DNA from: Pomacea canaliculata
Taxonomy: Eukaryota > Mollusca > Gastropoda > Architaenioglossa > Ampullariidae
Length of the DNA stretch: 64,000 nt
Reading direction: 5' to 3'
NCBI RefSeq assembly: GCF_003073045.1
Contig: NC_037596.1
Span: 29,637,184-29,701,183 of the forward strand
Shown: positions 1 through 64,000 of the stretch, piece after piece
How positions within the stretch are numbered: the first letter of the stretch is position 1
Layout: every line of letters begins with the position of its first letter
Translations under genes and position numbers: made by a program
Notes under the pieces: model-generated
What the model was told of the DNA's origin: nothing
What the model saw: the letters and a program-made list of their open reading frames with translations, nothing else
Database searches by the model: none

Positions 1-880
1 GTATTTTTAGCTGCTATTGCTATAAAGTGTTATTTAAGGATGAATATATTGTACAATAGAATAAAGAAGGTTTTCGCAAAATCTTAAGCTTAAACAATAA
101 TTTATTAAAAGTACTTTACACACAGGGAGGACGTCCGTTGTCCATATGTGACTGTGTAGGAGGGGGGATAGAATGTGGGAGTCTGAGGAGGAGAGAAAGT
201 TTCGGGTAGGAGTGTGGACAGACACGATTTCTGTAAGGTAGTTGGGGGGCGAGCCTTCATTTAATCCAAGTAGTGTTAAAACTTAGAGAAAGACACAAAA
301 GCATTAACTATATTTATTGTATTGTTACAACATATAAAGGTGGGTAATTTCCAAAACTTTGATTAATGATTGCTGTTTACCGATACACAATGTTCTGTAT
401 ATAATATGTATAATTTAATTCAATATTACATACGGTCACAATACTACGACACATGTTCAGTTATGTAGTCTAAAACATTTTGCACCAAATTTATTTTATA
501 AATGTGATTAAAATGTCTTTCATTACACTCATGTGTGTTTAATGCATACCACTACTTTTTCAGAGAAAAAAATACAAAGATTTACTTTCTTAATCGTTAT
601 GCTTCGTACTGGTTTGTTTTCTTCTATGCTTATTTCGAGTTATAGGAATTAGCCTGCAAGTATGAGCACTGACTGTAGCCGTTAACGTTCAATAACGGTA
701 ATAAACGGTAATATTCTATATAAAGACATTCCTAAGGGAGAGGAACATGACGAGAGGAGTCAAAGTTCGTGTTATTCTCCATTCCTTACCCTGCAAAGGA
801 AGCTGCGGAGGCGTAGTCATCTAGCTAATCATCAAGTTAACAATACAGTTAAGCATCCACCGATTTGTCCAGCTGTCTCC
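1..880. other. Intergenic DNA, no gene seen
   Basis: AT-rich sequence with stops in all frames and only short chance open frames. No domain, repeat pair or splice-bounded exon was recognised. Confidence 0.5.
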
Positions 881-1020
881 TCAGAGGTTTATTCAGCGAT
901 CTTCTTAGCGATCTCTAATCATCTTTAACAATCCGCTATCGTTTGCGAGCATCCAAATAATATGCACACAGATCAGGTGAGGGACTCACTCAGAGAGAAG
1001 ATGAGCGCCTCTACATGTAT

Positions 1021-2034
1021 AAGACCAGAGAAATGACTGGCAGACAAGTAACTTAATACCTGAAAAGACAGAGTAACAGGGACCACGCTCCTGATTATCA
1101 CATTCAAGTGACTGAGAAGGAATAAAGGAATAACACTATTAGAGCTGTCTGTAGGAGGTTACCATGCACAACTGTTAGTTTTCTTAAAACTCAACATGCA
1201 GCTCATCAATCGTTCAAAGGTTATGGTAGAACAGGAAAAACATTCTTAACTTTTTAATTATAATAACATCCGAATTGATATTTTACAATAATCTAAGACT
1301 GAAGTATTTGCTGTCGTAGATTTATCGAAGATAAATAAAAGCCACTCGCAATCTTCTTCAATATTTTGTAGTGTGTACTGTGATACGTCCCTTGGTATAC
1401 GACGATGTAATTTCTTGCTGAAATGATGAAAAGGTGTTGAACAGGTACTCAGGTCAATGCTACTTGTTGTCTTTGCACGATAGGGCTGGGGTCATTAGTC
1501 CTGAGACAATAATATTAGAAGATTGATTTGATCACAGGAACACTTGTAGGATAAACACTACAGAATTTAAATTAACGTTGTGGGTCATTGCTTAATCTAT
1601 TATAGATACCCCACAACCCCACCAAGATAATTTGAAAATAAAGATCATTAAAATTCTAACGTGTTTTCTGGCTGTGATGATTTCCAATCAATATAGGTTT
1701 TCTGAGTTATTCGTACTGTGAATGGAAACATCATCGTTTTCGTTAAAAGGGCCTCTGTAATTACACCATGAGAGATTGGGGTTGTCCTACGAATTTTATG
1801 TGAGCCCCATAAACACCAGCCGGAACATTGTCGTTATAAGGGTGCTATGTGTTCGTTAATATGTAATTTATTTCCTTTCTATTTAATAGAAAACAGTCAT
1901 GACTGTTCATGGTCCTATGTGAAAACAATATATGACTTGTATTAATCCTCATCACATACATGTCATTGATGTCAACACCACAGTTTTTGAAAGTTTCCTA
2001 CAAAAAGTTCTTTAAAAGTAAACAAAAATGAAAG
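1021..2034. repeat. Upstream-region repeat, copy 1
   Basis: This block recurs as a direct repeat at about 3919-4889 with small indels. Its second half (from about 1480) is also recognisable at about 26900-27450 and 60640-61170, upstream of genes 3 and 6. It is therefore the distal 5' flank carried by each family member. Here it is followed directly by intron-1-like DNA, with no promoter or signal exon between. Confidence 0.75.
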
Positions 2035-3500
2035 TGTCAACACACAACTCAACAATCACCAGAAACTCAGTAAAAAGGACGTCAGCCCCTGTCATCTCAC
2101 TGAAAATATCGACACGAAAAATGAAAGAAACAACTCTATCAGCCAAGTGAATAATGAAACCTATGACGACATTAGAATTCTCAGCTGAATTCTCAGAAAT
2201 GTTGGTGAAGTTTTATTCAAACTAGATATCCGGGAATTAGTTAAATACATATAGTAGTTTGATGTGCTATGCATAACTGACAGTATATTGATACCGTTCA
2301 ATCTGTTTAATGTTTTAGATTACTTCTGTGCATCCAACGACCTGTATAAGGAAGAGATATTGCTGTCTTTGAAAGTCGAAAATAGTGTAGTCAGACCATC
2401 TGCCAGTCACACTGACAGTGAGCACGACACGAACAGACCGCGAGAAACCACGTGGAAATGGAAAATAGACGGAAAAGTAGTGTGGCACGCAGACAATCTT
2501 TTTTTAAGCAGCACTGAACACGGGAAAAGCCAGAGATAAACTTGCAAATGCGTCCTCAGAAATAGAACAAAATGTGAATAAAGCGGTTGGTCTGTTCGTG
2601 AACTGCCTACAGTAAGCGGCGACGTGTAGGAGGGAGGGGGGGGGGATTGGTGTTTTACGCTGTGTCAGCAGCTAAGGCTATATTACGGCAGGCAGCCAGC
2701 CCTGTAAACAGATGTCACGTGCAGAGAAAGATCAGCGTGCCCGAGACGAGAAATGAACGAGAAATAAACATTAAGTTTTATGGTATATATTTATTATGAC
2801 ACCAGGGAATGTATTAAATATACCACTGGAATGTCTGTCCCAAATCTTAGTATCCATAATGTTATTATGTGTATTCTTTTTTGTGTCCAGCAAAAACTTT
2901 ATTGTCAGAACAGCTTTTCTTAAAGATAGTCAATAACTGCTCCTGATGATTGGCTTTCTTGACTTGCAGCAACTTAATACGTTTTTCAATTTTCCACACA
3001 CATAGAAACACACAAACAGAAAGAGAGAGAGAGAGGTTAGTGTCAACTCAAGCACATACACAGACTGTGAATTGTTTCCTTGAGTCCGATCATAACGATC
3101 ATTGTACAGCGTATGCGTCCCAGCTACTAGCTTTCGCTTCCACTCAGGGGTCTCATCTTCTCAGGAAGAATAAAGCACTTTGATGTGACAGTCTCAACAC
3201 ACACACTATGAGATAGATGCGCATATATTTTCAATCGGAAACAGAAACTTTGATGATTTCTATGACATAGTGATTAGTAGAACATAAAGTTTGAAGCCTT
3301 GATGGCTCTGCCTATACCGTATAATACGATTTGTCTATTAATGATAACCGGAGAATCCCATTTTATCACGATTAGTTTGTAACACAGTTTCGTTTCAGAT
3401 TTCACTGGAAATATTATTGTACAACAGAACATGGAGCACAGTCTGGTTTGGGGAGAGAAGCCATTGTGGCCATTAGGATGCTTGGCTTGACAGGTGTTTA
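1480..3500 (+). pseudogene. Gene 0: decayed family member
   Basis: Pieces of a family unit lie in the expected order but without a usable gene. Positions 1480-2034 match the 5' flank of genes 3 and 6, and about 2080-2620 match intron 1 of genes 3 and 6 (28140-28740, 62130-62700). The promoter-proximal DNA, leader and signal exon that should lie between them are missing. Positions 3406-3500 hold a broken SRCR first-half exon resembling LEILLYNRTWSTVW, interrupted by a deletion and a stop. No Ig exon remains. It is a deletion-derived pseudogene, or two remnants lying side by side. Confidence 0.6.
2646..2755 (-). mobile_element. 5'-truncated tRNA-derived SINE
   Basis: The body and tail match the full SINE at 62332-62537: the tail reads ATTGGTGTTTTACGC on the + strand, followed by the shared body through GTGCCCGAGACGAGAAATGA. 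The tRNA-like head with the A box is absent. A G-run precedes it, as in the other copy. It sits in the gene 0 remnant at a different site from the 62-kb copy, so it is an independent insertion. Confidence 0.7.
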
Positions 3501-3918
3501 AACACTTTGTCGATATTACTAGAATTTGTTAACTTAATGAATATAGACCTGTAGACATTTGGATAATGGAATTTTTTTTTTATTTTAGAAAATAATTAAA
3601 ATATTATATTTCTATCATCACGTTTATCTTAAAACTTTTGTAGCTGTGGAGAGTGTAGCTAATTGAAAGAGTATTAGCCGTATACAGAACTTGTGTTATA
3701 TTACTTCAAACTTGAACCTAGTTTGAGAAGGCGTTTCAGTAGGTTAATTCATGGACCCCAAACCCAGCTTATCTTTGAGTTGTGTATGAGAAACAACTTT
3801 ATTCACCACTGGAGAGAACGAGTAGACACTAGAGTGTGAGAGCCTGCAGTCTACTCAGTCATATGTCCCCTACTGGTGGTAAGAGGATTCCAGACAAACT
3901 TAATGTTTGACAAGGTGA

Positions 3919-4889
3919 CAAGAGAAATGACTGGCAGACAAGAAACTTGATGCCCGAAAAGACGGATTAACAGGGACCACGCTCCCGATTATCACATTCC
4001 AGTGAATCACAACTTGAAGGAATGATACTATTAGAGCTGTTTGTAGGAGGTTACCATGGCGCGACTGTTAGTTTTCTTAGTAGTGAACATGCACTCGTCA
4101 ATAGTTCAAAGGTTATGGTAGAACAGGAAAAACATTCTTAACTTTTTAATTATAACAACATCCGAATCGATACTTTTCAATAATCTAAGACTGAAGTATT
4201 TGCTGTCGTAGATTTATCGGAGATAAATAAAAGCCACTCGCAGTCTTCTTCAATATTCTGTAGTGTGTACTGTGATATGTCCCTTGGTATACGACAATGG
4301 AATTTCTTACAGAAATGATGGACTTTTATTAAAATGGTGTTGAGCAGGTACTCAGGTCAATGTTCCTTGTTGTCTTTGCACGATAGGGCTGGGGTCATTA
4401 GTCCTGAGACAATATTAGGAGATTGGCTTGATCACAGGAACACTTGTAGAATAAACACTACATAAATTAAATTAACGTTGTGGGTCGTTGTGAAATACCA
4501 TTGCTTAATCTATTATAGATACCCCATACCCACAAAAATATTTAAAAAAAAAATAAAGATCATTAACATTCTAATGTGTATTATGGCTATGATGATTTCC
4601 AATCAATATAGGTTTTCTGAGTTATTCGTACTGTGAATGGAAACATCGTTTTCGTTAAAAGATCCTCTGTAATTACACCATGAAAGATTGGTGTTGTCCT
4701 ATGTGTTCGTTAAGATGCCATTTATTTACTTTCTATTTACTAGAAAACAGTTATGATTGTTCATGGTCCTATGCGAAAACAACATATGACTTGTATTAAT
4801 CCTCATCACATACATGTCATTGATGTCAATACCAAAGTTTATGAAAATTTCCTACAAAGAAATCTTTAAAAGTAAACAAAAGTGAAAGT
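3919..4889. repeat. Upstream-region repeat, copy 2 (gene 1 flank)
   Basis: Direct repeat of 1021-2034. It forms the distal 5' flank of gene 1 and leads into the CCAAT-containing promoter-proximal region at about 4900-5350. Confidence 0.75.
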
Positions 4890-4996
4890 GAAAAACTCCA
4901 TACATATGTCCGGGTGATATTAGGGCTATGTGAAAGTACATTTACACCTATATCCGTGACAGGATGTGAAACAAGCGATTAGACTAAAAAATAACG

Positions 4997-5352
4997 ACCA
5001 ATCAGAGAGCTGGGTTTATTAGGCGTGTCTTTAAACTGTTTAATTAAGAACAAATGACCAAATTTGACTATAGAGATTTACTGTATTTGTGTTGTGTTGA
5101 GGAAATGAGTTAGTGTCTGTATGTCAGCTAACACATGGATGCATAGGTAATGTCGACAAAGCCACTATACACACACCGAATTATGCGTTTTTCTCTCGAT
5201 CACATAAACAGTTGGACACAGTTCTTAAGAAAATTCGCTTCCTGTTACTTACTTACTTGTAGCTCACACACTGCGGTCTGTGCTCAGTGTCAGCTTTCCA
5301 GCCAGACTCTCCTCACATCCTCGTCTTCCTGCAAGACATCGCAGCTAACATC
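4997..5352 (+). promoter_or_regulatory. Gene 1 promoter-proximal region and leader
   Basis: ACCAATCAG at 4997-5005 is a CCAAT-box candidate 356 bp before the start codon. The same motif followed by (G/C)AGCTGGGTT and TCTTTAAAC lies 361-368 bp before the starts of genes 3, 5 and 6. The last 86 bp (5267-5352) are the leader block shared almost without change by all five signal exons; it contains no ATG. The transcription start was not located. Confidence 0.55.
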
Positions 5353-5410
5353 ATGATGCGCTCAGTCCTCAGTGTCTGTGTGATGTTTACTCTTCTACTA
5401 CAAGGTTTGA
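5353..5410 (+). CDS. Gene 1 signal-peptide exon
   Basis: Two tandem ATGs with A at -3, then Arg and a hydrophobic core (VLSVCVMFTLLL) ending at QGL, with a phase 1 donor A|GTAAGT. This is a typical secretory signal peptide. The exon is identical in genes 1, 2, 3, 5 and 6. Confidence 0.85.
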
Positions 5411-8400
5411 GTAAGTACTGTTACACTTTGTCTTAATATCGTGATGCTATGATGCTGCAAGAAGACCATGCCACCCACTGTAGTACTCGTGTGATGACCG
5501 ACCTTTACAGCATCAGTAAAGTCAGCGGCATGACTGTAGTGTCACGTGACCCTGACTGGGCTCCTAAAAAGGCCTGCAACATCCTGAACGTCCTGAACGA
5601 CATGGTTCATCTGTTCTAATACCTGCGTATATAGTGACACTTGTTCTATGTACTCGGGACAAGATGTTATCGGTGTCCTTTATCAGTTATATCTTAGACA
5701 TAGTTACAATGCTATGTGGAGAGGCTTATATCAAGAAAAAGAGGCGTTTCCTCTGATGTAAGAACTGTCTGTTACATTTACTTAGTTTTTACTGTTAGGT
5801 ACAGTTTTTTTTCATAAATTTGACATCTTACGTCTTATGTAAATCAACAGAGAAACAGATTTTTTTTCTTTTCCAGTCTTTATGTAATAAGATTTGCTGT
5901 AGCTCGTTACGAATTCACTTTCATGGTTGATTAGATGCACAGCGTGAAGTCCGGCTTGTGAATGGAACTGCATCGTGGAATGGTGTCCTTGAGATGTTGT
6001 ACAACGGAACATGGCGCACATTGTGTAGCTTTATGTTTAGGAAACAAGAGACACAGGTGGTCTGCAGGATGCTGGGCTTCAACACGTGTGTAATGTTTTG
6101 TGATCTCATATGTAGTGCAATTATATTTGTTTTTTCATGTTATATTCACGATAAACAGATAATATACTACAGTTTCTTAAGCGGACATTTTAACTTTCGT
6201 CTTATTAGAATAAGACCTAACTAACCTTTGAGTTCCATACCGATTCCAGATAATCTTTTTATATAAGATAAAATAAGAGAAAAAAAATTGATCCCAAAAC
6301 ACTCTGTGTGTGTGTGTGTGATTTGTTTACAAAGAGAAAATGGGACAATTAAGTAATATAAAAATCAAGTAGACATAAAATAATGAAACAAGTTCATAAT
6401 TATGTCGTTTGTACTGATTAAAAAATTTTGACTAACTTAGTTTATAATTAAAAACAGATAACAAAAGCAATGCGCCTGCATGTATATGCAAATTGCTTTC
6501 TGAAAAAGTGTGTTGATTTTGACTGCATTTAGATAGTAACTATAGATAAAAACAGACAAACGCACAAACATACCTTTTGTAAAACAGGTCGCAAGTTTAT
6601 ACCAGGTCCCTATCTGGAGACAGAATGAGCTACACCTATATCATGTTTAACGTCCTGAGGTGTACAGGTGAGGAGACCAGCTTAGAGAAGTGTAGTCATA
6701 CAATGATTAGCAGTGACACCTGGTGCCCCCTTGCCATTGCTATCACCTGCAACTCACGTAAGAATCTGTTGTTTCTATTCTGTTGTTTGCTGTGTCACAT
6801 TATGTATCCTCAACTGCAGAAAAAGAAACATTGGCACATTTACCGCTTTTTATGCAAGAATTCCTTACAAAAGAGATATCAAGCATGCAAGAATATTTAA
6901 AGATTAGGTAAAACACATGATGTATTTTCACAACAATTTAAATGTTAGAACTTAACAATATTGCAACGTATCTTAATTATTATATGATTTTTGTCTTTGC
7001 TGTTGTTGTTGTTGTTGTTGTTGATTTAGAAACTCGTTTGTCTGACAGATACTGAAGTGGCAATGCACATATCGGCAAACTTATAAAGATTTAGTAAATA
7101 TCTGACGGCTTGTTACAGAAAAGATACAGGTGAGATTGAACGTCACCTCACCTAACAGACGTCAGGTACAGATAAACATCGGAGTTAATAATTGGACGAC
7201 AGTGTGTGTGGAGTCTAACATCACTGCCAGGGTCGTCTGTAGACAGCTCGGCTTACCATGGTAAGTTCTTTTCTCCTGTTAGTGTACGAGTATGTAAAAG
7301 AATAATGAATGCTGATTCACCTGAAATTACACATTTTAAGTGAATGAACTATCAACCTTGCTAATCATTAAATGCTGATTTTGAAACTACATTTTTCACA
7401 TACAGCTAAACACATGTCTAAAAATGTTCACCTGTTATTCCATCCATTCATTTTTTACTTACAATCTATCCCTATCGCTTTAAAACGAAAATACTTGACA
7501 TGAGTTACTTCAGATGTAACAAAACATATCCTATATATTTATATAGGGGAATAAATAAACGCCTGTAATATAGTTGTTATGTTCTCATTAAGAGTATATC
7601 TATCTACATAAATACTGATCTATGAATGCTGACTGTTGTCGTCTGAATTATACCATGATCTATTTATTTATCTAACCTATACGCATAGCACAAAAGTTCT
7701 TCTGAAATAATAACAGCTGAAGCATTTTAATTAAGTATTACTAATTATCAGAACAAGTGTTTTAAGCAAAAGTCATTCTGCAATGTTTAGGCTTGGTGCC
7801 TGGGCGTTTGTATATAAAGACAGTTGGATCTCTGGTGATTTGTTATCTTGCCTTGGGAATGAGACTAGCATCACTGAGTGTAATCAATGGCAGCCTACTG
7901 CCTGCCGGGATTACACCATCACTTGCAGTAACTGTAAGAACTTCTTTTTTTTTTTTATAAAAGTAAAACTCATCAACGTGTGTACGATTTCTATGTTAGG
8001 TTTACCGAATGAAACTACACGTTTTGCATATGTAACACAGTCTCATATTCAACTAAATGTGTAAATGTCTTGTGCAAATGCAGCCAACTAAAGGGATGCA
8101 ACTTTCTATATAAAAAAGCCTTGCTTCTGCTGCCTCTTTAACAGAATATGTTTTATTTTATTTATTCTGTTTTAATTTGAAATTCTTTATAACAACTAAA
8201 TATTTTGAAAAATCCACTCGGTGATAAGTCTTATGTATATCCTCTCCTTCTACCTTGTTTCAGTTTGAGTCACACCTTATATCATTTTAGGAACATAACG
8301 AAAAGGAATAATTAATATCGTTTATGTTAAATAAAGAAAATATGAAAACTGATAAGACAAAAATAAAAGCTTTAATTTTTTGATGCCGTGAGGAAAAAAC

Positions 8401-11400
8401 GAGGGTATCGATGAAATATTAATTTTTGCTGAAGAGGCGTTTGTTCATTATAAAATTTATAGTTACCATATATATATATTCACATGTTTTGCTTAAGAAC
8501 ATGTTGTAAGGAGCGGTAAGACATGCAAAGTTAGCTACATATTTGTGAGGAAGCAAATTAATTTTTAGTTGAATGTCGCTAACAGTTTCAAGTCTTTTAA
8601 ACAGTTTCTGTCAACATCCATACAAACAGTAGCAGATATCCTTTCATGGAGGAAACAAAAGCTACTTTAAAGTGTGCGAGCAATAATCAGTCTGGTGTAA
8701 TAAAGTACACGTGGCCAGAAAATGCAGGCTGGTTCCCTGATGGCAGTAGCCTGATCATCACTAGAGTGACCAGGAAACATCATGGAAGGCGAGTGAGGTG
8801 TGAGGCGATGTCTAGTGATGGTGAAGTTGTCTCCAGTGACAGACTTCAATTACAGGTTTACTGTGAGTATTGGGGTCCACCGGCAATGAATGCTGTGAAG
8901 ATGTGTAGTTTTATTAAGCGTTTCAACTTAAATATGTTGCTAAATACGGACTAAAATAAGTGACTAGGCTACTGATGAAAGTGCTTTATGTACAAGCTGC
9001 CATTAGTTTTTTCCATGTATGCGTGTGTTTGTATGTGTCTATGTAAAGCTGTGAACAGGTGTCAACAAAAATGGTTACTTTTGGTTAAAGGGAGATGTCA
9101 AAAATAAATAAGGTCCACTGTAAGACACCTTAGTCTGATTGAATGGATGATATGTGCGACGAATCACATTCTATCGGCTTGTTTACAGATCGCCCGGTTA
9201 TCAGGATAACACGGAGTGACAATCAGGGTCAGCCACTGTCCACCTACTCTGAGGTCATCAAGGGTCACAATGTGACGTTTGTGTGTGACGCTGACAGCAA
9301 CCCGCCTCCTGCTTCCATCACGTGGTCAGGGAAAGTGAGGAGCACTACTGGGGAGTTACACATCATAGCAGCACAGCAGACGACACACAACGGTATCTAC
9401 ACCTGTACCGTGGTCACTGAGACAGATGATGACGATGATCGTCTACCACTGATAGCATCTTACCAGCTTGCTTTTATGGTTAAAGGTATCCTGATCTCTT
9501 TATATTTTTCTTTTTTTACCTCTCTCTGTGTCACAAGAGAGTAGTGATAGAGCTATAGTGTGGGGTTAGCACTTCTCCTCTGTTCCCGTGACAGACTCGC
9601 TGGCAAACTCACCGACGTAAAGAGGGCGTTGTGGCAGGTTGAGTAAGAGCAGTCATCGCATTAAGCGTACGTTTGCTACTTAAAAGACCGCTTACCACGT
9701 GACAGTCGCACAACATAGGACTGCAGTGCGCTAGTGACGTAACAGACGTACCTCCAGGGACAATCCGGACTTTGATTACGATTTAGAGAAGGACGATATT
9801 GTCACAACGGGAGCTAGGAAAGGAAACCAGACAAGTAGGCATCGGGATTATTTAACATACGTAGAGGCTGATGGCTGATGACTCTTCTAATACACTAGCT
9901 GTGATGTGTGATTGGTTGTTATTGTAGATCATGTGGTATGACTGGACAATCGAATGCATTTAAGATCACAGGACGGCGTTTTAATATTGGGGTTTGACCA
10001 CAAAACGACGCTTTTCGCTACGGATCATTAGAGAGTAAGTATCGAAGTACTTCGCAACTGAAGTATTCGCTACATTGTGTGTCAGCTATCACCAGTGACA
10101 CAGAAGACGTGGGGTTAGGGTCACGGACCAAGAAAGTCAAAGCCCACTCATTAAACTGAGTGTAAAAGAAGAGTGACTTTTGTCCATGCGAACTCCCGAC
10201 CAGCTCTTGGTATCGTAGAACCATTGTGCGAAATCGCAAGTGACAGTTGTGTGTGTTCATCAGAGACTAACATTCCACACAGCAAAGGCACTCGGGTCAA
10301 GATGACTGGCATGTGTATGAGAATTGTACGGAGTGAGTGAGCGTGTAGTGGTACGAGTGTAGTAGGTAATAATAGATTCACTCACTAGATTTTTGGATTA
10401 GTATGATGGAGAATAATTAGTATTATGAGACGCCATAGATAACTATCCAACATAGGGAACTACTTCATTTGCATATGTGCATTTTTTTATACCTTCATCA
10501 TTTTGCAATTTGTAAAAATACTCTTGATGATTAAAAACTTTCTTTAATACACTAAACGGCCCTGAATTATTTATTAGAATTATGCGTGCTCGGGGGCTCG
10601 AGCTAATTATAAATATAATAATCAATTTAGTGTAAGTGCACGTGGTAAATGTCGCGTGAGTTGGTAGAGGTATCGAGAGTGTGATAGGCCGAGATTACCT
10701 CTGACCATGTCCACGTGCTCATTCCCCTCAGTCAGTGACACTCTGCTGTTTGCGTTAATAACACATTCTATAAAATTAATTTTTACTTCTTCATACATTT
10801 GACTTATCTTAAAGAACTTAAGTTTAGGTGTCAAATGTATGTAACAAGTATAGGTAGTATACCTTTGTTTGCAAAGATCGTTTTAAATAGAGCAGTCAGA
10901 CATAACTTGTTGGCTTTTAGTTGTTACTCAGGCGAATTTGATTTAATGTTGCTAACAATTTCACATATTTTAAACAGTTTCTGTCAACATCCACACAAAC
11001 AGTAGCAGATATCCTTTAATGGAGGAAACAAAAGCTACTTTCAAGTGTGCGAGCAATGAGCTGTCTGATGTAATAAAGTACACGTGGCCAGAAAATGCAG
11101 GCGGGTTCCCTGATGGCAGTAGCCTGATCATCAGTACAGTAACCAGGGAACACAATGGAAGGCGAGTCAGGTGTGAGGCGATGTCTAGTGATGGTGAAGT
11201 TGTCTCCAGTGACACACTGCAATTACAGGTTTACTGTGAGTATATTTATCCGACAACAATGAATGTCATGAATAAAGATACTTAGTCATCGATAGCATTT
11301 AGTCTTCTGAAGTAAATGAGTTTCACGTTCAATAGCGCTTTTACTTAAGTGAAGACTAAGTACGTGACTATACTACGGTAGAAAGGGGTTTAAGTACAAA

Positions 11401-12653
11401 CTGTCATTAGTGGGTTTTATTTTGCTTTTTCTGTGCGTGAGTGTGTGTGTGTAATTTATCTGTCAACAAAAATAAAAACTCCTGGACCAGACACCTTTCT
11501 GATTCAATAGATGATATGTTTGACGAATCACGTTCTATCGGCTTGTGTACAGATCGCCCGGTTATCAGGATAACACGGAGTGATAATCAGGGTCAGCCAC
11601 TGTCCACCTTCACTGAGGTCATCAAGGGTCACAGTGTGACGTTTGTGTGTGACGCTGACAGCAACCCGCCTCCTGCTTCCATCACGTGGTCAGGGAAAGT
11701 AAACAGCACTACTGGGGAGCTACACATCATAGCAGCACAGCAGACGATACATGAAGGTATCTACACCTGTACCGTGATCACTGAAACAGTTGATGATCAT
11801 GATCGTCTGTCGACAACTCATCAACTTGGTTTTATCATTAAAGGTATTCTAAGGCATTTACACCCTCTCTCTCTCTCTCACACACACACACACAGATTAA
11901 CATTTTGTATTTTCTGCCAGGTTTGGAAACACCTTCAGATATTTCGCGAAACACGGTCATTTTCTCACTTTTTATTCTAAGCCTTATAACCAGGAACATT
12001 TTGCGTCTTTCGGCGACACTTATTCATGTACATCATGGGTTTAACAACATGACACAATGCTGAGGTAAGTGAAACAGCAATTAATCAAAGCAGAGATTAT
12101 TAATTACCCTTAGGTCACGTTAGATATATTTTTCTTTTATCGAACTTTTAAACTAATAGTTACTTATGTTTGCTAAATCTTTGTCTTTGCTGACCTTTCA
12201 AATAAATTACAGGAAGTGTAGTAAATACATTTTTAGATCATTAACTTTTATAACCAGCATACATAAACTATTTTTTCTGTAAGAACAATATATTGTATCT
12301 TCTCTGACATAAAGATTTATAGGAACCTATAGTATTTATTGAAATATTTCCTCGTGACCTGTAAAATATCTCTTTGCAAGCTATATCGGTTATTTATTTA
12401 ATTATTTTGTTTGTTCTTCAGGTAAAAAGAACGAGACATAAAGTGATTTCATCAGCGCAGCATTTTGTGCACGTGAAGTTTACATTGCCGGATGGTTAAA
12501 GAATTTGAGTGCATGAATAGACGAGAGGGTCAGTGAGTTGACCTTACGTCTAAGTTTGTTTTTTTTTTCAAGTGAACACCAGCATTATCTCTTCAGACTT
12601 TGATGACAAAGTCAACTGTGTGAACGATCACTTGTGTGACGTGCACGTGACAT
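5353..12653 (+). CDS. Gene 1: signal, SRCR x2, Ig x4 protein
   Basis: Multi-exon gene for a secreted or surface SRCR-Ig protein. Exons: 5353-5410 signal; 5935-6085 and 6588-6757 SRCR1; 7119-7260 and 7791-7933 SRCR2; 8605-8862 Ig-A1; 9189-9485 Ig-B1; 10978-11235 Ig-A2; 11553-11843 Ig-B2; possible 12573-12653. Phases agree at every junction: phase 1 between domains and phase 2 inside each SRCR domain. That gives about 589 codons to Ig-B2 and 616 with the last exon. Intron 1 is only 524 bp and lacks the LINE seen in genes 3, 5 and 6. Both Ig-A copies carry ETKAT where most copies have ETNAT, losing one N-glycosylation sequon. No membrane segment or certain stop was found, so the 3' end is open. 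Pattern recognition or adhesion is a family-level expectation, not shown here. Confidence 0.82.
5935..6757 (+). CDS. Gene 1 SRCR domain 1 (two exons)
   Basis: Exons 5935-6085 and 6588-6757. The first begins REVRLVNGT and contains LYNGTWRTLC and VVCRMLGFN. The second contains LRCTGEETSLEKC, TWC and ITC. Six cysteines and a split over two exons fit group A SRCR. The reading frame needs the donor AACAC|GTGTGT, giving a phase 2 junction; the two other nearby GT sites lead to stops. Confidence 0.85.
7119..7933 (+). CDS. Gene 1 SRCR domain 2 (two exons)
   Basis: Exons 7119-7260 and 7791-7933. The first contains VRLN, NNWTTVCVES and RVVCRQLGLPW; the second contains LSCLGNETSITEC, TACRDY and ITC. 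Six cysteines are present. The first exon is 9 nt longer than in gene 3 and 9 nt shorter than in gene 5, through in-frame indels before QV(Q/E)I. Confidence 0.85.
8605..8862 (+). CDS. Gene 1 Ig-A1 exon
   Basis: A 258-nt phase 1-1 exon encoding one Ig domain: LKCAS (first Cys), YTWPEN (core Trp) and RVRCEA (second Cys). The B-C loop reads SNNQSGVIK and the F-G loop SSDGEVVSSDR. AGWFPDG replaces the usual AGGFPDG. Confidence 0.85.
9189..9485 (+). CDS. Gene 1 Ig-B1 exon
   Basis: A 297-nt phase 1-1 exon, Ig (I-set-like): RPVIRI, VTFVCDADSNPPPASITW, YTCTVV. The F-G loop is TETDDDDDRLPLIASYQ with five consecutive Asp. Confidence 0.86.
10978..11235 (+). CDS. Gene 1 Ig-A2 exon
   Basis: A 258-nt phase 1-1 Ig exon. 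The B-C loop is SNELSDVIK; it has ATFKC instead of ATLKC and STVTREHNGRR instead of TRVTREHHGSR. It follows a 1.5-kb intron that contains no other recognisable exon. Confidence 0.85.
11553..11843 (+). CDS. Gene 1 Ig-B2 exon
   Basis: A 291-nt phase 1-1 exon, two codons shorter than most Ig-B exons because the F-G loop is reduced to TETVDDHDRLSTTHQ. It also has GHSVTF in place of GHNVTF, which removes a sequon. Confidence 0.85.
11975..12063 (+). other. Possible untranslated or terminal exon (tail block)
   Basis: Starts CCTTATAACCAGG after a CTAAG acceptor-like site and ends TGCTGAG|GTAAGT. Similar blocks lie at 13396-13480, 21310-21398, about 34953-35041 and about 53080-53135. The 5' splice site is kept, but the reading frame is not conserved. 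From Ig-B2 the frame would close after a few to about 20 codons, depending on the acceptor. Confidence 0.35.
12573..12653 (+). CDS. Gene 1 candidate post-Ig exon
   Basis: A long pyrimidine tract and CAAG acceptor precede 81 nt that stay open in the Ig-B2 phase and end T|GTAAGT (phase 1-1). The peptide begins VNTSIISSDFDD and contains two cysteines (VNC and HLC). A second possible phase 1-1 exon follows at 12768-12827 (LNSTSSCPITS...). Gene 2 has a deletion across this region and no clear match was found in genes 3 or 5, so conservation does not support it. Confidence 0.35.
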
Positions 12654-12850
12654 GTAAGTATCCAGACACTGGTTCTTCGCCTCTAAGTAGGTAAATGAGT
12701 TGTGGTTGACTGGGGAGGGTCTTTACCCTGTCTGTTTAAGGTTTAAGGTCTACTTCAACCTGTTCAGTGAATTCCACTTCCTCCTGCCCCATCACGTCCA
12801 TCCTGCACAAATTCCTTACCACAAAAAGTAAATGTAGCAGAAACTAAAGG

Positions 12851-13390
12851 TTAGGTTCTATCTCGCACTTGCTTTGTTAAGATGTGATAACACACATTTA
12901 TAAAACTTATTCTTAATGTTCGAAACCATACAGCCACACGCACGGAAATATGACCGAGAGAGAGAAAAGAGTAGTGCAGACCCAGGCGACTCTTCTTCTG
13001 TTTGAGAACAAAAAAATTCAGATGTGACAAATACTGAAAACAAGAAATCTTTTGTAAAGGGAAAATGATTTGTTCAGATTTTAAGATAACATTAGAACAG
13101 TTCAAATATGATTTTGTTGAAAGTCCAGATGTTAAAACAAAGCCATTTCCTTTAAAGAAAATTTCATGAACATTTATTTTTTTATCATCACATTGGCCAT
13201 ACCATAGATTGAACCTTGTTTTTATTTTGATGCCTACAAACACAACACAAATAATATTCTAGAAACTGACTGTTTAATCAACATCCACAACAAACAAAGA
13301 CAAAAACCAAAACAACATACAAAATCAGCTATATATTTGTATACAATCATCAACTAAAATAATACACATGAATGTTTCAGTTCTTGTTAC
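12851..13390. other. Non-coding gene 1 3' flank
   Basis: A 130-codon open frame on the minus strand (12851-13243) resembles no known domain. The part shared with gene 2 (21600-21720) contains indels that break the frame. Nothing else was recognised. Confidence 0.45.
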
Positions 13391-13395
13391 TCCAG

Positions 13396-13480
13396 GCCTT
13401 ATAACCAGAAACCTTTGGAGTTTTTAAGCCGTCCTTGCCTTAAGTGAAGCCTGGGTTGTGAGGACAGGAATACATCTGAG
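13396..13480 (+). other. Second tail block in gene 1 unit
   Basis: Resembles 11975-12063: GCCTTATAACCAG at its start and ATCTGAG|GTAAGT at its end. Two such blocks 1.4 kb apart in one unit suggest an internal duplication. Confidence 0.35.
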
Positions 13481-14037
13481 GTAAGTTAATTAGCAGTTAG
13501 TAATCACAGTACAGACTACTGTAGGCATGAATCCTCGTTTGCTTAGAATTGTCCCTAAGGTCACGTGTGATATACAAATTTAATTTATTTCTTCTGTGTA
13601 GTTGTAAACTGATTTATAGAACACTTTCAAAGTAGTGTCAACTTAAACGCTGATTTATTTAGTGTACTAATATAAATCCAAAACAGTGTAAATTTTGGTG
13701 TGTAATTTATACTTCTATCATGATAACGCTTCTTTTTGTTAACGTTTTTTTAATATATTTTGATAGTAGTATTCGGCCGTATGCTTATCTCCGGAAAATA
13801 GAAATCCTGAAATAGTAACAGGTACATATTTGTTCTGATTAGCAGAGTCAAAAAATAAGACAAGGCACGAATAGAATAGTGCCTAATCACATGTACCCTC
13901 ACCTCAGAGTTATCATATCAATGTTTTGGGGTAGTGGTGTAAATTGTTTATGAAAGATTATGTTTTTTTGTATGGCTGAACAGCATTGTGTTTTTCTTTG
14001 CAGCTTACTGAGCTCACATCCACACGTCTAGTTCGAA

Positions 14038-14070
14038 ACTACTACTACTACTGCTACTACTACTATTATT

Positions 14071-14101
<31 letters not shown>
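14038..14101. repeat. Compound trinucleotide microsatellite
   Basis: (CTA)n followed by (TTG)n. The minus-strand open frame across it is low complexity. The flank at about 14102-14480 recurs at 23153-23690. Confidence 0.85.
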
Positions 14102-14480
14102 CACTATATTCAAGTACACTGAAGAGATAGGAGTCAGTAATAAACGAACATAGTTCCCCATTCTTATCCACTAATTGATACACTGAGTAAAGTAACATTA
14201 AATGTAACATGCAGTGTACATTCACAACCTTATACCTTGATTTAATAAGAGATGTGTTATGGGTAAAACTGCTGCAGTCAACGGTCTTAAAATGTAAATA
14301 AAGGTTCTTATACAACCTCTTATTATTGAAACGACAGTGACATCTACTCTTATTATTATAAATGCTTTAGCTTAGCTACTGCAACTGTTTTTGAACAGTT
14401 GACATGAAATATAGATGACTTACTATGTTTTAATGTCTAACAAATCTGTGAGAAACAAACGAAAGTATATTTAGAAAAAA
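14102..14480. repeat. Intergenic repeat shared by gene 1 and gene 2 3' flanks
   Basis: GCACTATATTCAAGTACACTGAAGAGATAG... recurs at 23153-23690, where a 164-bp insertion interrupts it. No coding potential was seen. Confidence 0.7.
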
Positions 14481-14879
14481 TAAATTTATCATTACTGACT
14501 TACAGTTTTGACTTCATCTTCTATTTAACAAATCTAACATAAATGCAGGGGAGGTAATACACAAGTAAGCGGAACTCTTCCCTACGTATTTGTGATTATA
14601 ATAACTAGCAGTTATCTCCGCTAATCCATTATTAAGATGTACCATACATACACTCTGAATGTGAAAGGTCTGCAGGGCTCTACACAAAATAACACAAACA
14701 AACACATAAACAACAATAACTGGGATTTCCACACACAGCCTGTATTATTATTATTAGTAGGACAGGTAAAACAAGTCTTTCAACCACAACGAATTTGCCG
14801 ACTTTTAGCGGCCTCATGACAGTTCCCACGATGAAAGTACTGACCAAGACCCAGTGTTAAAGGTCAAACCCTGACCGAG

Positions 14880-15390
14880 CAGGTGAGGGACTCAGTGAGA
14901 CGATGAGCGCCTGTACATGTATAAGACCAGAGAAATGACTGGCAGACCATAAACGTGATGCCCAATAAGAAGGATTAACAGGGACCACGCTCCTGATTAT
15001 CAAATTCCAGTGAATAAAAACTTGAAAGAATGACACTCGTAGAGCTGTCTGTAGGAGGTTACCATGGTACAACTGTTAGTTTTATTAGAACTCAACATGC
15101 AGCTCATCAATCGTTCAAAGGTTATGGTAGAACAAGAAATACTTTTCAATAATAGCAACACCCGAACTGATATTTTACAATAATCTAAGACTGGAGTATT
15201 TGCTGTCGTAGATTTATCGGAGATAAATAAAAGCCACTCGCAATCTTCACAATATTTTGTATTGTGGACTCTCATTCCTCCCTTGGTATACGGCGATGTA
15301 ATTTCTTACTCAAATAATGATCGTTCCACCCCGTGGTGGTGTCGAACAGGTACTCAGGTCAATGTTACTAGTTAACTTTGTACGATAGAG
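14880..15390. repeat. Third copy of 5'-flank repeat
   Basis: Matches 1021-1470 and 3919-4370 (AGAGAAATGACTGGCAGAC... to GGTACTCAGGTCAATG). It is not followed by a signal exon and is an isolated copy of the upstream region between genes 1 and 2. Confidence 0.7.
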
Positions 15391-15399
15391 ATGGTAGGT

Positions 15400-16350
15400 C
15401 CATGTGAGCATTTTAGCTTGAAACGTTTCTTCATAATTCATTCTACAGAACATTTTGCTTCCGGCTTAATGCGCATTGACATTAGCAATGAGCTTAACAT
15501 TATCTTTAAACACACACATGCACACATCTTACATGTGTATCCAGTATGGTGCCTACACAAAAAGCAAGTTGCCTGTAAATGCTTAAAGACATTGTGATCA
15601 TTGCACAAAATAAATGTTATTACACATCAGTTAAGTTTTCATTACATGCTGTACATTTCTAGTTTGAAAACCACGTGAGGATTAGTGTTGGATAAAATGG
15701 AACTTAAAGCTAAAATCTGAAGGGATTAGTTGCAAGGATTCTCGCGCACTGGCAGTTTCGAAATTTTATAGCCGGAACTGTTGGTGTTCCTAAAATTTTT
15801 TAAGCAGATATTTCATACAGTTATCGCTGGGACAATCATTTTTTACACACGACTTATGTCGTTTACTAGACAAAAGCGATTAACTCGGGGATGGACGTTT
15901 CCGCAGTTTGGGGACGACGTACTATGACGACCGTAAGTTTAAAAAAAAAACAAAACAACTATTCAGATCGTATTAACACTTTTGCAGGAACATGTTGACA
16001 CTTTGTGTGTGAACATTGCACAACTTTGTGAAGTGAAAAGTCTCAGTGCACCCCGAGTGTTTAAATCTTCGTAATGGAAAAAGAATTCATGTCAAACGTG
16101 ACTCACCCTCCACTGGACATTGTTTTTCTTCGGTGATGACGCAGTTCCCACCTTGAAACACACAAATCATGTAAACAAAAGCACAAAAAGCCAATATTAA
16201 TACATGTATCAGTTATTATCATTCATTAATACAATTTCAGGTTTAACCAAGAAAAAATGAAGATGTTGTAAGCAATCCAACTCCGAGTGTATGCCAGAGG
16301 CGAACTTTTGTCACAAGCTCATATACATCAAGAGGAATAAAGGTACTATA
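15400..16350. repeat. Intergenic repeat, no gene
   Basis: Paralogous to about 56450-57380 (shared GTGAAGTGAAAAGTCTCA and TTAACTCGGGGAT segments) and in part to 24320-25050. Frames are broken and no conserved protein is seen. Confidence 0.6.
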
Positions 16351-16375
16351 AAATTTAATTAGATCTTTATACATG

Positions 16376-17108
16376 AACACATAAAGCGGTTATACCAAAT
16401 AAGAGAAACTCTGTCAGGCAGGAACATCAACCCAAACAAGCAAGTGAAAGATAAAGACGGCAAGACCATAACAAACGAAGCAGGACAAAGAGACCGCTGG
16501 ATGAAACACTTCGAAGAGATCCTGAACAGACCTCGTCCACTGTCTTTACCTGACATGCCAGCGCCACTGAGGGACCCCAAGTCAATACCAGCCCTAGCAC
16601 TAAGACAGAAGTCATCAAAGCTATGAAAACATGAAAGGTGGCAAAGCAGTAGGCCCGGATGGTGTAGCACAACAAGCATTAAAGGCAGATCCAGAAACAA
16701 CGGCAAAACGTTTATAGCGCCTCCTACACGAGGTCTGGGAACAAGAATTAGTACTAACAGACTTTATGCTGGTTAAGTTACCAAAGAAAGGAGACTTCTC
16801 CCACTGCAACAACTGACAGGGGATCATGCTGCTGCCCATCATTAGCAAAGTTTTGACATGGGTAGAACTAGAGAGAGGGATGAAGGAACTGGACAAGAGA
16901 CTGAGACCAGAAGAAGCAGGGTTTCACCAGGAAAGGTCATGCACTGACCTCATTGCCACTATCTGTATCGTCATTGAGCAGTCTATTGAGTGGCAGTCCT
17001 CACTTTATGTAACTTTAGTGGACTTTAAAAAGGCATTTGACCGTGTAGACAGACAAATCACCTGGATGCTGATAATCCACTCTGGAATTCAACCCCATGC
17101 TTCTCTAT
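16376..17108 (+). mobile_element. LINE-A reverse-transcriptase fragment
   Basis: Remains of a non-LTR retrotransposon ORF2. KDKDGKTITNEAGQRDRW and HFEEILNRP precede MKGGKAVGPDGV, then PIISKVL, AGFHQERSCTD and LYVTLVDFKKAFDRVDR (RT finger and first palm block). Internal stops and a frameshift break it, and the palm YxDD block is absent. The second half recurs at 41434-41690. The clade is probably CR1/RTE-like but was not resolved. Confidence 0.8.
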
Positions 17109-17239
17109 GAGTAACAAGGAATAAACATAAAAATCGGGATGATCTTTTAAAGAAAAGCGTAACTAATGTTTGAAAGTATAGTGATTTTACAAGAGGAAGA
17201 CAACCAGGAAAGTAGCAATAATCGGAAAGGGAGGGAAAG

Positions 17240-17900
17240 GTATAAAAACGGACAAGCATTGTGGGAAATGGTCTATGAGTTCCGTTATTTCGATGACTTT
17301 AACTAAAACTCATGTGTCCATATGCTGCTTTGATCAAACGATGGTTGTCAAAGAGCAAAATTTCTAGCTGTCACTGAAGAGAAGTTCAAAGAAATAGCCA
17401 TGAATTAAAACACAGCACAGACAGTTTACACTTGATGCAAGAGCTATTGGGTAGCCATTACAGACAATGAAAGTAAGAAGTAACACCGATCTGTTTCCTA
17501 GTTCTAAACACCTGAATTATAACAGGCAGAAACATTTGACAGTTTCTAAAATCTTTTGTCACCACAAATATTATGTGTAGCTGCATGCAGGACAAACAGA
17601 TTGAGGCCGTTAATGGTTTATTCGGTTGTGTGATTTCTGAGTGTGAAGTCTATGTCATCAGGAAGGAAGAGGCGTGAGCATCGCTTGTGTCCACACTGAC
17701 AACAACGACAGTATTATCGACACGTCAGTGCTTCTTCCTGCTAACGAAGCTTGACTTTACGGCTGAAAGTTGCGATAAATACAAAAGCTTTTTCCGAAAA
17801 TTCCGCCATAAGCTCCTGAGATTATTAGCTATCAGAATCGTTTACAGTAAAGTCAACAACACAGAGCAAATAATCTAGTTGGGACAAATGTTGGTGCAAC
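17240..17900 (-). mobile_element. LINE-C 3'-end fragment, inverted
   Basis: Reverse complement of the LINE C-terminal segments at 38.8-39.5 and 58.6-59.25 kb. Shared stretches include GGACAAGCATTGTGGGAAAT and ATGTGTAGCTGCATGCAGGA. The coding frame is decayed. Confidence 0.65.
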
Positions 17901-19500
17901 GAAAAGTCTACAATAGACAAAAGGCATTTTAATTTACATCCTCATGATCCCCTTGTAAGCCAGACTTGTAGTTTTATTGTATTATTTTTTGTGTGTCTTG
18001 AACGGACCCCTTTGATCCTCAATTCGTACTATCTAGATTCTGCTTAAAAACAAACATAATTAAAGAAAAGGAAAACTTCCATACCAAAATAACAAACACT
18101 GAAAGGAAACTCCTTAAACACACAGAAGTAAAACATAAAAGTGAGGTAGGAAAAGATAAATAATACAGAAAAGCATATACATTGACTCTCTACACATTTC
18201 ACAAACACTTGCAAGAGATAAATATCAGGCAGTTCAACATAAATTCGACCACGATGACCTCACAAATTGTAATAACAACTGAAGTCTTGCTGTAATATTA
18301 AGAATACAGTCGGTCTCAGCAACACACTGAGAAATAGAGATTAACTGTCCGCATTCCTAGCAAATGAAGCTCTTGACATAACATAAGCTAACACACATAA
18401 AGAGCGAAGAGAGATTACAGTGGTCACTAAACGAATTAACAACATGTCCATCAACAGTTTTACTGTCTCTCGTGTTAAAGATATTTCCTAGAGTTCATTG
18501 TCTATGTTTCACTATGTAAATGATTCCACTCGGACTGTAACAACATCCTAAAGAAGCTTAGAATGACGTAACATGACATCACATGGCATAATAGCGTCAT
18601 GCACACGTCATCCAGAGTTCATTGCGTCAGTGTCTGATATTCCTGCGAGCATGTACTGCAGTAGCAGTCTTAGTAGCATGAACTTCGTGTGCTACAAACG
18701 CAAGTAGATAAAATTCTCCATTTTATTTCTTAAAAATATTATATATGCCTGTATAATATAATTGCTAGTCTGCACAAAATTTTTTCTTATATTTTGGTAA
18801 ATTAAGAGAACTGAACCCCACTCAACGTTTCTTCCTTCTAAATAAATAAACTATTCGTATTCCTTAGACAACTTGTGTGTAGGACTGTCGTCAGATGTGT
18901 CAGATATGTGTATGAGACAATACAGTTTCTTTTTTCTTGCTGACAATCAGAGTACGAGGATGACTTACATGCCACAAAATCACCAACGAATAGTATATTA
19001 TATAGATGGATCGAAATCCACAGACCTTTTGTACTCAATTATGGTTGCTTCTAATTTCTTATCTATGCTTAACAAATATTCGTTACAATAGCTGTACGAA
19101 GTTTTCTTCTGTCGGCTACTTTTAGCAGCAACCCACCAGAATTTGCAAGTTTTCGTGCATGATATGACTACATGTACAAGTACACACGAGCCGCTAAACG
19201 AATCTGTGCAAATATTTCTGTAAAACCCTATCTCCTTTTATTTCGGACAAACTAATCATTAATCAACATTGCAAGTAAACTTAAGATTTGTAAACATTTA
19301 CACCTGTCATGATTAATGCCGAGCAGTTTTAAAAGCTCCTAATTTTTTTTCTCGGGAAGTTTACAACCAGGTCGCTGGGGATTTCAAGTACACTAAAGTA
19401 CACTGATACATATTTTTTTTAAAAATGTGTGCTGCTACAAAGGCCTTAGAATATATATGATAGACGCAATGCACATGTAGTGGCTTCATACGTCCATTAA
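17901..19500. repeat. Intergenic block duplicated at 42.5-44.35 kb
   Basis: Collinear with 42471-44345 apart from an indel of about 350 bp (43206-43557). Part is also related to 37.1-37.9 kb, and 18959-19215 recurs at about 59520-59800. No gene was recognised. Confidence 0.7.
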
Positions 19501-19741
19501 ACGGATCTTTAAAAAGCTTAATTGACAGCGAATGACCAAATTTTACGATAAAGATTTAGTACATTTATGTTGTGTTGAAATGTTTTAGTGTCTGCATGTG
19601 AGCCAACACATGAATGCATAGGTAATGTTGACAAATTAACTATTAACACGCCAAATTATGATCACAAAAATATAGGGGTATAATTATTCAAAAATATCTT
19701 TTTCCCATTAATTACTTCCTTGTTAATTGACTTTAAGCATC

Positions 19742-19827
19742 CACACTGCGGTCTGTGCTCAGTGTCAGCTTTCCAGCCAGACTCTCCTCACATCCTCGTC
19801 TTCCTGCAAGACATCGCAGCTAACATC
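19742..19827 (+). promoter_or_regulatory. Gene 2 leader; shortened promoter region
   Basis: The 86-bp leader matches the other copies exactly. Upstream homology to gene 5 resumes only at about 19505 (ATCTTTAAA...), so the CCAAT/CAGCTGGG segment present in genes 1, 3, 5 and 6 is missing here. Confidence 0.6.
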
Positions 19828-21162
19828 ATGATGCGCTCAGTCCTCAGTGTCTGTGTGATGTTTACTCTTCTACTACAAGGTTTGAGTAAGTACTCAATTA
19901 CACTTTGTCTTAATATCGTTATGCTATGATGCTGTAAGAAGTCCATGCCAGCCCCTGTAGTACTCGTGTGATGACCGACCTTTACAGCATCAGTAAAGTC
20001 AGCGGCATGACTGTAGTATCACTTACTGGGTTTTTTGTCGTCACTTCATACAAGAATGTTAAGGTTAAGTTAAAGTCACACCTGATATGATTTTAGGAAC
20101 CTAGCATAAATGAATGGTAAAGATTGTTTATCTTTAATAAAGAAAATATATCACTGTTTACAAATAAACTAATAGCTTTCACTTTTAATGCAGTGAAATG
20201 CAGAAAGGATGGACCATTGCAAAATTTAGCTCTACTGAAGAGGCCTTTGTTCATTTAAAAATATTTAGTTACGAGATAGAGATTTAATTCAGGTTTTGCT
20301 TACGAACATGTTGTAGGGACCATACAGACATGAAGTAGTTGGCAAGACATTTCTGCTGAGGTAGATTAATTTTAACTTTAATGTCGCTAACAATTTCAAG
20401 TCTTTTTTACAGCGCCTGTCCACATTCGTACAAAAAGTAGAAGATATCCGTTAAAGGAGGACTCAAATGCTACTTTAAAGTGTGAGAGCAATGAGCGGTC
20501 TGGTGTAATAAAGTACACGTGGCCAGAAAATGCAGGTGGGTTCCCTGATGGCAGTAGCCTGATCATCACTAGAGTGACCAGGGAACATCATGGAAGCCGA
20601 GTGAGGTGTGAGGCGATGTACAGTGATGGTGAAGTTGTCTCTAGTGACACACTGCAATTACAGGTTTACTGTGAGTATTGGGATCAAACGACAATGAATG
20701 CGCGCGTGTGTGTATAGACGTGTACTGGCATGAAGTGTCAATACAAATAGTTACTTCTGGTTAAATGTAAATGTAAATAAATATATAAAGTCGAGCCTAA
20801 GACACCTTAGTCTTATTGTAAGGATGATATGTGCGACGAATGACGTGCTATCGGCTTGTTTACAGATCGCCCGGTTATCAGGATAACACGGAGTGACAAT
20901 CAGGGTCAGCCACTGTCCACCTACTCTGAGGTCATCAAGGGTCACAATGTGACGTTTGTGTGTGACGCTGACAGCAACCCGCCTCCTGCTTCCATCACGT
21001 GGTCAAGGAAAGTGAGCAGCACTACTGGGGAGTTACACATCTTAGCAGCACAGCAGACGACACACGAAGATATTTACACCTGTACCGTGGTCACTGAGAC
21101 AGATGATAACGATGATCGTCTACCACTAAGGGCATCTTACCAGCTTGCTTTTGTCATTAAAG
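19828..21162 (+). CDS. Gene 2: signal plus one Ig-A/Ig-B pair
   Basis: Short family member with exons 19828-19885 (signal), 20413-20670 (Ig-A) and 20866-21162 (Ig-B), about 204 codons. The intron after the signal exon is only 527 bp and holds no SRCR exon. Because signal and Ig-A junctions are both phase 1, direct joining stays in frame and gives QGL-TPVHIRTKSRRYPL. The Ig-A start differs from others (KEDSNAT for MEETNAT, KCES for KCAS). All Ig cysteines and the core Trp are present. It could be a two-Ig secreted form or a gene shortened by deletion. The 3' end is unknown; a tail block lies at 21310-21398. Confidence 0.8.
20413..20670 (+). CDS. Gene 2 Ig-A exon
   Basis: 258 nt, phase 1-1. 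The B-C loop is SNERSGVIK and the F-G loop YSDGEVVSSDT. The acceptor is TTTTTTACAG. Confidence 0.85.
20866..21162 (+). CDS. Gene 2 Ig-B exon
   Basis: 297 nt, phase 1-1. The F-G loop is TETDDNDDRLPLRASYQ. WSRKV replaces WSGKV, and THEDIYTC replaces the usual Gly before the F strand. Confidence 0.85.
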
Positions 21163-21309
21163 GTATTTTGAGGGATACCGCTCTATCTATCCCCACTCAC
21201 CAACCCACCCACCCCATTCACCCACACACATTAAAATTGTGCATTTTTTGCCAGGTTCTGAAAACGCATTCAGGTATAGTGCAAAACACGGTCATTTTCT
21301 CGCTTTTAT

Positions 21310-21398
21310 TCTAAGCCTTATATCCAGGAACATTTTGCGTCTTTCAGCAAGACTTCTTCATGTACATCTTAGGTTTAACAACATGACACAATGCTGAG
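21310..21398 (+). other. Gene 2 tail block
   Basis: Close copy of 11975-12063, ending TGCTGAG|GTAAGT. With acceptor CCAG at its start, an Ig-B read-through would add about 19 residues and stop, as in gene 1. An untranslated exon is equally possible. Confidence 0.35.
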
Positions 21399-22030
21399 GT
21401 AAGTGAAACAGCAGTATCAATCAAAGCAGAGATTATTAATTACCCTAAGGTCACGTTAATATTGATAGAGATATTCCGTCTTGACCTGTAAAAAATCTTT
21501 TTGTGTATTTTTGTTTGGTTCTTCTTTATCCTGCCCCGTCACGTTCATCCTACACTACTACGTCTCAAGCATGTTGAAGAACATATAAGTACCAGAAGTT
21601 CAAGGTTAGGTTCCATCTTGCACTTGCTTTGTCAAGATGTGATAACACATATTTATAAAACTTATTCTTAATGTTTGAAACCATACAGGCTCACACATGG
21701 AAATATGACCGAGAGAGAGAAAATCACAGTGCAGAGATTACAACGTGCGTTTAATGTGGACACTCCCTGTGTTTTTGCAAGCACAAGTACAGACTACAAC
21801 TGATTTGAGTGAGGTGACTGAGGAGGAAATAAAGATTGTAGAGTACAAGGAGTCTGTGTGCTATGTAATGTTAAGAAATGAGCAATTAAATTATCTCATA
21901 ATGAGAAAGATAATATTTTGTCATGTTTAAAAGATCTCACACATTAATCTGACACCAGCTCAGAAGATTCCGAGCCTTCTCTGAAATCAATGACACATTC
22001 TGGATAGAGAAATGCAGAAATAAAAGCCAT

Positions 22031-22360
22031 ATGGTTCAAATTTTAAAGTTCTATACTACATATAGACAATGTTTTGATAGACAGATGCAGACTTTGTCCT
22101 CTGATCTGTATTTTACAAATTGTTGCCAGAAAGAAGTATTTAGTACTTGCTTATATGAACAAATAAATGCCGTCCAAGCATCGAGTGAACTAAAAGAGAA
22201 TATTTTATTACTGATTGTCAAATTGTATTTTATGGTTCGTGCACACCACAAATGCAAGAAGTATATGGAAAAGTTTAAACTGTCAGCTCATACCTCAACA
22301 ACTAGACATAAGGGAAAGAGTCTCAAAGCTTTAATCTCAAATGTGTTGTTGCAAATTTAA
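22031..22360 (+). other. 109-codon open frame, possible transposase relic
   Basis: Lies in DNA unique to the gene 2 unit (about 21740-23150). The C-terminal part (LLIVKLYFMVRAHHKCK, then basic KSLKAL) resembles the end of some P-element/THAP-type transposases as I remember them; this is a weak match. No terminal repeats were identified. Confidence 0.25.
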
Positions 22361-23152
22361 TTTTGAAAATCCACTTCTATCCAGAATATGAGTCAATGAT
22401 CCGCACTCCTGAGCATACAGTGCTGTGATCTGGCACATACTCTACTTCCATCACCTAATCCGTTGTTATATTCTGTTGATTGAATAGTTTTTTGAAACAG
22501 AACAACTGATTCCTGGTTCCTTTTTTTGTCTGCCTCATGTTTTTTGTATGAGCTAATGTCTTTTCATACTGTCTGCTTTTAAAAGAAAATGCCAAGAACA
22601 AAAATATTTGGAAAAATGGAATTTAAAGGTATAATGATTGTAATTTTGTCATCTCTACTTCCCTAAACCTATGAGAATATTTATTGGTGTCACACATTTA
22701 ATACACACTTAGTTAACATAATATACATGTCTTTGTATTTCGATTGATTGATTTTTTGATATATATTATTTATTTATATTTATTATCCTTTATTTATATT
22801 AGCGCAAGATTAATATTGATTATAATGTTATAGTGCTAAATCCACCCTCCCTACTTTACATTGAGGCTATTTTCTGCTTAAAGAGAGACATTATACTTAT
22901 TGTGTCAGTGTCTTGGTTGAAAAAAGTAAAAACCTTCGAAGTTTAAGTTTATGTAGAAAATGGTTATCATTTATAAAATACTTTTTTGTATAATGGCTAA
23001 CTGGATTGTTTTAGCAAGCCTATGCACACAAAAAGCATTGGAATCTTCAGTATTATATATGTAAAGGAGTTTTACTTGATGTATATATATATATACAAAA
23101 AATTACAAATTTAAAATTGATCTGAAAGTTGATTCCGTGGTTTTTGTTTAGT

Positions 23153-23690
23153 TAAGCACTATATTCATGTAAACTGAAGAGATAGCAGTCAGTAATAAAG
23201 AAACATAGTACCCCATTCTTATCCTCTAATTGATACCCTGAGTGAAGTAACAATAAATGTAACATGCAGTGTTAAATGTTAACAGTCAGAAACTTATACC
23301 TCGTGTTAATAAAAGATGTTATTTTATTATTTATGCCCTTCACCCCTCCTGGGGCATAGGCCATAACAGTCTTAACTGTTTTCGATGTTTTGGTAGCAAG
23401 GATTTGTTTTACGGGGTGGGGGTGTGGCCCCACGCCCACCCCTCCTCCTTTTTCAGCCGGGCTTGGGACCGTCCTTGGCGGAGAATAAAAGATGTGTTAA
23501 GGGTAAAACTGCTGCTGTCAACGGTCTTAAAATGTAAACAAAGGTTATTATGCAACCTCTAATTATTGAAACAACAGTTACATTTTCTTTTATTATTATA
23601 AATGCTTTAGCGTAGCTACTGCTACTGTTGTTAACCAGTTGACATGAAATATAGTTGTCTTACTATGATTTGATGTCTAATAAATCTGTT
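23153..23690. repeat. Copy of 14.1-14.5 kb repeat with insertion
   Basis: Collinear with 14102-14480 except for the insertion at 23320-23483. Confidence 0.7.
23320..23483. mobile_element. Short insertion with 12-bp target duplication
   Basis: A 164-bp GC-richer insert flanked by AATAAAAGATGT at 23308-23319 and 23484-23495. The homologous unfilled site lies near 14245. It contains CCCTCCTGGGGCATAGGCC. Its length and the duplication suggest a SINE or other short retroposon; no A/B box was confirmed. Confidence 0.6.
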
Positions 23691-23699
23691 CTTTCTGTC

Positions 23700-25030
23700 C
23701 GTTAAACGGCACACTGAATTTTGTGTTCGGGGTGGGTGCGTCACGTGGTAAAGTGTGTGATGGACGTGTGAGTATTTTACCTTTGGTTTCCTGCAACTAA
23801 CGTCGACGTGGGTAATAAGGGTTAAGGTTAACTCTCACCCACGCGCTCGGATTGCCGCGGCCTGTTTTTATTTTTCAGTTAAAAACCATCAATCCTGCAA
23901 TACACGTGATGACAGGCGATGCAGTATGGTCATAAAACGCTGCCAGTGAATTAAGTGAGGTCTTTAACATGTTAAGTCCTGGGACAACCATTGTATGTAT
24001 TGTATTAAACATCAATGGTCTGTATATAAAAAGGAAAAATAAAGGAATAGGATTAACGAGCGTTTGAAAATGAAAATATGTGTTCAGGTCAATTGTGAGT
24101 AATAATTTCCTGTCAGAATAATATGTGCTTTTCAACTTACTGAGGAAAAAAATTCAGGTTCAGCAACCCACTATCAATCCAGCGTTTAGAAATCATGATA
24201 TAGTTTATATAGGCGGTGTTTTAACAAAACAGTTTCATATAAACTACACAGGACATCTATGGTGTTGTGACTATAGGTAAACCTGTCAGATTTCCAGCCG
24301 TCCTGTTAAACAAACACACACACACACACACATCTTACTTGTATATCCAACGGTGTGCCTACACAAAAAAGCAGACACGTGTTCACACGAGTGTGAGAGA
24401 AAAAAAGGCAACAATCTACTAAAAACTATTCAAGAAAAAGTAGGTCCTAAAGTCAGACATACAATCATCCCATGTGGTACTTGTATTCCAGACCCTGAGG
24501 CAAGAGAAGTAACACGAGCGGTATTCGGTGTCAAATGGGCTTATTAAACAGAAAACACGAGAAACTATAAACAGATAATTTGTTATAAGACAAGGTTGAC
24601 ACGAGGGATGGAGAGACTCACTGAGCTAAAATTATTTCAATAAATCAAGCAGGTGTGAAATGGTGTGGAGCCTCTAAATTGTCTTGCACATAACGGAATT
24701 CTTATCTGTAAGATCCCAATGGTTATATCCCTCGTACAGTCTTACCATATTGGATTCTTTATTCTGTCTTTTTATTTTGTAGTCACAAACACTGACAGCG
24801 TGATGCTTAACATTTATATATAACATTTCTATAGCTGCCAAGTTCTGGTTTTTGAGTGAATTTAATATTTATATAAGACACAATGCCTGTACATGTTTAC
24901 AGTTTAATCATTCCACAAAATAAACTGTTATTACACACCATTTAAGTTAGCATTACACAGTACATTTCTAGTGTGGAGTCCACGTCAGGATTAGTGTTTG
25001 ATAGGATACAACTCACAGCTAAAATCGAAA
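23700..25030. other. Intergenic DNA with repeat pieces
   Basis: Positions 24320-24560 recur in diverged form near 56000-56230 (shared CAGACC...GAGGCAA and GCGGTATTCGGTGTCAAA), and 24320-24380 resembles 15500-15570 and 38500-38580. No intact gene was recognised. Confidence 0.5.
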
Positions 25031-25039
25031 GGGATTAGT

Positions 25040-25830
25040 TTTGCATAAGGAAGGTGCCTTCTCAGTGCACGTTTAATGGATTCAATAGTGGATAGGTGGC
25101 GGATATGGAAAGGGAGAGAGTTCGATTGTTTCGCTGCACAATAACTAAAAATCCGGTGTCCACATGTTGTTCCGATGACAGAAGACGGTTTACAAAGAAA
25201 AAATATTGTCTAGCTGGGACCTAAGAGAAGAGAAGTTCAGACAAATAGTAAGGGAAGGTGCCAGCCAACGAAGGAAAAGACAGCATGGACAGTTTGTACT
25301 AGATACAAGAGCGATTGGGTAGCCATTGCAGACAGAAAAAGAAAGGAGTCACACGGACATGTTTCCTAGTTCCAAACACTGGACGTATAACACGCAGAAA
25401 CTTTTGAAACTTTTTAAAATTTTGAAACTTCTGAAACTTTTGAAACTTCTGAAATATTTAGTTCCCACGAATATTATGTGTAGCCGCATGCAGGACAAGC
25501 AGATTAAGGCCGTTAATCGTTTATCCGATTGTGTGATTTCTGAAGTCGATGAGATCAGGAACGAGGCGGCGTGAGCGTCGCTTGTCTCCACACTGACATC
25601 AACGAGAGCATTATCGACACGTCAGTGCTCCTTCCTGCTAACGATGCTCGGCTTTCACGCTGAAAGTGGCGATAAATACGAAAGCTTATTATGTGGAAAC
25701 TCTAGCATAGACTCCTGAGATGATTAGCTATTAGGATCGTTGACAGTAAAGTGGACAAGATAGAACAAATAATGTAGTTGGGACAAATGTTGGTGCAACG
25801 AAAAGTCTACGATACATTACATCGCATTTC
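25040..25830 (-). mobile_element. LINE-C 3'-end fragment, inverted
   Basis: On the minus strand, near 25040-25130, the frame reads NSLPFHIRHLSTIESIKRAL, the C-terminal motif of many LINE ORF2 proteins (normally WNSLP; Trp is lost here). Upstream DNA matches the 17.25-17.9 kb copy. Confidence 0.7.
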
Positions 25831-25887
25831 ATATTATCGTCATGCACACGTCATCCAGAGTTTATTTCGTCAGTTACTGAAGTAAGC

Positions 25888-25930
25888 TGACGTCAGCAGT
25901 GTGCTATATATAGCCCAGTCAGACATGTTG
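25888..25930 (+). promoter_or_regulatory. CRE palindrome plus TATA box
   Basis: TGACGTCA at 25888-25895, then CTATATATAGC at about 25904-25914, followed by CCAGTCAGACATGTTGAGC. The same arrangement (CRE, TATTTATAG, CCAGTCAGACATGTTGAGC) occurs at 43247-43295. Spacing fits a core promoter. Its transcript is unknown. Confidence 0.45.
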
Positions 25931-26027
25931 AGCATTTAAAATCTTTCAGACTTCGTGGGATACAGTTTAAGCTACTGTGACATAAAACTGTTATTAGTTT
26001 ATCATTTAGTTACAATACACAACACTG

Positions 26028-26123
26028 ATGCCTCGACAGTGCGTTAATACCGACGACAATGTTTGCAGTCCCCATGATGTCGAGGAAGCCAATCGACCAC
26101 ACAAATTACCAGCTAAGGAATAA
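26028..26123 (+). other. 31-codon open frame behind the CRE/TATA motif
   Basis: ATG about 115 bp after the TATA box; the product starts MPRQCVNTDDNVCSP and ends with TAA. The copy at 43.3 kb does not keep it. It could be the first exon of a lost or mobile gene, or chance. Confidence 0.2.
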
Positions 26124-26129
26124 AAATGT

Positions 26130-27540
26130 GACCCCTTAAAGAACCGGGAAAAGTAAGAAAAAGATAGGTATACTCCTCACAAAGTAAGTTGTGCAGGTAA
26201 TACAAAAGTTCATTGACAAGCAATGTGTTGTGATATATTAAGCATTAGACAACATATATGTGTGTATAGTGTCTCAGGATGAAGACAGCAAACATTTAAA
26301 CGTGGCAGCATGTCTTCATGACAATGTTAACAGTTAATTTTATGTCAGTATGATAAGCATTTTTCTACTGAGTGTGGAACTTTGTCATTGGAAGATGACA
26401 GTATAAAATGTATATTGTGATCATTGTATATTGTGCTGCATCCAACCCTTTTAAATGTTTACATTCAGCTGAGGAAACTGGGGAAAGTTGTCTGCACTAA
26501 ACCGACTGATGAACTCTGATGCCACTTATGTTTGGGGCTCAGCCATGTGTGACGAGTAGAATTCCTTTTTCTGAAAATATTGAGAGCTCTGAAGTTCACA
26601 ATGTCCGGATTTATTTGTGGTTTATGACAAAAATATTACAAGGTGGATTTGGTGACAAAGATATTTTCCTAAATGATTTCTTGCCTTTACTCCAAAAACT
26701 TATCAACTTAATGAAACGAAGATGAAACGAACTTCATTAGGGTTTAAAAGTCTAAGGAACTTCCTTGTGTTTGCACATTTTGCTTCTATCAGTGCTTTCG
26801 ATGGAGTCTCAAGGATTTGAGGTAAGTGATCGCCTGCAAACATCATCAGCAAGTCTGGGCATGATTACGATTATACTATCCGGCTTTTTTTTTAAGGATT
26901 GAGGACATTAGTACTGAGACAATAAGATTAAAAGATAAGCTTGGTCACAGGAAAGCTTGCAGAATAAACCTACAGAATTTAAATTAACGTTGTGGGTCTT
27001 TGTGAAACGCCATTGCTATAGATACCCACCAACCCCCGATAGATAGAATTTAATTTTTCTTTTAAACAAAGACATCAAAATTCTAATGTGTATTGTAGCT
27101 GTGGTAATTTCCAGTCAGCACAGATTTTCTGAGTTTTGTCGTACTGTCAATGGAAACATCATCCTTTCCGTTAAAGAGGCCACTGCTATTACATCATTAA
27201 AGATGAGCGTTGTCCTACGAATTTAATGAGAGCCCCCATAAACTTCAGCTGGGACATTGTCATTACAATTGTGCTATGTGTTCGTTAAGATGTAATCGAC
27301 TTCCTTTCTATTCAATATAAATAAACCATGGCTGTTGATGGTCCTATGTGAAAACAATACATGACTTGCATTGATCCGAATCATACACCTGTCAACACCA
27401 CATTTTAAGGTAGTTTCCTACAAAAAAGTCTACGAAAGAAGCGAAAGTGAATAACCTCATACATATGTTCAGGACATAATAGGGCTATGTTAAATACACC
27501 TGCACCTATAGGGGTGACAAAATGTCAAACAAGCGTTTAG
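26130..27540. repeat. Gene 3 5' flank, duplicated before gene 6
   Basis: Collinear with about 59830-61240. Includes the 26.9-27.45 kb segment related to 1480-2034. Short open frames here are not conserved in the other copy. Confidence 0.65.
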
Positions 27541-27559
27541 ACTATAATTATAAATAAGA

Positions 27560-27920
27560 ACCAATCAGACAGCTGGGTTTTGTGAGGCGTATCTTTAAAC
27601 TGCTTAATTGACAACAAATGACCAAACTTTGTCGATTGAGATTCAGTGCATTCGTGTTGTCTTGAGGAAATGCATCTGTGTGAGCCAACACCTCGATGCT
27701 TAGGTAATATCCACAAATCCACTATCCACATGTTAAATTATGCGTTTTCCCTCTATCACATAAACAGTGGGACACAAGTCTTTGGAAAATCCTTTTCCCG
27801 TTATTAACATCCTTGTTGTCTGACTTTAAGCATCCACACTGCGGTCTGTGCTCAGTGTCAGCTTTCCAGCCAGACTCTCCTCACATCCTCGTCTTCCTGC
27901 AAGACATCGCAGCTAACATC
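27560..27920 (+). promoter_or_regulatory. Gene 3 promoter-proximal region and leader
   Basis: CCAAT box ACCAATCAG at 27560-27568, then CAGCTGGGTTTT and ATCTTTAAAC. The leader 27835-27920 is identical to genes 1, 2 and 5. Confidence 0.55.
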
Positions 27921-30900
27921 ATGATGCGCTCAGTCCTCAGTGTCTGTGTGATGTTTACTCTTCTACTACAAGGTTTGAGTAAGTACTCAATTACACTTTG
28001 TCTTAATATCGTTATCCTATGATGCTGCAACAAGACCATGCCATCCCCTGTAGTACTCGTGTGATGACCGACCTTTACAGCATCAGTAAAGTCAGCGGCT
28101 AGACTGTAGTATCACGTGACCCCGATTAGGCTCCTAACAAGGTCACTGTCATCTCACTGAAGGTATCAACACCATCTGTGACAGAAGCAACTCATCAGCA
28201 AGGGGAATAATGTAACCTAGGACGACATTTGAATTCTCAGCTGGAATGTTGGTGGAGTTTTACCCTTACTAGGTATCACGGACTTTGTTGAATACCTATA
28301 GTAGTTTGATGTGCTATGTGTAACTGACAGTATATTGAGACCAGCCTCCAGTTACACAACTTTATTGACTCTTGTTTGTATTTTGCTCCGACTAAGAAAC
28401 TGAGATGTTATTTTGATGTAATCACGACAAGGATGCCGTTCAATCTGTTTAATGTTTTAGATTACTTCTGTGCATCCAACGAACTGTGTAAGGAAGAGAC
28501 CCTGTATTATTTAAAAGTCGAAAATAGTGTAGTCAGACCATCTGCCAGTCTCACACGAACAGACCGCGAGAACCCACGTGGAAATGGAAAATAGACAGAA
28601 AAAGTAGTGTGGCACGGTGACAGGGTAAAGCTTTTTTAAAGCAGCACTGAACACGGGAAAAACCAGACACGAACTTGAAAATGCGTCTTCCAAAATAGAA
28701 CAAAATGTCAATAAAGCAGTTAGTCTACTCGTGAACTGCCTACAGCAAGCGGCGACGTGTAGCAGGTAAAGGGTTTTTACAGGTAACCGCAGAAAGCAAC
28801 CAGACTGGTTTGACCAAGAATGTACACAGGCATAAAATCGGCTAAATCTTGTTTACGTAAATACAGATGTCAAAGTACGGACCAGTCTTTATCAATCTGT
28901 AGAGGCAAGGCAACAGTACTGGAGGCTAGTAAAGGAGAAAAAGAGAAGATATAAAAAGGTAAAAGCAGAGAATTTAACAAAGCCAATCAGTTACCCCAAA
29001 CTGTTTTGGAAAGTAATAAAATCATGTTTGGGTAACACAGGGTTAAAGTATTACAAAACATGAATGGATGAATCACTTTAAAGACGTTTACCAAGATTAG
29101 AACCCTCATATACCTGAAGTAGACTGCACAAATTTTGATAATCAGCCTGGAATAGAGGAACACGATGAGACCATGAGAGAGAGCGAGGTACATACCGCAA
29201 TACGAAACCTCAAGTCGCAAAGCGTGTGGCACAGAGAAAGTGTTAGTATTAGCCGATGAACAGGTATTTGGCTTTTTAACTAAACACTTTTAGTCAATTT
29301 TTGCTAGCTGGAAATGTATATGTATATAACAGGAAGCTATAATTGTAACCATCTATAAGAAAGGCGATCACGAGAGCTACACGAGTAACTACAGAGTTAT
29401 CTCCCTTCTAATGGTCTCATGCGTCGGTGTCTTTTATTACTTTTATGTTCGACATAGTTACAATGTAATATAGAGAGGTTTATATAAAGCAAGGAAGGTG
29501 CTTTCTCTGAAATGTCTAATACATTTACTTATTTATCCTAGAATAGAAAAAACATTTTTTATTGTTAGTTACAGGACATGATAGTGTTGTACGTTAATCA
29601 ACAGAGGAACAGACAAGTTTTGATTTTCAAGTCTGTAGGTAATAAGATTTGCTGTAACTCGTTACTAATTCCCTTTTATGGTTGATTAGATGCACAGGGT
29701 AAAGTCCGGCTTGTGAATGGAACTGCCCCGTGGAATGGTGTCCTTGAGATGTTGTACAGAGGAACGTGGGGCCAAGTGTGTATCTATGGGATTAGGAAAC
29801 AAGAGGCGCAGGTGGTCTGCAGGATGCTGGGCTTCAACACGTGTGTAATGTTTTGTGATCTTGCGCTTATATGCTGTGCAGTTATATTTGTTTATTCATG
29901 TTATACTCTCGATAAACAGATGATATACTACAGTTTCTTAAGCGGTCATTTCACTTTCGTCTTATTCTAACCACTGAGCTCCATACCGATTCGAGATAAT
30001 CTTTTTATATAAGATACAATAAGAAAAAAATGTTGATGCAGAGGCATTTGTGTGTCTGTGTGTAAGTGTGCCATTTGTTTACAAACATTAAAAGGGACAA
30101 TTAAGTAATATCAAAAGCAAGTAGAGATACAAAAATGCAGGGTTGTCCATGGGACATATTTTTCTATCCCATCCCAGCCCATCCCATGGGACGTTTCCCA
30201 TGGTAATAACATTCCTATGGACAACACTGCGCATTGCACACATGTTAACAAAGTCATGGCATAATGAAACTGGAATAAAAAAGTATTTTTCCTGTGCTTA
30301 AAAAGTCTGACAATGCAAATTTCAGCGTAAATTTATTTTACAATATCAAGTATCGACTACCATGGGAAATAAAAATGTGTGCTGTCCCATCCCATCCCAT
30401 GGGACTTTTCCCATGGGATTCCCATTCCTATGGACAACACTGCAAAAATGAAACAAGTTCTTAAATATGTCGTTTGTACTGATTAAAAAAAAATATTGAC
30501 TAACTTTGTCTATAAGTAAAATCAGATAATAAAAGCAATGCGCCTGCATGTATATGCAAATTGTTTTCTTAAAAATGTGTTGATTTTGACTGCATCTAGT
30601 CTGTATCTATTAAAATAAGTCGGTACATTCTATAGATAAAACCAGACAAATGCACAAACATACCTTTCGTCAAACAGGTCGCACGTTTTCACCACATCGC
30701 TATTAATAGACAGTGTGAGCTACAACTATATCATATTTGACAACCTGAGGTGTACAGGCGAGGAGACCAGCTTAGAGAAGTGTAGTGATACAGAGATTAT
30801 CAGTGACCCCTGGTGCCCCTATGTCGTTGGTATCACCTGCAACTCACGTAAGAATGTGCTGTTTCTATTCTGTTGTTTGCTGTGTCGCATTATGTATCCT

Positions 30901-33900
30901 AAAATAGAGAAAAAGAAACATTGACACATTTACCATTTTTATGCAAGAATTCTTTACAAAAGAGATGTAAACAATGCAAGAATATCTAGATATTAGACAC
31001 AACACATGATGTATTTTCACAACAATTAAAGTGTTAAGACTTTACAATATTGCAACGCATCTTAATTATGTAAGTGATTTTTGTCTTTTTGTTGATATAG
31101 AAACTGTTTTGTCTGCACAGATACTGAAGTGGCAATACACATGTCGGCAAACTTAAAAAGATAGTGAATATCTGACGGCTTGTTACAGAAAACATACAGG
31201 TGCGATTGAACTTCATCAGTGGTCAGGTAGAGATAGACATCGGAGGTGGTCATTGGGGGACAATGTGTGTGTCGACTGACAACATTGCCAGGGTCGTCTG
31301 TAGACAGCTCGGCTTACCATGGTAAGTTCTTTTCTCCTGTTAGTGAACGAGTCTGTAAAAGGATGATGTATAGTTTCTACTGAAATAACACAGTTTAAGG
31401 GAATGAACTATCAACCTTGCTAATTATTAATGTTGATTTTGAAACTTTACATTTTACACACACAGCTAAACACATGTCTAAAAATGTTCACCTGTTACTC
31501 CATCCATCCATTTATTCTTTACTTTCAATCTATCCCTATCCCTTTAAAACGAAAATGTTTTACATGAGTTACTTCAGGTTTAACAAAATAGATCTTATAT
31601 ATTTATATAGTGGAATAAATAAACGCCTGTAATAAAGTTGTTATGGTCTCATTAAGAGTATATCTATCTACATAAATACTGATCTATGAATGCTGACTGT
31701 CGTCTGAATTATACCATGATCTTTTTATTTATCTAACATTGCACGATACGCATGCAGAGCATAAATGTACTTCTGAATAAAGAACACTTGAAGCATTTTA
31801 ATTAGGCATTAATAATTATCAGAACAATTGTTTTAAGCAAAAGGTATTCTGCAATGTTTAGGCTTGGTGCGAGGACTTTTGTAAATGAATACGTTGACAT
31901 CGATGGTGATTTGTCATCTTGCCTTGGGAATGAGACTAGCATCGCTGAGTGTCAAGATGAGATGTCTAGTGTCGGACCCTGCCTGGATTACACCATCATT
32001 TGCAGTAACTGTAAGAACTTCTATTTTATAAAAGTAAAACTCATCAACGTCTGTACAATCTGTATGCTAGGTTTAACAAATAAAACTACATGTTTTGCAT
32101 ATGAAATACAGAAATAAAATATTGTAACTGTTTCCAGTCTCATGTTCGACTAATGTCCTAAATCTGTTCCGCAAAATAAAGCCAACTAAAGGGATGCAAC
32201 TTTTTATGAAAAAAAAAAGACCGCTACTACTGCCTATTTAACAGTATATGTTTTACTTTATTATTCTATTTTCATTTGAAATTGTTTTATAATCTAATTT
32301 TTTTTTTTGAAAATGTACTCGGTGATATGTCTTATCTATATACTCCTACCTTTTCATACATGTTATTATAAACCTTTCTTAACCTTGCTGTTTTTTTGTT
32401 TTTATTTTTGCCGCCACTTCATTCAATAATGTTAAGTTTCAGTCTCAGTCACACCTGATATAATTTTAGGACCTAACGAAAGGGTATGATAAAGATCGTT
32501 TATGTTAAATAAAGAAATTGACTGTTCACAAAACAAACTAATAACTTTCATTATTTTAATGCCGTGAGGAAAAAAAGGGGGGCATAGTTGCAACATTTAG
32601 CTTTGCTAAAGAGACGTTTGTTCATTATAAAATATTTAGTCACCAAAGAGAGATGGAGAGAGAGAGAGAGAGAAATATAGATTTCATTATACATTTTGCT
32701 TAAGAACGTGTAATAAGGAGCGGAAAGATGAGGTAGTTGGCGACATCTTTCTGCGGAGGCGAATTAATTTTTAGTTTAATTTCGCTAAAAGTTTGAATTG
32801 TTTTTTACAGATCTTGTCAACATCCATACAAACAGTAGCAGATATCCTTTAATGGAGGAAACAAATGCTACTTTGAAGTGTGCGAGCAATAATCAGTCTG
32901 GTGTAGTAAAGTACACGTGGCCAGAAAATGCAGGCGGGTTCCCTGATGGCAGTAGCCTGATCATCACTAGAGTGACCAGGGAACATCATGGAAGCCGAGT
33001 GAAGTGTGAGGCGATGTACAGTGATGGTGAAGTTGTCTCCAGTGACACACTGCAATTACAGGTTTACTGTGAGTATTGGGATCCAACGACAATGAATGTC
33101 ATGAATAAGGCTACTTAGTCATCGACAGCATATAGTGTCTTTACGCAAATGAGTTTCAAGTTTATCATCTAACAGAAAAAAGTGCTTCATGTACAAGCTG
33201 CATACCTTGATCTTCTTTCTCTTTTTTTTATAACCTACGTGTAAAGTTAAGAGTGCTTGTATGTTTATATGTGTAGCCGACAGAAACTGCTACTTTTGGT
33301 TGCAGATAGATGTTAGTAAGTAAAAACGAAGACACTTGCCTGATGTATAGATGATACTTGAGACGAATCACGTTCTATCGGCTTGTTTACAGATCGCCCG
33401 GTTATCAGGATAACACGGAGTGATAATCAGGGTCAGCCACTGTCCACCTACTCTGAGGTCATCAAGGGTCAGAATGTGACGTTTGTGTGTGACGCTGACA
33501 GCAACCCGCCTCCTGCTTCCATCACGTGGTCAGGGAAAGTAAACAGCACTACTGGGGAGCTACACATCATAGCAGCACAGCAGACGACACACGACGGTAA
33601 CTACACCTGTACCGTGGTCACTCAGACAGATGATGATGATCGTCTACCACTGATGACATCTTACCAATCTGCATTCATCGTGAAAGGTATTCTTAACTTT
33701 ACCTTCTGTTTTTCTTTATCTTATGATTGCGTTATTTACACCTTAAACATATTTCTTTGTGTATTTGTCCATAAAGTTTAATTAACTTGGAAAACAAACT
33801 AATTGTATGTACGAAATATCTAGAAAAAATGTAACTTTTACGCTTAGTACATTTTGTATGGAGCAAAAAGACATAAGGTAAGCAGAACTTTTTCCTGCAC

Positions 33901-34858
33901 AGGCTATCTTACTTTTATTAAATTGTTAGTAAGAATTGCTTGCATTTTTCACAGTTTCTGTCAGCATCCATACAAACAGTAGCAGGTATCCGTTAATGGA
34001 GGAAACAAATGCTACTTTAAAGTGTGCGAGCAATGAGCGGTCTGATGTAATAAAGTACACGTGGCCAGAAAATGCAGGCGGGTTCCCTGATGGCAGTAGC
34101 CTGATCATCACTAGAGTGACAAGGAAACATCATGGAAGCCGAGTGAGGTGTGAAGCGATGTCCAGTGATGGTGAAGTTGTCTCCAGTGACACACTGCAAT
34201 TACAGGTTTACTGTGAGTATTGCGATCCAACGGCAATCAATGCAATGAATAAGGCCCCTTTGGCTTCGACAGCATTTAGTCTTCTTAAGCAAATGAGTTT
34301 CAAGTTGAAGTTCCCAAAGAAAAAAATCTCTTTTTTATGTACTAGCTGTAATGCTTGATCTTCTCTCCTTTTTAGCCTACATGCAAGTTTGAGTGTGTTT
34401 GTACGCGTATTTCTTTTTTTTTTTTTTTTTTTTTTACATGTTTCGACAGAAACTGCTACTTTTAGTTTGAGGGAGAAGTTAGTAAATTAGTAAAACCAAG
34501 ACACTTGTCTGATGTAAAGATGATACGTTCGACGAATCAAGTGCTATTGGTTTGTTTACAGATCGCCCGGTTATCAGGATAACACGGAGTGACAATCAGG
34601 GTCAGCCACTGTCCACCTACTCTGAGGTCATAAAGGGTCACAATGTGACGTTTGTGTGTGACGCTGACAGCAACCCGCCTCCTGCTTCCATCACGTGGTC
34701 AGGGAAAGTGAGCAGCACTACTGGGGAGCTACACATCATAGCAGCACAGCAGACGACACATGAAGGAATTTACACCTGTACCGTGGTCACCGAGACAGTT
34801 GATGATGATGACCGTCTACCACTGAGGGCATCTTCTCTAATTACATTTATCGTTAAAG
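27921..34858 (+). CDS. Gene 3: signal, SRCR x2, Ig x4 protein
   Basis: Exons: 27921-27978 signal; 29690-29840 and 30678-30847 SRCR1; 31189-31321 and 31862-32010 SRCR2; 32811-33068 Ig-A1; 33393-33686 Ig-B1; 33955-34212 Ig-A2; 34562-34858 Ig-B2. All phases agree and there is no internal stop in about 589 codons. Intron 1 carries a LINE-B fragment (28785-29412). The SRCR1 intron carries a hAT-type miniature element (30138-30442) not present in genes 1 or 5. SRCR2 has the shortest first exon (133 nt). All 12 SRCR cysteines and all Ig cysteines are present, so it looks functional. The C-terminus after Ig-B2 was not found. Confidence 0.83.
28785..29412 (+). mobile_element. LINE-B fragment in gene 3 intron 1
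   Basis: Decayed non-LTR retrotransposon: SNQTGLTKN..., then MNHFKDVYQD, NFDNQPGIEE, ESEVHTAIRNLKSQS, and a remnant of the N-Y-R-x-I-S-L-L block, ending abruptly. Frames are broken. Homologous fragments lie in intron 1 of genes 5 and 6. Confidence 0.75.
29690..30847 (+). CDS. Gene 3 SRCR domain 1 (two exons)
   Basis: Exons 29690-29840 and 30678-30847. Conserved GTWGQVC, VVCRMLGFN, LRCTGEETSLEKC, PWC and ITC give six cysteines. The donor is AACAC|GTGTGT. Confidence 0.85.
30138..30442. mobile_element. hAT-type miniature element with 8-bp duplication
   Basis: Terminal inverted repeats CAGGGTTGTCCATGGGA and (as reverse complement of the right end) CAGTGTTGTCCATAGGA. An 8-bp target duplication CAAAAATG flanks it at 30130-30137 and 30443-30450. 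Genes 1 and 5 lack it at the same intron position. The interior is rich in CCCATCCCATGGGA runs and has no coding frame. Confidence 0.85.
31189..32010 (+). CDS. Gene 3 SRCR domain 2 (two exons)
   Basis: Exons 31189-31321 and 31862-32010. Contains HWGTMCVS, RVVCRQLGLPW, LSSCLGNETSIAEC, GPCLDY and IICSN; six cysteines. The N-terminal loop is shortened to NFISGQVEI. Confidence 0.85.
32811..33068 (+). CDS. Gene 3 Ig-A1 exon
   Basis: 258 nt, phase 1-1. B-C loop SNNQSGVVK; F-G loop YSDGEVVSSDT; VKC replaces VRC before the second Cys. Confidence 0.85.
33393..33686 (+). CDS. Gene 3 Ig-B1 exon
   Basis: 294 nt, one codon shorter than most. F-G loop TQTDDDDRLPLMTSYQ with four Asp. GQNVTF replaces GHNVTF. 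Confidence 0.85.
33955..34212 (+). CDS. Gene 3 Ig-A2 exon
   Basis: 258 nt, phase 1-1. B-C loop SNERSDVIK; F-G loop SSDGEVVSSDT; linker begins VSVSIHTNSS. Confidence 0.85.
34562..34858 (+). CDS. Gene 3 Ig-B2 exon
   Basis: 297 nt, phase 1-1. F-G loop TETVDDDDRLPLRASS, and G strand LITF instead of QLAF. Followed by a CA-rich intron start. Confidence 0.85.
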
Positions 34859-34952
34859 GTATCATCACACACACACACACGCTCGCTCGCACACACAGAA
34901 CAAGACACATTGTTCGTCATGAACCAGCTTCGCGCGAACAACGGTCTTCAAG

Positions 34953-35041
34953 CCTTAAAACCAAAAACAGTTTGAGTCTTACCGCCGTTTTTGCCCGTTT
35001 TCTATCGAAGGCTGAGTTTCACTTGACTAAGAGGGAGCTGA
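34953..35041 (+). other. Gene 3 tail block
   Basis: CCTTAAAACCAAAAACAG at the start and GGAGCTGAG|GTAAGT at the end, matching the tail blocks after genes 1, 2 and 5. In the frame that is open in the other copies a TGA comes after a few codons. Confidence 0.35.
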
Positions 35042-35099
35042 GGTAAGTAAAGTTGTATGCAATCACATTGAACACTATTGTCGGCCTGTCAGCGGCCTT

Positions 35100-35870
35100 T
35101 TAAAAGTCGTCTTACAGTCACGTGGGATGTTGAGTTGGGTTATTGATTCTGTATACACGTAGACTGATTTTTATTGCATTGTACAATACAATACCAAACA
35201 CAATACCAAATATAATAACAAGTATAATAAAAATACAATATAAATACAATCCTACTTTACTCATGGTACAACATCAGTGTAAACATATACGAAATATATA
35301 AGAGATGAAAGTAAATATGTTGAAGGTAATTGTTCATGTAATTTGCTGGATACACTTACGTACTATTTGTGTGCTTTTTATGAAAAATACTACAATTTCT
35401 GTGTTTCTTTGTAAGTGTTTTAGAATCCATGTTGATTTCTGTCACAATGTATATTGATTTGTGTTGTTTTTAAATTCTTAAATGGTAATGGGGATGTTAA
35501 TAAATGGATTTACGATTATTAGCTTTCATAACCAGCATTTCCTAATTAAATCACTTTTTTTGTTATAAAAGCAAAATGTTTTATCTTCACTGCTGTTTGT
35601 ATTCAAGGGTTAGGTCCATGTTAACCTACAGCAGTGGAGAAAGTAAAACATTTTTCTTCTGCCATGAGAAGAAATCTTTGCAGGTTACCGCCCTTCATGG
35701 TTGTTCCAGAAACAGAACAAGACCTGGAATGATTTTATTATTATACTTTTGATATTTCAACATTTTGAAACTTTTTGTTTCAGATTTCACATACTTGTGT
35801 GGTGAATCCCAGGAACAGTTTTATATCAAGTTATTAAGATTTATTCTTTTGAAGTTAAACAAATAATGGA
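35100..35870. other. Gene 3 3' flank, no exon recognised
   Basis: Low-complexity ATACAATA-type repeats near 35180-35250. Otherwise no domain or conserved exon was recognised, although remaining C-terminal exons might be here. Confidence 0.4.
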
Positions 35871-35874
35871 CCAG

Positions 35875-35945
35875 GTGCACAGCTCCAAGCACGTTTGGTT
35901 AACGGAACTGCCCCGTGGAATGGTTGGTTGGAAATATTGTACAAC
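35875..35945 (+). pseudogene. Truncated SRCR first-half exon
   Basis: QLQARLVNGTAPWNGWLEIL is readable, then homology to SRCR1 stops after LYN and joins intron-like DNA. The lost half includes the first two cysteines of the domain. It belongs to a second SRCR lineage seen also at about 3406-3500 and 54215-54358. Confidence 0.65.
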
Positions 35946-36424
35946 ACTTTATTGGTGATAACAGAATTTGTATGCTTAAGATAGACGATAGACTTGCAGA
36001 CAGTTGGACAATGGAATGTTTGTGCTTCAGAAAATACTTTTTATAGAAGAAAATACTTCAAATATTATATTTTCATTATCAGGTTAATCTTACTGAGCAT
36101 AGTTAATTGAGTGCTAGCGGATACTGAAAACTAATTTTTTCAAGGACACAGGGAGATAACTTTGGATAAATCACAAAAAATCAAACCATTTACACATACA
36201 GTACTAACGCCCCTTATACATTAAATACTACAACTTCTTTATACTTTACACAACATTAATAGCAAGATCTTATTATACAGTAAATATTTATTAAAAGTGT
36301 TATTCGATGTACTCCTGCTTCTATTGCTTAAAATAAAATCTAATAAAATGGATACATGTAGAAATGACAGAAATACTCAACATTTCTTGTAATCATCCAT
36401 GTAATCTGACCATACTATTAAGCT

Positions 36425-36588
36425 TTTTATAAGTCGATTGCACTGGAGAAAGAGTAGCTTTCTTTTTGACCGTCTGTTGTTCATCTCTTGGCGGAGTGAT
36501 TACTGTGATCGCTTCATCGGTCTTCTTGGTCTGGGCTTGCAATGGTCAGTTTTCTTAGCTGTGGTAACAATCTTTCTTGTTTGAATGC
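36425..36588 (-). other. Possible minus-strand coding module (decayed)
   Basis: After an acceptor-like TGTGTAG, the minus strand reads FKQERLLPQ..., then in another frame ITVITPPRDEQQTVKKKA, similar to 54612-54784. A frame change and stop suggest decay here. Confidence 0.3.
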
Positions 36589-36599
36589 TACACAGTACA

Positions 36600-38600
36600 T
36601 AAACGTTAGGTGAAACGAGACAAATAAAAAAATAATCAAAATTCAAACATGTTTTTTTTTTAAAAGACAGTTTAGCTGTTTATCAAATGAATGGAGTGTG
36701 TGTGTAAATGTTAATTGGTTAATGCCAGTGTACGTACCTGCATGCATAAAAGGAGTATTCCTGTCCTGTGTGTGTGTGTGTCCAAATGGTCGAGTCGTTT
36801 TTCCTATTGCTAGACTAACTTTCAGTAATAGTCAAGCAGACTCAAATAATGATCGAAAGATCGTGAAGACAAAGAAGGAACAAAGTCGCTTTGTCTCCAC
36901 ACTGAGAGCAAAGGTCAGTGTTATCGACTTGTTCGTGATTCTTCCTGTTAAAGAAGCCTTGCTTTCCGCAACGGCCGAGAAAAAAAGATGGAAGTGACGA
37001 TACAAAGTTTATTCCGGAAATTTCACCTTCCGCTCTTGAACACTTTCACTATCAACATCGCATCGAGTAAAGTTAAAAAAAACAGAACATTAAAACTGGA
37101 AAAGATAAACATTAGTTTAACGAAAAGCTTACAATTAACCAAAAATATTTAATTTAACTTTATAGTTCTCACCTTAAGTGCTACACTTGTATTTTATTTG
37201 TTGTTCTCATGAATGGACTCCACGGAAGCCTGATCATAGCATCTAGTCTGTTGAAAAACAAAATTAATAAAAAAGAAAGATACACTTCCATACAAGAACT
37301 CTTAAACACTGAAATAATTCCCAAGGGGACAATCGTTGGCGACAGACGCCCCCACAAAACTCAGACATATAAAGCGAGATAGAAAAGGACATATGGATAC
37401 GATAAACAGGTACAATAACTGCATACATATATAGCAGGGATAATATCGATTTATTTATTTATTAATTAAAGAGCCCTTCCCTCTTTTTAAAGGGGAATCC
37501 AAACAGTACAAAGTACAATATAAAACAATGCAATAGAACATACCTCATAAGCTACACAAACAGTATGATGAATTGAAAAGTCAGCTATTAGTTCAGTTTC
37601 GTACTTCCCATATTACAGGAATATTCAAAAGAAATATAAGCCGGTTTGACATCAATTCGACCACAACAGTCTCCCGAAGTTTATTAATTGAACAATTAAA
37701 GTCTTGCTGTCAAGTTAAGATTACAGTATAAGCAGATCACCAACCCATGCTTATCGAGAAAACACAGATTTACTGTCCTCTATCCTAGAGAAAAAAATTT
37801 ACATGACGTAGACTACGTTATCTTATAGTTTTACAAACACATATAAGTGGCGATCAAATATTATGAAGTCACTTCGTATTTAGTTTCACAGGCATTTTTT
37901 TTTTAAGGGAAATGTAAACAAGATAAATATGGAAGCTTTGAATACAGTGACATGGGAAAAAAACTGTTGTGTTTTATGACAACACAGGTTGTAACATTAG
38001 AGATAAATTCTACAAACTAGACATAGCTGATAATCAGGCACAACATACATGTCAGGGGCAAGTAGTTTTGTGGTTACTACTATGTAGGCGGGAGACAGCC
38101 CTCAGAGGGTAGAGCGACCAACCGGCTAACATAGGCGTCAATGACGTCAAGGAAGATAATGACACCTCAGGGGCTCACACACCTGTCCGTCAAGTTAACG
38201 GGCAGTAGGGGTTAGTCACCTGTCCACCACGCCACTGCAGGAGGGCGGAGCGTCAATAGGCTGGTCGTTCTCTTGTCGATGCTGGCTACTTGATTGGTTG
38301 ATGAGTGACCAGTGGTGTCCCTCGTTGTGCGTGACGTGCGAATGCACAAAGTAACATAGAGAATGGAGAACCAGCAGGACACTTCTCGGCACGACCTCAG
38401 AGTGGACGGAGCAACTAGTCAGCAGTCGAAGCGACTACAGCATCTCTAACGACAAATTTACTCAAATTTACACACAAGCAGTCAGCTTAACATTATCGCC
38501 GTTACACACACACATATCTTACATGTGTATACAATAGTGTGCCTACATAAAAAAAGAAGATACATGTACAAACGAATATGAGAAAAAAAAGGCAGAAATC
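36600..38600. repeat. Intergenic repeats related to 17.6-18.5 kb
   Basis: Positions 36840-37900 are diverged from 17650-18500 and 42240-43100 in the same orientation. The 99-codon frame at 36698-36997 falls in this repeat and is not conserved. Positions 38060-38450 are GC-richer and unassigned; no gene was recognised. Confidence 0.55.
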
Positions 38601-38619
38601 TACGTAAAACATTTAAGAA

Positions 38620-39520
38620 AATATTTCAGTGTTTGTCTTTCTCGTGTGTAAGTTTTCCTTTTGTTTATTTAAGTTTGTTTTTCAACATAATCTAGATGGT
38701 ACGAATTCAGGATTATGAGTGGTCCGTTAAAAGGCACAACGAAATTAATAAAATAAAACTACTAGTCATGCTTACAGGGGGATCATGTGGATGTAAATTA
38801 AAATCTTTCGTGCTTTGTAGACTTTTCGTTGCACCAACATTTGTCCCTACTAGATTATTTGTTCTGTATTGTTGACTTTACGGTAAATGATTCAGTTAGC
38901 TAAGGTTCTCTGCAACCTATCGCAGAATTTCCGATATAAGCTTTCGTATTAATCGCCACTTTTAGCCGGAAAGTCAAGCTTCGTTAGCAGGAAGAAGCAC
39001 TGATGTGTCGATAATACTGTCGTTGTTGTCAGTGTGGAGACAATCGACGTTCACGCCTCTTCCTTCCTAATCACTAACCCTAACCCACTGGACACTCAGA
39101 TATCACACAAACGGATAAACCGTTAGTTCTACATGCAGCTACACATCCTGTCATGACTACAGATTTTAGACACTTTCAAAAGTTTGTGGTGTTTAGGGCT
39201 AGGAAACGGTCCATGTTACATCTTTCCTTCATTGTCTGAATGGCTACGCAGTCGCTCTTGTATCCAGTACAAACTGTCCGTGCTGTGTTTTAATACCTTT
39301 GCTAGCACCTGCCCTGACTATTTCTCTCAGCGTCTCTTCTGTTACGTCCCAGCTAGATAAGTTTGCTCTTTGTCCCCATTATTGTGCCTTGAAACTATGG
39401 AACTCTCTCCTTTCCATATTCACCACCTACCCACTGTTGAATCCTCTAAACGTGCACTGAAAACAAACTTCATCCTTCAGCATTAGTAGACCATTTCCCA
39501 TAATGCTTGTCCGTTTTTAC
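38620..39520 (+). mobile_element. LINE-C 3'-end fragment
   Basis: The C-terminal motif of an ORF2-type protein is readable at 39398-39486: WNSL, then after a one-base shift PFHIHHLPTVESSKRALKT and a stop at TAG. Upstream sequence matches the 58.3-59.25 kb copy and, inverted, the 17, 25 and 42 kb copies. Confidence 0.7.
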
Positions 39521-39823
39521 ACCGTTCCTTTCTTTTCCGCTTATTGCTAGTTTGTATTTTTTAAATTGTCTGTACTGTTGTTTATCCTTTCGTAGCTTAT
39601 AGGTTGTTTGCTTGTTCTTCTTTCACTCGTTTGTTGTCCATGTCTCGTTCTTGTCCAAACAAGGATGTTTTTTTGTGGTTAGGCGATTACTGATCATATG
39701 CCAACGATTTCTGGGAAATTACGCCAACCGTCTGGGACTTGGCAATGTTGTGGTCTGTAGGCACTGAGTTCTACAAACCTGATTATATAAAATTTTTCTT
39801 TCAATTTTTTCTGGAATAATATA

Positions 39824-40302
39824 CAGTTAGTCCTCGACTTACGACGCTGCGTCGTAAACTGAATTTAGACGTAAGTCGGATCGTACGTTCACACAGTACT
39901 GTACCATAATAACAGTACAGTACTGAAAACACTTAGCCTATCCAAACACCTATCCTAACACAGTACCCTACATAATTATCAATAAACATAAGTACAGTAA
40001 GATATTGTGCAGTACAGTACGCTTTGTTATCACTGTCGCTTTCATAGGAGCAGATCCTGTCACGTGGTCAAGGATGCGATCTTTATCCTTGATAATCGTA
40101 GCGACAGTCGAACGACAAAGTCCTAATGATCTGCCAGTTTCTGTTGCTGTTTCCCCTTCTCAGGCTGCTTTATGACTTCGGACGCACGTGGAATGAGGCG
40201 CATGTACAGTTCGACTTACGACGCTAAACCTCATAAGTCGGAATGAGCGTCGTAACTACGAAACGACGTAACTCGAGACCGTCGTAACAAGAGGACTACC
40301 TG
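39824..40302 (-). mobile_element. Tigger/pogo-like miniature element
   Basis: 479 bp bounded by inverted repeats CAGTTAGTCCTCGACTTACG (left) and CAGGTAGTCCTCTTGTTACG (right, reverse complement), with TA on each side. At about 40035-40180 the minus strand encodes a helix-turn-helix-like stretch, SLGLCRSTVATIIKDKDRIL, typical of the N-terminal DNA-binding part of Tigger transposases. An upstream stop and the small size make it non-autonomous. Confidence 0.8.
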
Positions 40303-40339
40303 TATGTATATATACCTGTCTGATATAATTGCCAGTCTG

Positions 40340-40632
40340 CTCAAATTTATTATTTTTTGCCTCAATAGGTTTTAGTAGGCCTATCTTTAAACTTGAAACT
40401 GTTTAATTGGCAACAAATGACCGAAATATGACTACTGAGATACAGTGCATTCGTGTTGCGTTTAGAAAATGTATCTGTGTGTAAGCCAACACGTGGATGC
40501 ATAGGTAATATCCACAAATCCACTATAAACACACAGAATTATCCGTTTTCTCTCAATCACATAAACAATGGGACACAATTATTAAGAAAATCCTTTTCCC
40601 GTTATTAACTTCCTTGTTGTCTTGTGGCCGTA
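40340..40632 (+). promoter_or_regulatory. Orphan promoter-proximal region of gene 4
   Basis: Matches the DNA just before the leader of genes 3 and 6 (TATCTTTAAAC..., GCATAGGTAATATCCACAAATCC...), up to CTTCCTTGTTGTCT. There it joins the middle of an SRCR1 exon; the leader and signal exon are missing. The CCAAT motif is also missing. Confidence 0.6.
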
Positions 40633-41384
40633 GGTTTAAGAAACAAGAGACACAGGTGGTCTGCAGAATGCTGGGCTTCAACACGTGTGTAATGTTTTCT
40701 GATCTTGTGGTTATGTGCTGTGCAATTATATTTGGGTTTTCATGTAATGTTCACGATAAACAGATGATATACTACAGTTTCTCAAGTGGTCATTTTACTT
40801 TTCTCTTATTCTAACCACTGAGCTCCATGCCCATTCGAAATAATCTTTTTTTTATAAGATACAATAAGAAACAAATGTTGATGCAAAAGCACTTGTGTGT
40901 CTGTGTGTAAGTGTGTCACTTGTTTACAAACATTAAAAGGGATAATAAAGTAATATCAAAAGGAAGTAGGCATAAAATAATGAAACAATTTTATAAATAT
41001 GTCGTTTGTACTGATTAAAAAATATTGACCAACTTAGAGTATCATTAACGACATATAATAAAAGCAATGAGCCTGCATGTACATGTAAATTGTTTTCTGA
41101 AAAAAGTGTTGATTTTGATTTCGACTTGTTTGTATATATTAAAATATCTTTTTTCTTAAGTAGCAATAAAAAAAAAACCCAGACAAATGCGCATATATAG
41201 CTTTTGTCAAACAGGTCGCAAGGTTATACCGCGTCCCTACATAAGTACGGACTGAGCTACATCACGTTTCTGTTTGCCGACCTGAGGTGCACAGGCGAGG
41301 AGACCAGCTTAGAGAAGTGTAGTCATAGAGGGATTAGCACGAACTTTGGGTGCGCCTATGCCAATGCTATCGCATGTAGCTTAC
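40633..41384 (+). pseudogene. Gene 4: broken SRCR1 fragment
   Basis: Only the last third of the first SRCR1 exon (40633-40684, FKKQETQVVCRMLGFN) and the complete second exon (41215-41384, LRCTGEETSLEKC, FGC, IAC) remain. On the left, promoter-proximal DNA is fused directly to the exon, removing leader, signal peptide, intron 1 and the start of SRCR1. On the right, about 45 bp after the exon, the intron is joined to a LINE-A reverse-transcriptase fragment. No SRCR2 or Ig exon follows before gene 5. The surviving exon pair keeps splice sites and frame, so the damage is structural rather than by point mutation. It cannot make a secreted family protein by itself. Confidence 0.75.
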
Positions 41385-41433
41385 GTAAGACTCTCCTGTT
41401 TCTATTCTGTTGTTTGCTGTGTCGCATTATTGA

Positions 41434-41690
41434 AATGGGTAGAACTAGAGAGAGGGATGAAGGCACTGGACAAGAGACTGAGACCAGAACAAGCAGGGTT
41501 TCACCAGGAAAGGTCATGCACTGACCACATTGCCACCATCCGTATCGTCATTGAGCAGTCTATTGAGTGGCAGTCCTCACTTTATGTAACTTTAGTGGAC
41601 TTTAAAAAGGCATTTGACCGTGTAGACAGAGAAATCACCTGGATGCTGGTAATCCACTATGGAATTCAACCCCATGCTTCTCTATGAGTA
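41434..41690 (+). mobile_element. LINE-A reverse-transcriptase fragment, second copy
   Basis: Nearly identical to 16858-17108: AGFHQERSCTDHIATIRI and LYVTLVDFKKAFDRVDRE. It starts abruptly at the junction with gene 4 DNA and marks the left end of the 41.43-44.35 kb duplicated block. Confidence 0.8.
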
Positions 41691-41829
41691 ACAAGGAATA
41701 AACATAAAAATTGGGATGATCTTTTAAAGAAAAGCGTAATTAATGTTTGAAAGTATAGTGATTTTACAAGAGAAAGACAACCAGGAAAGTAGCAATAATC
41801 GGAAAGGGAGGGAAAGGTATAAAAACGGA

Positions 41830-42470
41830 CAAGCATTGTGGGAAATGGTCTATGAGTTCCGGTATTTCGATGCCTTTCACTAAAACTCATGTGTCCATAT
41901 GCTGCTTTGATCAAACGATGGTTGTCAAAGAGCAAAATTTCTAGCTGTGACTGAAGAGAAGTTCAAAGAAATAGCCATGAATTAAAACACAGCAAAGACA
42001 GTTTACACTTGATGCAAGAGCTATTGGGTAGCCATTGCAAGCAATGAAAGAAAGGAGTTACACCGAGTCGTTTCCTAGTTCTAAACACCTGAATTATAAC
42101 AGGCAGAAACATTTGACAGTTTCTAAAATCTTTTGTCACCACGAATATTATGTGTAGCTGCATGCAGGACAAACAGATTGAGGCCGTTAATGGTTTATTC
42201 GGTTGTGTGATTTCTGAGTGTCAAGTCTATGTGATCAGGAAGGAAGAGGCGTGAACGTCGCTTGTGTCCACACTGACAACAACGACAGTATTATCGACAC
42301 ATCAGTGCTTCTTCCTGCTAACGATGCCCGACTTTACGGCTGAAAGTTGTGATAATACAAAAGCTTTTTCCGAAAATTCCGCCATAAGCTCCTGAGATTA
42401 GTAGGTATCAGAATCGTTTACAGTAAAGTCAACAACACAGAGCAAATAATCTAGTTGGGACAAATGGTGG
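41830..42470 (-). mobile_element. LINE-C 3'-end fragment, inverted, second copy
   Basis: Copy of 17240-17900. On the minus strand, FFHCLQWLPN and YKL-like KCKLSLLCFNS can be read, a common LINE ORF2 C-terminal pattern (HWLP...YKL...LCF). Confidence 0.65.
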
Positions 42471-44345
42471 TGCAACGAAAAATCTACAATACACGAAAGG
42501 CATTTTAATTTACATCCTCATGATCCCCTTGTAAGCCAGGCTTGTAGTTTTATTGTATTATTTTTTTTTTCTTGAACGGACCCCTTTGATTCTCAATTCG
42601 TACTATCTAGATTCTGCTTAAAAACAAACTTGAAATAAAGAAAAGGAAAACTTCCATACCAGAATAACAAACATTGAAAGGAAACTCCTTAAACACACAG
42701 AAGTAAAACATAAAAGTGAGGTAGGAAAGGATAAATAATACAGAAAAGGATATACATTGACTACACATTTCACAAACACTTGCAAGAGATAAATATTAGC
42801 CAGTTCAACATAAATTCGACCACGATGACCTCCCAAATTGTAATAACAACTGAAGTCTTGCTGTAATATTAAGAATACAGTCGGTCTCAGCAACACACTG
42901 AGAAATAGAGATTAACTGTCCGCATTCCTAGCAAATGAAGCTCTTGACATAGCATAAGCTAACACATAAAGAATGAAGAGAGATTACACTGGTCACTAAA
43001 CGAATTAACAACATGTCCATGAACAGTTTTACTGTCTCTCGTGTTAAAAATATTTCCTAGAGCTCATTGTCTATGTTTCACCATGTAAATGATTTCACTC
43101 GGACTGTAACAACATCCTAACTAAGCTTAGAATGACGTAACATGACATCACATGGCTTAATAGCGTCATGCACACGTCATTCAGAGTTCATTGCGTCAGT
43201 GTCTGATGTAATGCCGAGCTACTGCCAGGCTGCTGTTGAAGTAAGCTGACGTCAGTGGTCTTCTATTTATAGCCCAGTCAGACATGTTGAGCATTTCAAA
43301 TATTTGAGACTATTTCAGGATACAGACTTTGTTAGAAATCACTCGCGACTGTTGCTGTAGAAGGTAGCAGATGGCGCTGCTCTTAGATCAACTGCGTCCC
43401 TAGGGTACGTACCAGTTGGATGCAGGTATATTCCGTTTATTAATCCAGCTGTGGAGCGGACACCTTAGAGAGCTGAGGAAAGTACGTTACCACGGAGGAA
43501 AGGTAATCATCATTACAAAAAGTGGCTGTAAGGTAATCAAGGTCTCGCATATTCCTGCGAGCATGTACTGAAGTAGCAGTATTAGTAGCAAGAACTCCAT
43601 GTGCTACAAACGTGACTAGATAAAATTCTCCATTTTATTTCTTAAAAATATTACAGATACCTGCGTAATATAATTGCTAGTCTGCACAAAATTGTTTATG
43701 TTTTGCTAAAATAAGACAACTGAACCCCACCCAACGTTTGCTCGTTAAACAACTTGCGTGTAGGACTGTCGTCAGGTATGTCTGTGCATGAGAAAATACA
43801 GTTACTTTTTTCTTGTGGACAATTAGAGAGTGAGGTTGACTTATATGCCACAAAATTAACATCAAATAGTATATTATATAGATAGATCGAAATCCACAGA
43901 CCTTTTGTATGCAATTCTGGTTGCTTCTGACTTCGTATCTATGCTTGACAAATATTCGTTACAATAGATGTACAAACTTTTCTTCGACACGCTACTTTTA
44001 GCAGCTAACAACAAAGTAACCAGAATTTGCAAGTTTTCATGCATAATAATATTGTAACTACATGTACAAGTACACACGAGCCGTTAAACAAATCTGTGCA
44101 AATATTTCTGTAAAACCCCATGTCCTTATACATGTATTCCGGATGAAGTAACCAATAATAAAGATTGCAAGTTAACTAAGATTTGTAAACTTTTACACCT
44201 GTCATGATTAATACCGAGCAGTTTTAAAAGCTCATAATTTTTTTTTATCTAGAAGTTTACAACCAAATCGCTGAGGATTTCGAGAACAAACTAAAGTACA
44301 CTAACATATTTTTTTTAATTTGTGTTGCTACAAAGGCCTTAGAAT
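42471..44345. repeat. Copy of 17.9-19.4 kb intergenic block
   Basis: Collinear duplicate. Contains an extra segment 43206-43557 holding the second CRE/TATA motif (43247-43295), which is absent at 18640. No gene was recognised. Confidence 0.75.
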
Positions 44346-44638
44346 GCAGTCGTCATTTTTCTTCTTTCTCACATGACATTTTGAGAAGAAATTAAGCACA
44401 ATACACATTAAATATGTAGTGTAAGCGTCTCAGAAAGACAGTATGAATTGTATTCATCTGCGACATATACCTGTCCATATCACATTTTATTGTGGTTTGC
44501 TACCAAAATGTCTACGAAAATAAACGAAAGTGAATAACCCATACATTTGTCCGCGAGATATTAGGAATATTTAAAAGTACAACTGCATCTATTATCATGA
44601 CAGGATGGGAAACAAGCGCTTAGACTATAAAAATATCC

Positions 44639-45006
44639 ACCAATCAGACAGCTGGGTTCATACGTTAATCAGGCGTATCTTTAAACTGTTTAATTGATAG
44701 CAAATGACCAAATTTTATGATAAAGTGCATTTGTATTGTGTTGAAATGTTTTATTGTCTCTATATGAGCCAGCAGATGGATGCACAGGTAATGTTGACAA
44801 ATTAACTATTAACAAGCCCAATTATGCGTTTTTCCTTGACCACAAGAAACAGAGGGGCACAATTCTTTAAAAATATCCTTTTACCGTTATTAACATCCTT
44901 GTTGTCTTACTTTAAGCATCCACACTGCGGTCTGTGCTCAGTGTCAGCTTTCCAGCCAGACTCTCCTCACATCCTCGTCTTCCTGCAAGACATCGCAGCT
45001 AACATC
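44639..45006 (+). promoter_or_regulatory. Gene 5 promoter-proximal region and leader
   Basis: ACCAATCAG at 44639-44647, then CAGCTGGG, and ATCTTTAAAC shifted by a short insertion. The leader 44921-45006 is identical to genes 1, 2 and 3. In this copy the reading frame is open from an upstream ATG at 44824 into the signal peptide, but not in gene 1. Confidence 0.55.
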
Positions 45007-48000
45007 ATGATGCGCTCAGTCCTCAGTGTCTGTGTGATGTTTACTCTTCTACTACAAGGTTTGAGTAAGTACTCAGTTACACTTTGTCTTAATATCGCTA
45101 TGCTATGATGCTGCAAGAAGTCCATGCCAGCCCCTGTAGTAGTCGTGTGATGACCGACCTTTACAGCATCAGTAAAGTCAGCGACATGACTGTAGTATCA
45201 CGTGACCCTGACTAGGCTCCCCACTAGCTCGCAAGCAACATCCCCGGACATTCAGGCCAGAAGTGGCTCATCTGTTTCAGTACTTGCATGATGGTTACTG
45301 GTCATCACTGAAGCGTATACAGTGACACTTGTTCCATGCACTCAGATAAAGACGCACTAAATCTATGACAGCAAATGGTGGCCAGACTGGCAAAACGCAC
45401 TCTTAATTCTAATAACATGTCTACCACCCATCGAGTGTCAGTCAACACACAGCTAAACAAATACAAGGAACACAGTAAATAGGACTTCTCCCACTGACAT
45501 CTAACTGAACATATCAACACAAAAAGTGGCTAGTGAAGGAGAAAAAGAGAAGATATAAAAGGTAAAAGCAGAGAATTAGACAAAGCAAATCAGTTACCCG
45601 AAAATGTTGTGGAAAATAAATAAAAGATGGGTAAAAGTGAAAGACACCTACCGGAAGAAAACATTTCAAAAGATGAATGGATAAATCACTTTAAAGACGT
45701 TTTCCAAGATAATAACCCTCATATACCTGAGAATCAGCCTGGAATAGAGGAACTTAATGAGTCCATTAGAGAGAGCGAGGTACATACCGCAATACGAAAC
45801 CCCAAGTCGCAAAGTGTGTGGCACAGATAAAGTGTTAGTAGAATGTTGAAATCAGCCGGTGACCAGGCAGCTGACTTTTTAACCTAATATTTTAATTCGA
45901 TTTTTGCTAGCGGGACATGTATACGTATATAAAAGAAGCCATAATTGTACCAATCTACAAGCTTTTACCTTAAACGCAAGCAGGCTTTAGGAAGGGCTAC
46001 TCAACAACACATAATATATTCTTATTGTAAGCTGTGATTAAAAAATATCTCAGTAAACCAGCCAGATGGTATGCACGGTTAGTGGATAGGGGCGTATGAT
46101 TCTGTCCAACAGGCAACATTACTGAGTGCCCTATTTATCTCTGGAACATCTCTCCTATTTACTAAAACAATAATGTCAATGTATGAATCTCTAAAAGCGT
46201 GAATTCGAACGAATAACCAACTCATCGATAAGAAAGACAAAAAACAGAAACCGTTTTTCGCCATTTTTTTTTTTCATCTATTCTTCAGATTTTTAATATA
46301 TCTCAGTATTTAAACCTTTGCATCTGGGCAAGCAAATAAACATCATTGAGATATTTGTGGTGACATCCGTTTATTAAGATTTCTTTTTGTGATCTCATGC
46401 GTCGGTGTACTTTATTACATTTATGTTCGACATAGTTACAATGTTATATAGAGAGGTTTATATAAAGCAAGTAAGGTTCTTTCTCTGGTGTATGAAATGT
46501 CTAATACTTTTACTTATTCATTCTAGAATAGAAAAAAAAGTTTGTTACTGTTAGCTACAGTTGTTTTCATAAATTGGACATGATAGTGTCTTACGTTAAT
46601 CAAAAGAGGAAAAGAAATGTTTTAATTTTTTTAAGTCTGTAGGTAATAACATTTGCTGTAGCTCGTTACGAATTCACTTTGATCGTTGATTAGATGCACA
46701 GCTGCAAGTTCGGCTTGTGGATGGAGCTGCCCCGTGGAATGGTTTCCTTGAGATGTTGTACAACGGAACATGGTACCCAGTGTGTGTCGATAAGTTTAGC
46801 AAACAAGATGCACAAGTGGTCTGCAGAATGCTGGGCTTCAACACGTGTGTAATGTTTAGTGATCTTGCGCTTATATGTAGTGCATTTATATTTGTTTTTT
46901 CATGTTATATTCTCGATAAACAGATAATATACTACAGAGTCTTAAGCGGTTATTTTACTTTCGTCTTATTCTAACCGCTAAGCTGCATACCGATTCGAGA
47001 AATTCACAATAACAAAAAAATGTTGATGCAGAAGCACTTGTGTGTCTGTGTTGAAGTGTGTCATTTGTTTACAAACATTAAAAGGGACAATTAAGTAATA
47101 TCAAAAGCATGTAGACATAAAATAATGAAACAAATTCATAAATATGTCGTTTGTACTGATTAAAAAATATTGACTAACGTAGTCTATAACTAAAAACAGA
47201 TAATAAAAGCAATGCGCCTGCAGGTATATGCAAATTGTTTTATGAAAAAGTGTTGATTTTGACTGCATCTAGTCTGTATCTATTAAAATAAGTCGGTACA
47301 TTCTATAGATAAAAACAGATAAATGCACAAACATACCTTTTGTCAAACAGGTCGCACGTTTATACCGCGTCCTTATATAGGTACAGTAGGAGCTACAACC
47401 ATATCATGTTTGACGACCTGAGGTGTACAGGAGAGGAGACCACCTTAGAGATGTGTAATTATACAAGGATTATCAGAGACCTCAGCAACCGCGATGTCAT
47501 TGCTGTCACCTGCAACTCACGTAAGAATCTGTTGTTTCTATTCTGCTGTTTGCTGTCTCGCATTATGTATCTTCAAATGGAGAAAAAGAAACATTGACAC
47601 ACTGACCATTTTTTATGCAAGAATTCCTTACAAAGGAGATGTAAAGCATGCAAGAATATCTAGAGATTAGGTAAAACACATGATGTATTTTCACAACAAT
47701 TAAAATATTAGGACTTAACATTATTGCAACCCATCTTAATTCTATAAATGATTTTTGCCTTTTTGTTGATGTAGAAACTCTTTTGTCTGCACAGATACTG
47801 AAGTGGCAATGCACATATCGGCAATCTTATAGTGAATATATGATGGCTTGTTACAGAAAACATGCAAGTGCGATTGAGGGATATTAACTTTTTGGGACCT
47901 AACAGACGTCAGGTAGAGATAGACATCGGAGTTGGTCAGTGGGGACCAGTGTGTGTGTCGACTAACAACACTGCCAGGGTCGTCTGTAGACAGCTCGGCT

Positions 48001-51000
48001 TACCATGGTAAGTTCTTTTCTCCTGTTAGTGAACGAGTCTGTAAAATAATGATGAATACATTCTACTGAATTTACACAGTTTAAGGGAATTAACTATCAA
48101 CCTTGCTAATCATTAAATGCTGAATTTGAAACTTTACATTTTACACACAGCTAAACACATGTCTAAAATGATTCCCCTGTTACTCCATCCATCCATCCAC
48201 CCATTCATTTTCTACTTACAATCTATCCCTTTAAAAAGAAAATGCTTGACATGAGTTACTTTAGATGTAAGAAAATAGATCTTATATACAGTGATACCTC
48301 GGTTCTCGAACGCCTTGACTTTCGACCAAATCGGTATTCGACCAGGAAATTCGAGAAAATTTTGTCTTGGAATCCGAACAAATATTTGGAACTCGAACAT
48401 CCGAACGTCCGAGATGAGACGAGTTGAGCTGAATGGCGTTCATTCTGCCCAGCGCGCCTTGCTTACGTCATCAGTGTGAGTGCAGAGAGAGAGAGAGTCA
48501 CGTTTTTGTGGAGAGAGTCATGAAATGTGTGCAAAATGGGCAGAAATCGCAAATTTTGTTGAACAACATCACCCTGATAAAGTGGTAGCAAATAGAGCAG
48601 TTAACATTTTTAATGACAGTGTTATGTCCACTTTCCGCAAAATTTTGCAAAGGAGAAAAAAACAGCAAACAATTGACAAATTCTTCCGTAAAGAAAACAG
48701 ACAAGCAACTGCAGAGCAAGATTCTGATTCTCCTCAGCAAAAGATACAGAGAACAGAAACACCCGAAGAGCAGTTACCCTCTGTTTTTATTGAAAGGACT
48801 CCCCTTCAAAACAATAACCATCCCCCTTCCCTCCTCCCTCCACATTCATTCCCTCCTGCCATAAAGTTTGATACAGGTACAGTAAATGAAACACAATTTA
48901 CTGTACTGTACTGTACATTTTTTTGTTTTTGTTTTAATAAATACACTTTAATTTCTTATTTCTTGTTGAGACTCATGTTTTTCTACATATTATATACAAA
49001 TTAGGCCAGTAAATAGACATTTTCTGGGGTTTGGAACGAATTAATCCAGTTTCCATTATTTCCTATGGGTTTCATTGCTTCGGTTCTCGAACAATTTGGT
49101 TCTCGACCGTCTTCCCGGAACGAATTATGTTCGAGAACCGAGGTATCACTGTAGTTATATAGTGGAGTTAATAAACGCCTGTAATATAGTTGTTATGTTC
49201 TCATTAAGAGTATATCTATCTACATAAATACTGATCTATGAATGCAGACTGTTGTTATTTGAATTATACCATGATCTATTTATTTATATAATCTTGCACG
49301 ATACGGATGCATAGCACAAAAAGTCTTCTAAATTAACATCGCCTGAAGCTTTTTAATTAAGCATTAATAATTATCAGAACAATTGTTTTAAGGAAATATT
49401 ATTCTGCAATGTTTAGGCTTGGTGCCAGGACGTTTTTATCTAAAGTCGTTTCGGTCCGTCGTGATGTCCCATCTTGCTTTGGTAATGAGACTAGCATCGC
49501 TGAGTGTCAGCTTGAGACGTCTAGTGACAAATACTGCCCGGATTACACCATCACTTGCAGAGACTGTAAGAATTTCTTTTTTTATAAAAGCAAAACTCAT
49601 CAACGTGTTTACAATGTGTACGTTAAGCTTAACAAATGAAATTTTTTTTCATATTGACTACAGAAAAAATATTTTAACTGTTTCTAGTCACGTTCGACTA
49701 AATGTCCTAAATCTTTTCCACAAATGAAGCTAGCTAAAGGGATGCAACTTTCTATTTTAAAAAAAAAGACCGCTACTATTGCCTCTGTAACAGTCCATAT
49801 TTATTTTATTTATTTTATTTTTATTTGAAATTCTTCTTATAATCTAAATATTTTTTTAAATGCACTTTGTGATGTCTTATCTATGTACTATCCTTATACC
49901 TTTTCATGCATGTTTATTATAAACTTGTCTAACCCTTACTTTTTTTCTGTCACTTTATTCAGTAATGTTAAGGTTCAGTTTAAGTCACACCTTATATCAT
50001 TTTAGGAACTTCATGAAAATAAATAATCAATATCGTTTATGTTAAAGAAGGAAAATATGATAACTGATTAGAAAAAAACTTAAACCTTTAATATTTGGAT
50101 GCCGTGAGGAAATAAAGAAGGTATGGATGTAATATTTATTTTTGTTGAAGAGGCGATTGTTTATTATAAAATTTTTAGTTACCAGACATATATATCTATA
50201 TATAATTACATGCTTTGCTTAAGAACATGTTGTAACAGCGGTGAGACAGGACTTATTTAGCATCTTTCTGCGGAGAAAAATTAATTGTTAGTTTAATGTC
50301 ACTAACAGTTTCAAGTGTTTTCTTTTTTTTTAACAGCTCCTGTCAACATCCACACAAACAGTAGCAAATATCCGTTAATGGAGGAAACAAATGCTACTTT
50401 AAAGTGTGCGAGCAATGAGCGGTCTGATGTAATAAAGTACACGTGGCCAGAAAATGCAGGCGGGTTCCCTGATGGCAGTAGCCTGATCATCACTAGAGTG
50501 ACCAGGAGACATCATGGAAGCCGAGTGAGGTGTGAGGCGATGTACAGTGATGGTGAAGTGGTCTCTAGTGACACACTGCAATTACAGGTTTACTGTGAGT
50601 ATTGGGGTCCAATGACAATAAATGTGTGTGTGTGGACGTGCAATGGCGTGAACTGTCAATAAACATAGTAACTTTTGTTTGAAAGGAAATGTCAATAAAT
50701 ATATAAAATGAAGATTAAGACATTTGTCTCACTGAATCGATTGGATGTGCTACGAATCACGGTCTATCGGCTTGTTTACAGATCGCCCAGTTATCAGGAT
50801 AACACGGAGTGATAATCAGAGTCAGCCACTGTCCACCTACTCTGAGGTCATCAAGGGTCACAATGTGACGTTTGTGTGTGACGCTGACAGCAACCCGCCT
50901 CCTGCTTCCATCACGTGGTCAGGGAAAGTGAGAAGCACTACTGGGGAGCTACACATCATAGCAGCACAGCAGACGACACACGACGGTAACTACACCTGTA

Positions 51001-52186
51001 CCGTGGTCACTGAGAAAGATGATGATGATGATCGCCTTCCACTAATAGCATCCTACCATCTTGCTTTTATCGTTAAAGGTATCCTTATACTGACCTTTCT
51101 TTTACTTTCTTTAACTCTGTCTGATGTTTGCTTTAATAACACATTTTATAAAATAGTTTATTTATGTTCATCCATTTACACTTATCTCAAAGAACTTAAG
51201 TGTAGATGTCAAATATATGTAACAAGTATAGGTAGTATACCTTTCTTTGCATAGATCGTTTTAGATGGAGCAGTCAGACATAACTTGTTGGCTTTTACTT
51301 GCTGCATGGGCAAATTTCATTGAATGTCGCTAACAATTTCACGTGTTTGTAACAGTTTCTGTCAACATCCATATCACCAGTAGCGAATATCCTTTAATGG
51401 AGGAAACCAACGCTACTTTAAAGTGTGCGAGCAATGAGCGGTCTGGTGTAATAAAGTACACGTGGCCAGAAAATGCAGGCGGGTTCCCTGATGGCAGTAG
51501 CCTGATCATCACTAGAGTGACCAGGGAACATCATGGAAGCCGAGTAAGGTGTGAGGTGATGTCTAGTGATGGTGAAGTTGTCTCCAGTGACTCACTGCAA
51601 TTACAGGTTTACTGTGAGTATTGGGATCCAACGGCTATGAATCCTGTGGAAATAATCGCTAAATACGGACTAGAAAAAGGGAGTAGGCTACTTATGAAAG
51701 TGCTTTATGCACAAGCTGTCATTAGTTGATTTTTTTCCGTGCCTGCGTGTGTTTGTATGTGTATATGTAAAGCTGTGAACAGGTGTCAGCAGTAATGTTT
51801 TTTTTTTTTTTTTGGTTTAAGGGAAACACCTAAGTCTGATTGAATAGATAAGATGTGCGACGAATCTCGTACTATCGGCTTGTTTACAGATCGTCCGGTT
51901 ATCAGGATAACACGGAGTGACAATCAGGGTCAGCCACTGTCCACCTACTCTGAGGTCATCAAGGGTCACAATGTGACGTTTGTGTGTGACGCTGACAGCA
52001 ACCCGCCTCCTGCTTCCATCACGTGGTCAGGGAAAGTAAACAGCACTACTGGGGAGCTACACATCATAGCAGCACAGCAGACGACACACGACGGTATCTA
52101 CACCTGTACCGTGGTCACTGAGACAATTGATGATGATGAACGCCTTCCACTGAGAGCATCTGACCAGCTTGCTTTTATCGTTAAAG
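45007..52186 (+). CDS. Gene 5: signal, SRCR x2, Ig x4 protein
   Basis: Exons: 45007-45064 signal; 46694-46844 and 47351-47520 SRCR1; 47857-48007 and 49417-49565 SRCR2; 50337-50594 Ig-A1; 50782-51078 Ig-B1; 51356-51613 Ig-A2; 51890-52186 Ig-B2. All phases agree; about 596 codons without a stop. SRCR1 lacks the fifth of the six cysteines (LSNRD where gene 1 has TWCPL), which should leave its partner unpaired. The SRCR2 intron carries a Tigger-like element (48289-49151), and intron 1 a LINE-B fragment. SRCR2 has the longest first exon (151 nt). The 3' exons were not recognised. Confidence 0.83.
45535..46270 (+). mobile_element. LINE-B fragment in gene 5 intron 1
   Basis: Matches the 28.8 and 62.7 kb copies: INHFKDVFQD, NQPGIEELNES and ESEVHTAIRNPKSQS, then a degenerate palm region (TQAGFRKGYST near 45975). 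Internal deletions and stops are present. Confidence 0.75.
46694..47520 (+). CDS. Gene 5 SRCR domain 1, one cysteine short
   Basis: Exons 46694-46844 and 47351-47520. GTWYPVC, VVCRMLGFN, LRCTGEETTLEMC and VTC are present, but IIRDLSNRDVIAVTC has no cysteine where genes 1 and 3 have TWC/PWC. By the usual group A pairing this is C7, the partner of C2. Confidence 0.83.
47857..49565 (+). CDS. Gene 5 SRCR domain 2 (two exons)
   Basis: Exons 47857-48007 and 49417-49565. QWGPVCVS, RVVCRQLGLPW, VPSCFGNETSIAEC, KYCPDY and ITC give six cysteines. The intron between is enlarged by the Tigger element. Confidence 0.85.
48289..49151 (+). mobile_element. Tigger/pogo-like element with transposase C-terminus
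   Basis: 863 bp with perfect terminal inverted repeats of at least 20 bp beginning CAGTGATACCTCGG, flanked by TA. The interior (about 48480-48890) encodes the C-terminal region of a Tigger-type transposase: FVEQHHPDKVVANRAV, NIFNDSVMSTFRKIL and QQTIDKFF, then a Gln/Pro-rich tail. QQTIDKFF fits the PCNA-binding PIP-box pattern. The catalytic domain is missing, so it is non-autonomous. The same intron in gene 3 shows the unfilled site. Confidence 0.88.
50337..50594 (+). CDS. Gene 5 Ig-A1 exon
   Basis: 258 nt, phase 1-1. B-C loop SNERSDVIK; F-G loop YSDGEVVSSDT; TRRHHGSR near the E-F turn. Confidence 0.85.
50782..51078 (+). CDS. Gene 5 Ig-B1 exon
   Basis: 297 nt, phase 1-1. F-G loop TEKDDDDDRLPLIASYH with five Asp from consecutive GAT codons. 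NQSQPL replaces NQGQPL. Confidence 0.85.
51356..51613 (+). CDS. Gene 5 Ig-A2 exon
   Basis: 258 nt, phase 1-1. B-C loop SNERSGVIK; CEVMSSDGEVV replaces CEAM. N-terminal HITSSEYPL replaces HTNSSRYPL, losing a sequon. Confidence 0.85.
51890..52186 (+). CDS. Gene 5 Ig-B2 exon
   Basis: 297 nt, phase 1-1. F-G loop TETIDDDERLPLRASDQ. Confidence 0.85.
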
Positions 52187-52769
52187 GTAATATTATCTCT
52201 CTCTCAACGATACGTATTGTATTTTATCTGACAGTGATCAGAGATAATGTATTTAGAAACACAGTCCTTTTTTGTCTTTTTTGTTTTGTTTGTAAAAATA
52301 TCACCGAAAGAATGTAGATCTTACTCATTATGTAATTAGAGCTGTTTATATTGATATTTTTAAGTTTTCAGTGAATAAGCATAGTTATAAACACACGCTA
52401 CAAAATCTATACAGGGAAAGTAGTTAATACACTTTTACATTATTATCTGTTGCTACCAGCATATTGAAACTACTCATTGTTCTAGCAACCTACTACTGAA
52501 ATAATTATTAAAATCGAAGGGTCTGGTCCTCATGAACCTATAGTAGTGGAGCAAGTTCAAAGATATTCTGTGCTGTTCTGTGAAAAACTTTTTGAATTTT
52601 ATACCGTTTTCGATTCTTCAGAAAAAAAGAAAGAGACATTAAGAGATTTCATTAGAGCGCATTTGCTGCATGTGTAGACAAAACACCTTTATGGTTGATT
52701 AACTGGAAAATCGAAATGGAAAAAAGGTATAGTCAGCGCAAAACTTGTTTTCATATGACTAGAAGTTAC

Positions 52770-52965
52770 TTATGTCGCTGCGAGCCCCTGTATAACCCTT
52801 GCCATACCCCTAGGGGTACGCGTACCACCTGTTGTGAACCGCGGATGTGCACGGCTTCGTCGCTGGCGTGCGTCTATACCGCCGGGGTCAGGCGGGGTCA
52901 CATACAGCATAAAAGCATTGACGGCGCAGGGCAACACTCTGCACACACCTCTGCAATTTGATTCG
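52770..52965. other. GC-rich insertion in gene 5 3' flank
   Basis: Markedly GC- and CpG-rich against its surroundings. Contains ACCCCTAGGGGTACGCGTAC, reminiscent of hAT-type miniature elements. Homology to the gene 1 flank stops just before it and it replaces the area of the candidate 12573 exon. Ends were not defined. Confidence 0.4.
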
Positions 52966-53079
52966 TAAAACACAAACACACACACACACTCACTCACACA
53001 CACACAGAGAATATCGTGTACCGATGCTGTCACATGCCTAGAGACATTTTTTACGATTTTTGAAACTCCGATCGTAATG

Positions 53080-53135
53080 ACCAGGAATATTTGAAACCTT
53101 CCTGCCGTGGTTTGCCCTGAGTGAAGTACATCTGA
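53080..53135 (+). other. Gene 5 tail block
   Basis: GACCAGGAATATTTGAAACC at the start and CATCTGAG|GTAAGT at the end. Here the frame from Ig-B2 stays open through the block (FETFLPWFALSE), unlike the other copies. Confidence 0.35.
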
Positions 53136-53149
53136 GGTAAGTGAAACAG

Positions 53150-54210
53150 CAGTAAGTAATCAATGTACAGACTATTGCTGGCCTGAATCTTAGGTCGCTT
53201 TAAAATTCACCCTTCTATCACGTGGTATGTAAAGCTTTATCTAAAGACTTTGTGGAATCTTTAATTTGTAAAGCAATAGAAACTAAACTGCAGAATAGGA
53301 TGTAAATTTAGTGTGTGAAACGATGTAATAATGATTAGTGTTAATTTTTTTTCATTACTGTTGGTAGTATTATTCGGCTGTGTTTATATCTGGAGAATAT
53401 ACATCTTGGAAAAGTAATCAAGTACAATATTATGGAAGAGTACAGGGTAGGCATGGCATGGCAATTGCTTTATTTTAATAGCCTCGTGCATTAACCGAGT
53501 GTTTGAGGATGGATAGGAAAAGTCAGATATTCTTTTCATATACAATGGTACAGAAAAAAGATAATACCACAGTAATTAAAATTACAACACATCGAAAGTC
53601 TCAAAGTAAGTTTTGTCATAAAAAGAAAAAATGTGGATTAGTGATCTTTTTAAACCATATGGGAAAAATAGTAACAATATTAATAACCCATGAGATAATG
53701 TCATTCCCGAGCATATTTCACTGCACAAAAAATCACACACACACACACAGAGAAACGAGACAAAGATTTATAGATGCACATAGTATTTTCAATCGGAAAG
53801 AGAAGCTTTAGTGATTATTTACTTTTTCTTTGTTTCAGTATTGACAGAGTTAAACTCGTGCAACTGAAGCAGCAGACACACCATCGAGATGTTCGTTGTA
53901 ATTAGCGTTCCTTCAGGTTTTTCTTTATTTGATCACGTGCGTGGGTAAGGCTTTCTTTTACTCGCTTCTGGCAGGTTGCTATGACACAAAAAGTTGTTTT
54001 GAACATTATGGCTTTGCCTTTAGCGTTTGATACAATTTTTAATAATGTTGATCAGTAAAGAATCACGTTTGATTACGATTAGTTTCTAGAAAAGTTTCGT
54101 TTTATACATTTCACACATTATTGTGGAGAATCACAGGAGTAGTTTTATAGCAAGGAATTAAAATATACTCTCGATCCTCCAAAATTAAACTTAATTAGTT
54201 TATTTTTGGT
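53150..54210. other. Gene 5 3' flank
   Basis: The segment near 53740-53820 matches 3000-3260. A 102-codon frame at 53503-53811 is Lys/His-rich with a CA repeat and no recognised domain. No exon was supported. Confidence 0.45.
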
Positions 54211-54214
54211 GCAG

Positions 54215-54358
54215 AACTCTAAGCATGTCTGGTTAACGAAGCTTTTCGTGGAATGGTCTGTTTAAAATATTGTACAAGGGGACATGGGGCACAGTCTGCA
54301 CAGATGGTTTTGGGGAAGAAGAAGCCATTGGTGTCTGTAGGATGCTTGGCTTAAACAC
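54215..54358 (+). pseudogene. Decayed SRCR first-half exon after gene 5
   Basis: Readable as WNGLFKILYKGTWGTVC, TDGFGEEEAIGVC and RMLGLN. A TAA near the start and a one-base deletion before WNG break the frame. The GCAG acceptor and AACAC|GTACAT donor persist. It differs from the active SRCR1 exons (GEEEA), so it comes from another SRCR lineage, perhaps an ancestral downstream domain or a lost neighbour. Confidence 0.7.
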
Positions 54359-54611
54359 GTACATTTTGTTTATAATACTAGAATTTGTTAGCTCAAAGAA
54401 GGTAGGCTTACAGTCTGCATATATGAAAGAATCATAGATAATAACGCTATAACAAAATGGTGTATATTAGTTATCTACATTAAAACAACATCCTTTTATT
54501 TTAAATTCAAGAACTCTAAAACTAGACGTCTAACTTTTTCTTTGTCATCGACTTAGCTATATACACATTACATCAATGCTGAAAATACATTGTTGTATAA
54601 CCATTCCATTA

Positions 54612-54784
54612 TCACTTTGTTTGAAGTAGATCAACCGGGGAAACATCGTGCTTCTTTTTGGCCATCGTTCGTTCCTGTACTGGCGGAGTGGTTCTTCTCA
54701 CTACTACAGTGATCTTCTTGCTCTGCCGCTGGAGATGTGACTTTATCATTTGTTGTACATAAGCAACTTTTTCTGGTTTAAATG
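54612..54784 (-). other. Possible minus-strand exon, basic peptide
   Basis: After TTTCCAG (acceptor-like), the frame reads FKPEKVAYVQQMIKSH, then KKITVVVRRTTPPVQE, then AKKKHDVSPVDLLQTK and a stop. A related but broken version lies at 36425-36588. Shared TTPP/ITPP and KKK...SPV suggest former coding. No known family. Confidence 0.3.
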
Positions 54785-54899
54785 CTGGAAATTTCATAAA
54801 CAAAACTTTATAAACTATTAATGCCTTTAATCAATTAGAATTTTTAACTTTTTCTTTAAAAAGCTTCATTGCTCAGAGACTTACAATGAAAAAGCAGAC

Positions 54900-55850
54900 C
54901 CTGAAAGTCATGTGAGTTGAATTTTTCACTATGTATTTTAATGTTTCAGAAATTGTCGGTTATCTCCCTTACCCAACATAAGGACCTAACACACGTTCAC
55001 TCTGCATGTGCTACAGTGTTCTACACAAAGTAGTTTACACAATGACAGAAACTGTGGTCTCCACACAGCCTAGACACAGATTCTGACTAAAGGAACCGGT
55101 CGAGGAAGTCATCAGATGAAATCCGGATTAACAACGACTGTGAGAACTCAGCAGACTGTGACGACTGATAGCCTTGAAGATATGCTCGTCAATCTTTCGA
55201 AGCTTATAATAATACAGGAAAAACAATCTTAGCTTTCAAATAATGATAACACTCGAAACGGTGTTTTATACCCAAGGAATGTGAAGACTATCAAAACAAA
55301 ATATCCAAGATTAGTGTAGCTGCTGCAGTATTGTTGTCAGTGATAAATAAATGTTGGTAACAAAATACAAACCGCAAAATTTATTACAAACAGAATGAGT
55401 CGGCTTCCTTTACTCTATGTGTAGATTGAAGAGGATTGCAGACATTAGCCTCTCAATTTTTTTTTTATATCTTCTATTTCACTAGCAATTGTGCTTTGAT
55501 TATCTCCTTCAAGTCACAGATGTAAATTGTCTTTTGAAAACAATCTCTGCAGCAACGTGTGTCGACATTCCATCAGGAGCTCAGCCATCCCTTTACTACT
55601 AGCTGGAGTGTGACAGTCAAATAAACCTTTTTGCAGCTGTAACAAAAATATTCTCACTTGCGACATGTTGTAGCGCCTTACTTGTGGCGAGTACAAAGCT
55701 GACAATTAAAGAACGTTAACCAGTGCAACATTGCGTACTGTGATTACGTCCCCTGGTACTCGTTAATTATAATTTCTTGCTGCGATAATGGTCGCCTGCT
55801 GCTGACACAGGTACTCAGCTCAATGATACGCGTTGTCTTTGCACGATAGT
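54900..55850. repeat. Diverged copy of 5'-flank repeat
   Basis: Loosely collinear with 14500-15380 and 900-1480. A minus-strand frame at 55514-55705 has a protein-like stretch (LQKGLFDCHTP, AELLMECRH) but no match I recognise. Confidence 0.45.
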
Positions 55851-55999
55851 CATGATTGTATTCATGTATGAAAGCACACCCCTACACATACGTATACGAA
55901 CGTACTAAGAAATATAACTTACAACATTTTTTTACGAGTTGTCACACACAAAGACGGACACAAACATCAAACAGCTATATTCATAAAGTTTCCTGCACT

Positions 56000-57385
56000 A
56001 TAAAACACATGTACACATGAGTGGAAGGTATGAAAAATGAAGAAAAAAGTGCGTCTAAAGGTCAGACATTAAAACATCGAAGGTGGTACTTGTGAGAAGT
56101 GATGTTGACAAACTACTACAAACACTGAGACCAGAGAAGGAACAAGAGAGGTAACAAAAGTATCCAGACCTTGAGGCAAAAGAAGAAAGACAAGCGGTAT
56201 TCGGTGTCAAACGTGGCACTTGCTTATTAAACAGAAACCGCGAGGAACCATAAACAACTAATTTTTCATGAGATAAGGTTGACACGAGGGATGGAGAAAC
56301 CCACTGAGCTGAGAAAATTATAATAAATAAAGTCTTAAATGTTGAGCCTCTAAATTATCCTGCACATAGTTGAACTTTTGTCTGTAAGATCCCAAAGCTT
56401 ATAGCCGCAAATTGCTGTTTTAGAGTGAATTATATTATATATACATGTAAGACACATTGCCTGCACATGTTTGAAAACATTAAGATCATTACACAAAGTA
56501 AATTTAATACACACAAGTTAAACTATCATTACCTTCTGTACAATTCTAGTGTGGAATCCACGTCAGGATTAGTGTTTGATCGGATACAACTCACAACTAA
56601 ACTCTCAAGGGATTAGTTTCAAGGACGCTCACGCATTCACACACACACACACACACAAGCTAATGCACGCAGTACAAAAGATAGTTTAAGTCTTATAGGA
56701 TGTCATGCACAAACTAAGAGATGAGCGTGTAACAAAAGTACGACCCCTAAATAGGGTCGTGTCGTAAAATAATTTTAATACTATTTTCGGTATTTGTCGA
56801 AGATATGTGGCACGAAAGGTGCATCAATGTAGTTAAACAGATCATCTAGTTTTTGTTTCTGTAAAACGTCGACTTTATGTCAGTGAAATCTTACAGTCGT
56901 CACGACTAGAAAAATTCTTTCATCAAAAGTTATTTATTGCTGTTAATCTGTTGGCATTTCTAAGATTTTTTAAGCAAATATTTAATACAGTTGTCGTTGG
57001 GACAAATATTTTGTTCACACGATTTATGTCGTCTACTAGACAAAAGCGATTAACTCGGGGATCAACGTTTCCGCAATTTGGGGAATAGGTACTGTGATGA
57101 CCGTTAGTAAAAAAAACCAAACTATTCAGATTGTATTAACATTTTTGCAGGAACATGTGTGTTAACATTGCACATCTTTGTGAAGTGAAAAGTCTCAATG
57201 TATCCCGAATGTTTCAATCTTCGTAAAGGGACTTCACGCCGAACGTGACTCAACCTCCACTGGACATTTTTCTCCGTCAGCGGCGACGCAGTTCCAGCCT
57301 TGAAACACACAAAAGATGTAAACAAAAACACAAAAGGCCATATCACAAAAGACATATTATCACATGTATTACCTGATAGTGCCAC
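56000..57385. repeat. Intergenic repeats shared with 15.4-16.3 and 24.3-25 kb
   Basis: Contains the segment TTAACTCGGGGAT...GTTTCCGCA seen at 15880 and a CA microsatellite near 56640. No gene recognised. Confidence 0.55.
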
Positions 57386-57389
57386 AATA

Positions 57390-57960
57390 ACACCTCGCTA
57401 GCGGACCGGGTATAGGGCAGCCCCCTTCAGTTGGGCCCACGTGGTTCCTATGTCCTTTGCCTCGCTCTCTACTGTTCTTTTACAAGTCTTTGATCTCCCA
57501 ACTCTCCTCTTCCCCTGAGGGTTCCAGTCAAGTGCCTGCTTGGCAACGTGTCAGCTGTTTTGCGCAGGGTATGTCCTCTCCAGCCCCTTTTGCGCTTTTT
57601 GATGTCTTGGGAAGTGGCCTTCTGGTTGGTTCTTTTCGACAGGATGCTGTTGGAGATCTTTTCAGGCCATCTTATTCCCAGAATATGGCGTAGGTATTGG
57701 TTGGTAAAGGTCTGCAGCTTGTTGTTGATGGTATTTGTACCTCTCTAGGTTTCAGAGCCATACAGTAGGACAGATTTGACATTGGTGTTGAAGATGCGAG
57801 TCTTACTGATGAAGGACAATGCTCGGGAGTTCCAGATGGAGCGCAGGCTCTTGAAAGCATGCATGGCCTTGTTGATGCTGCTTTCAATGTCATTATCCAC
57901 TCCACCATTATGTTGACAATGCTCCACAGATACATGAAGCGGTCTGTTTCCAGGATGTTC
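57390..57960 (-). mobile_element. LINE ORF2 C-terminal fragment
   Basis: On the minus strand the frames read AFKSLRSIWNSRAL, NVKSVLLYGSETW, KLQTFTNQYLRHILGIRW, then ALDWNPQGKRRVGRSK and GTTWAQLKGAA. This is the classic C-terminal region of CR1/RTE-like LINE proteins, with frameshifts. It could be the 3' part of the family at 16.4 kb. Confidence 0.8.
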
Positions 57961-58239
57961 TCTTCTTAAAGTTGGACTGTGAGTTCCTGCTTGTTGTTGA
58001 TTCTCATCATTTCGGTCTTCTTTTTGTTGACCTTAAGCCAGTCTTCTCTGCTTCTTTGTCTAGCTTATACCGTTGTTGTCTTATGTTTTTTGTAATCTGC
58101 AAAAATTATTGTGTACATCATGAAAAGTAAGCCAATAGTAACTGACCTATAATAAATACCTGTAACAAATCAAGTCGTAGACTACGTCTAAAATTTCTAT
58201 GCCTGTCTGTTGTATAGCTGTTCGGAAGCATCTCTGGGG

Positions 58240-59250
58240 AGTATCCGACACTGACTGATATTTATCTCTTGCAGGTATTTGTAATATGTGTACAAAGTCA
58301 ATGAATATGCTTTTCCGTGTTATATATCCTGTCCTGTCTGACTTTGATGTTTTATTTCAATGAGTTTAAGGAGTTTCTTTTCAGTGTTTGTATTTTCCCT
58401 TTTGTTTATTTCGAAGATTTTTTTTTCAACAGAATCTAAATGGTACCAATTCAGGATCATGAGTAGTCTGTTAAAGAGTACAAGAAAATTAATAAAATAA
58501 AACTACTAGTCTGGCATACAATGGGATCATGAGGATGTAAATTAAAATCTTTCGTGTATGGTAGACTTTTGTCCCTACTAGATTATTTGTTCTATGTTGT
58601 TGACTTTTCTGTAAACGATTCTGATAGATAAGATTCTGAGGAACCTTTGGCAGAATTTTCGATATAAGCTTTGTACTAATCGCTACTTTTAGCCGGAAAG
58701 TCAACCATCGTTAGCAGGAAGAAGCACTGATGTGTCGATGATACTGTTGTTGTTGTCAGTGTGGAGACAAGCGACGTTCACTTCTCTTCCTTCCTGATCA
58801 CATCGACTGGACGCTTAAAAATCAAACAACCAAATAAACCGTTGGTTCTGCATGCAGCTTCATATCATGTCATGATTAAAGATTTTAGACACTTTCAAAA
58901 GTTTGTGGTGTTTAGGGCTAGGAGACGGGTCCATGTTATACCTTTCCTTCATTGTCTGAATGGCTACGCAGTCGCTCTTGTATCCAGTACACACTGTCCG
59001 TGCTGTGTTTTAATACCTTTGCTGGCACCTACCCTGACTATTTCTCTGAACGTCTCTTCCCTGAAGTCCCAGCTAGTTAATTTTGCTCTTTGACCCTCGT
59101 CTTCTATCATCAGAACAACATATGGCATCAGAACTTTTAGCTATTGTGAATAAAAGATGGAACTCTCTCCTTTAGATATTATCCACCTGCCCACTGTTGA
59201 ATCCTCTAAAAGTGCACTGAAAACACACCTCTTCCTGAAACATTAGTAGT
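58240..59250 (+). mobile_element. LINE-C 3'-end fragment
   Basis: Parallel to 38620-39520. Near 59158-59247: WNSL, then after a frame change PLDIIHLPTVESSKSALKTH and a stop. Inverted relative to the 17, 25 and 42 kb copies. Confidence 0.7.
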
Positions 59251-59829
59251 AACCATTTCCCACACTGCTTGTCCGTTTCTTACCCCGTTCCTTCCTTTTC
59301 CGCTTATTGCTACTTTTCTGCTTGTCTTCCTTTTGTAAAATTATACTTTCACTTTATGTGAATTAGTTTCTCTTTGTGTTTTTTTGTATTTTTTAAAATT
59401 CATTGTCTGTACTGTGGTTTATCCTTTCGTAGCTCATACGTTGTTTGCTTATTCTTGTGTCCCTCGTATGTTTTACATGTCTCGTTCTTTTGCTAAAGAA
59501 GGATGTTTTTCTTGTTGACAATCAGAATATGAGGTTGACTTATATACCACGGAACTACCAACAAATAGTGTATTATATAGATAGATACAAATCCACAGAC
59601 CTTTTGTCACAATTCTGGCAGCTTCTGACTTCGTATCTATGCTTGACAAATATTCATTACAATAGCTGTATGAAGTTTTCTTCTGTCGGCTACTTCTAGC
59701 AGCTAACAGTAAAGCCACCAGAATTTTCAAGTTTTCATGCACGATAATATTGACTACATATAAACATACACACGAGCTGCTAAACAAATCTGTGCAAATA
59801 TTTCTGTTAAACATTATTTTCGTACAAAG

Positions 59830-61240
59830 TAAAACCGCGAAAAGTGAGAAAAAATAGGTATCGTCCTCAAAAAATAAATTGGCCAGGAAATAAAAAAGGT
59901 ATTAACAAGCAATGTGTTGTGATATATTATCCATTAGACAACATAGAGTCTCATTGAGAGGAAGATATCAAACATTTAAACGTGGAGCATGTTTTCACGA
60001 CAATAATGAATGTTGATTTTATGTCGGCATGAAATGTATTTTTCTACTGGGTTTCGAATTTCATTATTTGAAGATGACATGGTGAAATGTATATTGTTAT
60101 CTGGTTAACATCACCTGCACTCCACTGATTTTTCTTAACCAACTCTTTTAAAGGTTTACATACAGGAACCTGGGGAAAGGTTTTTGCACTAAACGGGTTT
60201 TAAAGCGACTCGTGTGAGCAATGATGATCTCTGATGTCACTCATGTTTGTGGCTCAGCCATGTGTGACGAGTAAACGCCATTTTCTTCAATTATTTGAGA
60301 CTTCTAAGGTTCACAGTGTCCGGATTTATATGTGGTTTATTATTAAAATTAGTATTCAATATAATTTAACATATTACAAGATGGATTTTGCAACGAAGAT
60401 ACGTTCCTAAAGGACTTCTTGCTATTACTCTAGAAATTCACTCTTCAAGATAATGAAACGAAGATGAAACATACTTCATTAGGGTTTAAAAGTCTAAAGA
60501 ACTTCCTAGTGTTTAGACATTTCGCTTCTGTCAGTGCTTTCTATGGAGTCTTAAGGATTTATGGGAAGTAATCGCTTGCAACCATCATCAGTGTCTGGGC
60601 TTTAGTATAATTACAGTATCCGGATTTTCTAAGGATTATGGCTATGAGTCCTGAGACAATAAGATTAGAAGATTAGCTTCGTCAGAAGAAGCTTGTAGAA
60701 TAAACTCTCCACAATTTAAATTAACATTGTGGGTCTCTTAATCTATTATAGATACTCCACACCTTCCAAAAGATAAAATGTAACATTTTTTTCAAAGTAA
60801 AGACACTAACATTCTATGACAATTTCCAATGAATACAGTTTTTTTGTTTTTGTTTTATTCGTACTGTTAATGGAAATATCATGGTATTTACTATAAGTGC
60901 CACTGCTATTACATCATGACAGATCAGCGCTAACCCGGGAATTTAATGAGAGCGCCATAAACTTCAGCTGGAAAGTTGTCTTTACAAGGGTGTTATGTGT
61001 TCGTTAAGATGTAATGGATTTCCTTTCTATTCAATATAAATAAACAAAGCCTGTTTGATGGTCCTATGTGAAAACAATATATGACTTGTATTGATCCGAA
61101 TCAAATGCTGTCCATACCACATTTTGTGACAGTTTTCTACCAAAAATTCTACGAAAAGAAACGAATGAATATCCCTGTACATATGTTCAGGAGATATTAG
61201 GACTCTACAGCTATAGCCTTGGCAGGATGTTAAACAAGCG
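59830..61240. repeat. Gene 6 5' flank, copy of 26.1-27.5 kb
   Basis: Collinear with the gene 3 flank (for example CAGCCATGTGTGACGAGTA at both). No gene recognised. Confidence 0.65.
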
Positions 61241-61260
61241 CTATGACTATATAAATACTA

Positions 61261-61625
61261 ACCAATCAGACAGCTGGGTTTTATTAGGCATATCTTTAAA
61301 TGTTTAGTTGACAACAAATGACCGAAATTTGACTATTGAGATTCAGTGCATTGGTGTTGTGCTGAGGAAATGTTTCTGTATGTCTGATCTAACATGTGGA
61401 TGCATATGTAATATCAACAAATCCACTATCCACACACTGACTTATGCGTTTTCCCACCATCACATAACCAGTGGGACACATTTCTTAAGAAAATCCTTTT
61501 CCCCGTTATTTACATCCTTGTTGTCTGACTTAAAACATCCACACTGCGGTCTGTGCTCAGTGTCAGCTTTCCAGCCAGACTCTCCTCACATCCTCGTCTT
61601 CCTGCAAGACATCGCAACTAACATC
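61261..61625 (+). promoter_or_regulatory. Gene 6 promoter-proximal region and leader
   Basis: ACCAATCAG at 61261-61269, CAGCTGGGTTTTATTAGG, then ATCTTTAAA. The leader 61540-61625 differs from the others by one base (GCAACT for GCAGCT). Confidence 0.55.
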
Positions 61626-61683
61626 ATGATGCGCTCAGTCCTCAGTGTCTGTGTGATGTTTACTCTTCTACTACAAGGTTTGA
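61626..61683 (+). CDS. Gene 6 signal exon (gene continues past window)
   Basis: The signal exon is identical to the other copies, with donor A|GTAAGT. Intron 1 follows with a SINE and LINE-B and ends at the window edge in DNA that corresponds to about 170 bp before the SRCR1 exon of gene 5. The body of the gene must lie beyond 64000. Confidence 0.8.
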
Positions 61684-62331
61684 GTAAGTACTCATCTACA
61701 CTTTGTCTTAATATCGTTATGCTATGATGTTACAAGAAGACCATGCCACCCCCTGTAGTACTCGTGTGATGACCGACCTTTACAACATCAGTAAAGTCAG
61801 CGGCTTGACTGTGGTGTCACGTGACCCTGACTAGGCTTCCCAATAGCTCGCCTGCAACATCCTGGGACGTACAGACCAGACTTGGCTCATCTGTTGGAAT
61901 ACTTGCATGACGGTACATAACTGACACGTATATTAAGACCAGCCTCCAGTTACACAACTTTACCGAGTATTTTTTTGTAATTTGCTCCGGCTAAAAAACT
62001 AAGTCATCATGGTAGACCATCCGGGGGTGTTTTAGTCATGGTAATCAGACATAAACATTTATCGAACAAATAAAAACAATTATCATGTGGCGATACTTAG
62101 CATCAACCGAAAGATAATGAAGTTAGATAAAGATGTTATTTTGATGTAATCAGGACAAGGACACCATTCAATCTGTGTAATGCTTTTGATTACTTTTGTG
62201 CATCCAACGAGCTGTGTAAGGAAGAGATATTCCTGTCTTTAAAAGTCGAAAATAATGTACAGTCCGACCATCTGCCAGTCTCACTGACAATGCGCAGGAC
62301 ACGAACAGACCGCGAGAACCCACGTGGAAAT

Positions 62332-62537
62332 AGAGGTGGGGGGGGGGGCATTGGTGTTTTACGCCGTGCCAGCAACTGAGGCTATATTACGGCAAGCAGC
62401 TAGCCCTGTAAACAGATGCCACGTGCAGAGAAAGAACAGCGTGCCCGAGACGAGAAATGAACTCTGGGCAGCCAACCTTCACTGTATTGGTGACAGGTGC
62501 TAACAGCGCTAACCGTTGCGCCACCGGACCGCTTTTT
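62332..62537 (-). mobile_element. tRNA-derived SINE, full length
   Basis: 206 bp flanked by the 11-bp target duplication CACGTGGAAAT (62321-62331 and 62538-62548). Read on the minus strand it starts GCGGTCCGG, has an A box TGGCGCAACGG (62513-62523) and a degenerate B box GAGTTCATTTCTC (62452-62464), then a body ending GGCGTAAAACACCAAT and a C-run. Gene 3 shows the unfilled site near 28575. Confidence 0.85.
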
Positions 62538-62734
62538 CACGTGGAAATGGAAAAGGAAAATAGACAAAAAAAGTAGTGTGGCAGGGTTAGCTTTTTTTTT
62601 AGCAGCACTGAACACGGGAAAAGCCAGAGACGAACTTATAGTAGGTCCTCCGAAATAGAACAAAATGTAAATAAAGCGGTTAGTCTGTTCGTGAACTGCC
62701 GACAGTAAGCAGCGACATGTAGGAGGAAACAGGT

Positions 62735-63735
62735 TTTTACAGGTAACCGTAGAAAGCAACCAGACTGGTTTGACCAAGAATGTACACAGCCATAAAAATC
62801 TTGTTTACATAAATAGAGATGTCAAAGGTCGGATCAGTCTTTATCAATCTGTAGAGGCAAGGCAACAGTACGGGAGGCTAGTGAAGGAAAAAAAAAGAGA
62901 AGATATAAATAAGTAAAAGCAGAGAATTTGACAAAGCCAATCAGTTACCCCAAACTGTTTCGTAAAGCAATAACATAATGTTTGAGTAATACAGGGTGAA
63001 AATATCACAAAAGATGAATGGATGAATCACTTTAAAGACGTTTTTCAAGATGAGAACCCTCATATATCTGAAGTTGATTGCACAAATTTTGATAATCAGC
63101 CTGGAATAGAGGAACTCGATGAGACCATCAGAGAGAGAGTGAGGTACATACCGCAATACGAAACCTCAAGTCGCAAAGTGTGTGGCACAGATAAAGTATT
63201 AGTAGAATGTTTAAATCAGCGGATGAAAAGGCAGTTGACTTTTCAACTAAATATTTTTGGTCAATTTTTGCTAGAGGGAAATGTATATGTATATAAAAGG
63301 AAGCTATAATTCTAACCATGTATAAGAAATGCAATCTCGAGTGCCCAGTAACTACACAGGTATCTCCCTTCTACGCGTGTTGGGGAACTGCTGCTCATCA
63401 AGATTTAAGAGAAGACATAAAAAAAAAGTTTTTACCTGAAACGCAAGCAGGCTTTAGGAAGGGCTTTCCAACAGCAGATAATATATCCTCATTGTATGCT
63501 GTGATTAAGAAATATCTCAGTAAACCGACCAAACGGTGTGCAGGGTTAGTGGACAGAGGATAATGACTCTGTCCAACACGCAACATTACTGAGAACCCTA
63601 ATTATCTCTGGAACATCTCTCCTATTTACTAAAACACTAATGTCATTGTATGAATGTCCAAAAGCATGTATTCGAACGAATAACCAACTCACCGATAATA
63701 AAGACAGAAAACAGAAACCGTTTTTCGCTATTATT
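62735..63735 (+). mobile_element. LINE-B fragment in gene 6 intron 1
   Basis: Longest LINE-B copy: MNHFKDVFQDENPHISEVD, FDNQPGIEELDETI, then ETQAGFRKGFPTADNISSLY and IKKYLSKP (RT finger/palm region), ending QKPFFAI. Frameshifts and stops throughout; the catalytic YxDD block is absent. Confidence 0.78.
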
Positions 63736-64000
63736 TGTTTTTTCTTTTATTCTTCAGATTTTTAATGTATCACAGCATTTAAACCTTTGCATTCGGGCCA
63801 GCAGATAAACATCATTGCGATATTTGTGGTGACATGTGTTTATTCAGATTTCTTTTTCGTGATCTCGTGCATCGGTGTCCTTTATTACTTATATGTTCGA
63901 TATAGTTGCAATGTGATACAGAGAGGTTTATATAAAGCAAGTAAGTTGCTTTCTCTGATGTATGAAATGTCTAATACATTTACTTATTCATTCTAGAATA

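Follow-up and report, generated by a model that had tools for sequence, protein, structure and literature searches.

The window analysed here is a 64-kb stretch of the Pomacea canaliculata genome (G000:C7:29637184-29701183, contig NC_037596.1) that holds six units of a tandem SRCR–Ig gene family, all on the plus strand (Table 1). The anatomy of the SRCR–Ig array to which they belong is secure. Four units (at 5353, 19828, 27921 and 45007) give clean spliced models in which every intron is GT-AG and the frame has no stop; three of these encode a signal sequence, two SRCR domains and four Ig domains of two types, IgA and IgB, and unit 2 encodes a signal sequence and two Ig domains. Unit 4 is a fragment, interrupted at 41430 by a retroelement-like segment, and unit 6 leaves the window. 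In number, strand and domain content of the units a preliminary description of the stretch was accurate; it counted a single relic, and we find two, both of the first SRCR1 exon (SRCR1a).

Table 1. Units, exons and relics in the window (positions are those of the window)
Feature	Position	Strand	Evidence
Unit 1, full gene (leader + 2 SRCR + IgA-IgB-IgA-IgB)	5353-11843	+	
Unit 1 leader/signal exon	5353-5410	+	exon search, gene model
Unit 1 SRCR1	exons 5935-6085, 6588-6757	+	gene model, Pfam
Unit 1 SRCR2	exons 7119-7260, 7791-7933	+	gene model, Pfam
Unit 1 Ig	IgA 8605-8862, IgB 9189-9485, IgA 10978-11235, IgB 11553-11843	+	gene model
Unit 2, no SRCR (19828-21162)	leader 19828-19885, IgA 20413-20670, IgB 20866-21162	+	gene model, Pfam
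Unit 3, full gene (leader + 2 SRCR + IgA-IgB-IgA-IgB)	27921-34858	+	
Unit 3 leader exon	27921-27978	+	gene model
Unit 3 SRCR1	exons 29690-29840, 30678-30847	+	gene model, Pfam
Unit 3 SRCR2	exons 31189-31321, 31862-32010	+	gene model, Pfam
Unit 3 Ig	IgA 32811-33068, IgB 33393-33686, IgA 33955-34212, IgB 34562-34858	+	gene model
SRCR1a relic	35877-35945	+	78% over 23 aa
Unit 4 fragment: sequence from upstream of a leader fused to mid SRCR1a, followed by SRCR1b	40392-41430	+	self-comparison, exon search
Unit 5, full gene (leader + 2 SRCR + IgA-IgB-IgA-IgB)	45007-52186	+	
Unit 5 leader exon	45007-45064	+	gene model
Unit 5 SRCR1	exons 46694-46844, 47351-47520	+	gene model, Pfam
Unit 5 SRCR2	exons 47857-48007, 49417-49565	+	gene model, Pfam
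Unit 5 Ig	IgA 50337-50594, IgB 50782-51078, IgA 51356-51613, IgB 51890-52186	+	gene model
SRCR1a relic	54249-54359	+	57% over 37 aa, E 4e-12
Unit 6 leader exon, gene continues past window end	61626-61685	+	exon search, leader search

Seven genes were modelled, four from the window and three from other parts of the array, these last starting at SRCR1a with the leader left out. All seven have GT-AG borders at every intron, matching phases and no stops. Each SRCR domain is encoded by two exons, with phase 2 inside and phase 1 outside, and each Ig domain by a single phase-1 exon, so that Ig pairs can be added or removed in frame. The unit-to-unit change in domain number, already noted in the preliminary description, spans one to four Ig pairs per SRCR unit; one of the three genes modelled outside the window carries four, confirmed exon by exon. 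The three full window genes align at 77-86% identity across long exon-intron stretches. Directly upstream of the window lies a gene with IgA (29633483), IgB (29634105) and IgD (29635546) exons of the type found in the tailed relatives discussed below; its IgA holds an in-frame TAA, and its tail exon was not found within the window.

The window covers roughly a seventeenth of an SRCR–Ig array of ~1.07 Mb (29.51-30.58 Mb) close to one end of the 30.9-Mb contig C7, an extent that the preliminary description understated. The genome searched comprised 440,159,624 bases in 24 contigs, C7 accounting for 30,920,076 of them; for the published assembly, PMC6129957 gives a contig total of 440.1 Mb, 99.9% of it placed on 14 chromosomes. 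Only the best candidates were scored, and all array exon counts are lower bounds. At ≥70% identity there are at least 82 IgA and at least 85 IgB exons, a few of them partial, all within 29.51-30.58 Mb of C7; no copy as close was found outside the array among the matches listed. For IgA the best 150 of 190 candidates were scored and all lie on C7, as do the best 150 of 197 for IgB, the IgB matches ranging from 41 to 100% identity with E values down to 6.6e-63, beyond chance. In the genome search for SRCR2a, at least 54 of 67 matches (45-98% identity) fall in the array, the other 13 being weak matches outside it, 12 on C7 and one on C11. A 211-bp leader-region query gave 39 matches, all in the array and all on the plus strand, 38 of them at ≥90% and 34 at ≥95% identity. 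The array is same-strand apart from three of 150 tabulated exons (54 SRCR2a and 96 IgB) on the minus strand. It includes 11 divergent IgB exons (42-51% identity), and further IgB relatives occur on C7 at 0.03-2.07 Mb and 26.5-26.65 Mb (47-69%) and at 28.47-29.12 Mb (41-63%). These positions place the wider IgB family near both ends of C7; for the IgD exon of the relatives, 76 of 76 matches listed lie on the same contig.

Assigned by position with gaps of at most 6 kb, the 54 SRCR2a units carry one IgB in 25 cases, two in 21, three in one, four in one and none in five; the remaining unit, on the minus strand, has one. A leader of its own, within 9.5 kb and with no intervening SRCR2a, accompanies 33 of the 53 plus-strand SRCR2a exons and is absent for 20, and six of the 39 leaders have no SRCR2a inside 9.5 kb, two of these being window units 2 and 6. 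Some array copies may be dead or served by another leader, as indicated by the 20 leaderless exons and by a frameshift in one copy (L035). Where leaders are present they are near invariant. The 20-aa leader is identical in all seven copies found (five in the window, L030 and L032), and the first 50 coding bases are identical in the seven copies, synonymous sites included. From -100 to +49 the seven copies are 96-100% identical (96-99% in the upstream 100 bases), falling to 75% in the next 50 bases further upstream and to below 60% beyond +200. This pattern goes beyond what constraint on the protein would give, and indicates either a function of the nucleotide sequence itself or homogenisation.

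Profile searches bear out the domain assignments. SRCR (PF00530) scored above the cut-off in all three spliced SRCR products that were searched, in two stretches each (E 2.5e-24, 1.9e-27 and 1.8e-30), in line with the preliminary description. SRCR domains of group A have six cysteines and are split across more than one exon. The array follows this pattern: all 12 SRCR domains in six gene models have two exons each, and SRCR1 has a 2+4 set of cysteines in eight of ten genes, unit 5 having one fewer and L036 one more. The dual cation site, which is a conserved trait of the SRCR fold and not a rule of group-A membership, is lacking its VC-D-D pair in all ten SRCR1 and all ten SRCR2 domains. Ig_2/Ig_3 profiles likewise scored above the cut-off on the spliced products, the input for units 3 and 5 excluding the second Ig pair. 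IgB exceeds the profile cut-off; IgA by itself falls below it (19.6 against 27 bits), a relative's IgA lies above it, and the IgA core of C24, W37 and C66 is invariant in 15 of 15 aligned rows. The profile match and the Cys-Trp-Cys core together place these domains in the immunoglobulin superfamily. An AlphaFold model of IgA was uninformative (pLDDT 51) and was set aside.

The SRCR domains of ten genes are under diversifying selection, and the Ig exons are constrained. Of 11 SRCR sets read, L035 was left out (frameshift in SRCR1a), and codon models were fitted to 211 codons of the other ten with in-house code, not PAML. Under M0, omega for SRCR was 1.70. M2a improved on M1a by a 2dlnL of 151.8 and put 23% of sites in a class with omega 5.2, in a type of site test that gene conversion can inflate; 20 recombination-free simulations under the fitted null gave 2dlnL values of 0 to 12.5 and M0 omega values of 0.42-0.81. 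The four SRCR exons were each significant on their own trees (2dlnL 46.0, 47.4, 17.2 and 42.2; p 1.8e-4 to 5e-11). Omega was 0.63 for IgA, where M2a was not significant (2dlnL 3.5), and 0.65 for IgB, where 2dlnL was 24.4 (p 5e-6) with a few selected sites. Counting by NG86 on six genes gave an SRCR dN of 0.189 and dS of 0.141, a ratio of 1.34 (codon bootstrap 95% 0.96-1.90), with 1.64 (1.03-2.84) for SRCR2 and 1.14 (0.74-1.87) for SRCR1 alone; for 15 IgA and 15 IgB copies from seven genes the ratio was 0.50 (0.36-0.69), with dN 0.058. For SRCR selection, the six-gene bootstrap is weaker than the ten-gene codon model. Introns inside and between SRCR domains diverge by 0.12-0.16, against the SRCR dN of 0.189, and introns that precede or separate Ig exons diverge by 0.22-0.27, a yardstick drawn only from blocks less than 40% different and so biased low. 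In the first Ig exons, divergence at fourfold sites is no more than ~0.08, suggesting conversion among Ig exons or extra constraint.

Where on the SRCR fold does selection fall? Our reference was a single relative, L012 at 28.61 Mb, which retains VC-DD, LDDV, HNC and QED. Equivalence to SALSA D1019, D1020, D1058, D1059, N1081 and E1086 was drawn from sequence alignment and from residue roles given in PMC7043408; N1081 and E1086 map to a loop of varying length where the alignment is uncertain. The first Asp-Asp pair, after VC, is present in L012 and lost in both SRCRs of all ten genes. In SRCR1 its two positions now hold S/I/V/A/R/D and F/Y/D/K/Q/N, each with a selection posterior of 1.0; the LDDV pair scores 0.35 and 0.77, and the equivalents of N and E score 0.98 and 1.0. 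SRCR2 has likewise lost the first pair, but with little variation in its place (V/L at the first position, S/E/P at the second; posteriors 0.01 and 0.53); here the LDDV pair scores 0.00 and 0.96, and the equivalents of N and E both score 1.0. Selection is called at seven of the 12 cation-ligand-equivalent positions, compared with 30 of all 208 (hypergeometric 3e-4), and of the six positions per domain two in SRCR1 and three in SRCR2 are unselected. As judged from this alignment, selected sites concentrate at the positions where other SRCRs bind bridging cations. In SALSA, mutating either Asp of the D-D pair is reported to abolish ligand binding (PMC7043408). The location of selection on the presumed ligand-binding face makes a recognition role for the array proteins appear well supported.

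The term receptor-like, used in the preliminary description, is borne out only by a related subfamily ~0.9 Mb off, which has transmembrane-like and tyrosine-bearing tail exons; the window genes yielded none. For the array genes, exons of this kind were sought by scanning for hydrophobicity, by testing pairs of copies for coding signal and by searching with the tail exons of the relatives, and no consistent candidate emerged; the relatives' transmembrane-like and tail exons had no match below E 0.03 in the window. A conserved segment ~100 nt past the last Ig (...LSLITRNILRL...) was considered as a candidate for such an exon and dropped on account of frame-changing differences between copies. 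The relatives themselves (L015/16, L018 and L023, at 28.65-28.76 Mb) have two to about six SRCRs followed by IgA, IgB, an I-set IgC, IgD (an Ig-sized exon with no Pfam match), a glycine-rich exon that looks transmembrane-like by eye, and a tail of one or two exons. Exons of both these last kinds occur in L016, L018 and L023, and the tails carry what we take to be YDSL- or YENV-like tyrosine motifs. A lone fibrinogen exon lies ~4 kb past the IgB of one SRCR–Ig gene of this group (L016:2858).

We propose, as the reading we think probable though well short of certain, that the almost entirely same-strand array encodes modular extracellular recognition proteins with variable SRCR heads on constant Ig stems. 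Heads that change beside a stem and leader that hardly do are what one would expect of a recognition repertoire. Each protein would consist of a near-invariant leader, two group-A-type SRCR heads and one to four copies of an IgA–IgB stem. The heads would each recognise different ligands, in all likelihood on the surfaces of microbes or parasites, and would do so with the face that holds the bridging calcium in other SRCR proteins. Dismantling of the ancestral acidic cation site may have left a variable face, allowing different copies to bind different ligands without a generic calcium bridge. Unequal crossing-over would gain and lose genes and Ig pairs, and homogenisation or constraint would keep the leader and Ig exons uniform. 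The products may act as secreted opsonin-like or surface molecules, and the transmembrane relatives with tyrosine tails ~0.9 Mb away could be signalling partners or ancestral receptors. It is likeliest that the array proteins would be put to an immune use. More tentatively, one may consider the array a chromosome-end repertoire that joins a constant leader and constant Ig stem to a hypervariable SRCR head, in which the widely conserved calcium bridge of SRCR domains would have been dismantled and most ligand positions would now be hypervariable. This could amount to an antibody-like division of labour, with variety supplied by array recombination.

Other functions could drive similar evolution. 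Reproductive proteins often show omega above 1, and the array might encode fast-evolving, gland-secreted SRCR–Ig proteins shaped by sexual conflict or egg defence rather than haemolymph immunity, which we consider unlikely. An SRCR-domain protein of the Littorina oviduct differs between sibling species, yet that protein has TSP1 and, in one species, C-lectin, and the word immunoglobulin is absent from the consulted text of PMC8614816. The tyrosine-tailed related subfamily, too, would better suit a signalling receptor than a reproductive secretion. Constant stem, variable head and single-chromosome linkage are also what allorecognition complexes look like, and the heads might tell self or partners, not pathogens, in allorecognition, symbiont management or developmental cell recognition; we know of no colony fusion in these snails, and hold this to be quite improbable.

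The array might instead be smaller or less functional than it seems. The copy number could be inflated by haplotypes left uncollapsed, or by wrong scaffolding of a chromosome end rich in repeats, as the identical SRCR1b and SRCR2b proteins of L035 and L036, 67 kb apart, would suggest, but theirs is the single near-identical pair among 11 SRCR sets, and the three full window genes differ beyond allelic expectation; we regard such inflation as very improbable. According to PMC6129957 the assembly consists of PacBio contigs with an N50 of 1.1 Mb, and alternative contigs due to heterozygosity were removed by filtering. A decaying array of largely non-functional duplicates, with SRCR exons drifting, is already disfavoured and seems to us extremely improbable: drift predicts an omega close to 1, whereas the value obtained is 1.7 and one class of sites reaches 5.2; all seven gene models have open frames and undamaged splice sites, and the Ig exons are constrained. 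The signs of decay are one fragment, two relics, one frameshifted copy (L035) among 11 SRCR sets and transposon-like insertions.

If the array does encode a recognition repertoire, a major invasive snail would hold a large, testable germline repertoire, with a defined variable face for tests of ligand specificity in an animal without antibodies. It would also mean that a conserved metal-bridged binding site has been converted into a hypervariable one.

How does the array compare with known systems? The preliminary description knew of no family with this exact domain order; it needs correction as to the domain combination, which is already in print. A P. canaliculata 'lectin' with an SRCR and two Ig domains, perhaps exclusive to Caenogastropoda, is mentioned in PMC9178244, citing Gorbushin 2019. 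It comes from the same species and has the same kinds of domain, and is very likely a member of the array or of the related subfamily; the passage on it is silent on an array, copy number, variable Ig pairs, selection and cation-site loss. In the portions of the open-access literature consulted we found neither the array nor its selection pattern nor the dismantled cation site.

Like the array genes, the FREPs and VIgL proteins of snails are Ig-bearing multigene recognition families of gastropods. The likeness to FREPs is organisational only, as had been suggested: neither the window nor ten array loci gave a fibrinogen exon match below E 0.6, and among the matches listed none placed fibrinogen in the array. 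FREPs have one or two N-terminal Ig domains and a C-terminal fibrinogen domain, whereas array SRCR units place one to four Ig pairs after two variable, N-terminal SRCR heads; unit 2 does have two N-terminal Ig domains, yet no fibrinogen. A common origin by way of the fibrinogen exons at 28.58-28.70 Mb was considered and rejected, the upstream exons of L011 being MACPF and EB; the other fibrinogen genes there have open frames similar to L011, as judged by eye only, and no IgA or IgB match was found at these genes, ~1 Mb away.

The SRCR expansions of sponges and sea urchins (PMC10855680) are, like the array, large, lineage-specific and of proposed immune role. They differ from the SRCR–Ig fusion gathered here in one array, and the main text of that paper makes no mention of Pomacea. 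By sequence, the closest solved relatives of unit 5 SRCR1 are CD163 (E ~1e-77 for the whole chain, summed over nine domains, 2e-11 for the best single domain), CD5L (1e-34) and CD6 (1e-22). To our knowledge these proteins have no Ig stems and do not form a hypervariable array. For CD6, too, PMC7043408 describes a loss of calcium dependence at this face.

The start codon of the SRCR-Ig genes lies in an island of ~150 bp (window 5253-5412, with counterparts at the remaining leader exons), which is 96-100% identical, synonymous sites included, across seven copies and has abrupt edges. Elsewhere in the array, SRCR1a of locus L035 (C7:29997200-29999600) carries a one-base frameshift, apart from which its SRCR exons are nearly identical to those of L036, 67 kb away. 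L035 may have arisen by recent duplication, or else reflect a mistake in the assembly.

The insertion in unit 5, which resembles a mariner/pogo-type DNA transposon, is missing from the corresponding introns of units 1 and 3. The two retroelement-like copies share 95.6% identity over 1.8 kb and are more alike than the units around them; the second truncates unit 4, a fragment.

Mobile-element-like segments and their window coordinates
Segment	Position	Features
Insertion, SRCR2 intron of unit 5	48289-49153	inverted matching ends; reading frame
Retroelement-like, copy one	16853-18638	
Retroelement-like, copy two	41430-43207	

The SRCR-Ig relatives at L015/L016, L018, and L023 possess an exon that by eye appears transmembrane-like, and tail exons with tyrosine motifs. 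Further SRCR exon clusters lie at C1:3.01-3.07, C1:7.75-7.99, C13:13.77-13.84, and C11:12.6-12.75 Mb, and score above the array's own SRCR exons in the profile match.

Are the fibrinogen-domain genes adjoining SRCR-Ig genes FREPs? They stand in tandem (L009-L014 and L019-L020, C7:28.58-28.70 Mb), each fibrinogen domain being encoded by three exons. A single third fibrinogen exon, lacking exons one and two, also occurs at L016:2858-3097, ~4 kb past IgB of an SRCR-Ig gene. Among the matches listed, more fibrinogen exon clusters were found at C7:20.3-21.8, 27.6-27.8, and 1.97-2.66 Mb and C14:1.27-1.34 Mb, most of them on the array's own chromosome. We rejected FREP identity for the tandem genes, since in L011, the one gene scanned, the fibrinogen exons are preceded by one MACPF and one EB/EGF-like exon; its fibrinogen neighbors, judged by eye, contain open frames resembling those of L011.
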